64,000 nt of DNA from contig NC_087380.1 in the NCBI RefSeq assembly GCF_963675165.1, forward strand, positions 6,746,571-6,810,570. The letters are read 5' to 3'. The stretch is from Halichondria panicea (Eukaryota; Porifera; Demospongiae; Suberitida; Halichondriidae). Positions 1-64,000 of this stretch are shown piece after piece; position 1 is the stretch's first letter; the number at the start of each line of letters is the position of its first letter. Position numbers and translations under genes: made by a program. The notes below the pieces were generated by a model. The model did not search any database, had not been told where the DNA came from, and saw only the letters and a program-made list of their open reading frames with translations.

Positions 1-340
<340 letters not shown>

Positions 341-1272
341 CAGTCGAGGCTAATGCCAGAACTATTCCAAGCATGCTAGGGTGTATCATTACACTATAAG
401 AGGTTAGACAATCTGGCAGGGTTGATTAGTTTTATGGTGCTGTGGTCCAAATTAGTGGTCCCCTCCCACACACACACACTGAGCTAAAAACTGCTTCAAT
501 ACAGCAACAATGGCATCATTCAATTTGCACGTATTTATTGAATAGGAACACAATAATAGGAACGCAATAATAGAGAGCTAATACATCACTAGCACAATTA
601 AGAAAACTCACAAAATTGGTCATCTAAGATTTATGTATCCCCCCATCCCTTCACAAACCCTCAAACTCCCTTTCCCAAACAACTAGCACTAGGGTCTATA
701 ACTACTGTTCCTGCTCTACAGAGGTCATGCACGTACTGTCAGGTTGCTAGGCTACCCGGTAGTGGAATGCCAGTGCTCTCATGTCCAGCACTACCAACTC
801 CCACGAGATCACAGGCAAACAATGAGATGAGACAAATCATAGCAGCCATGTGTATATGTATCGTCTTAATTGAAAGGAACAACAAGTTAGGTACAATACA
901 ATACCTGCCTGCATGACTTCTATACTGGAGCTGTGTATAACTACACTGTGTACGTACATGTAGTCATCATGTGACTATATAAGGCCCAACGTCATTACTA
1001 CATGTATCTCAACTGTGAGATGTATGTTATTGATGCACTATCATCGTATGTGTGTCTGTTTCAGTGTTAAATATAATTATATGCTACCTACAACAAGCCC
1101 TAGGATACCCTAGAGAATCACGGATGACTGTATTATACAGGCTTTGTTTAAAGGTTTCCATAACACAGCAAACTTCCTATACAACACTGACAAAAAGTCA
1201 CTTCTGCTGACTATACATATTGAAACCAGCAACTGCAGCTGGCTAAGTGTATCACTGTAGAGGTCAAAGTAC
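341..1272. other. No gene resolved; presumed RAD17 3' region
   Basis: The RAD17 exon ending at 1273 leaves a split codon (phase 2), so at least one more coding exon must lie to its left on the minus strand. I could not identify it here; the acidic tail expected of RAD17 is poorly conserved and easy to miss. No other convincing coding sequence is seen. Confidence 0.4.
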
Positions 1273-3959
1273 CTTTGATAGGCTGACTTGAAGTGGGAGA
1301 GAGTCTGTAGGAACGACGCTTGCCCTGTACGAGGTACATGACGTCACAACACACGCACAGTAAATCTGGTACAAGAAAAGCAACATTTAAAGGAAGGGGA
1401 TCGTGCAAACCCAAAGAAACGTATGAAATAAGCTCTAAATGGAAGTGGTGCACAAAGTGGAGGCTGAGAGTATGATATCTTAATCCTAGTGATCAGCTTT
1501 GAAGTGTATGTACACCTATAACTGTAAAATGTGAAAACATTTCAAACAAGGAAAGTACACAGGTCAAATACACAGTGTATAGCCAGTCAGCTATCCTACA
1601 CCTACATGTAGTTACAGTACTGGCCCTAATCACACAGGGTGGGTACGAGCAGCTGCCAAACCATGCAGCAGGAACAATTAGTTGTGGGCTGTAGTGATGC
1701 CAGTAACACACACCTACACCTTTTGTAGCTTAGCGAAAAAGGACAGAATGAATATTAGGATCGAGGTAGTTTTATTCTGTGTGCTGCACATAATAATGTT
1801 GGTATATAATATAGACAAGTGATGCTATTAGCACCTCACAGTGAAACCTGTCAACAGTGACTGTAATAAAAGTGGTGAAGCCTTTATTGTGGTCTATCAA
1901 TACTGTATTATAGTAACTTGGCTGTATGGAGTGGTCTGCTTTATATACATGTTGGCATTTATGGTATTATGGTAACCATGCATATGCAAATATTAATGCT
2001 TGGTTGCTTAAGTTAGTCTAGACGGTTAGGTGCCCTATAGCCGCTATAGGTATCCGCCCAAGGCAATAGTTAGCATAATTATATGATAAAAATAACAATG
2101 TAACTCTACACCGTTCAAGAAAGGCAATGATCAGGTGGGCAGTGGGTGACCTCACACACACCAGGGTGTCTCTTAATGGTCTCTTAATGAGCTACTCAGA
2201 ATTCTAAAAATAGGGATGCATGTACCTGCCTATTATTATTATTGCTATCATAATTCTAAAAATGTTCTATGACCAAAGAGAGTAGTTCACCTTTCTGGTA
2301 GCCAAAACCTTAGTACAACAGTTTATGCACATGGTCATACAATTATACAGTCCCAAATTCAGAACACACACACATTGTCAATCGTTTATAGACCAATAAT
2401 AGTAAACAATTCCTTTATGTACAAAACCACATGACCATATAACGACACGTACAAAACCACATGACCATATAACGACACATACACTAATGTACACAGTGTA
2501 TTCCTGCTCTAATCAGACAATCTTTCACCCAAAAGAATGTTACAATATACTGACATGGACGTGACATGACGCAATTGTATAGTCAAGCCCATTTTGGGAA
2601 TTTGGTATTCTCATTAATGAGTGTGGCAGGGATGCTTTTAATTAAGGTACTGTAAAATTCATCATCATTGACTCTATGGACTTTTGAGCACAATGGTTCG
2701 AAACAATTAACATAATTATAACAAATAAACAAGCCGTCAGCGCTAGATTTGGAGACAAGCACACACTCCCCCACCCCCACACGGTGTGACGTACCTGAGT
2801 TTCTTAGCGGGGGGTTGACGAGAGACAGGAACGGAAGAATCTCCGTCTGCAGCTCAATAGGGGTCCACAGATGAGCTAAGAATAGAGACAAAATAGTCTA
2901 AATATAGTATCATTCAATGGAATGGAGAGCAGGTATTTCATTAGTACGTGTTAAGTAAGCTTACCAAAAGGGGAAGCCCCCAAATGTAGAAATAGGCCTC
3001 GGGCCGTTGAGCAGTTCTCAAAATACTGAAAAGAAAAATAAACAATTTGAGCTCTATTATACATGTGCCTCTGTAAGCCTGAGATCTTATATAACAAAAT
3101 GTATGCCTTAATTGTGAGATGTAAGTACTAAGGCCACGTAAAAACAAAGTGATACATTGTACTTTGTACTTTGTAGCCATACATGCATGCATAGTTTAAT
3201 TTTTAATGCACGTACAATTGTCCTCCCTGCATTTCCAGTGAACACTCTTAGACCTAGCTCACCTGTTTCTTGACACTGTTCCATTGAGGCTTGTGCAATG
3301 GCCTCCACTTGCCCCCGGCTGTGGACCTGTTACTGAACATAAGCCCCCTGCAGCTCACACTACCAGCATAGCTCTGCAGCACTGCACGAGTCTCCTGAGA
3401 AGTGATCATTACCTTTTATTATCTTATTGGTACGGAAAGTTGTATAAATGGAAAGTATAAGTACATGCGATATAATATTACTTTTCGACGATAGATACTA
3501 ACTAGCCAAAGTATTACAGTAATCAGTTATCACGGAATAAAGATTTTATTTGACTACTTGTAATATCACAGTACCCATTTCCCAACCACTGTTATGTACC
3601 CACATGTGCTATTAAACACAGGAGGGAATGTTGGACGTCCATGTAGCTAGCTCTTACCTTGGAGTCTGACCAGAATCTACTGAGTAGGTCGGCATCACTG
3701 AGGTACGCAATGCCTTCTGTCTGAATGTGTATAAAATTGGGTTAAAAAGAACACACCATCATTAGACTACACGTACACATGCACGTACATACACGACTGT
3801 ATACACACACACACACACACACGCACGCACTCACACACACTAACACACACACACACGCACGCACACACACACACACACACATACACACGCATGCACACAC
3901 ACACACTCACACACACACACACGCACGCACACACACACACACACACATACACACGCATG

Positions 3960-3992
<33 letters not shown>

Positions 3993-6564
3993 CGCGTCGT
4001 CCATAGAGTCAAAGAAAGCGAGGTAGTTCTGTTGTAGGTAGAGTGCAAACATCTCACTGCTCAGCTGACAATGTTCCAGTACCTCCTACAAGGAAGGAGG
4101 GGGCAGATAATTATATAGAAATAATAAGGTACGATACAACAAGGGGGGGGGGGGCAGAAACATAGGGTACACAACCATCTCCCTACGCACCTCTGGGTTC
4201 ACCAGCAAGGGTAACCTTTCACATAGCTGCAGCCGGGCTGGTAGAGTGGGTGTGGTCTCAGCCTCTGTGTCTCCTGTGTGTAAGCATGTGGTACTAGATT
4301 AAGTGCATACAGTGTACGAATATTCAATAGTAAAAGTAATGACCCTTTACCAATTAAGCACACTATGCAAAAAATATTTACATAACATCATTCAATCACA
4401 CTAGCCTAAGAAATGCACAATAATCAAGGCTGATGATACACATGTACTTCCACTCACTCTTGCAGTAGAGTATCTTCCCCAGTGCTCTGAACAAGAAGAG
4501 TGAGCAGTCCCTCCCTCCAATAGAGAACGGTTTAGAGAAGTCAGTGCTGCCATGTCGCTTTAGTCTCCCTGAAGAGCTGCTCCTTTGTCGTAAGAGTTTA
4601 ACAGACCTCTTGTCAGTCCTGGGTGGGTGTGGCCCTCCAGACAAGAGATCAGTGGAGTCTGCACGATAGAGAGAACTAAATTTAGTATCATTATAATTAT
4701 CAATTGAACAGTATCAAGAGTAGATAAAAGCACTCTTATCTACTCTTGACAGTATATATGCACTATACATATGGGAAATGCTGTTCTAAATGAAAGCACT
4801 GCAGGTGCTGATGCCTTAAATTGGTGGAGGAGCAAAAGCTTTACAGCAATGAAGCTACAGTATTAGCAGACTATTAGCGGACTATTTCAGAGAGACAAAT
4901 ATTTGTGGATTTCGTGGTTGGAGCTCAGATCACGAATATTTTACCCACGAATGAAGCGACCTTGCCTCTTTACCTACAGTGCAACCAGCAACCACGAAAA
5001 TGTTATCCACGAATTGACTATAGCGCGATATATATGGCATGCCTCCTTTTTACAACATGCCATACTAGAGCACTAAAGTGCTAACCCTCGGCTGTTTTAC
5101 GTCTCACAACCATACAGGTAATGATACGGGACATACATGAACATGGAAGAGCCTAGCAGCAACTACCTAAACTATACAGAGGAAATATTTGAACACTATA
5201 ATCATGACAAGGCTTTGAAAACGGTAGTGGTGCATGGTCAGATATATACACTAGGACTATAGGATCACAGCAGAAGAAAGAAACCTAAAATGTTATACAA
5301 AAAAAAGGTACCTGACATGCACTCCTGCATGGAGTCCTGGACCGTTATTTGGATCACAGCAGAACCGAGGCATAAAAATCTGCCACTATTAAACTAATAA
5401 TTTTATGTGTGAAGGCTATCCATGCTTGTAAACGTACCGCTGTGGCATCCAGGTGAGCAGGCTCAGAAATCGCAAACAGACAGACAGAGAAACCAAACGA
5501 CTACTACACCCGTGGCCGCCCACGCACCTTGGGCAATAATTACAGCTATAATTATCTAATGGGATGCTGCTGTAAACAAGTTGAAGATAATAATGGCATA
5601 TGATGCATGCTGGGTTACTCTCACAGCCCACACAGATGTCTCATTATACAAACCATAATGCAATTATCAACCTCAAGGTTGCATGATACAACCACTCCTA
5701 CACCCAGCATTAGGATGGAATCCACTGTACACACACTGTGAATTAACTTGTAAATACCTTCACAGGGAAGCACAATAGTGAAGATTATGATTCACTGTGA
5801 ATAACATTAATGAGCTGCTGTTGTTGATAATTATACAGGTACATGCAGGAGTGGTTGACATTCTTGTTACATAACAATTCCACCCCTAAGTCACAAATCC
5901 CACCCCTTCACAGTTTGCCAGATAGAGTACATGAAGTTCTAAGTCAAACATAATAATAGCTTGGCAACAATTTTTCCAACACTGATTTTATAAACCACTA
6001 CACCATAATTATAATTCTCAACATAATTATGCAAGGCCAACCATAACCACAATCCCGGGGCCCTTACCTCTGAGGCAAGTGAACTGCAATGCATTGACAG
6101 CACTCCTCACATCTCCAGCCGAGCTGTCTGCCAGACGCTCAATCACCTCTCTGGGGGGCATGTGAAACTTACCCCCCTCGGCCCCCCTGACCCCTCGACC
6201 AGTAGCGGCACACTCTAAAGTGGAGATTTTCTGTAATGTTTTGACGAGGCTGGTGTGGGCCACAGGGTTGAAGGAGATGGTGTGTATGTTCAGTTCAGCG
6301 AGGAGAGATGTGGGGAATAGTTTGTTAGAGGAGTTGCCATGGTGAGTCTCTGATGAGATAAGCACCAGAGGGTAGATGAGACTGCGTGATATGGACCTTC
6401 ACGGGGGAGGGTGAAGTGTGCATGTGATTACAGGTATAATTTGTATACTTTTGTTTACCCACATAATAGAAGTTCTTGAGTACTACAATTCAAGAAAGCA
6501 AGCAATATATAGCAAATTGCAAACATAATTACCCGTGCAGTGTGCAGCAGGGGTAGAGCAATTG

Positions 6565-6607
<43 letters not shown>

Positions 6608-6608
6608 C

Positions 6609-6651
<43 letters not shown>

Positions 6652-9600
6652 TGTGTGTGTGTGTGTGTATGTGTGTGTGTGGACACAAAAATGAACTGTT
6701 TGCTTGAGCTAACTAGACACTTTCATGGACTGCTTTAACTGCTAACGAGGCAGTAGTTGAAAAATAATAGGCTAGATATAGTTAAAAGTTGTAGGCGATC
6801 TTCGAAGGCGACAAAAGTCATTTTTTCTAATCGACGGTAAGAAGTTATTGTATTCGCTTTGCCGCTGTGCAATGAAGCGCACGGGGTGAATGTCTATGAG
6901 CATCTTGTTATTATTAGGACTCACTTTATAAGTCGATGAAATTCACAGGGATCTCTGAGAAAGGCATTAGGAAACTCCTGTATAAAATGAGGTATTTAAT
7001 GGCCATGAATGATCGATAACTTTCCATTTCATATACGCAATTACGACCCCCTATTGTGCAACAGGAAGCAAACAACTGAACTATAGTCTGAAGGAGCAAT
7101 TCAACTCACATAATTATGTACAGTACTTTATAGATTGCAAAATACTACACATAATTACCACCAGGCAGCTTCTTTAGTAAATCACTTCATATTACATACA
7201 CATGCGATGTACATGATCATAACAGAGTTGGTATAAAGTATAGAGACTATATAGGGACATAATTTTACAAAAAAGGGTTATTTACATATAGTTCATGTAC
7301 ACCGATCTCTAAGCGGTGAAACTCTTGAGAGTGCTAGCAATGTTATCGATAAGTCCGCTAGCCCAGCTTGAATCCTGTGAAGCAAGCTGAGAATTCACTT
7401 GATTCATCAACGCCTTACACTGAACAACATCATTCAGCAACTCTTCATTTCTTGCTTCCAGCTTGCCTGCTTTATTCTCGCATCGATCGAGCTGTTCTTG
7501 GAAGAAAACAGTCTTTTCTTCATTCAATTTTTTACAAACTACATTCATTGCATTGATATCTGTCTTACTGCTCAACATTTCATCCAAATTCGAAATCTTT
7601 TGCTTGTAATCCTTAATATCTTGATCTCGTTCCTTCTCAAACTGGGCAAGTTTTACCTTTGTTTCGTTCAATGCTTTCTGCAGTAGTACTTCAGTAGGCG
7701 ACGAAATATTCAAATAGCCGCGATTGTAAGCCATTCCAACACCAACTGCAACCATTATGACTACAAAAAGGCCCACAAACCAGAACCAATAATACTGCAG
7801 CAAAGGAGATGTATTGCTAAAAAATAAATCTACCTAAGACTAGCTAGTATCAATATACTATTATAATACCTATTTAATATTGCTAAACGTAACTACAGCA
7901 TGCAGTGAGCTATAATTACGTAGCTAAGAGGCCCACCTGTTGTTTTTCTTCTTGTTGTAATTGAAATTCATGCAGTTTTTTCTCAACGTTCTTCTCAATC
8001 AACTGCTGATGACCATTTTGCTCCTCAGGCCTCATAATGTTTTCTTCTTCAGCCATTGCACAAAAAAACTCTCAGCTAGTTTTGTTTGGAATGCAAACTA
8101 ACTGGGTGCTGCACTATGCAGATTCCAACATGCTATATAGAGCAACTATAATGTCATTTCCTGTTGTTTAAAGTGACAGATTCAGGTCAATGTTACGCCC
8201 ACGCACAGTGACAAGAATCTTGGCTAAGGAAATTGTTGACTGCATGTGTATAAAATAATATTGAAATAATATTTTTGGCTAACTTAGCGTTTTAATACGT
8301 AGCAGCTAAACTGTTTATGTAGTTGACTATACATGTAAGTTGCTGATCAGATCTCTCACATGACCCAAAAAGGGGGTTTCACTTGAAACCACCTGGATCT
8401 GGCACTGTGTTTACATACAGTGTTTACATGTACTTAAGCATCTCTCAATATATAGCATAAATGAATATACTATTATAGTATTATTACATCTACAAAATCA
8501 GTTTCAATTTAAATACCTCTCACATTTTGTATAGGGACAATTATATTACCGTACTCTACCGAGATTACGCCCACCCTAATTGCATGCTACAAAGCAGCTA
8601 CAGGTGGGATGGGCTTAATTTCGAAAACAGTAGTTTTGTCTCGAAATTAAGCCCACCCAGGTGTTTGCCTCGAAATTAAGCCCACTCATTAAGAAACTAT
8701 TGTTCTCTGTCTGCGTCTGAGGCCTGCCAGCTCTTGAAATACAATGAATACATCAACATACAACAACGGTAAATGCGTGGGTAAAGTAGCTAAGGTATAA
8801 AGAGTTAAGATTCTGCATCAGAAGGTTGTTCCTTGTCACTGTCAGAGTCTTTAACAGAGATTCAGAGAAGATTGTCCTTGTCTCTTATACTTGCTAATAG
8901 GATCTAGCTATAATTTATTCAGAGCTAACCAGGGCACACAATAAACTGCTAAACCTTTTCTTGACAACTTGCTCACTGACAAATGCATCACTTCCTGGTA
9001 GGCGTATTTTCGAGGCAAATTAGCCTATGCAGGAACTTTCACTCAAAAGTGGGGGTGGGCGTAATTTCGGACGTGGGCGTAATCTCGGTAGAGTACGGTA
9101 TGCGTTTTGGCCAATTTTAAGACTCGAAAAACGTTTTGCAATCTTTAATATGCAACGTGGTAGTCGCTGGCTCACATACATGTAATAGCATTAGTTAGTA
9201 TGACGCATCATTCTAGCACTACGGTACCAACCTTTGTTGATAAAGCTGTTAAAAAGCTAGACTGTAGTATATGATCAGGATATAGCAGATCAACGTTTCT
9301 ATTGAGGTTACGTGTTGGATGGATGGTTCCTTTTACCAAAAGAATTTTTATGTATATATACTTCACTCACCTCAACTAGGACGACCTTCCTGGTGGTGTA
9401 CGGTGAATCCCCACCCCCTAAGTGGAGGGTGGGGTAGCGATTGGCTCGGGTGAGGAACATCAGAAACTGTCGGGACTGAGACTCTGGGAACAGTGTCATA
9501 TCGTCACTCACTGCATGCATGGGGGTGTGTGGGTGGTGTGTGAGTGTGTGGGTGTGGGTGTGTGGGAAAAGGATATTAATAGTGTATGCATGAATGTCAT

Positions 9601-12600
9601 AATAATTATGTGGAAACATGTTTTTGGTCAACCACCCACGTATTTATTTAGGCCCACATTGATGTCAGCAACTATTCAATGATGTAATCAACAAGCTGTA
9701 CCCATGCAGAAGGGAAGCAATCACTATGTGTATTCTGATCGAGTCTACTCACCTACGTAGCTGAAATTATGTTTGTACTATGGATAGCCTCAACACTAGT
9801 TTTAAATTTGGCAAATTTTGATGTTAAAGCTTCGTAAAAGCGAGCAAAAGCTAAAAAGCTTGAACCTGCACGTTGGCCTTAGATGTACACGCGGCTTTGA
9901 CTCGAGGCTGTATAGACTTCACTAAACCGAATTAGCACGCCCGCCGAGGGTTAGCACTTCGATCAGTACTCTACTTTTATCTAGATATCTGTTACACTAA
10001 CAATAGTTGGAATTTCCCAGGGAGTTCCCCTACACACCTTATCTGCTCTCACACACTGATATTCATGACATATGACCATAATAATGTGCTAATTGTATCA
10101 CATGAGCTAGCTAACAGGCAGTGTGCTCAAAGACAAGACAAATGTCATCATCATACCTATACCAGAGCTACTGCTATCCTAGAACACAAACTTCAACCAT
10201 GGCTGCCAATCAAGATGGTGGCTACCACTGCAGGTTTGTAGAGCAGCCTAAAGAGCTACAAGCTGAGTGCATCATCTGTCTGTGTATACTGCGGGAGCCA
10301 CAAATTGTCAACTGCTGTGGAATTAAGTTTTGTCAAGTTTGTATCAATGCAATAGTCGTGCAAAATCGACCCTGCCCTCATTGCCAAGCACGCCAATTCA
10401 CAACAATGGCGGACAAGCAACTAAAGAGACAGCTTGAAGACAGAAAGGTATTTTGTTCAAACGAGCAAAGAGGGTGTAAGTGGAAAGGAGAGTTAAAGAA
10501 ACTCGGAACACATCTCGACGAAAAGATCAACCAGAATATTTACTCGGTTACTTCTTGCCAGTTTCAAGATGTGCCATGCCCAAGATGCCAACAGCAAGTG
10601 CAGAGAAAAGGTCTTCAAAGTCACATTAAAAATGTTTGCCAACAAAGGGACGTTCCCTGCATTTACGAGTACGCTGGCTGTAAGACCAAGGTTCGTCAGA
10701 ACTTAATGGAGGCACATCTACAAAACAGAGCATTGGATCACGCTAGATATTTGAGCGAACACTCCCAGCAACTGGCTAACGATGTGAGGGTTGCTAACGG
10801 AGCTATACAAGCTCTCAGGGGTGAAGTAGACACACTGCGAAAAGGGAACTTGGAAAAGATTGAAAAGTTAGAAAAGAAGTCAGAAAAACAACTAAAGGAA
10901 TTGAAAACTGCTGTTGATTTTGCAACTTTTAGTGCATTTTCGGTTAGAGGGTTGTTGATTGTTATCACACTCGTAATCTTGGTGTGCACGTGGTGGTATG
11001 TGTACACCCACCAAGACTCCACAACGCTCACTAACGAGAATATGATATTCTCTGTTGTATTTGGGGGAATACTAATATGGCTGTTTCTACCCAATTTATT
11101 CCTTTATTTATAGCTAGTGATTATTTTTGTGAAGGTGAAAAATATTCTCTTACTGTTATTCATAATTATGTCAATAATATTCACAGATAACTCTCATAGC
11201 AACAGTACACGTATCTATTAGCAAGAGCAAATACAATCTAAACTACGTATCAAAGCTTATAATTAGCAACCATGCTGTTCAGAGACAAAATAATAGAGTT
11301 TGTGTACTTCCTACTTGTTCTTATTTTGACATTGTGTTTAACCTGGCTATTTAGTCCTGAGGATCACCAAGTTGAGATAAACCAGAGATTCAACGAAATC
11401 AAGGAACATATGAAACAGCTAGAGCATGACATCACAGCACTCTCTCAGCCAGTGGATATCTCTACATACACCGAGCAGCTGCTGTCAATTAAGGAAAGTA
11501 TTGCTACACACAGTGAGAGGCTTAGTTTGCTAGAAACACAATCCCACTCAGTGGAGCATCACCCAGTGGAACAGAAGGGGACAGTGTACACGAGAACTGA
11601 GTTGGACAACTTGCTTAACAAAATTAAGAACTCACTAAACAAACAAATACAGGACGTTAGGGACCAGTGTATGAACAATATTCAAAACCACTACAACGAC
11701 TATGAACACAAGATTAACGAACTTAAGAGAACCTACAACTCGATTACAAGCAGCACAAACGAGAATAAAGTGGAGAATATCATATACTACATGTATATAG
11801 TTATTCTAATCTTTTCAGTGCTGCATATATTTAGCTGTTGCCATTGTTGTGTATACGCAAATTCAGCCTAATTAGGTTTTCTCGCTGCATGATTTGTACT
11901 ATAACCCACTCCACCACAGATAAGATTTTATTCTCTGCTGTGTCTACCAAACTTAACAACTTATTCCTAGCTAGTGATTTATGTGAAAGTATAATTACTT
12001 TTTCATAATTTTCATAATTAATTTACCGTATTCGGGCGCAAATTGCAGGTTTTCGAATCAAAAGACACGCAAAGAGTGAGCATGCATTGACATGAATTTT
12101 CCTATGCTTTGCACGCAATTCGCAAGTATAGTTAGAAACGCAATCAGGCTTGTACAGTGTCATTCACATTTGAATTTTAAATCTTACATACCGTATAGCG
12201 CGAAATTTTGGAGGCACTTATATTTCGTGGAATGGCCTCTAAAAGCATTTCGGTGCACAATGTTCGTGGGATAACTGCTTACCGGAAACCATGCCTTTAA
12301 ATCTTTGCACGTTATAGGAGCTAGATAATTCTAATTAAAGAATAAGTTTTGTGGACTTAATTTTCATGTAGGATTGCTAACCCACGAAATCAGCGAAAAG
12401 TTCGCGCTATACAGTAATAGTGGAAGTGATATCTCCTATATATAAGCTAAAAGTGAGAATTTGATGTAGAGTCGTAGTTTGTACAGGTTTGAACCTCAAG
12501 GGAAATAATTATGTGTTTAAAGGCAGTAGCCATACTGCACATTCCTATGACAGTGACATCACACGATATGGTTGATACTACTACGTGTGTGGGAGTATCT

Positions 12601-14785
12601 TTACCCACAAGCATGTAACTGGTTGTAACCTATAATTGACCAGGGGCCATTCTCAAAGCAAATAAATAGACTTTTATAGCAACTATGTTCAAAGACAAAA
12701 TTGAATTTAGGTACTTCCTAATTGTTGTCCTTTTGACATCATCTTTAACCTGGCTACTTAGTCCTAAGGATCACCAAGTTGAGTTTGAACAGATAAACAA
12801 GAGATTCAACGAAATCAAAGAGGAAATGAAACAGCTGAAGCATGACATTACCACACCTTCTCTGCCAGTGGATTACTCTAGGACCACTGATGAGTTGATG
12901 AAACACATCACTGCAATCAGTAAGAGACTTAGTTCGCTAGAAACAGGTTCCCACCGTGATAAGTTTAAACTGATAAACAAGAGAATAAACGAAATCGAGG
13001 AGCAGATGAAATATGACATTACCACACCTTCCCAGCCAGTGGATATCTCTATATACACTGACCAGCTGTTATCAATTAAGGAAACCATTGCTACACACAG
13101 CGAGAGGCTTAGTTTGCTAGAAACACAATCCCACCCAGTGGAGCATCACCCAGTGGAACTGAAGGGGACGGTGTACACGAGAACTGAGTTGGACAACTTG
13201 CTTGATGAAATTAAAAACTCGTTCAAAATACAACTACAGGAGGTTAGGAACCAGTGCAACAGGGACATACAAAACCAATACAACAGGGACATACAAAACC
13301 AATACAATAGGGACATACAAAACCAATACACCGGCTATGACAAGATTCAAAGTTACGAGAGGAAAACAAGCAGGACAAACGAAAAAGTTGAAAAACTGGA
13401 AGAACGCATATTCTACGTAATTATTAGTTTTTCAGTACTGCTTATTTTAACTTGCTGCTGTATTTGTGTAAAACCTGATAATTAAGTTAGATTTTCTCAC
13501 TGACCTTCTATCTTTGTACTATTGACTTGATTGACCCACTCAACGACAGAGAATGAGAGGTCATATGACAGGGCTTGGAGGGTAGCCGTCTTCCCACACC
13601 CTGGAGGGCCAGTGAGTAGCACTATGGGGTGGTGGGCAGTCTGTGGGGGGTGAAGAGAGGGCGATGCAGTAACAGATCGACGTATTGATTATGATAGAAG
13701 TGGGTAACTTAATTTGGGAATGGGAAGTCACTTTTAGAGAGAAAATTGAGACTCAGAGAATTTCCATAAGTAATGCATAGAGTCATAATCATGCACAATG
13801 AGCAATATACAAATTAACTGTGTCAACAGTATTACTGTAATTAATTGTTGAGTAGAGAGAGCATGCATTTACAATTTGTGAGTAGAGTTAAAATTACGTA
13901 CTTATATAGCTGTGACAAATCAAGAATCAAGGGACGCCATGGTAACAAACACACTCACAGGTGAGAGGGCAAACTCCAGCCATTGTTGGACCTCTTCTAT
14001 CTTCTTCTTGTGGACGGCTAGGTCGACCTGAAGGGAGGGGGGGAATGATATTGACAACTGCAGACGGTTACACAGGGCTGCATTCAGGGGGTGGCGAGGG
14101 GAAAAATGACAAAATTAATTACGGCCTCTGTGGACTTTTAAACACAGAAAGATTTAGCATTAAAAAAAAATGTCTGACAGTACATTGGATCAACGGTACT
14201 AACGTTTTGCAGCATTCAATTGAAAGCAAACTACAAGAGAATGTACAGTGGAATTTGAGCAACTCACAGCAGTTTTGGGCTGGTGCTTAGCTGCCCAGGG
14301 CAATTCATCCCCTCCAGCACAGTCTATGCAGAGCATTAATTTAATTCGTCCAATAAAATAATACAACAGTATAATTAATATTGACTATCGTACATACATA
14401 ATTATACATACACTAGTAATTTTACTAATGTCATATTCCCCATGATTATTATAACTGACATGATCTCAATGGTTCCTGACACACGTATGCATACCTGAAG
14501 TATCCACTTCATTATGAACCTCCTTCTTGACTGGTGGTCTGTTCGGAGCCTTCCTCTTACGAGAGCCAGTGGATGCTTTGCTCTTGGTTTCCTTGGTTAC
14601 GCTACTGACAGGTGCACTACTAGCCCCCTTTGTTAGAGCACTGGTCATCCAGTGTGAAATACTCTACAGAAGAAAAATTATATTTTAAATTGAATCGTAA
14701 GTAAATAATCTAGATGCCTGCAGGTACAAAATTAAGATGAGAAAGTCTGTCACTGCAACAATCATCTCACCTTGCCTCTCTTCAT
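1273..14785 (-). CDS. RAD17: RAD17 checkpoint clamp loader (16 exons, C-terminus unresolved)
   Basis: RAD17 replaces RFC1 in the clamp loader that places the 9-1-1 clamp on damaged DNA in the nucleus. Exons, in transcription order: 14785-14771, 14663-14495, 14323-14268, 14027-13959, 13640-13505, 9510-9371, 6977-6925, 6396-6068, 4658-4458, 4273-4191, 4085-3993, 3720-3658, 3394-3263, 3025-2965, 2875-2795 and 1324-1273. All have GT..AG borders and compatible phases, giving about 577 codons. Family marks are the segment [12 protein letters not shown], the Walker [14 protein letters not shown] (about 13590), the Walker B-like VVLVEEFPN (split between 9371 and 6977), the [13 protein letters not shown] block, [26 protein letters not shown] and WRPLHKPQW. 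The start was chosen at MKRGK because it splices in frame into the next exon. Vertebrate RAD17 is about 670-680 aa, so a C-terminal piece is missing. The introns 9511-13504 and 6978-9370 hold other genes. Confidence 0.93.
3779..3992. repeat. CA microsatellite in RAD17 intron, abutting a splice donor
   Basis: A CA-rich repeat with CACGCACG interruptions fills the intron between the RAD17 exons 4085-3993 and 3720-3658. It runs to within a few bases of the minus-strand donor, whose GTGAGTGTGTG is itself part of the repeat. Confidence 0.9.
6565..6682. repeat. GT microsatellite in RAD17 intron
   Basis: GT repeat with GTGCGTGC interruptions, within the intron between RAD17 exons 6977-6925 and 6396-6068. 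The Val-Cys and Thr-His ORFs over it are artefacts. Confidence 0.95.
7309..8056 (-). CDS. Small single-pass membrane coiled-coil protein (2 exons), nested in a RAD17 intron
   Basis: Exon 1 is 8056-7937 (40 codons, starting [12 protein letters not shown]) and exon 2 is 7794-7309 (161 codons plus stop), joined in phase 0 at CAG|GTGGGC and CTGCAG|TATTATTGG, giving 201 aa. Residues 1-40 are charged and Glu/Gln-rich. Residues 41-63 (from [10 protein letters not shown]) form one strong membrane span, and the rest is a long Lys/Glu/Leu coiled coil. There is no signal peptide, so a type II or tail-out membrane protein is likely. It sits inside the RAD17 intron 6978-9370 on the same strand, so it needs its own promoter or an alternative RAD17 transcript. 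No family recognised; overall plan resembles the coiled-coil genes at 11272 and 12685. An alternative acceptor at 7817 was rejected because it breaks the frame. Confidence 0.72.
8547..9100. mobile_element. MITE with perfect 28-bp TIRs (Tc1/mariner-like, TA ends)
   Basis: Left end 8547-8574 and right end 9073-9100 are exact inverted copies, beginning TACCGTACTCTACCGAGATT. Inside are further half-copies of the motif (GAAATTAAGCCCACC) near both ends. The TA at each tip fits a TA target site. On the minus strand a short acidic stretch ([14 protein letters not shown], around 8815-8860) resembles the tail of a pogo/Tc1-type transposase but is too short to prove it. A diverged relative lies near 45430-45715. 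Confidence 0.85.
9750..9965. repeat. Interspersed repeat copy (AGAGCACT/AGTGCTAACCCTCGGC family)
   Basis: Shares segments (GCGAGCAAAAGCTAA, AACCTGCACGTTG, GCCGAGGGTTAGCACTT) with sequences at about 5060-5100, 5410-5560, 26130-26165, 47110-47400, 50730-50770 and 52490-53310. Copies occur in both orientations. No coding capacity seen. Confidence 0.6.
10199..11113 (+). CDS. RING/TRAF-like zinc-finger protein with C-terminal membrane spans, nested in RAD17 intron
   Basis: Single-exon gene, 304 aa from the ATG at 10199, which has the strong context ACCATGG; upstream in-frame starts at 10142 (ATG) and 10121 (GTG) would add up to 26 residues. A RING-like region ([26 protein letters not shown]) is followed by TRAF-type zinc-finger repeats ([47 protein letters not shown]), a coiled coil of about 60 residues and two hydrophobic segments near the C-terminus ([15 protein letters not shown] and [20 protein letters not shown]). 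Known TRAFs end in a MATH domain instead. The RING position normally filled by His (CGHxFC) reads CGIKFC, so E3 ligase activity is doubtful. Antisense to RAD17, inside its intron 9511-13504. It may be a membrane-tethered signalling adaptor (inference). Confidence 0.88.
   Translation: MAANQDGGYHCRFVEQPKELQAECIICLCILREPQIVNCCGIKFCQVCINAIVVQNRPCPHCQARQFTTMADKQLKRQLEDRKVFCSNEQRGCKWKGELKKLGTHLDEKINQNIYSVTSCQFQDVPCPRCQQQVQRKGLQSHIKNVCQQRDVPCIYEYAGCKTKVRQNLMEAHLQNRALDHARYLSEHSQQLANDVRVANGAIQALRGEVDTLRKGNLEKIEKLEKKSEKQLKELKTAVDFATFSAFSVRGLLIVITLVILVCTWWYVYTHQDSTTLTNENMIFSVVFGGILIWLFLPNLFLYL
11272..11871 (+). CDS. Two-span membrane coiled-coil protein, nested in RAD17 intron
   Basis: Single-exon ORF of 199 aa from ATG 11272. 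An N-terminal membrane span (about residues 8-27, [18 protein letters not shown]) leads into a long heptad-like coiled coil ([26 protein letters not shown]), and a second span lies near the C-terminus ([18 protein letters not shown]), followed by Cys-rich CCHCC. Both termini may face the same side, leaving a loop of about 140 residues. It is a paralogue of 12685-13485, sharing among others PVEHHPVE and [14 protein letters not shown]. It lies 158 bp after the zinc-finger gene on the same strand, so the two may share expression. No family recognised. Confidence 0.82.
   Translation: MLFRDKIIEFVYFLLVLILTLCLTWLFSPEDHQVEINQRFNEIKEHMKQLEHDITALSQPVDISTYTEQLLSIKESIATHSERLSLLETQSHSVEHHPVEQKGTVYTRTELDNLLNKIKNSLNKQIQDVRDQCMNNIQNHYNDYEHKINELKRTYNSITSSTNENKVENIIYYMYIVILIFSVLHIFSCCHCCVYANSA
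12189..12416. mobile_element. Short MITE with TACCGTATAGCGCGAA-type ends
   Basis: Left end TACCGTATAGCGCGAAATTTT and right end AAAAGTTCGCGCTATACAGTA are imperfect inverted repeats with TA tips. Related ends occur near 25635-25950, 32193-32374 and 34015-34250. Non-coding. Confidence 0.7.
12685..13485 (+). CDS. Two-span membrane coiled-coil protein, expanded paralogue
   Basis: Single-exon ORF of 266 aa from ATG 12685, with the same plan as 11272-11871: N-terminal span (about residues 8-25), coiled-coil loop, C-terminal span ([18 protein letters not shown]). It is longer because the first coiled-coil block ([21 protein letters not shown]) is repeated ([19 protein letters not shown]) and because a 24-bp unit coding for NRDIQNQY is present three times (about 13258-13329). 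The stop codon is only 19 bp from the RAD17 exon 13640-13505 on the other strand, so the 3' UTR must overlap RAD17 coding sequence. Function unknown. Confidence 0.82.
   Translation: MFKDKIEFRYFLIVVLLTSSLTWLLSPKDHQVEFEQINKRFNEIKEEMKQLKHDITTPSLPVDYSRTTDELMKHITAISKRLSSLETGSHRDKFKLINKRINEIEEQMKYDITTPSQPVDISIYTDQLLSIKETIATHSERLSLLETQSHPVEHHPVELKGTVYTRTELDNLLDEIKNSFKIQLQEVRNQCNRDIQNQYNRDIQNQYNRDIQNQYTGYDKIQSYERKTSRTNEKVEKLEERIFYVIISFSVLLILTCCCICVKPDN
13258..13329 (+). repeat. 24-bp tandem repeat, three copies, inside coding sequence
   Basis: Three nearly identical 24-bp units (AACAGGGACATACAAAACCA..) keep frame and encode an 8-residue NRDIQNQY repeat in the coiled coil of the 12685-13485 gene. Confidence 0.95.
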
Positions 14786-15010
14786 GACCTCAACTGTTCA
14801 GGAACCTTTAGTAGAATGGATTTCTGGTTCTTGTATCTTTATATAGCTGTTGGAGCTGCCATGTGTGTTTGGTAAAGATCGACGCTGGTTCACTTGCATT
14901 CTGTTCTTGCATTCCAAGATCCTTTTAGAGAGCTAGAGAGAATGCATTGAACACACAACAACCAGCCAGCAGCGAAGCTAGCACAGCAACAGCAGCACGG
15001 CTGGACTAGT
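14786..15010. promoter_or_regulatory. Putative bidirectional promoter between RAD17 and the trefoil gene
   Basis: Only 225 bp separate the RAD17 start codon (14785, minus) and the trefoil-protein start (15011, plus), so both promoters must lie here unless there are upstream non-coding exons. A TATATAG sequence is near 14840. No other element can be assigned from sequence alone. Confidence 0.55.
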
Positions 15011-16482
15011 ATGGCCTACCAAGATGACTGCAATGTGAGTTTTGAACTATTACTACTTGTAGGTGGGTAGGATTCGTGTGTATCTAGATTGTTGTTGTAG
15101 CTCGTGTTGGACGAGTGAGAGAGTGAGGTCACCGGCACCGTATCTACTGTACTATGTCATTACTGATATATCTCACATCATGATCACTATAGTAACTCCG
15201 CTATTAGGGATTGATGGCTGGAGTGGCTGGAATGAACATACAAGATCAGGTAGGTACTCCATGACTAAGTGTGTTCGATATTTCCGACACTAGCTGCTCC
15301 ATAATAAAGTAAACACATGCTCACAATAGCACAATCGTGTGTGTGTTTTCAGGTGCAGCCTGCCTATTGTGGTCACCCCATATAAAGCAGGCCATCCCTC
15401 TATAATACAGCCAGGCTAATAGGCCCAATTTAGTCTCCATACATGTGGACCTGTGTTAGCAGGCCACCTTTATTACAGTCACTGTTGACTTACCAAGAGT
15501 GACCACTATAGGCAGGTTTCACTGCACATGTTGTGAGCATACTGTCATGCAAGGGAGTCTAAATAATCATCTCTTGTGTTATGTTCTGAATAGATGTTAT
15601 TAGCGAACAATTTGTTTGGAAATGAAAGCCTTATAATTAAGGTATCCTATTACAATATCACCATATTCACAGTAGCTACATGACGGTGCATATAGAGCAT
15701 GCCAGTCGCTATCATTACAATACCTCACTCTCTACAGCCTGTCCCCTCAGCCCCGCCCCCTTCTTCCATGCCCCCCCAACCTGCACCCCCCATAGAGGTA
15801 CCCCCACCCTACAACCCCTCGATGGATAAGCGAGCAGCACTACAACAACAAGTATCTCTACCAAACGTCGGCTATGGCCAACCCCCAGATCCCAGGAGGT
15901 CGCAATTGTACTCGCAACCACCCCCTTACTCACCCACACAACAGTACACAACACTCCCTCGGCCACAAACTGGGCCTTGGGGTCAAAGGTCAAGTTGTCT
16001 GGACACATCAATAGCATACATGAGTCTACCGAGGCAAATGCCCCCTGGATCGACGTGGGGGGTTGCGACCCCTCAGCCGCTGGGTTACCCCCAGCAGCAA
16101 GCGTATCACGGGGGTCAACCCCAGTCTACGTACGGTGTGCCACCACAGCCAGTGTATGGGGGTCAAGGGTATCCAGCTTACAGGAGTCAAGCACCTGCTC
16201 CCTCTGTACGCTATGTTTCTCCTTGCAGGCCGAATGGCTACAACATTATGGTAAGTGGTCTTCCCGTATGATTATGTCTTTTATAACGAAGGGTAGCAGG
16301 TGTAGTCGAAGTACCAAAGCAGCCAATACTGTTAGGTGGGTGTTCATCTACCATCCTCAAAAGTCCATTCTTGGATCATACCTCTCTAAGTCTGTAGATT
16401 AACAAACAGCTTCTTAAACACTCATAATAATTTCATACCAGTTATAACTCTTCCCTTCTTTATTTACTCCACAATGCATACC

Positions 16483-16523
<41 letters not shown>

Positions 16524-19399
16524 ACACAGGATCTGTTTCACAAGGGCAATCTTCTCCACTTAATCCCAGAGACCAGCTCCAACAGATCACCTATCAGAAC
16601 AGACTGGGGAAAGGTCAGTATAAATTATGATTGATTATACATGTGAGGACTTTATAATTTTGATCACTTATGCACGTACTTTTTGCCTCAGTACTTGCAA
16701 AGCCCAATCACCCATCACAATTTGTAATTGACCGATCCTCCCTTGTAGGTTGTGGGTGGTGGCTCATTTAGTAACCAAGACACCCTGTTTGTGGTGGAAG
16801 AGCCGAGGGCTAATCCCAACGATGGTGTCATTTCTCTAAGGAATGTGGCTAACAGTAGTCGATACATTGCCATGAGCGCTAAGGGTGATGTCAAGGCCAG
16901 AAACGTGAGTGAAAGCACCTCTCATATATTATTTGTTGGTATATATCGTAATGTTTTATGTTTCTGTGTGCCTGTGCTGTGGAACCTTTTTGTGTGATGG
17001 ACATATTTGGGAAACAATTAAAGCTTTGGCCTTAATACACTGAAGTGGCTTTTGTTGAAGGATTGTTTAATCGTTTATTTGGGACTGGCCTTTATGTTAA
17101 TTGCAGTTGCCTTTTCTTCTGGAGTTGCTATTAAGAGGGGCTTCACTGTATACATGTATCCATGGTAACATTTCCCTGACTGTAGACATGCAAAGTGCTT
17201 GTATTGACCAACTAAATGTTACACTCGATCATGATGCAATTTTGATTTTGTGTCTATAATAATAATAATAAACGTACTTGCCTCAGGGATTCAATGAGAA
17301 GTGTGAGCTCCACGTTCGCCCTGTGGGGAGCATAGAGTCGAGGGTGGTGTGTCTGGAGTCAGTTGCTCAGCCCGGGAAGTTTGTGGGGATGCTGCCCAAT
17401 GGGTCCACCATTAACTCTAATACTCTAGTGCCCTCCTCCAAAGAAGCTCAGTTCAGAGTCAGAGCACACGTACGTTTATTGGTATCTGGCTAGTTTGTTA
17501 TAGTTAGGTACCATATAGCGGATAATTTTCGTTGGTGATAAATGTTACTGTATCGTTTCATTGATTATAAGAGACACTTTTGTTACAAAAGAGACAGTTG
17601 CTTCTCGTACATGTACATGTACTAAGCATGGTATGTTTGATTAGTATAAGTATACAGTAGAACCTCACTTATCCGGACACCTTGATTCCAGAAGCAGGCC
17701 GGATAAGTGAATATGCCGAATAATCGAGGTTCTACTGTTACAGTACATGTACGTGTTTGTGTGTGAAGGCTATTTGAATGTGCCCTTCTTTGTGCAGGGG
17801 ATTCTAAATATGTACACTGCGAACATGCCACTGAAAGCGTATGGAAGGATATCAGTATTGGTAAGCCACTTCACCTCTGTCTGTGTACCACATTCCAAAT
17901 GTATGTGTCCAAATGTATGTCTCAGGGCGTAACCACAAGAGGTGCGATAAAGCTGCATGATGTGCATGGTTTAGCATCGTTGTGTTTAAACCCTCGTTAA
18001 TTATCTGTGCTCAATATAATTATTGTAATCTATACGTACTAATTACCAAAAATGTTTCTCTGCAGAACCAAATTGCCGACAAATGTACTGTCCAGTTGTG
18101 TAACAAAGTGTCTAAGATGTATCTGGCTATCGACAAGAAGGGGAGAGTCACTGAGCTACAGGACAATACTGATACCCACGGTAACCATGTAACATTAATG
18201 TGGCCAGCTGTGTATGGCATTGCAATAATAACTGATAATAGAACTAATAGATTGTGTCGTTGCTTTGATGTGGTTGTTCTCAGAGGGGTGGGTGATTTTG
18301 TTTACTTTTGTGCAGCTCTATTTATGGTGTTTGACCGAGGTATGGGTGTGGTCTCACTGCGTAGTTGGAAGCATCCTGGATACTGGCTGAGGGTGGTCAA
18401 TGGAGAGCTCATGGGAAAGGTGAGAGTGAGTGGGTGTGATGACCCTAGCGTCATGTAAGCCCTGAGGGTATTGTTACGAGTGCACTCAGTATCACATGAT
18501 TATCGTATTACTACGCACTATAATGTTTTGCAAGGGACAAACCGTCACGAATAAGCCAATGGTACTTAGCAATTTGTTGCAATCTGGCAAGGATCATGCA
18601 AGTACTGGGTATAAATATTATGTATGATGCTTTGCTGCTATGGTGTTCTCTCCCATTCTCACTACAGTAAATATGTGCAATGTACCATGAGTGATTTTTT
18701 TTATGATGGGGTTAGATACGTGCGTACTTGTTTGGAGTGGAATATTGAACTGTCTATTAATAATTATTGTGGTCACCCTATAAGTAGGCCACCCCTCTAT
18801 AATAATACAGCCATGTTAATGGCCCCAAAGTCTCCATAGCATGTGTTTGGACCTGTGTTAGCAGGCCACCCTCTATAATACAGCCAGGTTAATGGGCCCC
18901 AAAGTCTCCATAGCATGTGTTTGGACCTGTGTTAGCAGGCCACCTCTTTATTAAAGCCATGCACTGTTGGTCTGCCCAGAATAGCATTTCAACATACATG
19001 TCTATAATTATGTATGTACTTCCCCCCAGGGTGTTCCGGTCTGGTTGGAAGCAGACTTCAATATCAAGGAGAGTTACGATGGCACAGTGTGTCTTGAACC
19101 ATTCAACTCCCCCGGCACATTGACCACACCCCCTAGCTCCAACTGCTACGACTTCACTCTGACCAGTGTGGTGAGTTGAGAACATTAACACCATCCATAC
19201 ATGCCCCTCAGCTTTATGTATAGTGTAGACAATCTACAATTCAAGCGGTGCATGCATGGGGATTTTGATTATGCGTTTAATTTTATTTGTGTCTATGGTA
19301 CCGACTAGTGGGCAGATCTCTTTTGGACCATCTTGATAAATCTGCATACAATCCGAGTCATTATAATTATCTTTTTCCGTACAGACTGTTACTCAGTGA
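15011..19399 (+). CDS. Proline-rich beta-trefoil-repeat protein, 465 aa (10 exons)
   Basis: Exons: 15011-15034, 15738-16250, 16530-16613, 16749-16904, 17287-17469, 17798-17860, 18066-18180, 18316-18419, 19030-19170 and 19385-19399. All are GT..AG and in phase, ending TVTQ-stop. Residues 9-179 are Pro/Gln/Tyr-rich with PPPY motifs (PPPYNPS, PPPYSPT) that could bind WW domains. The rest contains repeated blocks typical of beta-trefoil folds: ISLRNVANSSRYIAM, VCLESVAQPGKFVGM..EAQFRVRA and VSLRSWKHPGYWLRV. The S-x-x-x-P-G-x-[YF] pattern followed by a FRV block is closest to AbfB (arabinofuranosidase-B type) trefoils; IL-1/FGF and fascin share the fold. No signal peptide or membrane span, so probably cytosolic. 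Function unknown. Confidence 0.85.
15355..15490 (+). repeat. Copy of the 'CAGGCCACC' repeat in intron 1
   Basis: Contains GTGGTCACCCCATATAAAGC, CCTCTATAATACAGCCAGG and GACCTGTGTTAGCAGGCCACC, matching the tandem units at 18765-18955 in another intron of the same gene. Confidence 0.8.
16487..16522. repeat. CA microsatellite next to exon 3 acceptor
   Basis: CA dinucleotide run immediately before the ACCACACAG acceptor of the exon at 16530. Confidence 0.9.
17655..17737. mobile_element. pogo/Tigger-like mini foldback MITE
   Basis: Begins CAGTAGAACCTCACTTATCC and ends with the inverse (GGATAAGTG..GAGGTTCTACTG), 83 bp in all. CAGTAGAACCTC-type tips are typical of pogo/Tigger-type elements. Lies in an intron of the trefoil gene. 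Confidence 0.75.
18765..18955 (+). repeat. Tandem repeat of about 85 bp, two units
   Basis: The unit CCTCTATAATACAGCC..CCCAAAGTCTCCATAGCATG..GACCTGTGTTAGCAGGCCACC occurs twice head to tail in the intron between exons 18316-18419 and 19030-19170. Confidence 0.88.
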
Positions 19400-19985
19400 T
19401 GAATGAATGTCCAGTCCAACTCAATCACAAACTTCAATCGAATCAATAATTATTATTTTATTATTTTTATCTGTATTTTAATGAACCGTTTTGTTTTCAT
19501 TTTTTGTATGGTTTACTGTTCATGTCATGGTTATCATAATGTATATAATGTTGTGTTAAGACAGTTAATTGTAGCAGGAGTACATTAAGATTGTAGCTAT
19601 GGGGTATTGGTGATGGTGTACTTGTCAATAACATGTGCCATCCTGTATATAGAAATGAGAAAGGAAAAGTTAAGGTGAGGAAAAAGAGCTACAAACACGT
19701 ACTATCAAATGAACTCTTGGTACTATTCATTGCAGCCATTAATAATTATGGACTTTGACATCCTCTTTAGCAACATGGCAACAATCATAATTATAGCCGA
19801 TCATTTCCCGTCTTTTCACCATTCTGTGCTCTGCATGCATGTCATTTGTGTATACATGACATGCGAGGACTTCTGACTGGCTACGTATTTACATGATGTG
19901 TGTATTTAAATAGTTTACTGTTTTGGTGCTCAAGTGGACATGTTACGATGAAGCTACTAGCACTGGCAGGTCAGAGGGAGCTCAC
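19400..19985. other. 3' flank of trefoil gene; nothing further seen
   Basis: AT-rich 3' region following the stop at 19397-19399. No coding sequence or clear repeat identified up to the acid phosphatase remnant. Confidence 0.6.
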
Positions 19986-20985
19986 CGTGAAGTCGTAGAG
20001 AGGCCAGTGCTTGTAGATGTGCTCATGACCCCACAATTCAATGGCCACTCCTGCAGAGAGAGAAGAGATACAGTCATTCACGATTCACTAAATCAGAACG
20101 CAGCACACAAGGTTCACGCTCGGAACACACCATACTTATTTGTAGAACCAGTCCAAACTTGTGCACTGTTGGCTCACCAACTCTCACCTGTATAGACAAT
20201 CAAATACAACAAGTGAGAACACAACTATTGATCAGCATGAAGGGTGCACTGAATGTGAATACTGTATTATAAGCAGTGCAGTCACTTCAATCATGCACTA
20301 TCACAGTGTTACATGAAAGTACTCTTTCATATCAAAACAAGCACATTCAACAGTTTACTTAGCACTCCCACTGTCTACGCAACAAACACCACACTATTTT
20401 ACAATCATCTCGTGCATGTCATAAATTCTTATAAAATCCGTGTTAATAATGCTATTAGCAACACCCACCTGAGTCCAGTAATTTAGCAAACATTCAACCA
20501 TTTTAAACTCCTCAGAAATGATACATGTATTCAGAAATCCTCACATTGAAGTTGTCTCCTGCATGCAGTATATAGCATCAAACCGTTCCTTAGCAACATT
20601 GTCAATGAGCCAGGGGAGAGAGCGAGCATTCTCCAGTCCAAAATCACCTTATAGAAAGCAAGCCAGAGTAGGGGAAGAGGTTTGGTCTCCCAGGGTTCTC
20701 AGAGCACCTGACTCCAGTTGGCAGGGGAGCCACATCTGTAGTCTGTAGGGCTCCGGTTAATACTGTACATTGTCTGCATGAGCATTGTAAGGTGGTGTCT
20801 TTGGGGGGACCAAATGAGCAATAGTAACACTCACCGTGAATAAAGCGAGTCACGTCTTCCACTACAAACTTTGTGGCATCTCTCATCGCAGTCTTGTACA
20901 GGTCCGTCTTGCCGCTATGGATACCATTCTACACTTGTGAGGTCTCTTCCGTCTGGTTGAAGGTCATCTGCATCCACATAACAAT
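19986..20985 (-). pseudogene. Purple acid phosphatase (ACP7-like) remnant
   Basis: Minus-strand fragments match metallophosphoesterases of the ACP7 type in the right order: MTFNQTEETS (about 20975-20945), SGKTDL..ATKFVVEDVTRFIHG (about 20910-20835), YRCGSPANWSQ (about 20745-20712), GDFGLENARSLPWLIDN with the metal-site LHAGDN just after (about 20645-20555), and VAIELWGHEHIYKHWPLYDF (20050-19986, bearing the GHEH metal ligands). Frame breaks occur before SGKTDL, around the TLGDQ..GDFG segment, and by one extra base between DAI and LHAGDN. The exon with the GNHE ligands was not found. A functional gene with unusual splicing cannot be fully excluded. Confidence 0.62.
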
Positions 20986-21128
20986 GATTCCCGAGTAGGA
21001 GTAATCTATGTACAATTAAAATAGACTCAAGTTAACTCATAATAGAGCCTTTCCCCAGGGATTGCTACACGTATCTCTTGTACTCTCAGAGATCTTGTTT
21101 TTGTGATTACAGACGAAAACTAGTGTTC

Positions 21129-23454
21129 AAGCTGGCGCTGTGCTAATGCCTCTCGCCATGTTTTTGCTTTCGCTTAAAAGTATTAGAGTGTTATATTAGT
21201 ATTAAAGTTAGCTTATCTATATAAAGTCACTGAGAAGAAAAGACTTATTTACATGCATCTATTGTTGTATTATGTGGCTTACCAGGATCTCAAGAAAGAA
21301 GAAAATTGATTCTTCCAGGATCTGTAGTTCAGTGTATATAATATCTAAGAAGAAAAGACCTGTGTACATGCATATTGTTATCTATATTGTTATATGGTAG
21401 TGTTTTGTGGCTTATATACCAGGCCCTCAAGACAAAGATGATTCTGCCAGGAGGATCTTGGGATATTATTTTCTCACACAGGGAATGAGCGCGCATGCGC
21501 ATTACATCCAAGGGTGTGTCCAAAGAGATCAATTTCACAAAATGGCTACTGCTAGCTAGCTGTTTTAACAGATATTTTCTGAGTATTGTAGCTAACAAAA
21601 AGCTAGCGCTTTAGTGCAAGGCTAACTCATATGTTGAATAGAAAGTTTGTGCGGACAGATGATGCTATGAAAGATTCTGAAGAGACTGCAACAGCCTTCA
21701 ATGTGAGTCAAACTAGCCATAACTCGAGAAAGAAGCTTTAGTTTGCTAATCCACGAATCAAAATCCAAGAGAACGTGGCTAGAAGCCTATAGAAGCTGTT
21801 AGTTTTCGTTACATTGCAACCGTTGAGCAGTTATAGCTGGAATACACACACACACAGACAGACAGACAGACACACAACACAGTCGTATCCCTCGTGCGGC
21901 TACGCCTCGAGGCATAATAAGTGTTCTTAGCTAGCAGCCTAGGCGTAACGCGCCTAGACTGCTTACCGGAAGCCACCACGCCTTTAGCTCAATTATCGTG
22001 GACATAATTTTCGTGAGGATTCTAACCACAAAATCCGCGAAAATTAAGCCCCTCGAAAATTTCGCGCTATACAGGGATTTGAGGAGTTCTTGCGAGAGCG
22101 GAAGTAACTGTCACGTGAACAGTTACGTAATTATGGCTCATTACAAACCAATTTTTCTCCAATAAAGCCTTTAGCCCTTTTTTTTTTGGGAAAAAATCGA
22201 CCTATAGGAGGCTTTGCTCTGCATTAGTTGGGCGTGGCCCCACCCTGGACGCGAACGTAGGGTTGGGCACCACTGCAATGTCAGGTTTGTTCCACCGGCA
22301 CTTAGCTTTAGGGTGTGGCTAAGCATGAATACGATTAATTCCAAGTGGGCGGTAACCGCAAAGCTCAGTTAGAATGGTACTGCAGGAGTCATTTTTGCAT
22401 ACCACTAGCTCTAACTGACCTGGCGTGTTCCTGGATCAAGCTGGCTTGTCTACTATTGTTGCATTTTGATTTGACTAAAGAGAATTACTAGTTACTGACT
22501 CGTTCATTAATGAGCCATGCCTTCACACTTGAACTCTGCAATCTGATTGGGCTGCAAATTTTTTGCAGCAGACACAAACCTGACATTGCAGTGGTGCCCA
22601 ACCCTACGTTCGCGTCCAGGGTGGGGCCACGCCCAACTAGCTCTGCATATGCAAGCCTTTGCACCACAGCTAAAGCTATCCTTGAGCCCAATCGTGAGCT
22701 ACTACTATTAGTCATGTCACACAAACTGTGTATCCAGCTGGAGCTAGCCTAAGAGAGATTTTACTGAGACTAGTGATACACTTTGAGTTTCAACAGCTTA
22801 CAGGCAGGCTGGGGCAAGCAGTAGCTCACAAAACGATTAGAATCTCAAGGATAGCTTCAGCTGACAATCTGCTGTGGTGCAAAGCCTTTACCAAAGGCTC
22901 TTAGCTTTCTGATGTAAGTCGATGTTTTCCGAGTTTAGCAAAAATGAATAGGCTCTATTGGAGAAAAATTGGTTTGGAATGAGCCAAAATTCAATCTTGT
23001 TACCAAGGTTCACGTGACAGGTACTTCCGCTCTCGACATTACAGTTGCAAGAACTCCTCAAATCCCTGTACTACGGTATTTTAGTAGCCATTATGAACTT
23101 GCAGACACACCCCTATTCCTGGATGTAGATCTAATGCGCATGCACGCTCAATACCACGTGTAAGAGAATCCATTTTGAACCCCAGATCCTGGCAGAATCA
23201 GAATCAATTTTCTTCTCTTTGTTGAGGTCCAGGTAAGCCACAAACCAACCTTTTCTGATAACTCTTTTTAGACTGCTTTCTTCTGTAATTGATTTTAGAC
23301 TGCTTGTTACCATAATTATACAATAGATGCAAAGTCAGTTTTAGACAGATTATTTTATACACTTTTTCCTCTTCTATACTTCCTCTTCTATACTTTTGAG
23401 CGAAAGCAAATCATGGCGAGAGGCATTAGCACAGTGCCAGCTTGATTGTGTTAA
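21129..23454. mobile_element. Large foldback element, arms about 1 kb
   Basis: Sequences in 21129-22291 recur inverted in 22577-23454: the outermost GCTGGCGCTGTGCTAATGCC / GGCATTAGCACAGTGCCAGC, then a TGATTCTTCCAGGATCTG block, then GCGCATGCGCATTACATCCA / its inverse near 23120, then GTTACGTAATTATGGCTC and CAATTTTTCTCCAATA, then GGGCGTGGCCCCACCCTGGA / its inverse at 22617-22636. Loop about 22292-22576. The right arm contains an extra internal inverted pair (about 22653-22890). Partial copies lie at 47770-48475 and 50930-51720. No transposase seen. Confidence 0.85.
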
Positions 23455-23929
23455 GCAAAAAGCAACTGTACATTGTAACTATGCAGCGTGTATGGTATGA
23501 GTAGTGTCGATAGTATAAACCATGTGGATAAAAGAGGAGAAATTTCAGAAATTTAGTGTTGTCATTCCATAAAATAATGTAATGGGGGGGAAGGGCCACG
23601 CCCATCTATAAGCTAGCTAATTTGTACAGGATTTGTTGTTCAAAACATGTACTTGTACAAGCAAGTACAACACGAGCTATAGCTGCGATAGCTTATAGCT
23701 TGATTCATACATCAGGCACATGCTCTATACTTCCTGCACATGCTCTATACTTCCTGCACATGCACATTTTTCTAGATCACGTAGTATCAATGATGGATGC
23801 TTTAAAAACAGCACCACTTCCTCTGGGCGTGTGGTTTGTATTATCTGCCATGATCATGTGCTACATCAAGGGCGCTACATCCTGAAAAACTAAGTGGATG
23901 TAGCTGCTGCCTCGTGCGCATATGCAGAG

Positions 23930-26900
23930 ATGGCGCTGACAGTAAAGGACGTATTAATACATGATGTCCAAGTCTACAATGGAGCAGTTCACCGTGTTGA
24001 GGACCCCTCAGAGAGATTCTTTGTGAAAATTTTATTTGAAGGTAGCTAGATATAATATTTTATAATTTTCATACGTATACTCGGACGTCATAATAATATT
24101 AAATTGTAATGCTTAGATTGTTGAGTAATTATAAAGCCTTTATCTGATGGGCAAACATGTGTACAATAATGGCCTGGGAACGAGGCTAATGCTGACATTG
24201 ATTTGTGTTGGTGTAACCCGTACAGGGGATGAGAGGCAGATAGCCATGAACAGGTCTAGAGTGTCAACTCCGATGCATTACTGCGATGAGGTGAGCAGTT
24301 GTGTGGGTGAATAGTAATTCAGGGAATTGTTCACAATAACGACTGGAAACCACCAGAGGAGGTACTACATCTAAGACCCACATTCCTTATTATATCCTGG
24401 TCAAAGTTCAATAGCACATATCAAACAAAATACTCATAGCAACTCCAGGCATCCCTCCTGAAGATTCTGAAGCTGAAACGATGGTTGATTAAATAATAGT
24501 TAGACACTGTTTAGGAAGTTTCTACATGATTTAGAAGCCTAAAGGGCTAGTTGTAGTATCCCGAACGCAGTGAGGGTTCTACTAGCCCTGAGGACTTCTA
24601 AATCATGTGGAAACTTCCTAAACAGTGTCTAAGCATTTTAGATCATAGCAACCATGAGTATTTAGCCAATCAGATTTGAATGTTCTTATCTAATCTTTGC
24701 TACATGATTTTCTAAGTGAAGCACATGATTTTCTAAATAAGTACATGATTTTCTAAGTTGGATAGAACACTTCCTTTAGCCAATCAAATTGCAGTATTTA
24801 TGGCAAACATGATCTAACTATAACCTAGATCAAACAGTACGAATCAGACTCTTGGCAACTAAAAATAGCCCAGTGCTTGTGTTGGCAGGTAACACGCAAT
24901 TGAACTTTGACCTAAGGAATGTTAGTCTGAAACACTTCTTTTGACCATAGATAGAGTAGAGAGGGATTGGAAACGGAAGTACCCTCGAAGTACCATCCGT
25001 GTATCTCCGCGGTTTAATCGAGGCTTACTTTAACACGAGGGCTAAACATGAATAATTCATGAGAATTGTTTTGCTCTTTTAAGAAGTCCACGAGCAGTTC
25101 TGCTGCTAAACGTCAACTTTCATCTCATACTCGAGGCCATTTGGAACACAGGACTCTATTTAGTGACACAGCCTTAGCTATAATATCATAGGTTCTATAG
25201 GAACACAAGCAACACAAGCATGAAAAACGCTCTGTGTACCTCTAGCTACTTCACGACAATCGAGATTATATTTTCTTCGTTTCCAATTGATACCCACTAT
25301 CAGGGGGCATGTGATTCAGTAATGGGGGTAGCTCTGAGATGTATTATGCATTGGACACAATAAGTTTCCCGGGCTTTTGCGGGAGTTATGAGGAGATACA
25401 CGGATGGTCCCAGAGCCACTACGTAGACTTCATTGTAAACATCACGTGAATCACTTCCGTTTCCAATCCCTCTCTACTCTATCTATGCTTTAACTCACGG
25501 ATGTCGTACCTCCTCTGGGAAACCACGGAGTTGTCCCGGGAATGCAAACCGTACGTATGATATGCATGGGTGATATACTACTTTTAGCCTCATTATCAGT
25601 GAATGTGTTTATATACTCGAGCCTTATAGTGCAGTACCGTATAGCAGGAACATTTTGCTATTTGGCCCAGGTTAGGGCCCTCAGCAGAAATGTTCGCGAG
25701 TTCTAATTCGCGTTTCAATGCCAGGAAACCACACCCACCAATAGCTTTGCATGTGAAATACTTGCGCGTTGGAGTTTATCCTGAAGAGAGTGGTGGTTTC
25801 CTAAGCATGCAGCCATTTCAATACATCAATATAGTGAGTAAAGGTGGTGCTGGTGTAGGTGAGAAGGCCAGTTTTAATTTTCGCGTAACTGCTCTGCCCT
25901 CGAAAAACGCGAAATGTTGCACCTCACGAAAATTTCTTGCTAATACGGTAGCACATGCGTATTTGTGACATTTGCATTTGTGTGGGAGCGTGAGAGCGTG
26001 AGATTCTTCACGCACTGGGATAACTGACCAGTTCTTTTCCCAAAAGAAAGGGAGTGGTTTCCAGTCTAGATGAATAGCATCAATAATAATTATTGCCATC
26101 TATACAGTGCATGACTGCATACCTATATATAACTAGAGCACTAAAGTGCAAACCCTCGGCTGGTGACGTTAGTTAGGCGGAGCCCGACCGTCCCTGATGG
26201 GAGGTCAGGTTTCAAGCCTATGTCAGGATTTGTCTTGCTGAATTATATAACACGCTGATAAGCAGCTATGAATAATCATTTTATTCTATGAATATTATTA
26301 TTCTGAAGTGGGTGGTAACCAATTTTACCTTGCTTGAGGTTGTGCAACCGGATGTGACATCGACCACAGTAGAAATGCTGCAATCTGATTGGGCTGCAAC
26401 TATAGTTGCAGCAAAGACAAATCCCAGATAGGCTTGAAACTCACGGGACGGTCGGGCTCCGCCCAACTATGGTAACGTGACATGATTATAAAGAAACTAG
26501 AAGAGTTATATAATGCAGTGCATGTAGTGATGAATATCATCAGGAGTACATGAATGTCATGTATGACTTATTAGCACAGCAACTCAGGAGCTAAACCAGA
26601 CTGGAGGCATGCTGAAACATTTGAGAACCGGGTTTTACATGCACTGTGGACTAGGATCACAGCAAAGAAGCCTGCAGAGAAGTATGGCTCCTGGAGTAGG
26701 ATCCCAGAGTCACCTAACAGAGACAAACCAGACACAATTCTAGCTTTCTATTGCATAAACAATCAGTAATTATTGGCTTATGTTTCGAATAATAGCCGCA
26801 TCTAGCTGGGCTGGTTTATGTTTCAAAAAGCTTAGGTTTTTACCGCCTTTTCAGCGAAACAAAGACTTCTTTGCAAAATCTGCCAAATTTTAAGCCTTAG

Positions 26901-27689
26901 TTTTAATGCTACAAGTTTCCCTACGTACAAATTGTGATGCCTAAATCATCAGGTAAGCCAAACTGAGCGACGGACACACAGACAAACTAACAGGCTTCTG
27001 TAACAGAGGCAACCTACGCGCCTTGGGTTAATTATGCTTGATTACCTACATGTGCACATGTTTAGTCTGTTGTCTGTCAACGATTCATGACACTATATAT
27101 GTTCTGTTCTTTGCTCTATACTTACTGTATTTCGATAATCTCACTTTAAATACAGGAGTTAGTGTTTCCACTGAAGGAATCCTTGCAGACCAGCGGTACC
27201 CAATCACTCAAGCTTGACGTGTACCAACGTGACATTAGAGCAATAGACATGTGAGATTGAAATACGAATGTTTAATATTCCTTATGAGTCGTAGTAATGA
27301 CTACAATTTTATATGTGTCCACATTATGTTTGATTTTATGTGTCTACAGGTTTATCGGTACATTGGATATATCTCTTGGTCTTCTCATAAATAACAGATA
27401 CCAATCCCCACCACTCTCTTTAAAGAACGAGTCACTGGAGGAGGTGATTCATTCATTTTGTCTCACAGATTAATTATTTATGGTCACTGGTGGTGGTATA
27501 TACAATTTAGTACATTTTTATGCTCTTATACGCTCCTGATACGCATGTATAGTGCATTGTATATCATGTATATAGTTACATGATCTCAAACACTCATGTA
27601 TTACCCCCCTCCAGTCTACAGTCAGTGTGACAGTGGAGTACGATGATCCTAGCAGTCCTGCCAAGGAGATACATGATGGTACTATATAG
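23930..27689 (+). CDS. Small C2-like domain protein, 146 aa (5 exons)
   Basis: Exons 23930-24041, 24226-24290, 27156-27250, 27350-27443 and 27615-27689 join in phase to give 146 aa ending HDGTI-stop. The order of beta-strand-like blocks (VLIHDVQVYNGA, RFFVKILFEG, EELVFPLKESL, LKLDVYQRD, FIGTLDISLGLL, STVSVTVEYDD) follows a C2 domain: a target strand EELVF, then L.V.V.D, then the x-G-x-x-x-I-x-L strand. The acidic calcium ligands are not clearly present, so it may be a protein- or lipid-binding non-calcium C2 (inference). No transmembrane segment. The 2.9-kb second intron is packed with foldback repeats. The last exon could alternatively splice at GATG|GTACTA, so the C-terminus is provisional. 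Specific orthologue not recognised. Confidence 0.68.
24501..24631. mobile_element. Foldback MITE, about 37-bp arms
   Basis: TAGACACTGTTTAGGAAGTT..AAATCATGT arms at 24501-24537 and 24595-24631 are near-perfect inverted copies. Lies in intron 2 of the C2-like gene. Confidence 0.82.
24946..25487. mobile_element. Foldback element with near-perfect 35-bp TIRs
   Basis: Left arm 24946-24980 (CATAGATAGAGTAGAGAGGG..GGAAACGGAAGT) is the inverse of 25453-25487. Subterminal blocks (ATCCGTGTATCTCC / GGAGATACACGGAT) are inverted too. No coding capacity seen. Confidence 0.85.
25635..25950. mobile_element. MITE with TACCGTAT-type ends
   Basis: Left TACCGTATAGCAGGAACATTTTGC and right GAAAATTTCTTGCTAATACGGTA are imperfect inverted repeats with TA tips. 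Same broad family as 12189-12416. Confidence 0.65.
26172..26466. mobile_element. Foldback MITE (GTTAGGCGGAGCCCGACCG ends)
   Basis: Ends 26172-26194 and 26444-26466 are inverted copies with one mismatch, followed inside by a second inverted pair (CAAGCCTATGTCAGGATTTGTC / GACAAATCCCAGATAGGCTTG). Confidence 0.8.
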
Positions 27690-27851
27690 CATTACTTAGA
27701 GCATGGCCATAATTACAAGATTTGTTGTTTGGAGTTGTCTGCATGCACTATTATGTACGCCTTGGGAGTAACCACGGTAGCGGAGGATATATGGGTGCAT
27801 ATCCTCCTCTTAGGTGTGGCATATCTGACTTATACCACGTGACCGCAGTAC

Positions 27852-27859
27852 TATAAAAG
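27852..27859 (+). promoter_or_regulatory. TATA box (TATAAAAG)
   Basis: A consensus TATA box preceded by an E-box-like CACGTG (27837-27842), 59 bp upstream of the ATG at 27918. The spacing leaves a short 5' UTR. Confidence 0.6.
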
Positions 27860-27917
27860 GACCTCCCCCTAGCAACAATTCAATTCACGGTGCGACTGCA
27901 AAAAAGAACACAAGACT

Positions 27918-28181
27918 ATGCCGGATTTTGCAGCCGTTAAAGAGCTAGTTGAGCAACATGTCGACTCCTACAGATGCTCAAGAGTCCAAGTGTTGACCAT
28001 TCGACGTCTCTTACTGGAGTTGCAAGCTCTTTTTGTATCTAAACCACACCCATGGACCCATGGAAACTTAGCCATCTTGTTGGAGAGCAGCTTTCGTGTT
28101 TCTGCCGTCGCTTTGAGTCTTAGTACCGTCAAGCATGCATGGCTCTTACTTGAACAAAAAAAACAAACAAAAACAACTTGA
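27918..28181 (+). CDS. Small hypothetical ORF, 87 aa
   Basis: ATG-started ORF with a TATA box at the right distance. The product is Leu-rich and amphipathic (ELVEQHVDSY, IRRLLLELQALF, LAILLESSFRVSAVALSL) and ends in a Lys/Gln/Thr tail. It resembles a fragment of a helical domain but no family is recognised. It may be a first exon, although no convincing donor is seen. Low to moderate confidence that it is translated. Confidence 0.35.
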   Translation: MPDFAAVKELVEQHVDSYRCSRVQVLTIRRLLLELQALFVSKPHPWTHGNLAILLESSFRVSAVALSLSTVKHAWLLLEQKKQTKTT

Positions 28182-28194
28182 AAACTGTGCATGC

Positions 28195-28445
28195 CCAGAG
28201 GAAGTACGCCAATGTCAAAAGGTCACTAATTAAAACACTACGTGGGCTTATGTTTTACATGTAAAACTAAGTTTACCCTCGCGCCCCTGAGTTTATACAC
28301 CACCACTAGCTTCATCCTCTTTATAATCACAACAGAAATCAGTTGAGCTATTGCGCCACAGACAAACCAGCTTGAGAGAAGATATCCCAGATTTAATTGC
28401 ATCCTTTGACCTTTGATAGCGTTCTTAGATATGGAAAATTAGCTT
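28195..28445 (+). repeat. Direct repeat, copy 1 (upstream of partial death-domain exons)
   Basis: Matches 34396-34625, sharing GTCAAAAGGTCA.TA.TTAAAA, ATCACAACAGAAATC, CAGACAAAC, AGATTTAATTGCA and AGATATGGAAAATTAGC. The downstream copy keeps an open frame (ELYRAPDKLKEEIQDLIATF) that is broken here. The pair marks an old segmental duplication at the 5' side of the death-domain genes. Confidence 0.75.
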
Positions 28446-28825
28446 CTGTAGCTAGGGCATAAATTTTGGTGTACTGGTTTGCTGCACTGGATAGATATAG
28501 GTATAGCAAATAAACGATCAAGGGCAACAGAAACGCTAGCTGTTGTATCTAAGCAAAGGTCTAAAACCCAGGACAAGATGATTAATGTTTTCATTAAAAG
28601 TGACCCTATTGTTGACCTTGGCTTACCTCCTCTGATCTGGTGCATGCCTGGGGCTGTATATATAATACTATATAATACAGCTTGACCAATGAGATCAATT
28701 AGTGGTGACGTATGTGTGGTATAACATGAAATATTTCACTGTTACTTTTTTGCTAGACTTTAGAACAGACATAATGTACACATTGTATTGTGCCAATAGT
28801 TTGTTGACTTGTCATGTGTTTCCAG

Positions 28826-29683
28826 GGTCCCTCACACTAGGAGAGGTGAGAGCTGCCTTGTGGGGTGCTCGTTATGAATGGATCGACCTGGGGCTTGCGT
28901 TGGGTATACCACACAGCACAATACAGGTGATTGAAGGGCATGCAGTTTCCCAATACTCTCAGATTAATGATGTGCCCAGACTTTTCAAAGTGGTGCATGG
29001 CTATTTTTAATCCTCAATTCAACACACGAACTTGCCTCTTTTTGTAGTAAACATAATAGGTCTGGTGCTTGTTTTGTTTAGAAGTGGTGTAATAATTAAC
29101 CACCGACCAGTGTGGGCACAACCAATTAAAACTCAAAGTTGGCCACAAAAACATCATGCGTTAACATACGTTAATCAATATTCACTCAACAGGTGATTGA
29201 GATGGACCACCGTACCATAATAGATCGTTTCACTGCAATGCTTAGAGAATGGCTGATGATCTCATCCAACTCCACCTGGTCTGATCTGGTTAAAGCCCTG
29301 AGGTCACCAACCGTTCACCGTCCTATCGTTGCTATTAGGATTGAGGACAAGTACATCAAGAGTGATGTCTCCTCAGTGCAGGAAAAGGAGAATACAGCAA
29401 GTTAGTATAATTATGATATAGCACATTAAGCTCTTGAAAAGTATTCCTGCTGTGCAGTGCTTAGTCTTTATATACTCTAATAACCATGATTTCTCAAGAG
29501 TGTGTGTGTCTTGCCTGAGCGTAGTGTAGCTAGCCAGTTGTGGCCTCAAGAGTCTATGTCTTCATTGCATTTCCAGGGTCTTCTATGCTTCAAAGGGCAC
29601 GCATGGAAGCTGCCTTGTGGGGTGCTCGTGCAAAATGGTTTGAGTTGGGGCTTGCTTTGAATCTATCTGAGGAAACACTAGAG
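28826..29683 (+). pseudogene. Partial death-domain gene copy: exons A1, B1, A2
   Basis: A1 28826-28926 (SLTLGEVRAALWGARYEWID..), B1 29193-29400 (MDHRTIIDRFTAMLREWLMI..) and A2 29577-29683 (SSMLQRARMEAALWGARAKW..) have intact splice borders and phases and together code for one complete and one half death domain. They correspond to A3-B3-A4 at 42348-43133 and are clearly a duplicate of that block. The partner exon for A2 is missing; an interspersed repeat (29850-30275) lies where it should be. No start exon or 3' end was found, so it is either a truncated copy or alternative 5' exons of the main gene: A2 ends in phase 0 and the 2A exon has an in-phase acceptor at 34827/34828. Confidence 0.6.
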
Positions 29684-29849
29684 GTGATTTTCGACAAACA
29701 TGGTAAAATCTATATGCATTCAGTTTGTCACTGAAGTTATTTGGTCAATTTTATAGCTTCGTTTATTATGTGGTTGAAAAGTGTGCCAGGGATTTCTACA
29801 AAGAGGTGGTTGAATCTTTTCAGCTCTATCTATATGTAGAAGTGCTTTT

Positions 29850-29885
29850 TATGCCTCGGTGCGCATGCGCAAGCGAGGTATACTG

Positions 29886-29930
<45 letters not shown>

Positions 29931-30275
29931 GACTGCTACAAGGATCAATGAAGTGCAATTTCGATAGGCTTCTAGCCATGTTTTCTTGGATTTTAATTCG
30001 TGGATTTGCAAAATAATGCTTTGTTTTCGAGTTATGCCTAGTACTTGGAATGCCATTACAGCCTTTTCAGAAGAGTGCGTAGAAAAACTTGTCCACGGAG
30101 TGTTGCTACTCTACTTAGTAGTTAGCTCTGCACTAGCTATTGGTAGCTGCAAGAGTGAGAAGAGAGCTGCAAGGCTCTGCTAATGCAGCCATTAATTTTA
30201 CACTCGTTTTTAACAACAATCATGGTCGATCATTACCCACTCTTTGAGTTTCTCTGTGATTCTGGATTCTTCCTG
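29850..30275 (+). repeat. Interspersed repeat with internal GT microsatellite
   Basis: Starts ATGCCTCGGTGCGCATGCGC, then a GT run (29888-29926), then TAGACTGCTACA, ATCAATGAAGTGCAA, GGCTTCTAG, TTCTTGGATT and GTTATGCCTAG. Further copies at about 37430-37690, 40830-41330, 41405-41830 and 48970-49200 (plus), and 46040-46420 and 31080-31210 (minus). Confidence 0.8.
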
Positions 30276-30465
30276 CATGGAGCAAAATGTATAGTCTCGC
30301 GAACAGACATGTCCTAGAGAGACAAGTCTGCTAAAAATGTTCATCATGATATACCATATATCTACAAATTTATCGAACACTTCTAATTACCCCGGACACT
30401 CTTTTGGGCAATTTTCGTTGTTCTAATACAACGGACACTCCAGTGCTTTAATACCGTAAATACGG

Positions 30466-30681
30466 TATTACTAGAATATTTTTGCTGGTGAAAAACCTTT
30501 GTGAATGAGCCAAATCAGCAGAAAATTTGACCCTTTGCGATCTAACTATTGCGTTTTGGCAAGGATCGTGTGTATTTATTAGTAATAATTAGGTTTTGCG
30601 GTTAAATTGTTGCGAATTGATCAACCATCGCAAAGTTCGCAAATGTTTTGATGCTCGCAAAACATTCTAGTAATACGGTAC
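30466..30681. mobile_element. MITE with TACGGTATTACTAGAATA ends
   Basis: Left TACGGTATTACTAGAATATTTTTGC and right GCAAAACATTCTAGTAATACGGTA are inverted copies. Non-coding. Confidence 0.75.
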
Positions 30682-30921
30682 TTTAATATTACATTTGTTC
30701 TAAATATCCGGACAATACCTTGAAAAGTTGAGTTACAATCATAGACGGCAAGTAAGACTTAGAGTGCTGCAGTTAGATAGCTTTGAGTAGCTAGTTTTAG
30801 ATGGCTAGTGCAACTATTCAATCGCACACTGTTCTATTAAACTTAGCTAGCTCACATGCAGCTGCGGACACTTTGCATGCTCTATAAAAATCTGTTCCAA
30901 TTATACCCGGACAATTTCCAA

Positions 30922-31044
30922 AATAATTATTTTTGCTGTCCGATAAATTGGAAGATATATACAGTAATGTATCACTGTGTATAAAAGCTATTGATACATT
31001 ACTGTATATATCTTCCAGTTTATCGGACAGCAAAAATAATTATT
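30922..31044. repeat. Long hairpin, 53-bp arms, 17-base loop
   Basis: Arm 30922-30974 is inverted at 30992-31044 with about one mismatch (ATTTTTGCTGTCCGATAAA / its inverse). It could be a foldback MITE or, if transcribed, a small-RNA precursor. Confidence 0.88.
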
Positions 31045-31086
31045 ACTCTTACTTGCACTTGATTCATTCTTGAGCATCTGTAGCGG

Positions 31087-31087
<1 letters not shown>

Positions 31088-31162
<75 letters not shown>
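31088..31162. repeat. CA microsatellite (tail of an interspersed repeat)
   Basis: CA run flanked by the GCGCATGCGCACCAAGGCATA end of the interspersed repeat family, minus orientation. Confidence 0.92.
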
Positions 31163-32192
31163 ACCGTATACCTCGCTTGCGCATGCGCACCAAGGCATAA
31201 TTATGTAGGGATTGACATCACCCCAGGCCACCAGTAAAAATTGCTAGGATTGGCCGAGAAAAACGTGGAAACCTACCAACGAAAAAGTACATGTGAATGA
31301 CATTGTAACGGATTGGAGTTATGCTCTCGTCTGATTTCTTGCTTCCACGGTTTCCTGGGGCGAACCCTAGCAATTTTTCACATTGCAAATGTTTTTCTAT
31401 AGTCGGATAATAGTGCAAAAAATTTCTATTATAAATGAACATGCGGTACTAGATTACAGATGGCCAGTTGAGTTTGCTATTCACTTTCTCATACTCTTCC
31501 AGCCACTGCAGTTTTTTCATCACTGTTATGTGTCCCTGGATTTACATATAGTAAAGTTATCACATTTTTAGCTAGCTTTAATTGCAAATTACGTTTTTTT
31601 TCTTCGTAGAAGGATAATTATTTTATGCGTGATTACGATGCGTTTATGAACAATACTCGACCATTAATTTTTGTTTTTATTCTGGCTTAGTAAAAATGGA
31701 ACGCTGTGTGGAACAGAAGCGCAATGGGAACTACTAGCTGTACATCTCGACCCAGATTCCTCTATAGCTTGCGAGACTTCAACGGCAGAGACTTTTTCTA
31801 AAAATCATTGATGGTGAAGTTTTACCTTCGTTTTTTCAAGCATACAGAATGTATTTCATCACATGAGGCCTTGCTAAAAACTTACTTTGAAAATTGCGGT
31901 GGATCGATTTTTACAGAGCCAGCAAAATGAACGGTAGCGCATCGTAACAGTATATCCTTGTACGGAGAAAAATGAGCGTAAATGTCTACCACAAAAGTCT
32001 CGTAAGCTATACTAAATCTACAGTAGCCCTCATGCGCACCGAGGCATAACAATTATTTTAAAATTCACCCAATAATGCGTTTTTACTATTAATAATACAG
32101 TTCCGTTCATTTGCTTTTTTCTGGCTTAGTAACGGTTCATGCGTGCTACAGAAACGCGACGGGACCGAGGGCTACTTAGATCTAGTACCGCG

Positions 32193-32374
32193 TATAGTGG
32201 GTATATTTAAATGTTCGTGGTTTTCGCTGATCAAGCGGCTACCGCAAACGTTTATATTCTCGAATTTAATATCGCATGCATGCATGCTATTCCGCGAAAA
32301 TTGAATCCGTGAAAACCTCTAACTAACAGTCATTATACGCGAAAGTTTATACCCTCGAAATATACCCACTATAC
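32193..32374. mobile_element. MITE with GTATAGTGGGTATATTT ends
   Basis: Ends GTATAGTGGGTATATTT and AAATATACCCACTATAC are perfect inverted repeats. A related copy with TACCGTATAGCGG and ATATACCCACTA ends spans about 34015-34250. Confidence 0.78.
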
Positions 32375-32399
32375 GATTATAGTCCTCTAACTTGTGAGA

Positions 32400-34395
32400 C
32401 TTTTACGTAAGAGACTTGCGCTCATTTCTAAAGTTCACACTCAATCATTGATTGTAAGTGTGACCTTCGTGGGTTACGTACGTAGCATCAAGAGTTCATT
32501 AGGAAGAGTACGCAACTCCACTTAAAACCATAGTTTCTCTAATCTTACATTGCAACCACATGCTGTTGTATAAATCAAATTATCATAGTGATGATTGTGA
32601 TAATTATCACTAATGTATTCATTTACAACTGCCTGTAAAAGGCAATGAATAACATAGTTACTAATTGCCTTTCCTGCTAGTTGCGGTTACTCAGGTAGGT
32701 TAACCCTTTCCCTGCTTTAATTAAAAGTGAATATTCGCATATTTTGTTTAAAAAATTTATAACTCATGAACCGTATATTAAAAACACTTGTAACAAAGTT
32801 CCACAGGTAGAACCGGACCTGTCGCATTCATGGAATCATCAGTGTTGCCTAGCAACCAACCACCACCCCACAAATAACAATTGTTAACAAAAATTCGCAA
32901 TTATGTACACAAACAATATTGTATGATGTTACGAAGTGACTGAACACATGATATAAGTGTTCAGAATGTTCTCACGGTGACATGGCTCACTCAGGACTCA
33001 ATCAGGATCTGCAGAAACTTGTATTTGAGGTTCTATCGGCAGACGCCCTTTTGCCGGGAAATATTTTCTTCACCTACACACAGGTTTACAAATTTAATGG
33101 TCTCTCATGATGTCCACTGTTGTACTAACTAGCCTAAACAAACCTATAGTGAAGCTATCAAGACTACAAATGCTACTCTATAGTGACTTACCAGGTTCAG
33201 GAAGATGGTCCACCTCAAGTGTGTCTTCCTCAGGATTCTCAGGCTCTTTCTTTTTAGCTTGACCTCTGAAAGGAAGCTTCCTACCTAGCTATGATCCCAG
33301 TCACTGTCCTCTCACTCTACAAGGCCATAGGCATCGATATTCTCACTCTGTAGCTTCCCTAGAACCTCCCTGACGTTGTACTACCAAGATCTTGTAGCAA
33401 TTATAAAACGGTCACTTTTCTTTCGACAATTCTGATCGAACCGTACCTCGAAGCAAAATATTAAAAATACCACGAGGAAGAGCAGCTCAATGCGCATGTG
33501 CTGGTACCTGCAGCGTGCGCATAGCTCCAACACAGCGTGCACAATGATTTTTTGAAATTTATCAGTAGCCATGCCGACTATAGTCGGCTAAAGCGGGGAA
33601 AGGGTTAAGGACTGGGACCAGCAATTATTGCTGAATCAGCTAAAACGCAGCCACGCCCACGATTTTTAATATGTTTTGTGTGTAAAAAAATTAGTTTAGC
33701 TACTTATCTTTCTAATTCCGGAGGTCTAAACCTTCCTTTCAGCTCTAAATTGTTAGTGTAGTAGGTAGTTCAAAGGTTTGTGCAGACTATTCAATCGGGA
33801 GGGAGCTGTTCATTCAGCCAAAGGTGAGATTTTGCAAAAAACTTAGTTTTCTAGCTGAATGTAAAAGCTAATAACTTACTTTGCATAGAGCACCATGCTT
33901 CCTCCCGTGTTTTTACGTGGCAAGTAGACTAAATAGAGCACCCTCCACATAATTGTTCGACCTCCGATCGATCTGGCTTTGTAATTATTTAGAAATGTTG
34001 CGGAGGTACTACCGTATTGTACCGTATAGCGGATAAAAGTAGGTGCGTAGGTGTAGTGGTTAATTAGTTAAAAATGCCAGCATACATGCACGCATGTGCT
34101 CCTGGTACTGCTATTTCGAGGGTATTAACTTTTGCGTATAAACTTTCACGGAATGACGTTAGAAAAGTTTCGTGGGTATACATTTTTGCGGTACATGGCT
34201 TATCAGCGAAAACCGCGATCATTTATACTCTCGAAATATACCCACTAGCTATAATTATGGTAGTTTGGTTTGTTTGTTTGTTGCTCATCTGGATGCAGCA
34301 TTCACACAATAAGTTGATATTATTTTTTAATAGTGGCTATTAAATCTTCGTTGTTAGATAAAAGCTAAGAAGCTTGATGCATGTTGGCATGGGCA
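32400..34395. other. Intergenic or intronic DNA without recognised genes
   Basis: AT-rich, with MITE fragments. Short ORFs show no domain features, and the ORF at 34074-34343 overlaps a MITE. Nothing supportable as a gene. Confidence 0.6.
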
Positions 34396-34625
34396 TGGCT
34401 AGCCAGAGGAGGAATGCTAGGGTCAAAAGGTCATTAGTTAAAAGATTACGTGCATGGCCTCTTATGTAAAACTGAGTTCACCCCTGCATGGGCTTGATCC
34501 ATCACAACAGAAATCGGTTTGAGCTATATCGCGCCCCAGACAAACTTAAAGAAGAGATCCAAGATTTAATTGCAACCTTTGACGTTTTATTGCATTCTTC
34601 TACAAGATATGGAAAATTAGCCTTA
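34396..34625 (+). repeat. Direct repeat, copy 2 (5' of the 2A exon)
   Basis: Partner of 28195-28445. Encodes an open helical stretch (RFELYRAPDKLKEEIQDLIA..YGKLA) that could be a 5' exon of the following gene, but no good splice donor joins it in phase. Confidence 0.65.
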
Positions 34626-34836
34626 TGCGGATCGGGGTTCTCGGGGACAAATCCAAGGATTAGGTGTGGAGACTCTTACAGCATTTTTTCTTTTACCAAA
34701 ATTTTGTCGGTCTTTCACTGATTAGTCACTTAATTGTTACATAATAATGCTGATTTCCCATAAATGTCCGGTCCCTCCATGGTACGTATGTATGTAGCAT
34801 GCAATTAACTATTATTAATTCTATTAGATCTTCATA

Positions 34837-37800
34837 ATGGGTATTGGTGTGGAGTTGTGGAGAGCTCGTATTGGGTTGTTCAATGGTGGAAGAGGAGGGC
34901 GGCCACGTAAAGCTTCCCTGGCTCACCAGAAGCTACAGTGTGATGTTACTATCATAGTCACAAAGGTGTTGTGGACGCAGTATGCTGAAGACACTACCAG
35001 CCATCGTGATAAGTGTGTCGTTGAATCAGTACTAAATAATGCAACAGACAAAGCTCCTCCCAGTAACTGTCATGAAGATGTGGTTTCTGAAAAGAAAAAA
35101 GAATCAGTGACTTTCACGACTAACCATATTCGCAATCATTCCTCAAGTATTTGTATTGGCCTCACCCTGATCTTAATAGGAGCAATACTTGTCTTCGTCT
35201 CTCTTCTCCTGTTATTGGCCGGAGATGTAGAGCTAAACCCTGGACCTGGACTGGGTATGTACTTCCTTATGTTATGTATTTCACTATAGAATTATCATTG
35301 TAATGCAGCTACTGTTCTGACTATCTCTGACATACTTGAGGTGTATGATAAGGTGAGGAGTGCTAGTCCGAACTGGTTCAACCTGGGACTTGCGTTGAAG
35401 CTGAGCTATACCGACTTAACCAACTTTCGTGAGACCTACCGTGGTGAGAATGATGTGTGTTTGCGTGAGGCCCTAGCTCGTCGACTGCAGTCAGGTGATC
35501 CTCTAACTTGGGGAGGAATGTGTACTGCTCTCAGAAACTCTATGGTGGCAAGAAATGATGTAGCTGAAGCAATAGAGGGAAGTAAGTTGATGAAAAGTAG
35601 CCGATCTGCATACTATATATATTTGTATTGCATGTTTATACAGGTCTAAAGAGAGTCTCAGAAAGACTTGAGGTAACTGTATATAGTTAGCAGATTTTAT
35701 AATTATAGTCAAACAATCTGGCAATCAGTGTGCATTGTACATAACCATATGCTATAGTTTTAGTGGAATTGTATGTACTGCACACAATTTTAATCCCTAT
35801 ATACTCCACATACAGAGAGCTCAAAACAGCACTACAAAAACTGCCTCGGTGTCATCCATTGAGTCATTGGATGGTGATTATATATTTGGCCATAAGAAGG
35901 GTGCATGTATGCATGGTGGTATGTGATTTTGTATAGCTGGTTTCAACAATAATTACAGTGTATATAGTATGATTATTTAGTCTAGCATGTAAACACACAC
36001 TACTATGTATGCAGGTGCAATCAGTGAAGTAGTCTCTATATCTCGAAGTACGGCAGAGTTAGAAGTGGATTCGATGGAAATGCAAATAGTATTCAACAAA
36101 TTTGTGTCACAGCTGTGCCAGTCACTTGAAGTTCGAAGAATTGATAAAGACTCTTTGGTTGCTTGCTTGATGGGGTTTAACTCTCTAAAGAAGGTTTTTG
36201 GCAAAACAAATCAGTGTGTTTTCAGGAATCAAAGAAATAAACTTAGGAAATGTTCAACTTCTGCAGAAGTTTGGAAAATTATTGCTGACTATTTCTCCTT
36301 CTTTAACTATGAAATGGTTGATCACATTACAGACAGTTTCGGAACAGCCGAGGACAAAGAGAAGATGAAACTCTACAAAGCCAATTTTGTGGAGTATGTT
36401 AAACGACGAATACGTCCAGTGACTAGTTCAGATTCCAGAGAAGATACCGTCACTATGATTGTACAACTTGATTCTACGTATGACGATTGTGAACTGAATC
36501 GACTAAAGCTATTCGAACGGAATCTATGCTCCATCTTAAAAATCAGTAAAGGTTGTGTCGAGCTGTTGCCCTATTCCATAACAAGTGACATTTTTCCACT
36601 GTCAACTGATCGAGATGTGCATAATTATCAAGCTGAGGTACATGTATTTATTGTAAATTTATAGTACGGTCCTTTTTTCATTTATGTTTATATAGCTGCT
36701 GATGTTTTTCTATCTATACTTATGTCTCATTCTCCCTTTTATAGTGTCGATCGGATAAAGGTGATAACACATCCAGGTTCAGTTTAGGTGAGATAATTTA
36801 TACCTGCGTCATAGTATTGTTGATGGGATTTTAAGAGATATAATTACATATTATACGTAGTAAAATTACCATGATTTAAAAATGTGATAGTTTGTGTTAT
36901 GAGATTCTGCTATAATTATTAGTCCATCAGCATGATACAGCATGCATGTACGCAAAAGTATCTGTAGGGCCTGTATACATATATATATATACAGGCCCTA
37001 CAGCAGCTGTTACAGCACAACCAGCATCTATATGTAACGTACGTATAATTAATGTTGATGTTTTAACAATGTGTTCACAATCCACCTACCATTGTTGCAA
37101 CGAAATACTCATGTGCTCGTGTTTTATAAAATTATGCGCATTGGAATTCGCCCCAAAAAGGCGAATTCGTATACCTTAAGGTGACATAATAATTATTTTC
37201 ACAGGTAGATTTGTTTGCGCTTTCACTGTTTAGCTGGTAATAATATTAAATTCTGCTCAAGTTGTGAAATTAATAGCATATCTACGTACTCGAAAGTGGG
37301 ATTCATTGCATTTTCTAATTATCTGCGAGTACACATTTTTGCGATTTAACTCTCATTCGCAGAAATAGCTGAAATTAATACTGGCGAAAATATATCACCT
37401 TAACGCCCAAATACATCTTTCCAAGGCCTATTTTTATGCCTCGAGGTATGCAGTATAGTGTGTTTGTGTGTGTATCTGTGTAGACTGCTACAACATGCTC
37501 AAGAATCAATGAAGTGCAAATAAGAGTTTCTATAGTTATACCACATTTACGTCACGACTAATTATTGATCTCATTGGTCAACGACTGTAAGATATATAGA
37601 ATATTAGCATACAGCTCCAGGAATGCACAGTTTTTCAAGTTGTTTTTTAGTTTTTTGAGAGTCTCCGTGGGCTTCTGACTATATTTTCCTGGATTTTGAT
37701 TATGTATTTCACTATAGAATTATCATTGTAATGCAGATACTGTTCTGACTATCTCTGACATACTTGAGGTGTATGAGAAGGTGAGGAGTGTTAGTCCGAA

Positions 37801-40800
37801 CTGGTTCAACCTGGGACTTGCGTTGAAGCTGAGCTATACCGACTTAACCAACTTTCATGAGACCTACAGTGGTGACAATGATGTGTGTTTGCGTGAGGCC
37901 CTAGCTCGTCGACTGCAGTCAGGTGATCCTCTAACTTTGGGAGGAATGTGTACTGCTCTCAAAAACTCTATGGTGGCAAGAAATGATGTAGCTGAAGCAA
38001 TAGAGGGAAGTAAGTTGATGAAAAGTAGCCGATCTGCACACTATATATATTTGTATCGCATGTTTATACAGGTCTAGAGAGAGTCTCAGAAAGACTTGAG
38101 GTAACTGTATATAGTTAACAGATTTTATAATTATAGTCAAACAATCTGGCAATCAGTGTGCATTGTACATAACCATATGCTATAGTTTTAGTGGAATTGT
38201 ATGTACTGCACACAATTTTAATCCCTATATACTCCACATACAGAGAGCTCAAAACAGCACTACAAAAACTGCCTCGGTGTCATCCATTGAGTCATTGGAT
38301 GGTGATTATATATTTGGCCATAAGAAGGGTGCATGTATGCATGGTGGTATATGTGATTTTGTATAGCTGGTTTCAACAATAATTACAGTGTATATAGTAT
38401 GATTATTTAGTCTAGCATGTAAACACACACTACTATGTATGCAGGTGCAATCAGTGAAGTAGTCTCTATACCTCGAGAGTTAGAAGTGGATTCGATGGAA
38501 ATGGAAACACTATTCAACAAACTTGTGTCACAGCTGTGCCAGTCACTTGAAGTTCGAAGAATTGATAAAGACTCTTTGGTTGCTTGCTTGATGGGGTTTA
38601 ACTGTCTAAATAAGGTTTTTGGCAAAACAAATCAGTGTGTTTTCAGGAATCAAAGAAATAAACTTAGGAAATGTTCAACTTCTGCAGGTGTTTGGCAAAT
38701 TATTGCTGACTATTTCTCCTTCTTTGACTATGAAATGGTTGATCACATTACAGACAGTTTCGGAACAGCCGAGGACAAAGAGAAGATGAAACTCTACAAA
38801 GCCAATTTTGTGGAGTATGTTAAACGACGAGTACGAGTGACTAGTTCAGATTCCAGAGAAGATATCGTCACTATGATTGTACAACTTGATTCTACGTACG
38901 ACGATTGTGAACTGAATCGACTAAAGCTATTCGAATGGAATGTATCCTCCATCTTAAATTTGAACGATCATGTTTTAAAACTTAGTAAAATCAGTAAAGG
39001 TTGTGTCGAGCTGTTGCCCTCTTCCATAACAAGTGACATTTTTCCACTGTCAACTGATCGAGATGTGCATAATTATCAAGCTGAGGTACATGTATTTATT
39101 GTAAATTTATAGTACGGTCCTTTTTTCATTTATGTTTATATAGCTGCTAATGTTTTTCTATCTATACTTATGTCTCATTCTCCCTTTTATAGTGTCGATC
39201 GGATAAAGGTGATAACACATCCAGGTCCAGTTTAGGTGAGATAATTTATACCTGCGTCATGGTATTGTTGATGGGATATTAAGAGATATAATTACATATT
39301 ATACGTAGTAAAATTACCATGATTTAAAAATGTGATGGTTTGTGTTATGAGATTCTTCTATAATTATTAGTCCATCAGCACGATACAGCATGCATGTACG
39401 CACAAGAATCTGTAGGGCCTGTATACATATATATATTTATTGCTTTGTAATAAGTGCTGACATCAGCGTTTTACATTCAAATTGCACAGGAAGCGACTCA
39501 TCACCGACTGTGCAGATATTTTTCCATATCGCACACCCGGAAGTATTATTGCACACTTGTTATTGCACACTAGGAAGTGATTTTTATTTGGAATGAAACG
39601 TTTTCAGCAGTGAGAGAACAAGAAAAACATAGTTTACACACTTATAATCATGCATTGCAATGTTTATCAGTCTCTTTTCTTGTTTTCTGATGCTCTGTAT
39701 CACTTCTGTGCTCTTTTTGCAGTGAAGCTGAGGGTCAGGAGGTTGTCAGTATTCATATTTACTGCATCAAACAGGCATCAGTGTTGGGAGTGGGTGCTTT
39801 GAGCGGAGTATTGCACATGTAGAAGTGTACTGCATCACCATTATAAGCCTGTTCAGGCTTGTATAAAGTCGTTTTGGCTTCAAAAACGGTTGTCACACTT
39901 TTCTTCAGTTATAGCGGTGCATGTTTCCTCTTCTGATACACTGGAGCATGATAGAAAGCAAGCACATGCTGTTTATCCTTCAGAACTATCCATTTTCAAA
40001 ACGGGTTGCTGGTTGTCAACGTTTTTCTTGTCTTTTTTTCTTGTCTGTTCTCTACAAAATCTTTAAGTAGCCTTCTGCAAGCTCTCTTGGTGTTCTAGAG
40101 TCTTATTTCTTTGTCTTTCTAGCTGTTTTCTTTCTCTTAAATTCCTCTTCAACTGGGAGAACTAAATTTTGTTGCTACGCACTCTTCTGGTTGATAAAGC
40201 AACCGCATGTTGCGCATGCGCAGATTCAACCTGCATTTTGGCAATAAATGCATTATCCCATGGATACTGATGATTATCACTCGTCCGTGCCTAGTAACTG
40301 TCACTCGTGCCTTGCAGGCACTCGTGCAGTTACTGGCACAGACTCGTGATAATCTTCAGTATCCATAGGATAATATCATAATATATACAGGCCCTACAGC
40401 AACTGTTACAGCACAACCAGCATCTATATGTAATGTACGTATAATTAATGTTGATGTTTTAACAATGTGTTCACAATCCACCTACCATTGTTGCAACGAA
40501 ATACTCATGTGCTCGCGTTTTATAAAATTATGCGCATTGGAATTCGCCCAAAAAAGGCGAATTCGTATACCTTAAGGTGACATAATAATTATTTTCACAG
40601 GTAGATTTGTTTGCGCTTTCACTGTTTAGCTGGTAATAAAATTAAATTCTGCTCAAGTTGTGAAATTAATAGCATATCTACGTACTCGAAAGTGGGATTC
40701 ATTGCATTTTCTAATTATCTGCAAGTACACATTTTTGCGATTTAACTCTCATTCGCAGAAATAGCTGAAATTAATACTGGCGAAAATATATCACCTTAAC

Positions 40801-43800
40801 GCCCAAATACATCTTCCCAAGGCCTATTTTATGCCTCGAGGTATGCAGTATAGTGTGTTTGTGTGTGTATCTGTGTAGACTGCTACAACATGCTCAAGAA
40901 TCAATGAAGTGCAAATAAGAGTTTCTATAGTTATACCACACTTACGTCACGACTAATTATTGCTCATTGGTCAACGACTGTAGGATATGATTATAGAATA
41001 TTAGCATACAGCCCCTGGAATGCACAGTTTTTCAAGTTGTTTTTTAGTTTTTTGAGAGTCTCCGTGGGCTTCTGACTATATTTTCCTGGATTTTGATTCG
41101 TGGCATGGGCGTGGTTCTCGAGATGTGCCTAGTTCGCTTACTTGGAATGCTTGGAGTACGTAACAAATGAACAAAATGTTGCTGCTCTACTTATAGTATA
41201 GTTGGCTGTGCACAAGAACGCTAGCTATCGGGAGCATGCCGACGTAACCATTAATTTAATCGGTTTTAATAACGGTATTAGTCGATCATTACCCACTCCT
41301 CGAATTTGCATACAGCAAATGCACAAAATAATGTTCATCATGATAATCATAATGTGTGTATAGCTCGGCATCAGCACCTGTGGTTGCTTTTATTATTTGT
41401 GCACCCGCATATGCTCTGCTATCGCTGCCATATACCCTGCTGTGTGTGTGTGTAGACTGCTATATACAGCTGCTCAAGGATCAATGAAGTACAAGTAAGA
41501 GTTTCTATAGGCTTCTAGTCATGTATTCTTGGATTCTTATTTGTGGATTTGCAAAATAAAGCTTTGTTCTCGAGTTATGCTTAGTTTTGCTTACTTGGAA
41601 TGCCATTGCAGCCTTTTCAGAAGAGTCCGTAGCAAAACTTGTTTATCGAGTGTTGCTACTCTACTTAGTAGTTAGCTCTGCACTAGAACGCTAGCTATTG
41701 GTAGCTGCAAGAGTGAGAAGAGAGCTGCAAGGCTCTGCTGATGGCAGCCATTAATTTTAGACTTGAACTTTGGCATCGATCGTTTTTAACAATAATCATT
41801 CGATCATTACCCACTCTTTGACATACGGCATTATAATAATAATACTGCTCAGCGCTCTATAGTATACTGCTCTGCTCTGCCCCTGCCCGGTGTCCATAAG
41901 GCTTATATTATACTGCCCTGCCCTGCTTATACTATACTGCTTACACTGTACTGCCCCGCCCTGCCCTTATACTCCATTAACATAATAAATTCGCGAGCCC
42001 TGCTCGCTCTCGCTTCCCCCCTCCCCTGACACACACGCCCACAGGTACCTTAATTGCACGGTCTATGCTCAGTGGTTAATCCAGGAAAAATGAAAGGGGG
42101 ATGCCAAACTACGAGCGCGCAGCGCGAAATTTGTTGGGGTTCCGGTCACACGTTACTAGAGAGGGGAAGTCCCATAATAGACTTGTGTAGAGCTAGCTAG
42201 CTGCCACGAACAGTCAACTAGCTAGCTTAGGCTAACCTGAACACTCCTTTGGCAGTTGATGCATCCAAACTGTCTGTGTTTAGATTTTAATCGAGACCAC
42301 ACCTTTTACATTTTCCTCCATTCATTCACACTGTACACGTGTTCCAGGGTCCCTCACACTAGGAGAGGTGAGAGCTGTCATGTGGGGTGCTCGTTATGTA
42401 TGGAGGAAGCTGGGGATTACGTTGGGTCTACCACACGGCACAATACAGGTGATTGAAGGGGGCATGTAGTTTCCCAATACTCTCAGATTAATGATGTGCC
42501 CAGACTTTCAAAGTGGTGCATGGCATTTTTAATCAACACACGAACTTGCCTCTTTTTGTAGTAAAATGATTATAGGTCTAGTGGTGGTTGTTTTGTTTAG
42601 AAGTGCATGGTGTAGTACTTAACCACCAACCAGTGTGGGCAACCTCAAACTTGGCCACATGCAAAAACATCATACGTTAACATACGTTAATCAAGCTTCA
42701 CCCTACAGGTGATTGATAAGGACCACCGTACCATAACAGATTGCTTCACTGCAATGCTTAGAGAATGGCTGATGATCTCACCCAACCCCACCTGGTTTGA
42801 GCTGGTTGAAGCCCTGAGGTCACCAACCGTTCACCTTAATGTTTTAGCTGATGAGATTGAGGACAAGTACATCAAGAGTGATGTCTCCTCAGTGCAGGAA
42901 AAGGAGGATACAGCAAGTTAGTATAATTATGATAGCACAGAAAGGTCTTTCTGTTTAACTGCTGTGCAGTACGTGCTTAGTCTCTATAATTATACTCCAA
43001 TAACTATAATTTCATTGCATTTCCAGGGTCTTCTACGCTTCAAAGGGCACGCATGGAAGCTGCCTTGTGGGGTGCTCGTGCAAAATGGTTTGAATTGGGA
43101 CTTGCTTTGAATCTATCTAAGGAAACACTAGAGGTGATTTTTCGACAAACATGGTAAAATCTATATGCATTCAGTTTGGCACCGGAAGTTATTTGGTTAA
43201 TTTTATAGCTTCGTTTATATACTTTTATTATGCATGTGGTTGAAAAATATGCCAGGGATTTCTACAAAGAAACAATGAAATTTGGAATTTCAGTGAAGTA
43301 TGACAAAGTTATGACTCTATATAATGCTTCATTTGCATATATATGTGATAAATGTTAACTAAAGAATTACACCACAACTGTATGTATATGTACATGTCTG
43401 TGAAGAGGCAACATCAAGCATGCAGTTAATTAATATAGTATTGCAATATTAATAGTAGTGCACGAGTAACAAGCAATGGCAAGGATACTAATTGCACGAG
43501 GCGCAGCCGAGTGCTATTAATCTTGCCAGTGCTTGTTATGAGTGCTATTAATCCCTTATTGCACAAGTAGCCATACTATTGATTGTTAATTGTTTGTAAT
43601 GCAGTTTTAAGGACATCTTTAGCTGCAGATTCAGTAAAAAAAATTAGCCGCGGCCGTTATTCGAACGTGCGGTCATCAAGGCAGTAATTGCACGTTGTTA
43701 ATGACAACGTGCAATTACTGATACGCGATTAATCACTGTACGAATCAGTGAATAATAGGACAACATGCAATTATACTTTATATCATCTGTGTTTACTCTG

Positions 43801-46800
43801 CAGGCTATTCGTAAGAACCGTACTGTCTTGGCAGATCGTTTCACTGCAATGCTTGGAGAATGGTTCCAGTCCTCACCCAACCCCACCTGGTCTGAGCTGG
43901 TTAAAGCCCTGAGGTCACCAACCATTAACCGTCCTGACATTGCTGCTGAGATTGAGGACAAGCTAATCAAAATTAATGACTCATCAGAAAACAAGGACAC
44001 AGCAGGTGAGTGATGTAGCACTCTGACAAATACTGCCAATCTCCCGTGCAGCAAGCGCATATGTACTGTGTGTGCATGTTTAGATTTTAATTGATACCAC
44101 ACCTTTTCCATTTTTCCTCTATTCATACAGTGTTTCGAGGTTCCCTCGCACTAAGAGAGGTGAGAGCTGCCTTGTGGGATGATTGTACTGGATGGAGGAG
44201 TCTGGGGATTGAGTTAGAAATACCATACGAAACACTAATGGTGATTGAAAGGCACATATACAATACATTATACGTACATGTACATATAATGTACATCATG
44301 ATAGGTTAAAGGTACGTGTACTGTAAATCAACAACAATTTACTCTGAAAATTCTATGATTTTGCAGTTATTTTGATGCCATGGCATGTCCCCCAAAAGAA
44401 ATTATACCCCTATACCTACCTGGTACTCAACGGTGGCAATTTTCTGTCTGTCTGTTTGTCATGGATCATGATAATTTACGGCTCACGATCTTGAGTGTGC
44501 ATGCTTCAAATGAGCACTTGCAGCTGTGATATTCGCTCACACTCGCTTTAACGTTCTTCGTTATTTATAAACATGTTAGCGTATGTTAAACTAAAGCAAT
44601 GTTCACTCTATACAGGCTATTAAGAAGATCCACCGTACCTCAAAAGATCGCTTCACTGCAATGCTTAGAGAATGGCTGATGATCTCACCCAACCCCATCT
44701 GGTCTGAGCTGGTTGAAGCCCTGAGATCACCAACCATTATGCGTATTGACATTGCTGATAAGATTGAGAAGAAGTACATCAAGAGTGATGTCTCCCCAGT
44801 ACAGGAAAAGGAGGATACAGCAAGTTAGTATGTTAGCGCACATTAAGCTCCTAACAAGACTGAAAGGCCTTCCTGTTTAAAACCTGATTGCATGCATGCA
44901 TGTGCTCATGGCGTATAGGCAGGAATTCCAGGAAGGGGGGCTTAGTTAGAGTTAGAGGCCGCCAGAACCCCCTGCGGCGCACGTGCCAACATTTTAGGGG
45001 TTAACTGGAGCCACACCTCCTAATCAATTGCTCATGTCCAGGAAGTCAGCTCTTATCCTGCTCTAGCACCAACCAAATTGTGGTGGTATTATTCACACTG
45101 CAGTACACATGTGCAAGATCTCTTACTTTAGCCACACCCTTCAATAAGTTTATTTGTGTACAACTATTGTTAGAGCTAGCTAAATTAAAGAAGCTTAGTT
45201 TTTACCGTAGTGCTGCACTATAGTTGCTATATATAGCTAGCTCTTGGGCATATTGATGGTGCCAATAATCTTATTGTATTGCTATATAGCCCAGGCTCAA
45301 AAGGTGCACAGAGAAGGTGGGGCTCCTGTTGGTACTTTTGCAGAGGAAGGGGGGGGGGCTCCAGCCCCCAAAGCCCTACCCCTCCCTACGCCCCTGTGCA
45401 GTGGCTGCATGTGCTTTGTATTTGCTCACCATACCTCACGAAAATAAGCCCATCTTGAATAAACGTCCATCCCCTCTTTGCTTTGAAGTTCTGGGGATTG
45501 ACTCAATAATACGCCCATCCAGAATGAAGAGTAGTTTGAAATGAAAATACTTAATTAATAAAGAATTGTCATAGAGCCAAGTGTAAAGCCTATAGATTTA
45601 AGGCCGCACGGGTGGCGTATATTGTGAAAAGTCATTGTTATCGATTAAACGCCCAGTATAATAAGCCTAAATTCTTGCAGAAAAGGGTGGGTGTATTTTC
45701 GGAGGGTACGGTAACTGTAATTTCATTTCATTTCCAGGGTCTTCCATGCTTCAAGGGGCACGCATGGAAGCTGCCTTGTGGCATGCTCGTGCTAAGTGGT
45801 TTGAGTTGGGGCTTGCTTTGGATCTATCTGAGGAAACACTAAAGGTGATTTAACATTGTACTCTACCTTTAAATTAGTTAAGGTGCCACAAAAAACTTTG
45901 GCGCACAAATAGAACGGAGAATAATACATGAGCCTCAGCTGGCCCTTCATTTAGTGACGGCCACGTTGAAAGTGCAAGATAAATAACTTTGATCGCTTCA
46001 TTTGGCGCCCAATTATAATTCAGAAAAAAGAAAGCACCACGGGTGCTGATGCCTCGATGGATATATCAAAGCTACATAACATAAAGCTACTAGCTATTAG
46101 CAATAGCATTATATATCAATACAGGTGAACATCTAATCGCAGAGAAACTCAAGGAGTGGGTAATGATCGACCATGATTGTTGTTAAAAACAATCAATGCC
46201 GAAAGGCTGCACTGGCATTCCAAGTAAGCAAAACTGGCATAACTTGAGAACCAAGCATTATTTTGCAAATCCACGAATTAAAATCCAAGAAAACACGACT
46301 AGAGTCTATAGAAACTCTTACTTGCACTTCATTGATCCTTGAGCAGCTCGAGCAGTCTACACACACACACACAAACACACTACTGTATACCTCGCTTGCG
46401 CATGCGCACCGAGGCATAATTAGACTGTTCAAGTTGGCGCTAAGACTAGAGTGGTGCCTTTTTGATTAGTAACTAAACAATTAGACCACACAATTTATTG
46501 TACTAGTCGTGTCTACAATGTCTCATTATACATGCGCGTACATCATCTGTGTTTACTCTGCAGGCTATTCATAAGAACCACACTGTCTTGGCAGATCGTT
46601 TCACTGCAATGCTTGGAGAATGGTTCCAGTCCTCACCCAACCCCACCTGGTCTGAGCTGGTTAAAGCCCTGAGGTCACCAACCATTAACCGTCCTGACAT
46701 TGCTGCTGAGATTGAGGACAAGCTTATCAAAAGTGATGACTCATCATTACAAGAAAACAAGGACACAGCAGGTGAGTGATGTTGGCACTCTGAAAAATAT

Positions 46801-49800
46801 TGCATACGTGCATGCGTGTATAGTGAGGCATTTATATTTTTATGTAGTGTGTAAAGTGATTTAATCGAGCTAAACCACACCTTTTACATTGTCGTCTATT
46901 ACATGTGTTTCCAGGGTCCCTCACACTAAGAGAGGTGAGAACTGCCTTGTGGAGTGCTCGTGCTAAATGGATGAGTCTGGGGCTTGTGTTGGGTCTACCA
47001 GTTGGAACACTAGAGGTGATTAAAGGGGATGCAGTTTCCCAGTACCGTAAAAACTGGATTATTAGCGCTTACTCGACTATAAGCGTATCTTTATTTTAAG
47101 CGCATGCTCAACTTCAGGTTTTTTACCCGAGGCCGTGCCGCGGCCAGTGGGTATAGTAGTCCGTTGGTTTGTTTGTTTGTGTAATTTGAGTCTACTCACC
47201 TGGATGTCGTAGCGCTTCGTTCTAGTATGGATAGCCTTCACACAACAAGTTATTAATACTTGCACGTGACAGATTTCAATGTTAAAGCTTTGTTGTCAAA
47301 TAAAAGCGAGCAAAAGCTAAGAAGCTTGAACTTGCACGTTGACAGCTAGCTAACTATACACGCGGCCTTTATTTGAGGTGCCCTACGTATTTACAGCTGA
47401 AGTGGATCTTGTACCAGGAACAATGGAAAAGGGTCACTACAATAGAAAGCTAGAATTGTGATAGGTTTGTTGTCTCTGTTAGCTGACTCTGCATGGGTTA
47501 GTAAATGAACTGTAACATAATAGTATGGTATAGATCCAGGGTTGCCTGCTTGCCTTGCTTGCTCACTTTCTAGCGAACTTGTGAGTCAGCTCTCATCACA
47601 GAGACATCCGGTTGCTGGGTGGGGCTCGAAATGACTGCATTATAGGCGCATTCTCGAATATAAGCGTATAGAGCTCTGCTATTGACCCTATGAGCGCATG
47701 TGCTAATAATCTAGTTTTATATACGGTACTCTCTTGGGCTGTATGTACATGTACAATAGTAACAAGTGTTGCAAGCTGCACTGTGCTAATACCTCTCGCC
47801 ATGTTTTACTTTCGCTCAAAAAGTATTATTCAGCTTTGTATAATGTTATTTTACATTTGTATTTGCCAAAGAATTAATTCCATACATTAAACACAGCAAC
47901 TAGTAATACAAATTGAAATAGGCTGGGAATGATGACGTTGGAAATGGATATATATATAATTATAACGATAAAATCGATAATAACCTCTTTTAAGAAAAGT
48001 CTGTTATGGTATTTATGTAGATGGTAGGTTATTAAAGTGTTGTACTTACCAGGATTTGGGACCATGCAGGATTTGGAAATCAGAGAAGTGAAAATAATCA
48101 CGTTGAGTTTAGTATGCATGCGAACATAAAAAAGGGGTGGATTTGCAAATAGAGGTCGGAGTTCACAATGGCTGCTAGCTGCTGGCAATGTAAAGCTAGC
48201 TTTGCAGCTCTTTCCTGGCTAACAAACAGCTAGCGAATACAAGGCTAATTTGAATAAAAGTTTGTGCGAACAGATGCATGATGATTCTGAAGAGACTGCA
48301 ACAACCTTCAATGTGAGTCAAACTAGCCATATCTCGAGAAAAAAGCTTTAGTTTGCAAATCCACGGAATCAAAATCCAAAAGAACGTGGCTAGAAGTATT
48401 TAGAATTTAAGCTGTTAGTTTTTGTCGCATTGCAACCGTTGAGCAGTTACAGCTGGATTAGACACACCAACAGCTTACAAACAAAAAGCGTAAGTGCATG
48501 GGGGTGGTGGCAAAATACAAAAAACATAGTAGAATTTTGTGTAAAAGTACATATACGTATAAATAGATAGTGCCGTTTTTGCGCCCACGTTAATTGGAGT
48601 GCTAGTGAGCATGCATGCCCTCTTTTCTTTTATCCGCCCTTGTTATAATGAATTGATAAGGTAAATTGATAAGGTAAGTATCACTTTTCTGTATAACGGC
48701 CACTCCAAATGAAACTGTATATTTATAGTTTCCATGCAGTCCGCATCCTGTTACAGGGACCGTATTGCTTGCTATACTATTAGCGGGCTCAAAATTTAGC
48801 GATTTCACTGATATGTGAGTTTTGGAAGGTTTGTAGTCAGATACAGTTGCTTATAGCGTACTCTCAAAACAACACTAGCATTAGGGGAAAAAAAAGATTC
48901 ATAATGTGTTTTATTTATTTGTGCGGACAAAATTTAGCGCAAATTTATTACCCATTTAATAATAGTACATTAAGGGACGATGTGTTTGTGTCTGTCTAAA
49001 CTGCATCAATGAAGTGCAAGTATAAGAGCTTCTATAGTCACGACTTCTTGGATTGCAATTTGTGGATTTGCAAAATAATGCATGCTTCATTCTCAAGTTA
49101 TGCCTAACAAAACTTGTCCATAGAGTGTTGCTGCTCTATACTTAGTAGTTACCTTAATGTTACTATTATAGACGGGTAGTAATTTTAGCGTTTTCAGATT
49201 TTTCTCTGTTTTTAGGGTACTAATTTTGGCAGATTTGTAGCAAATTTATTACCACAATTATATATTAGTCAAAAGATGTATATACATGCAAGTATACATG
49301 CAAGTATACATGCAAGTATACATGTACGAGTTTTAAGGTTGAATGGAAAGTTTGGAGTCAGATACAGATGAAAAAGGGCTAGCTTGCTTACTCTCAAAAG
49401 TACATCACATTATACAAAACTACATCAGAAAAAAATGAAAAAAATGATTTTATCATAATTTTTTAATTGCGTTTTATTATTTGCGCGTACTTAATTTAGC
49501 GTTAATTACAAATTCGCTAAAATTAGTACCCGTTAACAATAAGGTAGCTCTGCACTAGAACGCTATATGGCTGTTGGTAGCTGCAAGAGTTAGAAAAGAG
49601 CTGCAAAGTTGCATGCACTTAGCTCTTTCTCATGCAGCAGCCGTTAATTATTATGCACTTTTAATTGTTGATATCTTTTTTAGCAACGAATCCCACTTTT
49701 TTAGTTTAATATAGCTATTTATTGCTTTTTAATAAGTGCTGACATCAGCGTTTTACATTCAAATTGCACAGGAAGCGACTCATCACCGACTGTGCAGATA

Positions 49801-52800
49801 TTTTTCCATATCGCACACCCGGAAGTATATTATTGCACACTTGTTATTGCACACTAGGAAGTGATTCTTATTTGGAATAAAACGTTTTCAGCAGTGAGAG
49901 AACAAGGAAAACATAGTTTACACACTTATATAATCATGCATTGCAATGTTTATCAGTCTCTTTTCCTGTTTTCTGATGCTCTGTATCACTTCTGTGCTCT
50001 TTTTGCAGTGAAGCTGAGGGTCAGGAGGTTGTCAGTGTTCATATGTAATGCATCAAACAGGCATCAGTGTTGGGAGTGGGTGCTTTGAGCTGAGTATTGC
50101 ACATGTAGAATGTACTACACCACCATATAAGCCTGTTCAGGCTTGTATAAAGTCGTTTTGCATGGCTCTAAAAATGGTTGTCACACTTTTCTTCAGTTAT
50201 AGCGGTGCATGTTTCCTCTTCTGATACACTGGAGCATGATAGAAAGTAAGCACACGCTGTTTATCCTTCAGAACTATCCATTTTCAAAACGGGTTGCTGC
50301 ATGGTTGTCAACGTTTTTCTTGTCTTTTTTTCTTGTCTGTTCTCTACAAAATCTTTAAGTAGCCTTCTGCAAGCTCTCTTGGTGTTCTAGAGTCTTATTT
50401 CTTTGTCTTTCTAGCTGTTTTCTTTCTCTACTCGTCTTCAACTGGTCAATTTTGTTGCTACGCATTCTTCTGGTTGATAAAGCAACCGCATGTTGCGCAT
50501 GCGCAGATTCCACCTGCATTTTGGTTGCCAAGCAATAAATGCATTATCCCATGGATACTGATGATTATCACTCGTCCGTGCCTAGTAGCTGTCACTCGTG
50601 CCTTGCAGGCACTCGTGCAGTTACTGGCACAGACTCGTGATAATCTTCAGTGTCCATAGGATAATATCATAAGATCTATACAGTGTAGTTTTATGTCGTA
50701 TAGCTTTGGTGCCTCCACCGAGGCATCAGCACCTGCAGAGCACTCAAGTGCTAACCCTTGGCTGTTGACATGAATATAAATAGATACCAGAGGAGTACAG
50801 AAAACAACCTACAAATCTACTTTTGATCACTTTAGCTGCAAATATGTAGATCTACTTCGAATAAAGGGCGCTTGTAAATCGAAGCTTTAACATCGAAATC
50901 TAAAACTAACGAGTGTTGCAAGCGTGCGCTTGCTAATGGCTCTCGCCATGTTTTTGCTTTCGATCGAAAGTATTAGAGTGTTATAGAAGAGGTAAATAAT
51001 TTACAATATGTTTTGATTGTTTCACAAGAAAGGGGTGTCCACAGTTAATTATATTAATAGTGCATACTGATCGTCTTAAATGGCCTGTAGCCAAACAGTG
51101 GGAGCAACAGCAGTCTAAGAGTTTAATCACAGAATTCAATCCAGAAAGTAGTATCTATAACAAGGAGTCTAAAAAGAGTTATCAGAAAAGGTTGGTTTGT
51201 GGCTTACCAGGACCTCAACAAAGAAGAGAATTGATTCTTCCAGGATCTGGGGTTCAAAATAGATTCTCTTACCGTGGTATTGAGCGCGCATGCGCATTAC
51301 ATCCAGGAATAAGGGGTGTGTCTGCAAGTTCAATAATGGCTACTAAAATTAGCTAGCTTCTTCATGCAGCAGCTCTTTCTGACTCTTGTAGCCAACAAAA
51401 AGCTAGCGCTTTAGTGCAAGGCTAACTTATAAGTTGAATAGAAAGTTTGTGCAAACAGATGATGCTATGAAAGATTCTGAAGAGACTGCAACAGCCTTCA
51501 ATGTGAGTCAAACTAGAGAAAGAAGCTTTAGTTTGCTAATCCACGAATCAAAATCCAAGAGAACGTGGCTAGAAGCCTATAGAAGCTGTTAGTTTTCGTC
51601 GCATTGCAACCGTTGAGCAGTTACATGCATGCAGTTGGAACACACACACACACACACACACACACAGTCAGCTTTACCGTATCCCTCATGCGGCTACGCC
51701 TCGAGGCATAATAACTTGTTATGTGTAGGCTATCCATGCTGTAAATGCAGTGCTATCGCATCCAGGTGAGTACATGCACTCATGCACAAATCGCAAACAA
51801 ACAGACGAACAAACCAATCGACCGCTCACTCGCCTCGGGTAATAATGCTCCGCTTGCATTGCATCTAATTTACAGCAGTCTAGCTCTGTTGGGAAACTGC
51901 ATGCAGTCTCCTTTTTGAGTGACCTAAAATATAATAATGTAGCACCTCAAAACAATAAATTATCATCTGGTTGTTTTGATTTCAGTGTTGCCAAGGTTTT
52001 TGAATTGAAATTCCATATACATGATTCCCTTACGAAAACACACAATGTATCATGAAAATCAACGACATGCAGAATGACGTCTTAATAAATTGGTGGTCTA
52101 TTCACTGTACATGCAGGCTATTCAGGAGGCAAACCTTACAAATATGCCGGGAGATTGCTTCACTGAACTGCTTGCAGAATGGCTCAAGTCCTCACCCAAC
52201 CCAACCTGGTCTCAGCTGGTTGAAGCCCTGAGGTCACCAATCATTGACTATCCTGGCATTGCTGATGAGATTGAGGACAAGTACATCAAGAGTGATGACT
52301 CCTCAGTGCAGGAAAGCAAGGACACAGCAAGCTCAGGTTGGTTAGTTATATTCACAATCAAGTGCCATAAAATGTACATCATATATATACATGCTTGTGA
52401 ATTACATATAGAGAGGGTCAGTATGATAACAGCGTTCCATGGTTACTGTCATGTTACGTGCGTTAAGTGACCGTTTACTTTAATAACTAGAGCACTGAAG
52501 TGCTAACCCTCGGCTCTTTACCTGCATGAATACAATCACTAAATAGTAGTATATGTAGTATGTATGAAGCATGGAAGCTGGGTAATTAGCAAGTAACATT
52601 TCGCAATGAAATTCTGTCCCTTCCTGGTAACAGGATCACTTCAGCTGTAAATACGTACCTCGAAAAAAGGACGCATGTAGCTAGCTAGAGGCCAACGTGC
52701 AAGTGCTTCTTACAGAGCCTCCAAGTAGAGACTTTTCTTTTCAGTATTAATCAGCTCATTTTTCCGTATTTAATGATAATTTTCAGTAAAAAACATGGAA

Positions 52801-55800
52801 ATGAGGCTTTGTAATTGCCCCGCCCCTTCAATAAAGGGGTGTGGCAAGCGAGACTTGGCTTTACAAGATAAATTTATACCTGTCTTTCAGTATCAGACTC
52901 ACTACCAATATAGGGCATAGAGCTACTACAGCTGTAGGGATGCTACTAGATCATTCACTGTCAACTATAAGTTAACTTATTCTGTAAGCTGACAAAAGGT
53001 CACTTCTAGTCTTCTAGATCTACATGTATATCCGTATTTTTGCAGTTAATTCCGTATAACCGTATTAGAAGACAGAAATCCGTATAAATCCGGAAAAAAC
53101 CGTCTACTTGGAGGCTCTGTTCTTAGCTTTTGCTCGCTTTTATTTAATTAACAACGAAGCTTTAACATCAAAATCTGCCACTTTTAAAACTAATAACTTG
53201 CTGTGTGAGACTATCCATACTGCGCTGTGACATCCAGGTGAGTAGACTCAAAATACACAAACAAACAAACCAACGGACTACTATATCCGCTGGCGGCGGC
53301 ACGGCCTCGGGTAAAAATAACAGCCTCCAATAAACATTTTCATGACCCCATGGCATTTTAAAAAGGGTGCATGGAAAAGCTGGACACGGACGCCGGACAT
53401 GGACATGGACACGGACATAAATTTTTTTTACACGTAGACTACTTTTGTGCGCATTGCGCGTTCAAGCCACATGGTGATAATAATTATAGTATAGACAAGA
53501 CATAATTTATAGTTATAATTATCTTCTTGAATCCGGGCTCAAATGAGTAAATAGTCCCATAGTCATAGTTTCTGACTCTGACAACAACATTGGTGAAGTG
53601 AAAAAACGATCAGTATCAAGGACACCCTGCCCACCCTCTCTCTACAACTCTCCCTTTGGTAGCTCTGAGCATGAATTGTCTGCTCCATCTGCTTCACCAC
53701 AACGGAATGTGTACTCTGTTGGAATAAGTGCTCTGTATGCCACTTTTGGTCACAATTCAGTTGGAGTTTATTCTCCAATTTCTGTTAACAGTGTGCCGGC
53801 AAGGTCCTCTTTCTGGGCCACCCCCACTATACCATCCATCTCGATCTCCTCAGCACTCAGTGGGTCAACCATTTCGGATTCTTTTTTCGAACTCTATAGG
53901 ATCTCCAGGTGTCAAGGCTGCCGTGGAAAAATTGATCACACTCTTGATGATCTTGTTATTCAGCACAAAGAACATGTTCTCTTTCAGAACCCTCATACTG
54001 GGCGATGGGAGATGTCACATGACGAAACACCTACTACCATGCTAAATTTTTTTGCGTTACTTTGAAGCACCCATATTTCTCCCCAGCTGAATTAATAATG
54101 GACAAAGAATTACTTCAGCCTTGTCATTTGGATTTGCTTTGTACTGAGTTTGGTCTGATTGTAGCTTCGAGTTTGTATGTCGTTTGTGTAACTGTTTTTG
54201 TACTGAACTTGAGTTTTTTGTGTGTAACTATTTTTATACTGACATAAGTTTTCTGTACTTTGCAGTGTTATTGTTGGCATTGGTCTCATCAATGAAATAA
54301 TAATAATTACAATTATTGTTGGCATTGGGCGTCAATGAAATAATAATAATTATGTAGATCGTTTTTGGACTATAGATCTCTGCGACCATGTCCGTGTCCG
54401 TGTCCGTGTCCGTGTCCGTGTCTGTGTCCGTGTCCTGCTTTTCCATGCACCCTTTTAAAAAAGCTCTTACAGTGCATCCAGCTTAGAGAGTAGATTACCA
54501 CAAATGTGTGAGTGCTGTACTTAAATGTTGATATCTTTTGATTGGAATCTTTAATGGTGCTGATACCATTGTGTAGGTGAATGAATAACATATCCCAAAA
54601 AATGTCCATGAAAACATGAGGTCCATGGTGGTGGGTTTGGGGGGATTAATAAGAACAACAGCAAATTGCTATAGTGAGTAATCGGTTAGAGTAATAAAAC
54701 ACTAACCTTAAACAGCTAAGGTCTCAGACTTCATAAGATAATTGTTCAATGGTTTAGGTATCCTGGCTATCCTTCATGGGTCTTATATATGTTCACAGTG
54801 TATATAATTCATGATTTACTGGTTTTCAGGTATACTTTTGGTTAGAGTAATAACTTTTGAAAAATTAATAGCTTAGCTTTCAAATTTCTGTAATAAGTTT
54901 ACAGATAGCTAAATGGGCTACATTTTGATACCAAGAACATCCTATATGCTTATTCCATTGCTGAGATAACTACAAATTTCTACTGTTTTGATGACATCAG
55001 CAGCTGCTAACCAGAATCCTGACGTCACTGGTCAGGATAGCAACCAGAAGTGTTGAAAGAGCCATTTCACGTCAGTAGTTTTAGTGCAGGTATAGTTCTA
55101 TAAGATCGGCCCCTTGGGAAGGACACGAGTGGCAAGGATTAAAGTCCAAACTATTAATGGCTGCGAGCTATTAAAAAGCTTTGCAGCTCTTTTCTTACTG
55201 TTAAAGCATTAATATACCCCACTTGGGTCATAGCAACTAGGTGGGGTTTAACTACCATAAACCCCAGCCCTGGAGCACATTCCTTGAGGGTGCACTGATT
55301 TTATACTAAGATCTACACAGCCAAAAAGAAGCTAGACACTTGTTGACAAGGGCAGGACAGATGGGTTGGGGCTCGCTAAACACCAGGAAGGCTGGAAGAT
55401 GGGTGGGGCTCACTGCTTGGACATTGACTATATATAGTTAGTGCGTCGAGCTAGAAGCTTAGCACTGGTTTCAAGCTATACCACAAGCTTTTTGTTCGTT
55501 TTTAATAGTTTTTGAGACTGTTAGCTAGTTGTATCCAAGGTGAGGTAGCTTAGGTAGTAAGTACTTTACATTCAAGTGGGTATAATTATAACACTTATTG
55601 TCCACTACATTCGAATTTATGGCAAACGTAAACCATCCTTGGCCTCGGGGCTTCGTCCTTGTCCTCGGAGGTTTACTGTTATAAATCTGATGTAGTGGAC
55701 AATAAGTATTGAGGGGGGGGCGAGGGGGTAATTCCCCCTACCCCCTTGGACCTGGCATTAAGCATTAATTTTGTATACTGATATTATTATGGCTTATGAG

Positions 55801-58800
55801 CTGAAATTGCACCATGCAGAGTCGATCTAAGACCCTCAAATATCCAAATTTGTCCGTGGGAGCATACCCCAGGGCCCTTTCGGTGCATGCATACGCTGCA
55901 GGGGGCTTCGCCTACATTTTTCATTTTCCCCCTGACGCAAAATCATGGATGTGGCTCTGCATCCACTAAATTTGTTTAACATTGGACATCAACATACCTT
56001 ATATCAGCGGGAAATTTTCGTGAGGTGGAAAATTTAGCGTTTTTCAATGGCAGAGCAGTTGGCGCGAAGATCAGTGAAAACCCACTCACAGATAGTGAGT
56101 GTGGTTTCCTGGCATTGAAACGCGAATATTACAACCCCATAGAAGGCAAAAATGTGCACACACGCCACTATAATGGTATCTGGCAGCTGCCAATAATGCT
56201 AATCAGTACATCAATTGCAGTTTTTTACTTATCTTGAAGTACTTGTCACCTTACTAACTTTTTCCTTTACTTTCAGCCTCTGTTGAAGAGCAGTTGAAGT
56301 ACTTACACAAGCTGAACGAGTTGCTGACAGATACAGAGAACACCATCAACATCCGCTATCTCAAACTGTACCTAATCGGCCTTTCAGGGCTCGGCAAAAC
56401 CACCTTCCGAAAACGTCTGCTGGGTCACCTACTTAACCTAGCATCAATCCCACCACAAGACAGAAAACGCTGCAGCACTCTTCTTGCCGAGTGTAATCAA
56501 GTCCTGGCTGTGTCAAGTGACTCCAAATTGTTTCTCAAAGCCTCCACAGATATTGACAACGAAGCACAACTGATTTTCGCTTACATGATTGGCCTTCAGC
56601 AAGTTGTAAAAGCCGCCATTTCCAAAGTAGTTGAATCTGCTGATCCAACGAATGATCCCATTGTTGATGCAATTGATGCTTCTATTGATGATTCTAAGCC
56701 AAAAGAAGATTATGATACTCATCCCACAGTTGAAGTTGATCCGAGCAAAAAACAAGGAAACAAAGAAGCCAAATCAAAGGCTCCAGAAACCAATGTCGAC
56801 ACAAACGAAGATTCTAAAGCTCAGCCAAGCACAAAGCAAGTTCCCCAGGAAGGAAGTAAGCCAGCCAAACCAAAGGCTCCAGAAACCAAGGTTGACAAGA
56901 TCATTGAAAACCTTCGAAATATTGTCAAGCGCGGCAATTACATGGAACAGTTGGTAGGCACAGTTTTACTCAACATCATTGACATAGGTGGGCAACCCGG
57001 CTTTATGGAGATGCTTCCATTTTTGAGCAAAGGCCCAGGGATGTTTCTCGCCTTCTTCCCTCTCGATAAAGATCTCGATGAGCTTTATGAGGTTTCCTAC
57101 GAACATGACCAAGACAAAATCACCCCCTTCCAAGCAAAGTATACAATTCGAGAAACCCTCTCCCAAATTCTTTCAGCCATCAGCCATCACGTCACCGTTG
57201 ATTCGGATCTTGATTCCAAGATTGCCGAGAAAGTTGAACATTTCGCAGATCTTCAGGCTGTCGTGAGTCTAGTGGGCACTTACCAAGACGTGTTGGAAAT
57301 TCAAGCCAAGTCAGAAGTCGTTCAGGAAAAGCTCAAGGGGGATTACCCCGGTCTTGACGCAAACACCCTGGAAGCCGCAATACAGCTGATTCTGGAGGTG
57401 CAGCAAGAAGTCGAATCTGAGCAGAAGGTGGAGGAGATCTTTTTCGAATTTGAGGCAGAGGTTGGCAAGCAGGATTCCTTTTCGAACAACCTGGTAGAAC
57501 ATGTCGAGCAAAAAGCAAAAGCGAAGGCCACCACTGATAAACAGCAGAAACCAACGACACCACAAGAGGATACCGAATTGCAAAGCAAAGTGGAAGTTCT
57601 CGAGAAAACTCTACCTCCTGAAATCAAAAACAAATTGAAACAGAACACACCCAAAGCTGTTCAACTTTTGCTCCAGATGAAGCAATGTAACGAAACCCTC
57701 TCCAAGTTAGCAAGTGCTGTTGATAAGTTGAGCACAGATTCTACCATTCAAGCTGAAACTAAAAAACGTTTGCAAGCAAAACTCCAAGAGAAGCACAAAG
57801 TCTTATCCACCATTACCTCAAATTTTGGTGAAGTCATCAGCCACCCAGATGACAGTCATTTCTTCTCCGTGGACAACTTCCGTGGCGAAGAAGCTGACAT
57901 TGATCCGATTCGTAAACACCTTCAAACAGTGTTTGACTCACGTTTTGATGATGCTGAAATCCAGATTCGCCCTGCACAGCTCCTGTATGGGATCATTCTA
58001 CGAAAAGAATTTGAAATTGCGACGATGGAAGAGTGCATTCAGATTGGCAAACAATTGGAGATGGATGAAGATGAGGTGAAGTTCACCATTTGGTATTTGC
58101 ACCAGTGTGTGGGGGCCCTTCTCTACTATCCTGACATAAAGGACAAGGAGTCTTACTTCAAAAACCATGTCATCTGCAGCCCCAATGTTGTCTTCAACAG
58201 CATCAGTCTCCTGATTGTCGAATCTCTTCTATCTCTACACTCAGGTGATAAGAGGTCTCGTTTCACCGCTGCCGAGATCAAGAAGTGGCAAGAATTCGGG
58301 CAATTCTCGATTCCTGTGATTAAACTCTGCTGTTCCAAGACGAATAAAGCAAAAGTGAAGGAAGGTGAATTGATCCCGGTCGACAAGCTTGTGAAGTTGC
58401 TTGAGCATGTCAGTCTCCTTGCACCCATAGTTGGTAAAGGTCCCCAGCCAGTTTACTTCATGCCAGCTATCCTCGAGTGTGCCTCAAAGGAAGAGCTTTC
58501 AAATGCTCCAGCCATCGACTCCAACACACCCTCTCCAATCAAGATCACCTTCGAGTCTGGCTATATGCCCATTGGTGTCTTCTGTGCCATGATCAGCAAG
58601 TTGGTTTCCGAGGGACAAAACAAGATTTTGGGGCTGAAATGGAATCTGCGAGAATCTCGTGTCATGAGAAATCTGGTCTCTTTCGAAGTCGATAGTGCCA
58701 AACATGACATCACGCTGGTAGCCCACGTCAACTGCTACGAGATTCGACTTACAAGACGTGAAGATTGCAACATGCATGATCTCTGCTCCTATGTGCTGAC

Positions 58801-60247
58801 TACCGTCCTGTATATGATGAGCGGAATTAGCAAGAAGATCGAGCCGATTATTGCATTCGATTGTCAGTGCCCAAAGCATCAAAAAGCTGAGGAGGTTTGT
58901 CTGTGCAAGCTGAAAAATTTCTTTCGATGCGAGCACGGCCGTGTTGACAGTCTACCACCCCATCAGGAGTGCTGGTTTGCAAAGGTACGTAATCAGTTTT
59001 AACTTATATTATGTATATATGTACTGTATGCTATATAGTTTAACGCTATAGTCCAGCGAAGGTATGTGGTATAGGAGTATTCAATTATTTGTCATACCCA
59101 TTTACTGTATTTTACAGTACATGTACATACATTTTTTTTTCCTTCTAGGAAGTTAAGCTGGATGAGAAAGCTGTTCTTGAAGCCCTGCGATTTGCTGACC
59201 CTGATGACCTCTCCTTCAAGTGGACCAGGAAAGGCAGGAAGGTAGCGAGTGGATCAGATAACGAGCTCACTGTGAACAAAGTGACGAGGGATCATTGCGA
59301 TGGGTTCTACACTTGTGAAGTATCCAAGAACAAGCAGCTCTGCTTCAAAGTGCACCACTGCTTGAGATGTATCAGTAAGTATTGACAATGCTGTGTAAAG
59401 CATGATTCTTGTGATGTATGTTATTTGCAAATTGTGTGTTTATTACCTTGGCCTCAATTGCCAACGGCAACAAGACACGTACACAGCTATAGTTACATTG
59501 GTTTTGACACCGGTTGTATAAATTATGCTCTTCAATTCTTGCTGTTGCATGTATTTTGCTAATCAGTAATCTATCAGTTTCCCCCTTTGTTATTCCCTAT
59601 ACATGCATGTACATGTTCTTTGCTGCTTCATTACCAAACCATGTTCCCGCTTTGTCCAGGTGAGGCCACAGCTACAGGTGATGACATAACTCTCAAGACT
59701 GTCAAAGATGCTACTTGGGATGCTCGTGCAAAGTGGGACCACCTGGCCATTAACTTAGATGTGGACGAGGGAACTATTAAAGTGAGTATTGTTCAAATTG
59801 ACTTAGCACAATGTTATTCGTTTGCAGATGAAAGTGTAGCTATAATTTAATACACTGTATATATACAATGGGGAGGCTTCATGCATACTCTGTATCTAGG
59901 GTAGATGGCAGGAGTAAAGTGTATCGGATACAGTATTATTGCAGTGAAAACATTTCTTCAGTGCATGCATGTATACTCCCATACACTTTACTCCTGCCAC
60001 CTACCTACTAACCCGTAACCCTAACTCTATTGTAACTAACTGCATTTTCTCATTCTTGTATGTGCAGAGCATAGAAAGGTCCCACAATGGTCGTGTGGAC
60101 GAGTGTTTTGTTGCAATGTTGGAGGCCTGGTTCAAGAAGGGATCTCCGAGCTGGTCGGTCATGGTGGAAGCTTTGAGAGCCCCCAGTGTGGATAGACGGG
60201 GCCTAGCCAACAATATTGAGAAGAAATTTATGAACAACAGTGAATAA
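34837..60247 (+). CDS. Giant 2A / multi-death-domain / Roc-like GTPase / Ig protein, 2461 aa (25 exons)
   Basis: Exons: 34837-35254, 35309-35581, 35644-35672, 35816-35918, 36015-36637, 36745-36787, 37737-38009, 38072-38100, 38244-38346, 38445-39085, 39193-39235, 42348-42448, 42709-42916, 43027-43133, 43804-44005, 44131-44240, 44616-44823, 45738-45844, 46564-46771, 46915-47015, 52117-52336, 56277-58984, 59149-59374, 59660-59781 and 60068-60247. Every junction is GT..AG and in phase, and the sum is a whole number of codons. Order: hydrophobic segment plus 2A motif; two modules of death domain plus helical domain; five split death domains; GTPase; Ig-like; C-terminal death domain. Death domains recruit partners by homotypic binding; the GTPase may switch assembly (inference). 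The gene is built from 1-1 phase modules. It could be transcribed as several genes or isoforms; the part from 52117 to the stop is best supported. The start is uncertain, since an acceptor sits 9 bp upstream. Confidence 0.72.
35146..35250 (+). other. Hydrophobic segment plus 2A-like ribosome-skipping motif
   Basis: Residues 104-128 of the predicted protein form a strongly hydrophobic helix (ICIGLTLILIGAILVFVSLLLLL) running straight into AGDVELNPGPG. D-V/I-E-x-N-P-G-P is the consensus of 2A peptides, which make ribosomes skip the Gly-Pro bond; here that bond is at codons 35242-35247. 2A-like motifs after Leu-rich stretches are known from non-LTR retrotransposons and from sea urchin NLR-type genes, where the N-terminal segment doubles as a signal sequence. 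The exon is spliced in frame to a death domain (donor CTGG|GTATGT at 35255). Confidence 0.88.
35309..36787 (+). other. Module C1: death domain plus helical domain (exons 2-6)
   Basis: Exon 35309-35581 encodes a complete death domain (ISDILEVYDKVRSASPNWFN..LGLALKLSYTDL..GGMCTALRNSMVARNDVAEAI). Two short Ser/Thr-rich linker exons follow, then 36015-36637, an alpha-helical domain (KFVSQLCQSLEVRRIDKDSL..WKIIADYFSFFNYEMVDHIT..YKANFVEYVKRRI) followed by a VTMIVQLDSTYDDCEL segment. I know this helical type only from uncharacterised invertebrate proteins. The module enters and leaves in phase 1. Confidence 0.75.
36962..37003. repeat. 16-bp perfect palindrome around an AT tract
   Basis: CTGTAGGGCCTGTATA (36962-36977) is inverted at 36988-37003, with CATATATATA between. 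In the second duplication copy the AT centre is the insertion site of the 944-bp element. Confidence 0.93.
37737..39235 (+). other. Module C2: death domain plus helical domain (exons 7-11)
   Basis: Near-identical copy of module C1 with all splice sites and frames intact. Differences are scattered amino-acid changes (for example TYRGEN to TYSGDN), loss of the three residues STA, and nine extra residues in the late helical segment (around NLNDHVLKL) compared with C1. Intact frames suggest it is coding. Confidence 0.75.
39437..40380 (+). mobile_element. 944-bp interspersed element inserted in duplication copy 2
   Basis: Starts TTATTGCTTTGTAATAAGTG and ends GGATAATATCATA. A second copy lies at 49719-50671. 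The empty site is seen at 36978-36987 in duplication copy 1. The last 123 bp (40252-40374) form a long imperfect hairpin (ATTATCC..ATGGATACTGA / TCAGTATCCAT..GGATAAT). No TIRs, poly-A tail or transposase frame, so the class is unresolved. Confidence 0.9.
41405..41830 (+). repeat. Interspersed repeat copy (ATCAATGAAGTACAAG family)
   Basis: Same sequence order as 29850-30275, with a very short GT run. Confidence 0.8.
43682..43720. repeat. Perfect 17-bp hairpin, 5-base loop
   Basis: CAGTAATTGCACGTTGT, TAATG, then the exact inverse. In the intron before exon B4. Confidence 0.95.
46040..46420 (-). repeat. Interspersed repeat copy, minus orientation
   Basis: Inverse of the 29850-30275 family, ending GCGCATGCGCACCGAGGCATA at about 46420. 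Confidence 0.8.
49719..50671 (+). mobile_element. Second copy of the 944-bp element
   Basis: Near-identical to 39437-40380 from TTATTGCTTTTTAATAAGTG to GGATAATATCATA, including the terminal hairpin. Flanks differ, which confirms the element borders. Confidence 0.9.
50930..51720. repeat. Partial copy of the large foldback family
   Basis: Contains TCTCGCCATGTTTTTGCTTTCG, TGATTCTTCCAGGATCTGGG, GCGCGCATGCGCATTACATC and the GCGGCTACGCCTCGAGGCAT end seen at 21897-21915. Confidence 0.8.
52117..52336 (+). other. DD7 second-half exon (B7)
   Basis: AIQEANLTN..CFTELLAEWLKSSPNPTWSQLVEALRSPII..GIADEIEDKYIK. Ends TCAG|GTTGGT in phase 1, which joins the GTPase exon (56277) as A-S-V-E-E-Q. Confidence 0.82.
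52714..53121. mobile_element. Foldback MITE (AGAGCCTCCAAGTAGA ends)
   Basis: CAGAGCCTCCAAGTAGAGAC at the left is inverted as GTCTACTTGGAGGCTCTG at the right, nested in an AGTGCTAACCC-family repeat (52490-53310). Confidence 0.75.
53357..54460. mobile_element. TIR element with GGACAC/GTGTCC hexamer arrays and a broken internal ORF
   Basis: Ends 53357-53380 and 54437-54460 are inverted repeats (TTTAAAAAGGGTGCATGGAA.. / ..TTCCATGCACCCTTTTAAAA). Just inside each end is an array of a GGACAC-type hexamer (53382-53418; 54386-54435). Size about 1.1 kb. It sits in the intron between exons B7 and the GTPase exon. The internal ORF is described separately. Confidence 0.87.
53571..54200 (+). pseudogene. 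Frame-broken ORF inside the TIR element
   Basis: The open frame to 54065 encodes a Ser/Pro-rich stretch, then a Cys-containing block (CQGCRGKIDHTLDDLVIQHK) like the zinc-binding C-terminal region found in many repeat-encoded invertebrate proteins. The expected continuation (KHPYFSPAELIM) lies in another frame from 54065, so one frame change separates the halves. No DDE catalytic core is visible. Likely the 3' part of a decayed transposon gene. Confidence 0.55.
55560..56276. other. Intron 3' part before the GTPase exon
   Basis: Contains an inverted pair around 55583-55715 (AACACTTATTGTCCACTACAT / ATGTAGTGGACAATAAGTAT) and a TTTTCGTGAGGTGGAAAATTTAGCG repeat piece. The exon acceptor is CTTTCAG at 56270-56276. 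Confidence 0.6.
56277..58984 (+). other. Roc-like GTPase and COR-like exon, 902 codons
   Basis: One long exon. P-loop GLSGLGKTT at 56378-56404, a G3 motif DIGGQPGF at 56981-57004 and a G4-like GTYQD (about 57275-57290; Roc domains use THxD) define a Ras-like GTPase of the Roc type. About 190 residues separate P-loop and G3, including a Lys/Pro/Glu-rich linker with a repeated KAPETxVD unit. After a coiled coil (about 57360-57840) comes FFSVDNFRGEEADIDPIRKHL and a winged-helix-like segment (YLHQCVGALLYYPDI..VICSPNVVFNSI) resembling the COR region of Roco proteins. The tail is Cys-rich (CQCPKHQKAEEVCLCKL). Confidence 0.78.
59149..59374 (+). other. Ig-like domain exon
   Basis: 75 codons plus one base. 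LSFKWTRKGRKVASGSDNEL and the D-x-x-D-G-F-Y-T-C-E-V pattern mark strands C to F of an Ig fold. The usual first cysteine in strand B is absent (VLEALRFADP). The exon enters in phase 0 and leaves in phase 1. Confidence 0.75.
59660..60247 (+). other. C-terminal split death domain (DD8) and stop
   Basis: Exons 59660-59781 (ITLKTVKDATWDARAKWDHL..INLDVDEGTIK) and 60068-60247 (SIERSHNGRVDECFVAMLEA..PSWSVMVEALRAPSVDRRGL..NNIEKKF) use the same A/B split as DD3-DD7, ending FMNNSE-stop. Confidence 0.85.
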
Positions 60248-60700
60248 CTACTTGTATACCTGTTATTAAATTTGTCTCGATTTTTGTACCTTTTATACTC
60301 CAAAAATGATGTGTGTGTGTGTACCGGAGGCACGCCCCCTCACACCCAAGCTGTCTATATAGAGTGGCTCATATGTTCAGTATTAGCCTCTATCCCAGCC
60401 CCTCTCACTTTCTCATTGTGAGCGGCCTGGAATTGAGGCTAGTTCAGTGTAATTAGTAGCCTCGATCCCAGGCCGCACTTAGTATTGCACCATCCTAGCC
60501 TCTATTCCAGGCCGCACTGACCTGAAAACATTCTGGTGTGCCAGACAAGTTGCATGAGCACTTTCTACTGGGAAGAGAGAAAAGTGAGGCTTAATAATTA
60601 TAACACTATATAGCACTACGTACTGTTACTACCCTGACCCTGTTTACCTTACTACCCTAGCTCCTCTTTTATAATTCCACAGTACGGGTACCGGGTGACC
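60248..60700. other. Intergenic region with a palindromic repeat
   Basis: Contains repeated AGCCTC.ATCCCAGGCCGCAC pieces, related to a foldback at 63427-63565 (CCTCGTTCCCAGGCCTTACT / AGTAAGGCCTGG). Holds the presumed 3' end of the death-domain gene and the promoter of the WD40 gene. Confidence 0.6.
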
Positions 60701-62778
60701 ATGAGTACGAGTACGAGTGTGAGGATGGTGCAGTCGTGGGGTGTGGCTTCAGCCAGACACACCTCCGCTACTCTCGTCTATGCTCACCATGGCAACGATG
60801 ACTCGGAATACCTCTTTGATGTCCCTATTGGTGAGAGCGTGTTATATTCAGTCCGAAAACAAATACGGTGATCTAAGCATGGCATGTGACACACCATCGC
60901 AGGGAATAGTGTTAGGTACACTTGTGATAGTAGTCGTATGTGCATCACCCACACCACACCCACACAGGTCCGTTCATCACCCGGTGGGATATACGTACTG
61001 GCGAGAGGAGCTCCACCTTTCAAGCACACTCTGATGCTGTGACGAGCATGCGACTGTCACCTGACCATGAGTGGGTGGCCACGGCCTGCTACAGTGGAGG
61101 CGTGAAGTTGTGGGACCCCCAGTGGAGCTGTGTGGATGAAACCAAAGCTCCGATAGGATGTCAGCATCATGTGAGTGGGTGGTATGAGGTGTCAGTAGCA
61201 TGTGATTGTATGTGTGAGGATGCCAGCGTTTTATGAGTGGAGAGTCGAGGGCGTGTAATTTGTTAAAATGTACGTATTGTATTATCTAATTGTGAGGGTG
61301 TGTAATGTGTGATGGTAGTGTGTAATGTGTAAGGATGCCAGTATCATGTGAACGTGTAATTTGTTAAAATGCGTATTCTAATAGTGAGGGTGTGTAATGT
61401 GTGATGGTATGTATTAACCAATTGCTACAGCTCGCCTGGTCACATGACAGCAAGAGATTCATTGTCATCGGTATTGGACCAAACTCTTCCATTGTCATGT
61501 ACGATATAATCACCTCCACTAACGAGGGAGGACCCCCCACCGCTAAACTGCAGCTGGCCTGGCAAGTGAAGGCCGGTCAAACGGACCCCCCACAAAAAAC
61601 CACTAGCAATAGCCCTGAGGCAACTAAAGATGATCAGTATGTGAACGCATTCTATATGGGAGAGATAACGTCGACTGGCTATGTACTAGCTGTGAAAGAA
61701 CAAACGGATAGAGCTACAACCATGCAGCTGTTTGATGGAGAGGGGAGGCTGCTCAAGATGTCCTCACTGCCCCCCGTGAAGAGTGGGGGTGTGAGGGTGG
61801 AGACACTGTATATGTCCGAGTCCTACAACGGTTGCTATGCGTTGGGTGTGCAGGGAGGGAGAGTGTTGATTGTCAGGGACGACCTCACTGTGACTGCTAC
61901 CATCAATGTGGTGAGTGTGTGTGTGTGTGAGTGTGTGTGTGTGGGTGAGCGTGTGCGTGGTGAGTGGGTGTGTGTGGTGGGTGGTCCATTAACAATTTAC
62001 AGTAACTAGGGTCTAATTTAAAAGTGTGTACAATTTGCCTTTGTTTTGCACTATCTCATTTCTCCTCGTCAGGGAGTGACCAGTCGTACGTGTGTGTGGG
62101 ACGAGGCATGTCTGGTGCTGCCCACGGACTCTGGGTCTCTCGTATGGTGGTCGACAGAAGGGTCGAAGGTCAAAGAGGTGAAGATCGGGTCACCTGACAT
62201 CATAGTCCGACTTGATTGGTCGGTTTCACGCACGTCTCTCTGGGTGTGTGGATTCAGTGCGTTGAGGCTGCTCAAAGTTGATAGAGATGAGCAAGGTTCA
62301 TATTGATATGGTATTGATGTCGTTATAGTCTTATTGGAGTTACACTGTCTTCTGTAACCATTGTATTTTCTGAAAATATGGTTGCTGTGAAAATATGGTT
62401 GCTGCAAAGTTGAGCCACATTTAAAAGAAAGAGCTTCTTCTAGGCTGCCTGTTTCTGTTTAAGTGATGCATGTTTACTAACTTGGTACTAAACTTGCTTG
62501 TACAACTGTACACGTGTACGTGTGAGTATAGTGATAATTCGACAGTTAGAAACACTTATTGTACTATTGTAACCATATCCCTGTGTAATGTTACGTACAT
62601 GATGTTATCTGTAGGTGTTGTAAGTGAAGTAGCTACAAGTCATGTGGTCAACTCTCATGAGATATCCTGCTGTGGCGTTGACTTCAGTCCGAGTGGGAGG
62701 AGCTTAGCATCAGGTGACCTGGTCGGCAATGTGTGGGTGACGGAGGGTACAGAGGTCAAGACAGCATTCAAGTGCAAT
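60701..62778 (+). CDS. WD40-repeat protein, 5' exons (gene continues)
   Basis: Exons 60701-60830, 60968-61170, 61431-61910, 62073-62295 and 62615-62778 are GT..AG and in phase (400 codons so far, ending in phase 0 at a GTACGT donor). WD-like blades are visible: FITRWDIRTG, HSDAVTSMRLSPDHEWVATA..GGVKLWD, LAWSHDSKRFIVIG..SSIVMYD, GGRVLIV, SGSLVWW, HEISCCGVDFSPSGRSLASGDLVGNVWV. Start at ATG 60701 in context GACCATGA; no signal peptide. Exon 4 could instead read through its weak donor (CAAG|GTTCAT) to a stop at 62304. The orthologue was not recognised; at least one more exon is expected downstream. Confidence 0.78.
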
Positions 62779-64000
62779 GTACGTAAATCACTCAAAGAGT
62801 CTTCAGCATAGAAGGAACTTTTCTTAATTCACGTCATAGTTACAAGAGGTGTACCCATACAAGTGTTTATCATGTCGTTTATTCTGCCACAAATCTTATG
62901 AGAGTAAAACCATTGCTATAAATAAGCATCCTGTTGCTAATGTAAGTGCCAGTGAGTAACTACATTGGAGTCGGGTGTCTACCTGTTTGGCCACAGTTAG
63001 TCATCCCACTACCAAGCTGTGGGTCATGGTGCCTCGAGCAGGAAAAAAAGGCCAAACCGCACCGTTGTAGCTGTGACCTATCAAGCAGTCAAGTTGTGAT
63101 CCTCTGTGCAAATAGGACACTCTTCGAAGAGTTGTCCTTTTGCTTACAATTATGGTCCTAATTAGTTACATTCACAAGTAGTGTCTTGCATCACCACTCG
63201 AATTGAGTAAATGTACATGTACAAGCATATGTCGTTCAATTCGCATTTTTAAGAACCACAAGTGTTGTGAGAGAAAACCATTGGTATATATCAGCATGCT
63301 GTTTCTATTGTTAGTGCCAGTGTGAGTGGGTCACCATCTGGGACCACACTAGCGTCTCATTACCGGTTGAGAATACCAGTGTGGTTACAGCTGCTTGTAC
63401 GGAGCATCACAGCTCGTAGCTGTTATGTAGCCTCGTTCCCAGGCCTTACTTTTTCTTGCTGTTGTCACTGTTCATTCATAAACATAAGAAAGACATAGTG
63501 AGGCAGCAAAGAAAGAAATGGGCGTACAGTTAAGAAAAAGTAAGGCCTGGTTTGGGAAATCGCGTGATCCACAAGGATTTTTATGAACGTGGGCGATATG
63601 TAGCCCACAATCGTGACGTAAGGTATTCTCCCACGCATTCAGAGTAAGACTGTACTGTACTGCACTGAGACAACCACCAAGCTGTGCTGCAAGTCAGATC
63701 AGAGAACCAGCGTGGCCAGCTCTGGTGGCAGTAGCTACCTGCTATATGATAATGATGACTAAGCTATTCTACTATAGCATGTAGAAAGACACAAGAAAAG
63801 GTAATAGTGATAGAATCTAAACACACAATCTAGACTAGTAGATCATCTAGCTAAGCCTAAGGTATAGCTAGCTCTATAGTGCTTGCAAACTTCCAGTTCC
63901 AAGTCCATGTCCAGCTTGCTGCAGGCAAAGTTTTATTAGTCGTAGACCTCTGCGTGGGCAGTCCAACATCTCTAGCTCAGTATGCCCACGCTCATTTTCA
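62779..64000. other. Presumed WD40 gene intron or 3' region; repeats only
   Basis: No phase-0 continuation exon identified. A foldback repeat lies at 63427-63565 and the rest is unremarkable AT-rich DNA. Confidence 0.5.

Follow-up and report, generated by a model that had tools for sequence, protein, structure and literature searches.

A sponge Roco gene with death domains and a hydrophobic 2A leader: a candidate modular scaffold with a co-translational switch

To our knowledge, 2A recoding in cellular genes is known from few places. The carriers reported in the available text of Roulston et al. are sea-urchin NLRs and retroelements (PMC4981915): the N-terminal hydrophobic 2A of the NLRs both recodes and targets, and 2A sequences occur in sea-urchin non-LTR elements as well as in NLRs. 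In the sponge Amphimedon, Kaur et al. describe Death and TRADD-N units with variable C-termini and, in the excerpts available, propose that these proteins join immune or apoptotic complexes (PMC8195603). The Roc-COR tandem is presented in sections of a Roco review as a dimeric nucleotide switch, and the DAPK1 group of Roco proteins carries a death domain (DD) after it (PMC6337361).

Here we describe LOC135334611 of the sponge Halichondria panicea, the gene under the 2A, DD and Roco exons of a stretch of 64,000 nucleotides (C4:6746571-6810570; the window). The gene shares a Roc-COR tandem, recognised by fold, with LRRK1/2 and the bacterial and archaeal Roco proteins, and a DD after Roc-COR with the DAPK1 group as the review outlines it (PMC6337361). 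It differs from known Roco proteins in two large inserts in Roc, an Ig-like domain between COR and DD, a DD array and the 2A. Unlike kinase- or LRR-bearing Roco proteins, its predicted product P0122 gave no kinase or LRR profile; since the kinase profile is absent, we did not file it in the DAPK1 group. A hydrophobic stretch followed by D(V/I)ExNPGP near the start is shared with the sea-urchin NLRs, which are putative immune proteins in the available text (PMC4981915). In contrast to these, DDs and Roc-COR follow the 2A, and the 2A may be internal; as P0122 contains neither a NACHT nor an LRR profile, we dropped an NLR identity. The Amphimedon Death/TRADD-N proteins resemble the gene in having an N-terminal Death-like domain, then a second module and a variable C-terminus, whereas the available text mentions no 2A in them (PMC8195603) and the TRADD-N status of the module described here is putative. 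In the open-access literature we found nothing on 2A-like sequences with sponge death domains or on Roc-COR in Amphimedon, and the terms 'roco', 'gtpase' and '2a-like' are absent from the available text of a 2026 sponge-NLR paper that includes H. panicea (PMC12909245).

Exon structure and domain content of LOC135334611

The initial annotation had drawn one gene of 25 exons from an ATG at 34837 to a TAA at 60247, on the + strand like all features of the gene given below. Using AG/GT sites no more than 5 bases from the exon ends placed by eye, and requiring one open frame, we recovered a single open frame through all 25 exons. The search left two solutions, of 2450 or 2452 codons including the stop, in place of the 2462 codons counted earlier. 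Every border in this model is phase 0 or 1 and the DD halves are copies of one another, so the match in phase is by itself weak evidence. The predicted isoform X5 (P0122, 2374 aa) mapped without mismatch to 28 exons at 23930-60247, and the exact mapping contains the junctions 39235/42348, 47015/52117 and 52336/56277. Junction 36787/37737 is present in the predicted isoform X3 (P0123, 2509 aa), whose mapping was followed as far as 43082, where two repeated exons are joined without a border acceptable to the mapping. The gene is real and unusual, and the exons first drawn are joined in the predicted models; the drawing was too short, with its start and codon count off: the public model begins at 23930, not at 34837. 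In the public models exon 4 ends at 35873 and exon 9 at 38301. The union of 33 exons has 2717 codons and one stop.

X5 adds eight exons upstream of the 2A exon. Five are C2-like (23930-24041, 24226-24290, 27156-27250, 27350-27443 and 27615-27678), all mapped exactly by P0122; in the paralogs P0005 and P0025, the Pfam C2 profile matched below its cut-off (E 0.0014 and 0.0011). Two more form a split DD of the array type (28826-28926 and 29193-29400) resembling the exons at 42348 and 42709, and the last encodes the first half of a DD (29577-29683). No convincing second half was found in 29700-34830, before the 2A exon (best E 0.038, short); when 29683 is connected to 43804, the DD becomes complete without a frame break. 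The 2A exon (34828-35254, with an optional Met at 34837) is followed by two copies of a DD-module unit. Copy 1 (35309-36787) consists of a DD (35309-35581), linker exons, a module exon (36015-36637) and a short exon (36745-36787), and copy 2 (37737-39235) of the corresponding DD (37737-38009), linkers, module (38445-39085) and short exon (39193-39235). X3 contains both copies; X5 splices 35254 to 37737 and omits copy 1. Nine exons at 42348-47015 encode the first four DDs of the array together with the N-terminal half of DD 5; its second half lies at 52117-52336. The GTPase is encoded by a single 2.7-kb exon (56277-58984), the Ig-like domain by 59149-59374, and a C-terminal split DD, ending in the stop, by 59660-59781 and 60068-60247.

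The eight DDs called earlier within 34837-60247 were recovered by similarity: one in each copy of the unit, five split DDs in 42348-52336 and the last at 59660-60247. The hydrophobic-2A, Roc-like and Ig-like exons also kept their positions. Pfam Death matched whole P0122 above its cut-off in 7 stretches (E 1.4e-41); these partly differ from the DD set of 34837-60247, and single DD exons alone scored below the cut-off. TRADD-N is marked by an RRM-like fold with a Gly-Ser/Cys turn, and the module (≈ 207 residues in copy 1, 213 in copy 2) contains a Gly-Cys pair. Its exons gave no Pfam match, a profile search of solved structures returned nothing beyond two weak, unrelated rows, and its fold model was poor (pLDDT 45.4, from an alignment of 4 rows); TRADD-N as a firm label was dropped on these grounds. 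In position the module resembles the second part of a Death/TRADD-N unit, a name that neither profile nor fold supports.

The AF2 model of the GTPase exon (mean pLDDT 62, pTM 0.60, 280 of 901 residues below 50) aligned over residues 1-880 with the RocCOR of LRRK2 and CtRoco, and ranks 1-26 were all Roco proteins. It places two inserts in Roc, one of low confidence and one helical. The Pfam Roc profile scored 13.1 bits against a cut-off of 27, and the sequence profile of the exon gave no Roco match among solved structures, so that Roco was seen by fold comparison only. By our own motif assignment, G1 was present in 47 of 48 aligned rows and G3 and G4 in all 48. On this model the exon is a Roc-COR tandem of Roco type, with GTP binding and dimerisation predicted. 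The Ig-like exon, which separates it from the C-terminal DD, matched Pfam Ig_3 at E 1.1e-5 (26.3 bits, cut-off 30).

Several other features of the window were recorded. The intron 52337-56276 contains a candidate DNA transposon (53353-54464) with terminal inverted repeats at 53353-53417 and 54395-54464 and a 172-codon open frame (53547-54062) that gave no Pfam match. An interspersed repeat of ≈ 960 bp lies in two introns (39427-40390 and 49709-50683; 927 of 953 aligned bases identical). Far upstream, an open frame at 10115-11113 matched RING-like and TRAF-type zinc fingers (zf-TRAF E 1e-11) and by eye has a hydrophobic C-terminus. The frames at 11263-11871 and 12670-13485 look related by eye, each with a hydrophobic N-terminal stretch and then a coiled-coil-like part, and the latter carries a 24-base tandem repeat at 13249-13330.

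2A leaders and Roc-COR relatives in the genome

The 2A exon encodes a 20-residue hydrophobic stretch (35161-35220, mean hydropathy 3.03) and then DVELNPGP (35224-35247), an exact D(V/I)ExNPGP motif with a putative NPG|P break before the codon at 35245. As the exon begins at 34828, three in-frame codons before the ATG, the 2A is internal in the public model. We searched the genome (131 Mb, 39 contigs) for the exact codon patterns and found DVExNPGP 91 times and DIExNPGP 25 times; the backward patterns did not occur. The 116 motifs fall into 42 clusters (gaps > 100 kb), and the contig with the largest number is C14, where 0.50-1.63 Mb holds 41 (38 DVE, 3 DIE) in two orientations, P0124 being the downstream gene examined there. 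Thirty of the 91 DVE loci were examined. A hydrophobic stretch lies no more than 34 residues upstream of the motif in 27, and in the remaining three the frame extends just 12 residues ahead of the motif; 208 of 1358 control windows passed the same test. A DD-like exon follows within 1.5 kb in 23 of the 30 loci, the window's own included, and none was found over that distance in the remaining 7.

The exon-10 module has 96 matches in the genome. Two of the 23 best matches are those of the window itself; among the 23, a same-strand 2A lies within 6 kb upstream in 18 and within 12 kb in 21, with none on the opposite strand. Conversely, a module lies within 5 kb downstream of 17 of the 91 DVE motifs, never upstream or on the other strand (rows re-entered by hand). 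For COR, the first 98 of the 153 genomic matches were compared with 2A positions: a same-strand 2A lies within 25 kb upstream in 8, on the opposite strand in none, and within 25 kb downstream in 5, as tandem arrays would give. The expectation of 0.64 assumes uniform placement and ignores clustering, and the check with DIE motifs covered 11 chosen COR rows only. Five of the 8 upstream cases are one tandem set on contig C2, with COR exons each 4.9-7.2 kb past a same-strand 2A, which makes the position test weak; with 8 upstream against 5 downstream, it does not alone show one gene. A shared predicted chain is stronger evidence for the link. 2A and RocCOR-Ig stand in the same chain at four loci (P0122/P0123, P0124, P0126 and P0127), and among the 127 proteins examined NPGP was found in these alone.

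The domain order had been thought to match no protein family. This claim is not supported, given the 153 COR matches and an Ig after Roc-COR in 17 of 18 models; the exception, P0025, ends inside Roc-COR. A detectable DD follows the Ig in 15 of the 17 Roc-COR-Ig models. Of the 19 H. panicea models examined, 18 came from Roc-COR queries, so that Roc-COR is present in them by choice of sample, and the one gene LOC135334611 is represented twice, by X5 and X3. The N-termini vary and comprise what we take to be C2-like domains, DDs with kinase, SH3, ankyrin, RhoGEF/PH/SH2, dynamin-like and 2A-DD parts. RocCOR-Ig is combined with 2A and a dynamin-like GTPase in P0124 and with 2A and ankyrins in P0127.

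The closest counterpart is LOC135334177 (P0126, 2124 aa), on another contig. Its order is 2A-DD-module-ankyrin-RocCOR-Ig-DD-DD, and like LOC135334611 it has the MGIGVELWRA start peptide and hydrophobic-2A leader (73% identical). It differs in that ankyrin repeats replace the five-DD array, two DDs stand at the C-terminus and, compared with the long model, the 2A is N-terminal with no C2-like part. A homolog search with its N-terminus returned one protein, P0128, in which 2A-DD-DD is followed by a weak ZU5 match and a DD. A second relative, LOC135335600 (P0005), shares the C2-like start, split DDs, RocCOR (82%), Ig (87%) and C-terminal DD, but has no 2A, no module and two DDs before Roc. In the tandem paralogs L069 and L070 on C4, RocCOR is likewise preceded by two split DDs, and 10 kb of each gave no 2A or module match. 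P0121, also on C4, joins a kinase to two RocCOR-Ig units in a single chain, and is either a tandem gene that has fused or a prediction that chains neighbours.

Locus history and alternative readings

The unit at 35272-36991 is repeated at 37700-39439 with 97.7% identity across 1708 aligned bases. At 42336-43270 the DD pair of 28813-29804 recurs (92.4% identical), so that two copies of the pair flank the 2A block; with an orphan half-DD upstream and the in-frame 29683/43804 join, the block can be read as a phase-0 cassette. A relative on contig C11 has the same unit together with its non-coding 3' sequence, 95.4-97.3% identical in three stretches of the window, and no RocCOR exon match was found in the 9 kb of C11 examined. 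Downstream of the C11 unit, retroelement-like frames were seen by eye on the minus strand (L071, 3-1511), one with knuckle-like cysteines.

The RocCOR exon gave Ka/Ks of 0.36-0.40 against three C4 paralogs. Against a copy on C3, Ka/Ks was 0.61 for the leader, 0.40 for the DD and 0.48 for the module, and the module against C11 gave 0.74 (copy 2) and 1.06 (copy 1); comparisons with C5 and L054 were saturated. Between the tandem copies, the module exon has Ka 0.035 and Ks 0.019 and the DD exon 7 non-synonymous and 0 synonymous differences. Exons differ at ≈ 26 of 884 positions and three intron or flank stretches at 13 of 954 (p 0.023, counts derived from rounded identities). Ten residues shared by copy 2 and the C11 relative are missing from the copy 1 module; both copies are without some residues of this relative, copy 1 missing more. 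A test for positive selection between the tandem copies is suggestive only (p 0.038, approximate site counts), and the copy 1 loss, the module ratios and the excess of exon differences would also fit relaxed constraint. Overall, the pattern agrees with rapid evolution or weakened constraint of the duplicated part, and with a core kept under constraint.

We favour, at a probability of about 0.55, the reading that LOC135334611 is a single gene encoding a modular scaffold of Roco type that is switched co-translationally. As the initial annotation had proposed, the joining of 2A, DDs, Roc-COR, Ig and DD finds support in two public models and in P0126, although the close C4 paralogs L069, L070 and P0005, which have DD-RocCOR without the 2A block, speak against it. 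The lack of the block in P0005 would be expected if a 2A-DD-module gene had been duplicated into a C2-DD-RocCOR-Ig-DD gene, the two overlapping genes producing separate messages that are joined by the predictor or by occasional read-through. The C11 unit with its matching 3' non-coding sequence (95-97%) and its 9 kb without RocCOR, the DD pairs on either side of the block and the 2A motifs downstream of COR fit such an origin; P0121 looks chained, and together with the X3 join inside repeats it suggests that predicted models may chain neighbours. We nevertheless consider two genes unlikely: P0126 has 2A-DD-module ahead of RocCOR-Ig-DD-DD at another locus, each of the five COR exons on contig C2 follows a same-strand 2A closely, and the phases of the block fit the host gene on both sides.

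A main start at ATG 34837, with a promoter just before 34.8 kb and the 2A N-terminal as in P0126, is possible but rather doubtful. The ATG and leader do correspond to the N-terminus of P0126, and homology with the C3 copy begins at 34819, at a splice-acceptor-like TTAG directly before the ATG, as expected if coding once began in this exon, behind an intron in the 5' leader; the C3 spacing to the ATG is 4 bases shorter, which would put any upstream coding exon in another frame. Both public isoforms examined, however, begin at 23930. That the 2A block is a decaying passenger with no useful product any more has the in-frame losses in both module copies, the module ratios between the copies and against C11 and the omission of copy 1 from X5 in its favour. 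We regard it as improbable, because all frames are open, splice borders are present, the 2A motif is exact and the ratios against the C3 copy are lower. Sea-urchin non-LTR elements carry 2A sequences in the available text (Roulston et al., PMC4981915), but a retrotransposon fragment is a very remote explanation here: a DD-like exon follows the 2A at most loci examined (23 of 30, against 7 with none), and the leader and DD are common to annotated multi-domain genes.

A proposed scaffold with a co-translational switch

In the one-gene reading, the Roc-COR-Ig-DD core would be the GTP-controlled dimerising part, and the DD array and module would recruit partners through like-with-like contacts. 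A chain break at NPG|P would free the upstream piece, either the leader alone or, from the long message, C2-DD-half-DD-leader, together with a free DD-module-DD5-RocCOR-Ig-DD scaffold; without the break, the scaffold would remain joined to a putative membrane anchor. The segment 34828-43133 lies between near-identical half-DD exons with phase 0 at both ends, so skipping could yield C2-DD-RocCOR without 2A, and splicing may in this way set the ratio of isoforms. The scaffold would feed an innate-immune or cell-death complex, a role consistent with known DD and Roco biology. We infer such a GTP-switched DD scaffold with a 2A-set membrane link from the available texts on sea-urchin 2A, Amphimedon Death/TRADD-N and Roco proteins (PMC4981915, PMC8195603, PMC6337361).

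More tentatively, and with the odds somewhat against it, the hydrophobic-2A leader may serve throughout the genome as a switch that sorts death-domain proteins during translation, with splicing toggling an internal 2A at this locus. If so, more than 100 2A sites, in RocCOR, ZU5-type, dynamin-like and DD-module settings, would each give a free and a membrane-anchored scaffold per message, and the internal 2A would make the C2-DD-Roco gene a two-protein unit switchable by splicing.

The most surprising of these results is the genome-wide use of 2A with DDs; the Roc-COR-Ig core is common to many sponge genes. With 116 motifs, and a DD-like exon at 23 of 30 loci, the recoding of putative immune scaffolds by 2A may be of earlier origin, or have arisen more often, than has been supposed. 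With its variable N-termini, the Roc-COR-Ig core represents a large additional branch of Roco proteins linked to death domains, and helps to ask how Roc-COR switches became wired to cell-death signalling. The combination of assembly domains, a GTP-binding switch and a 2A sequence suggests that a single message may yield a defence or cell-death scaffold in both a membrane-bound and a free form.
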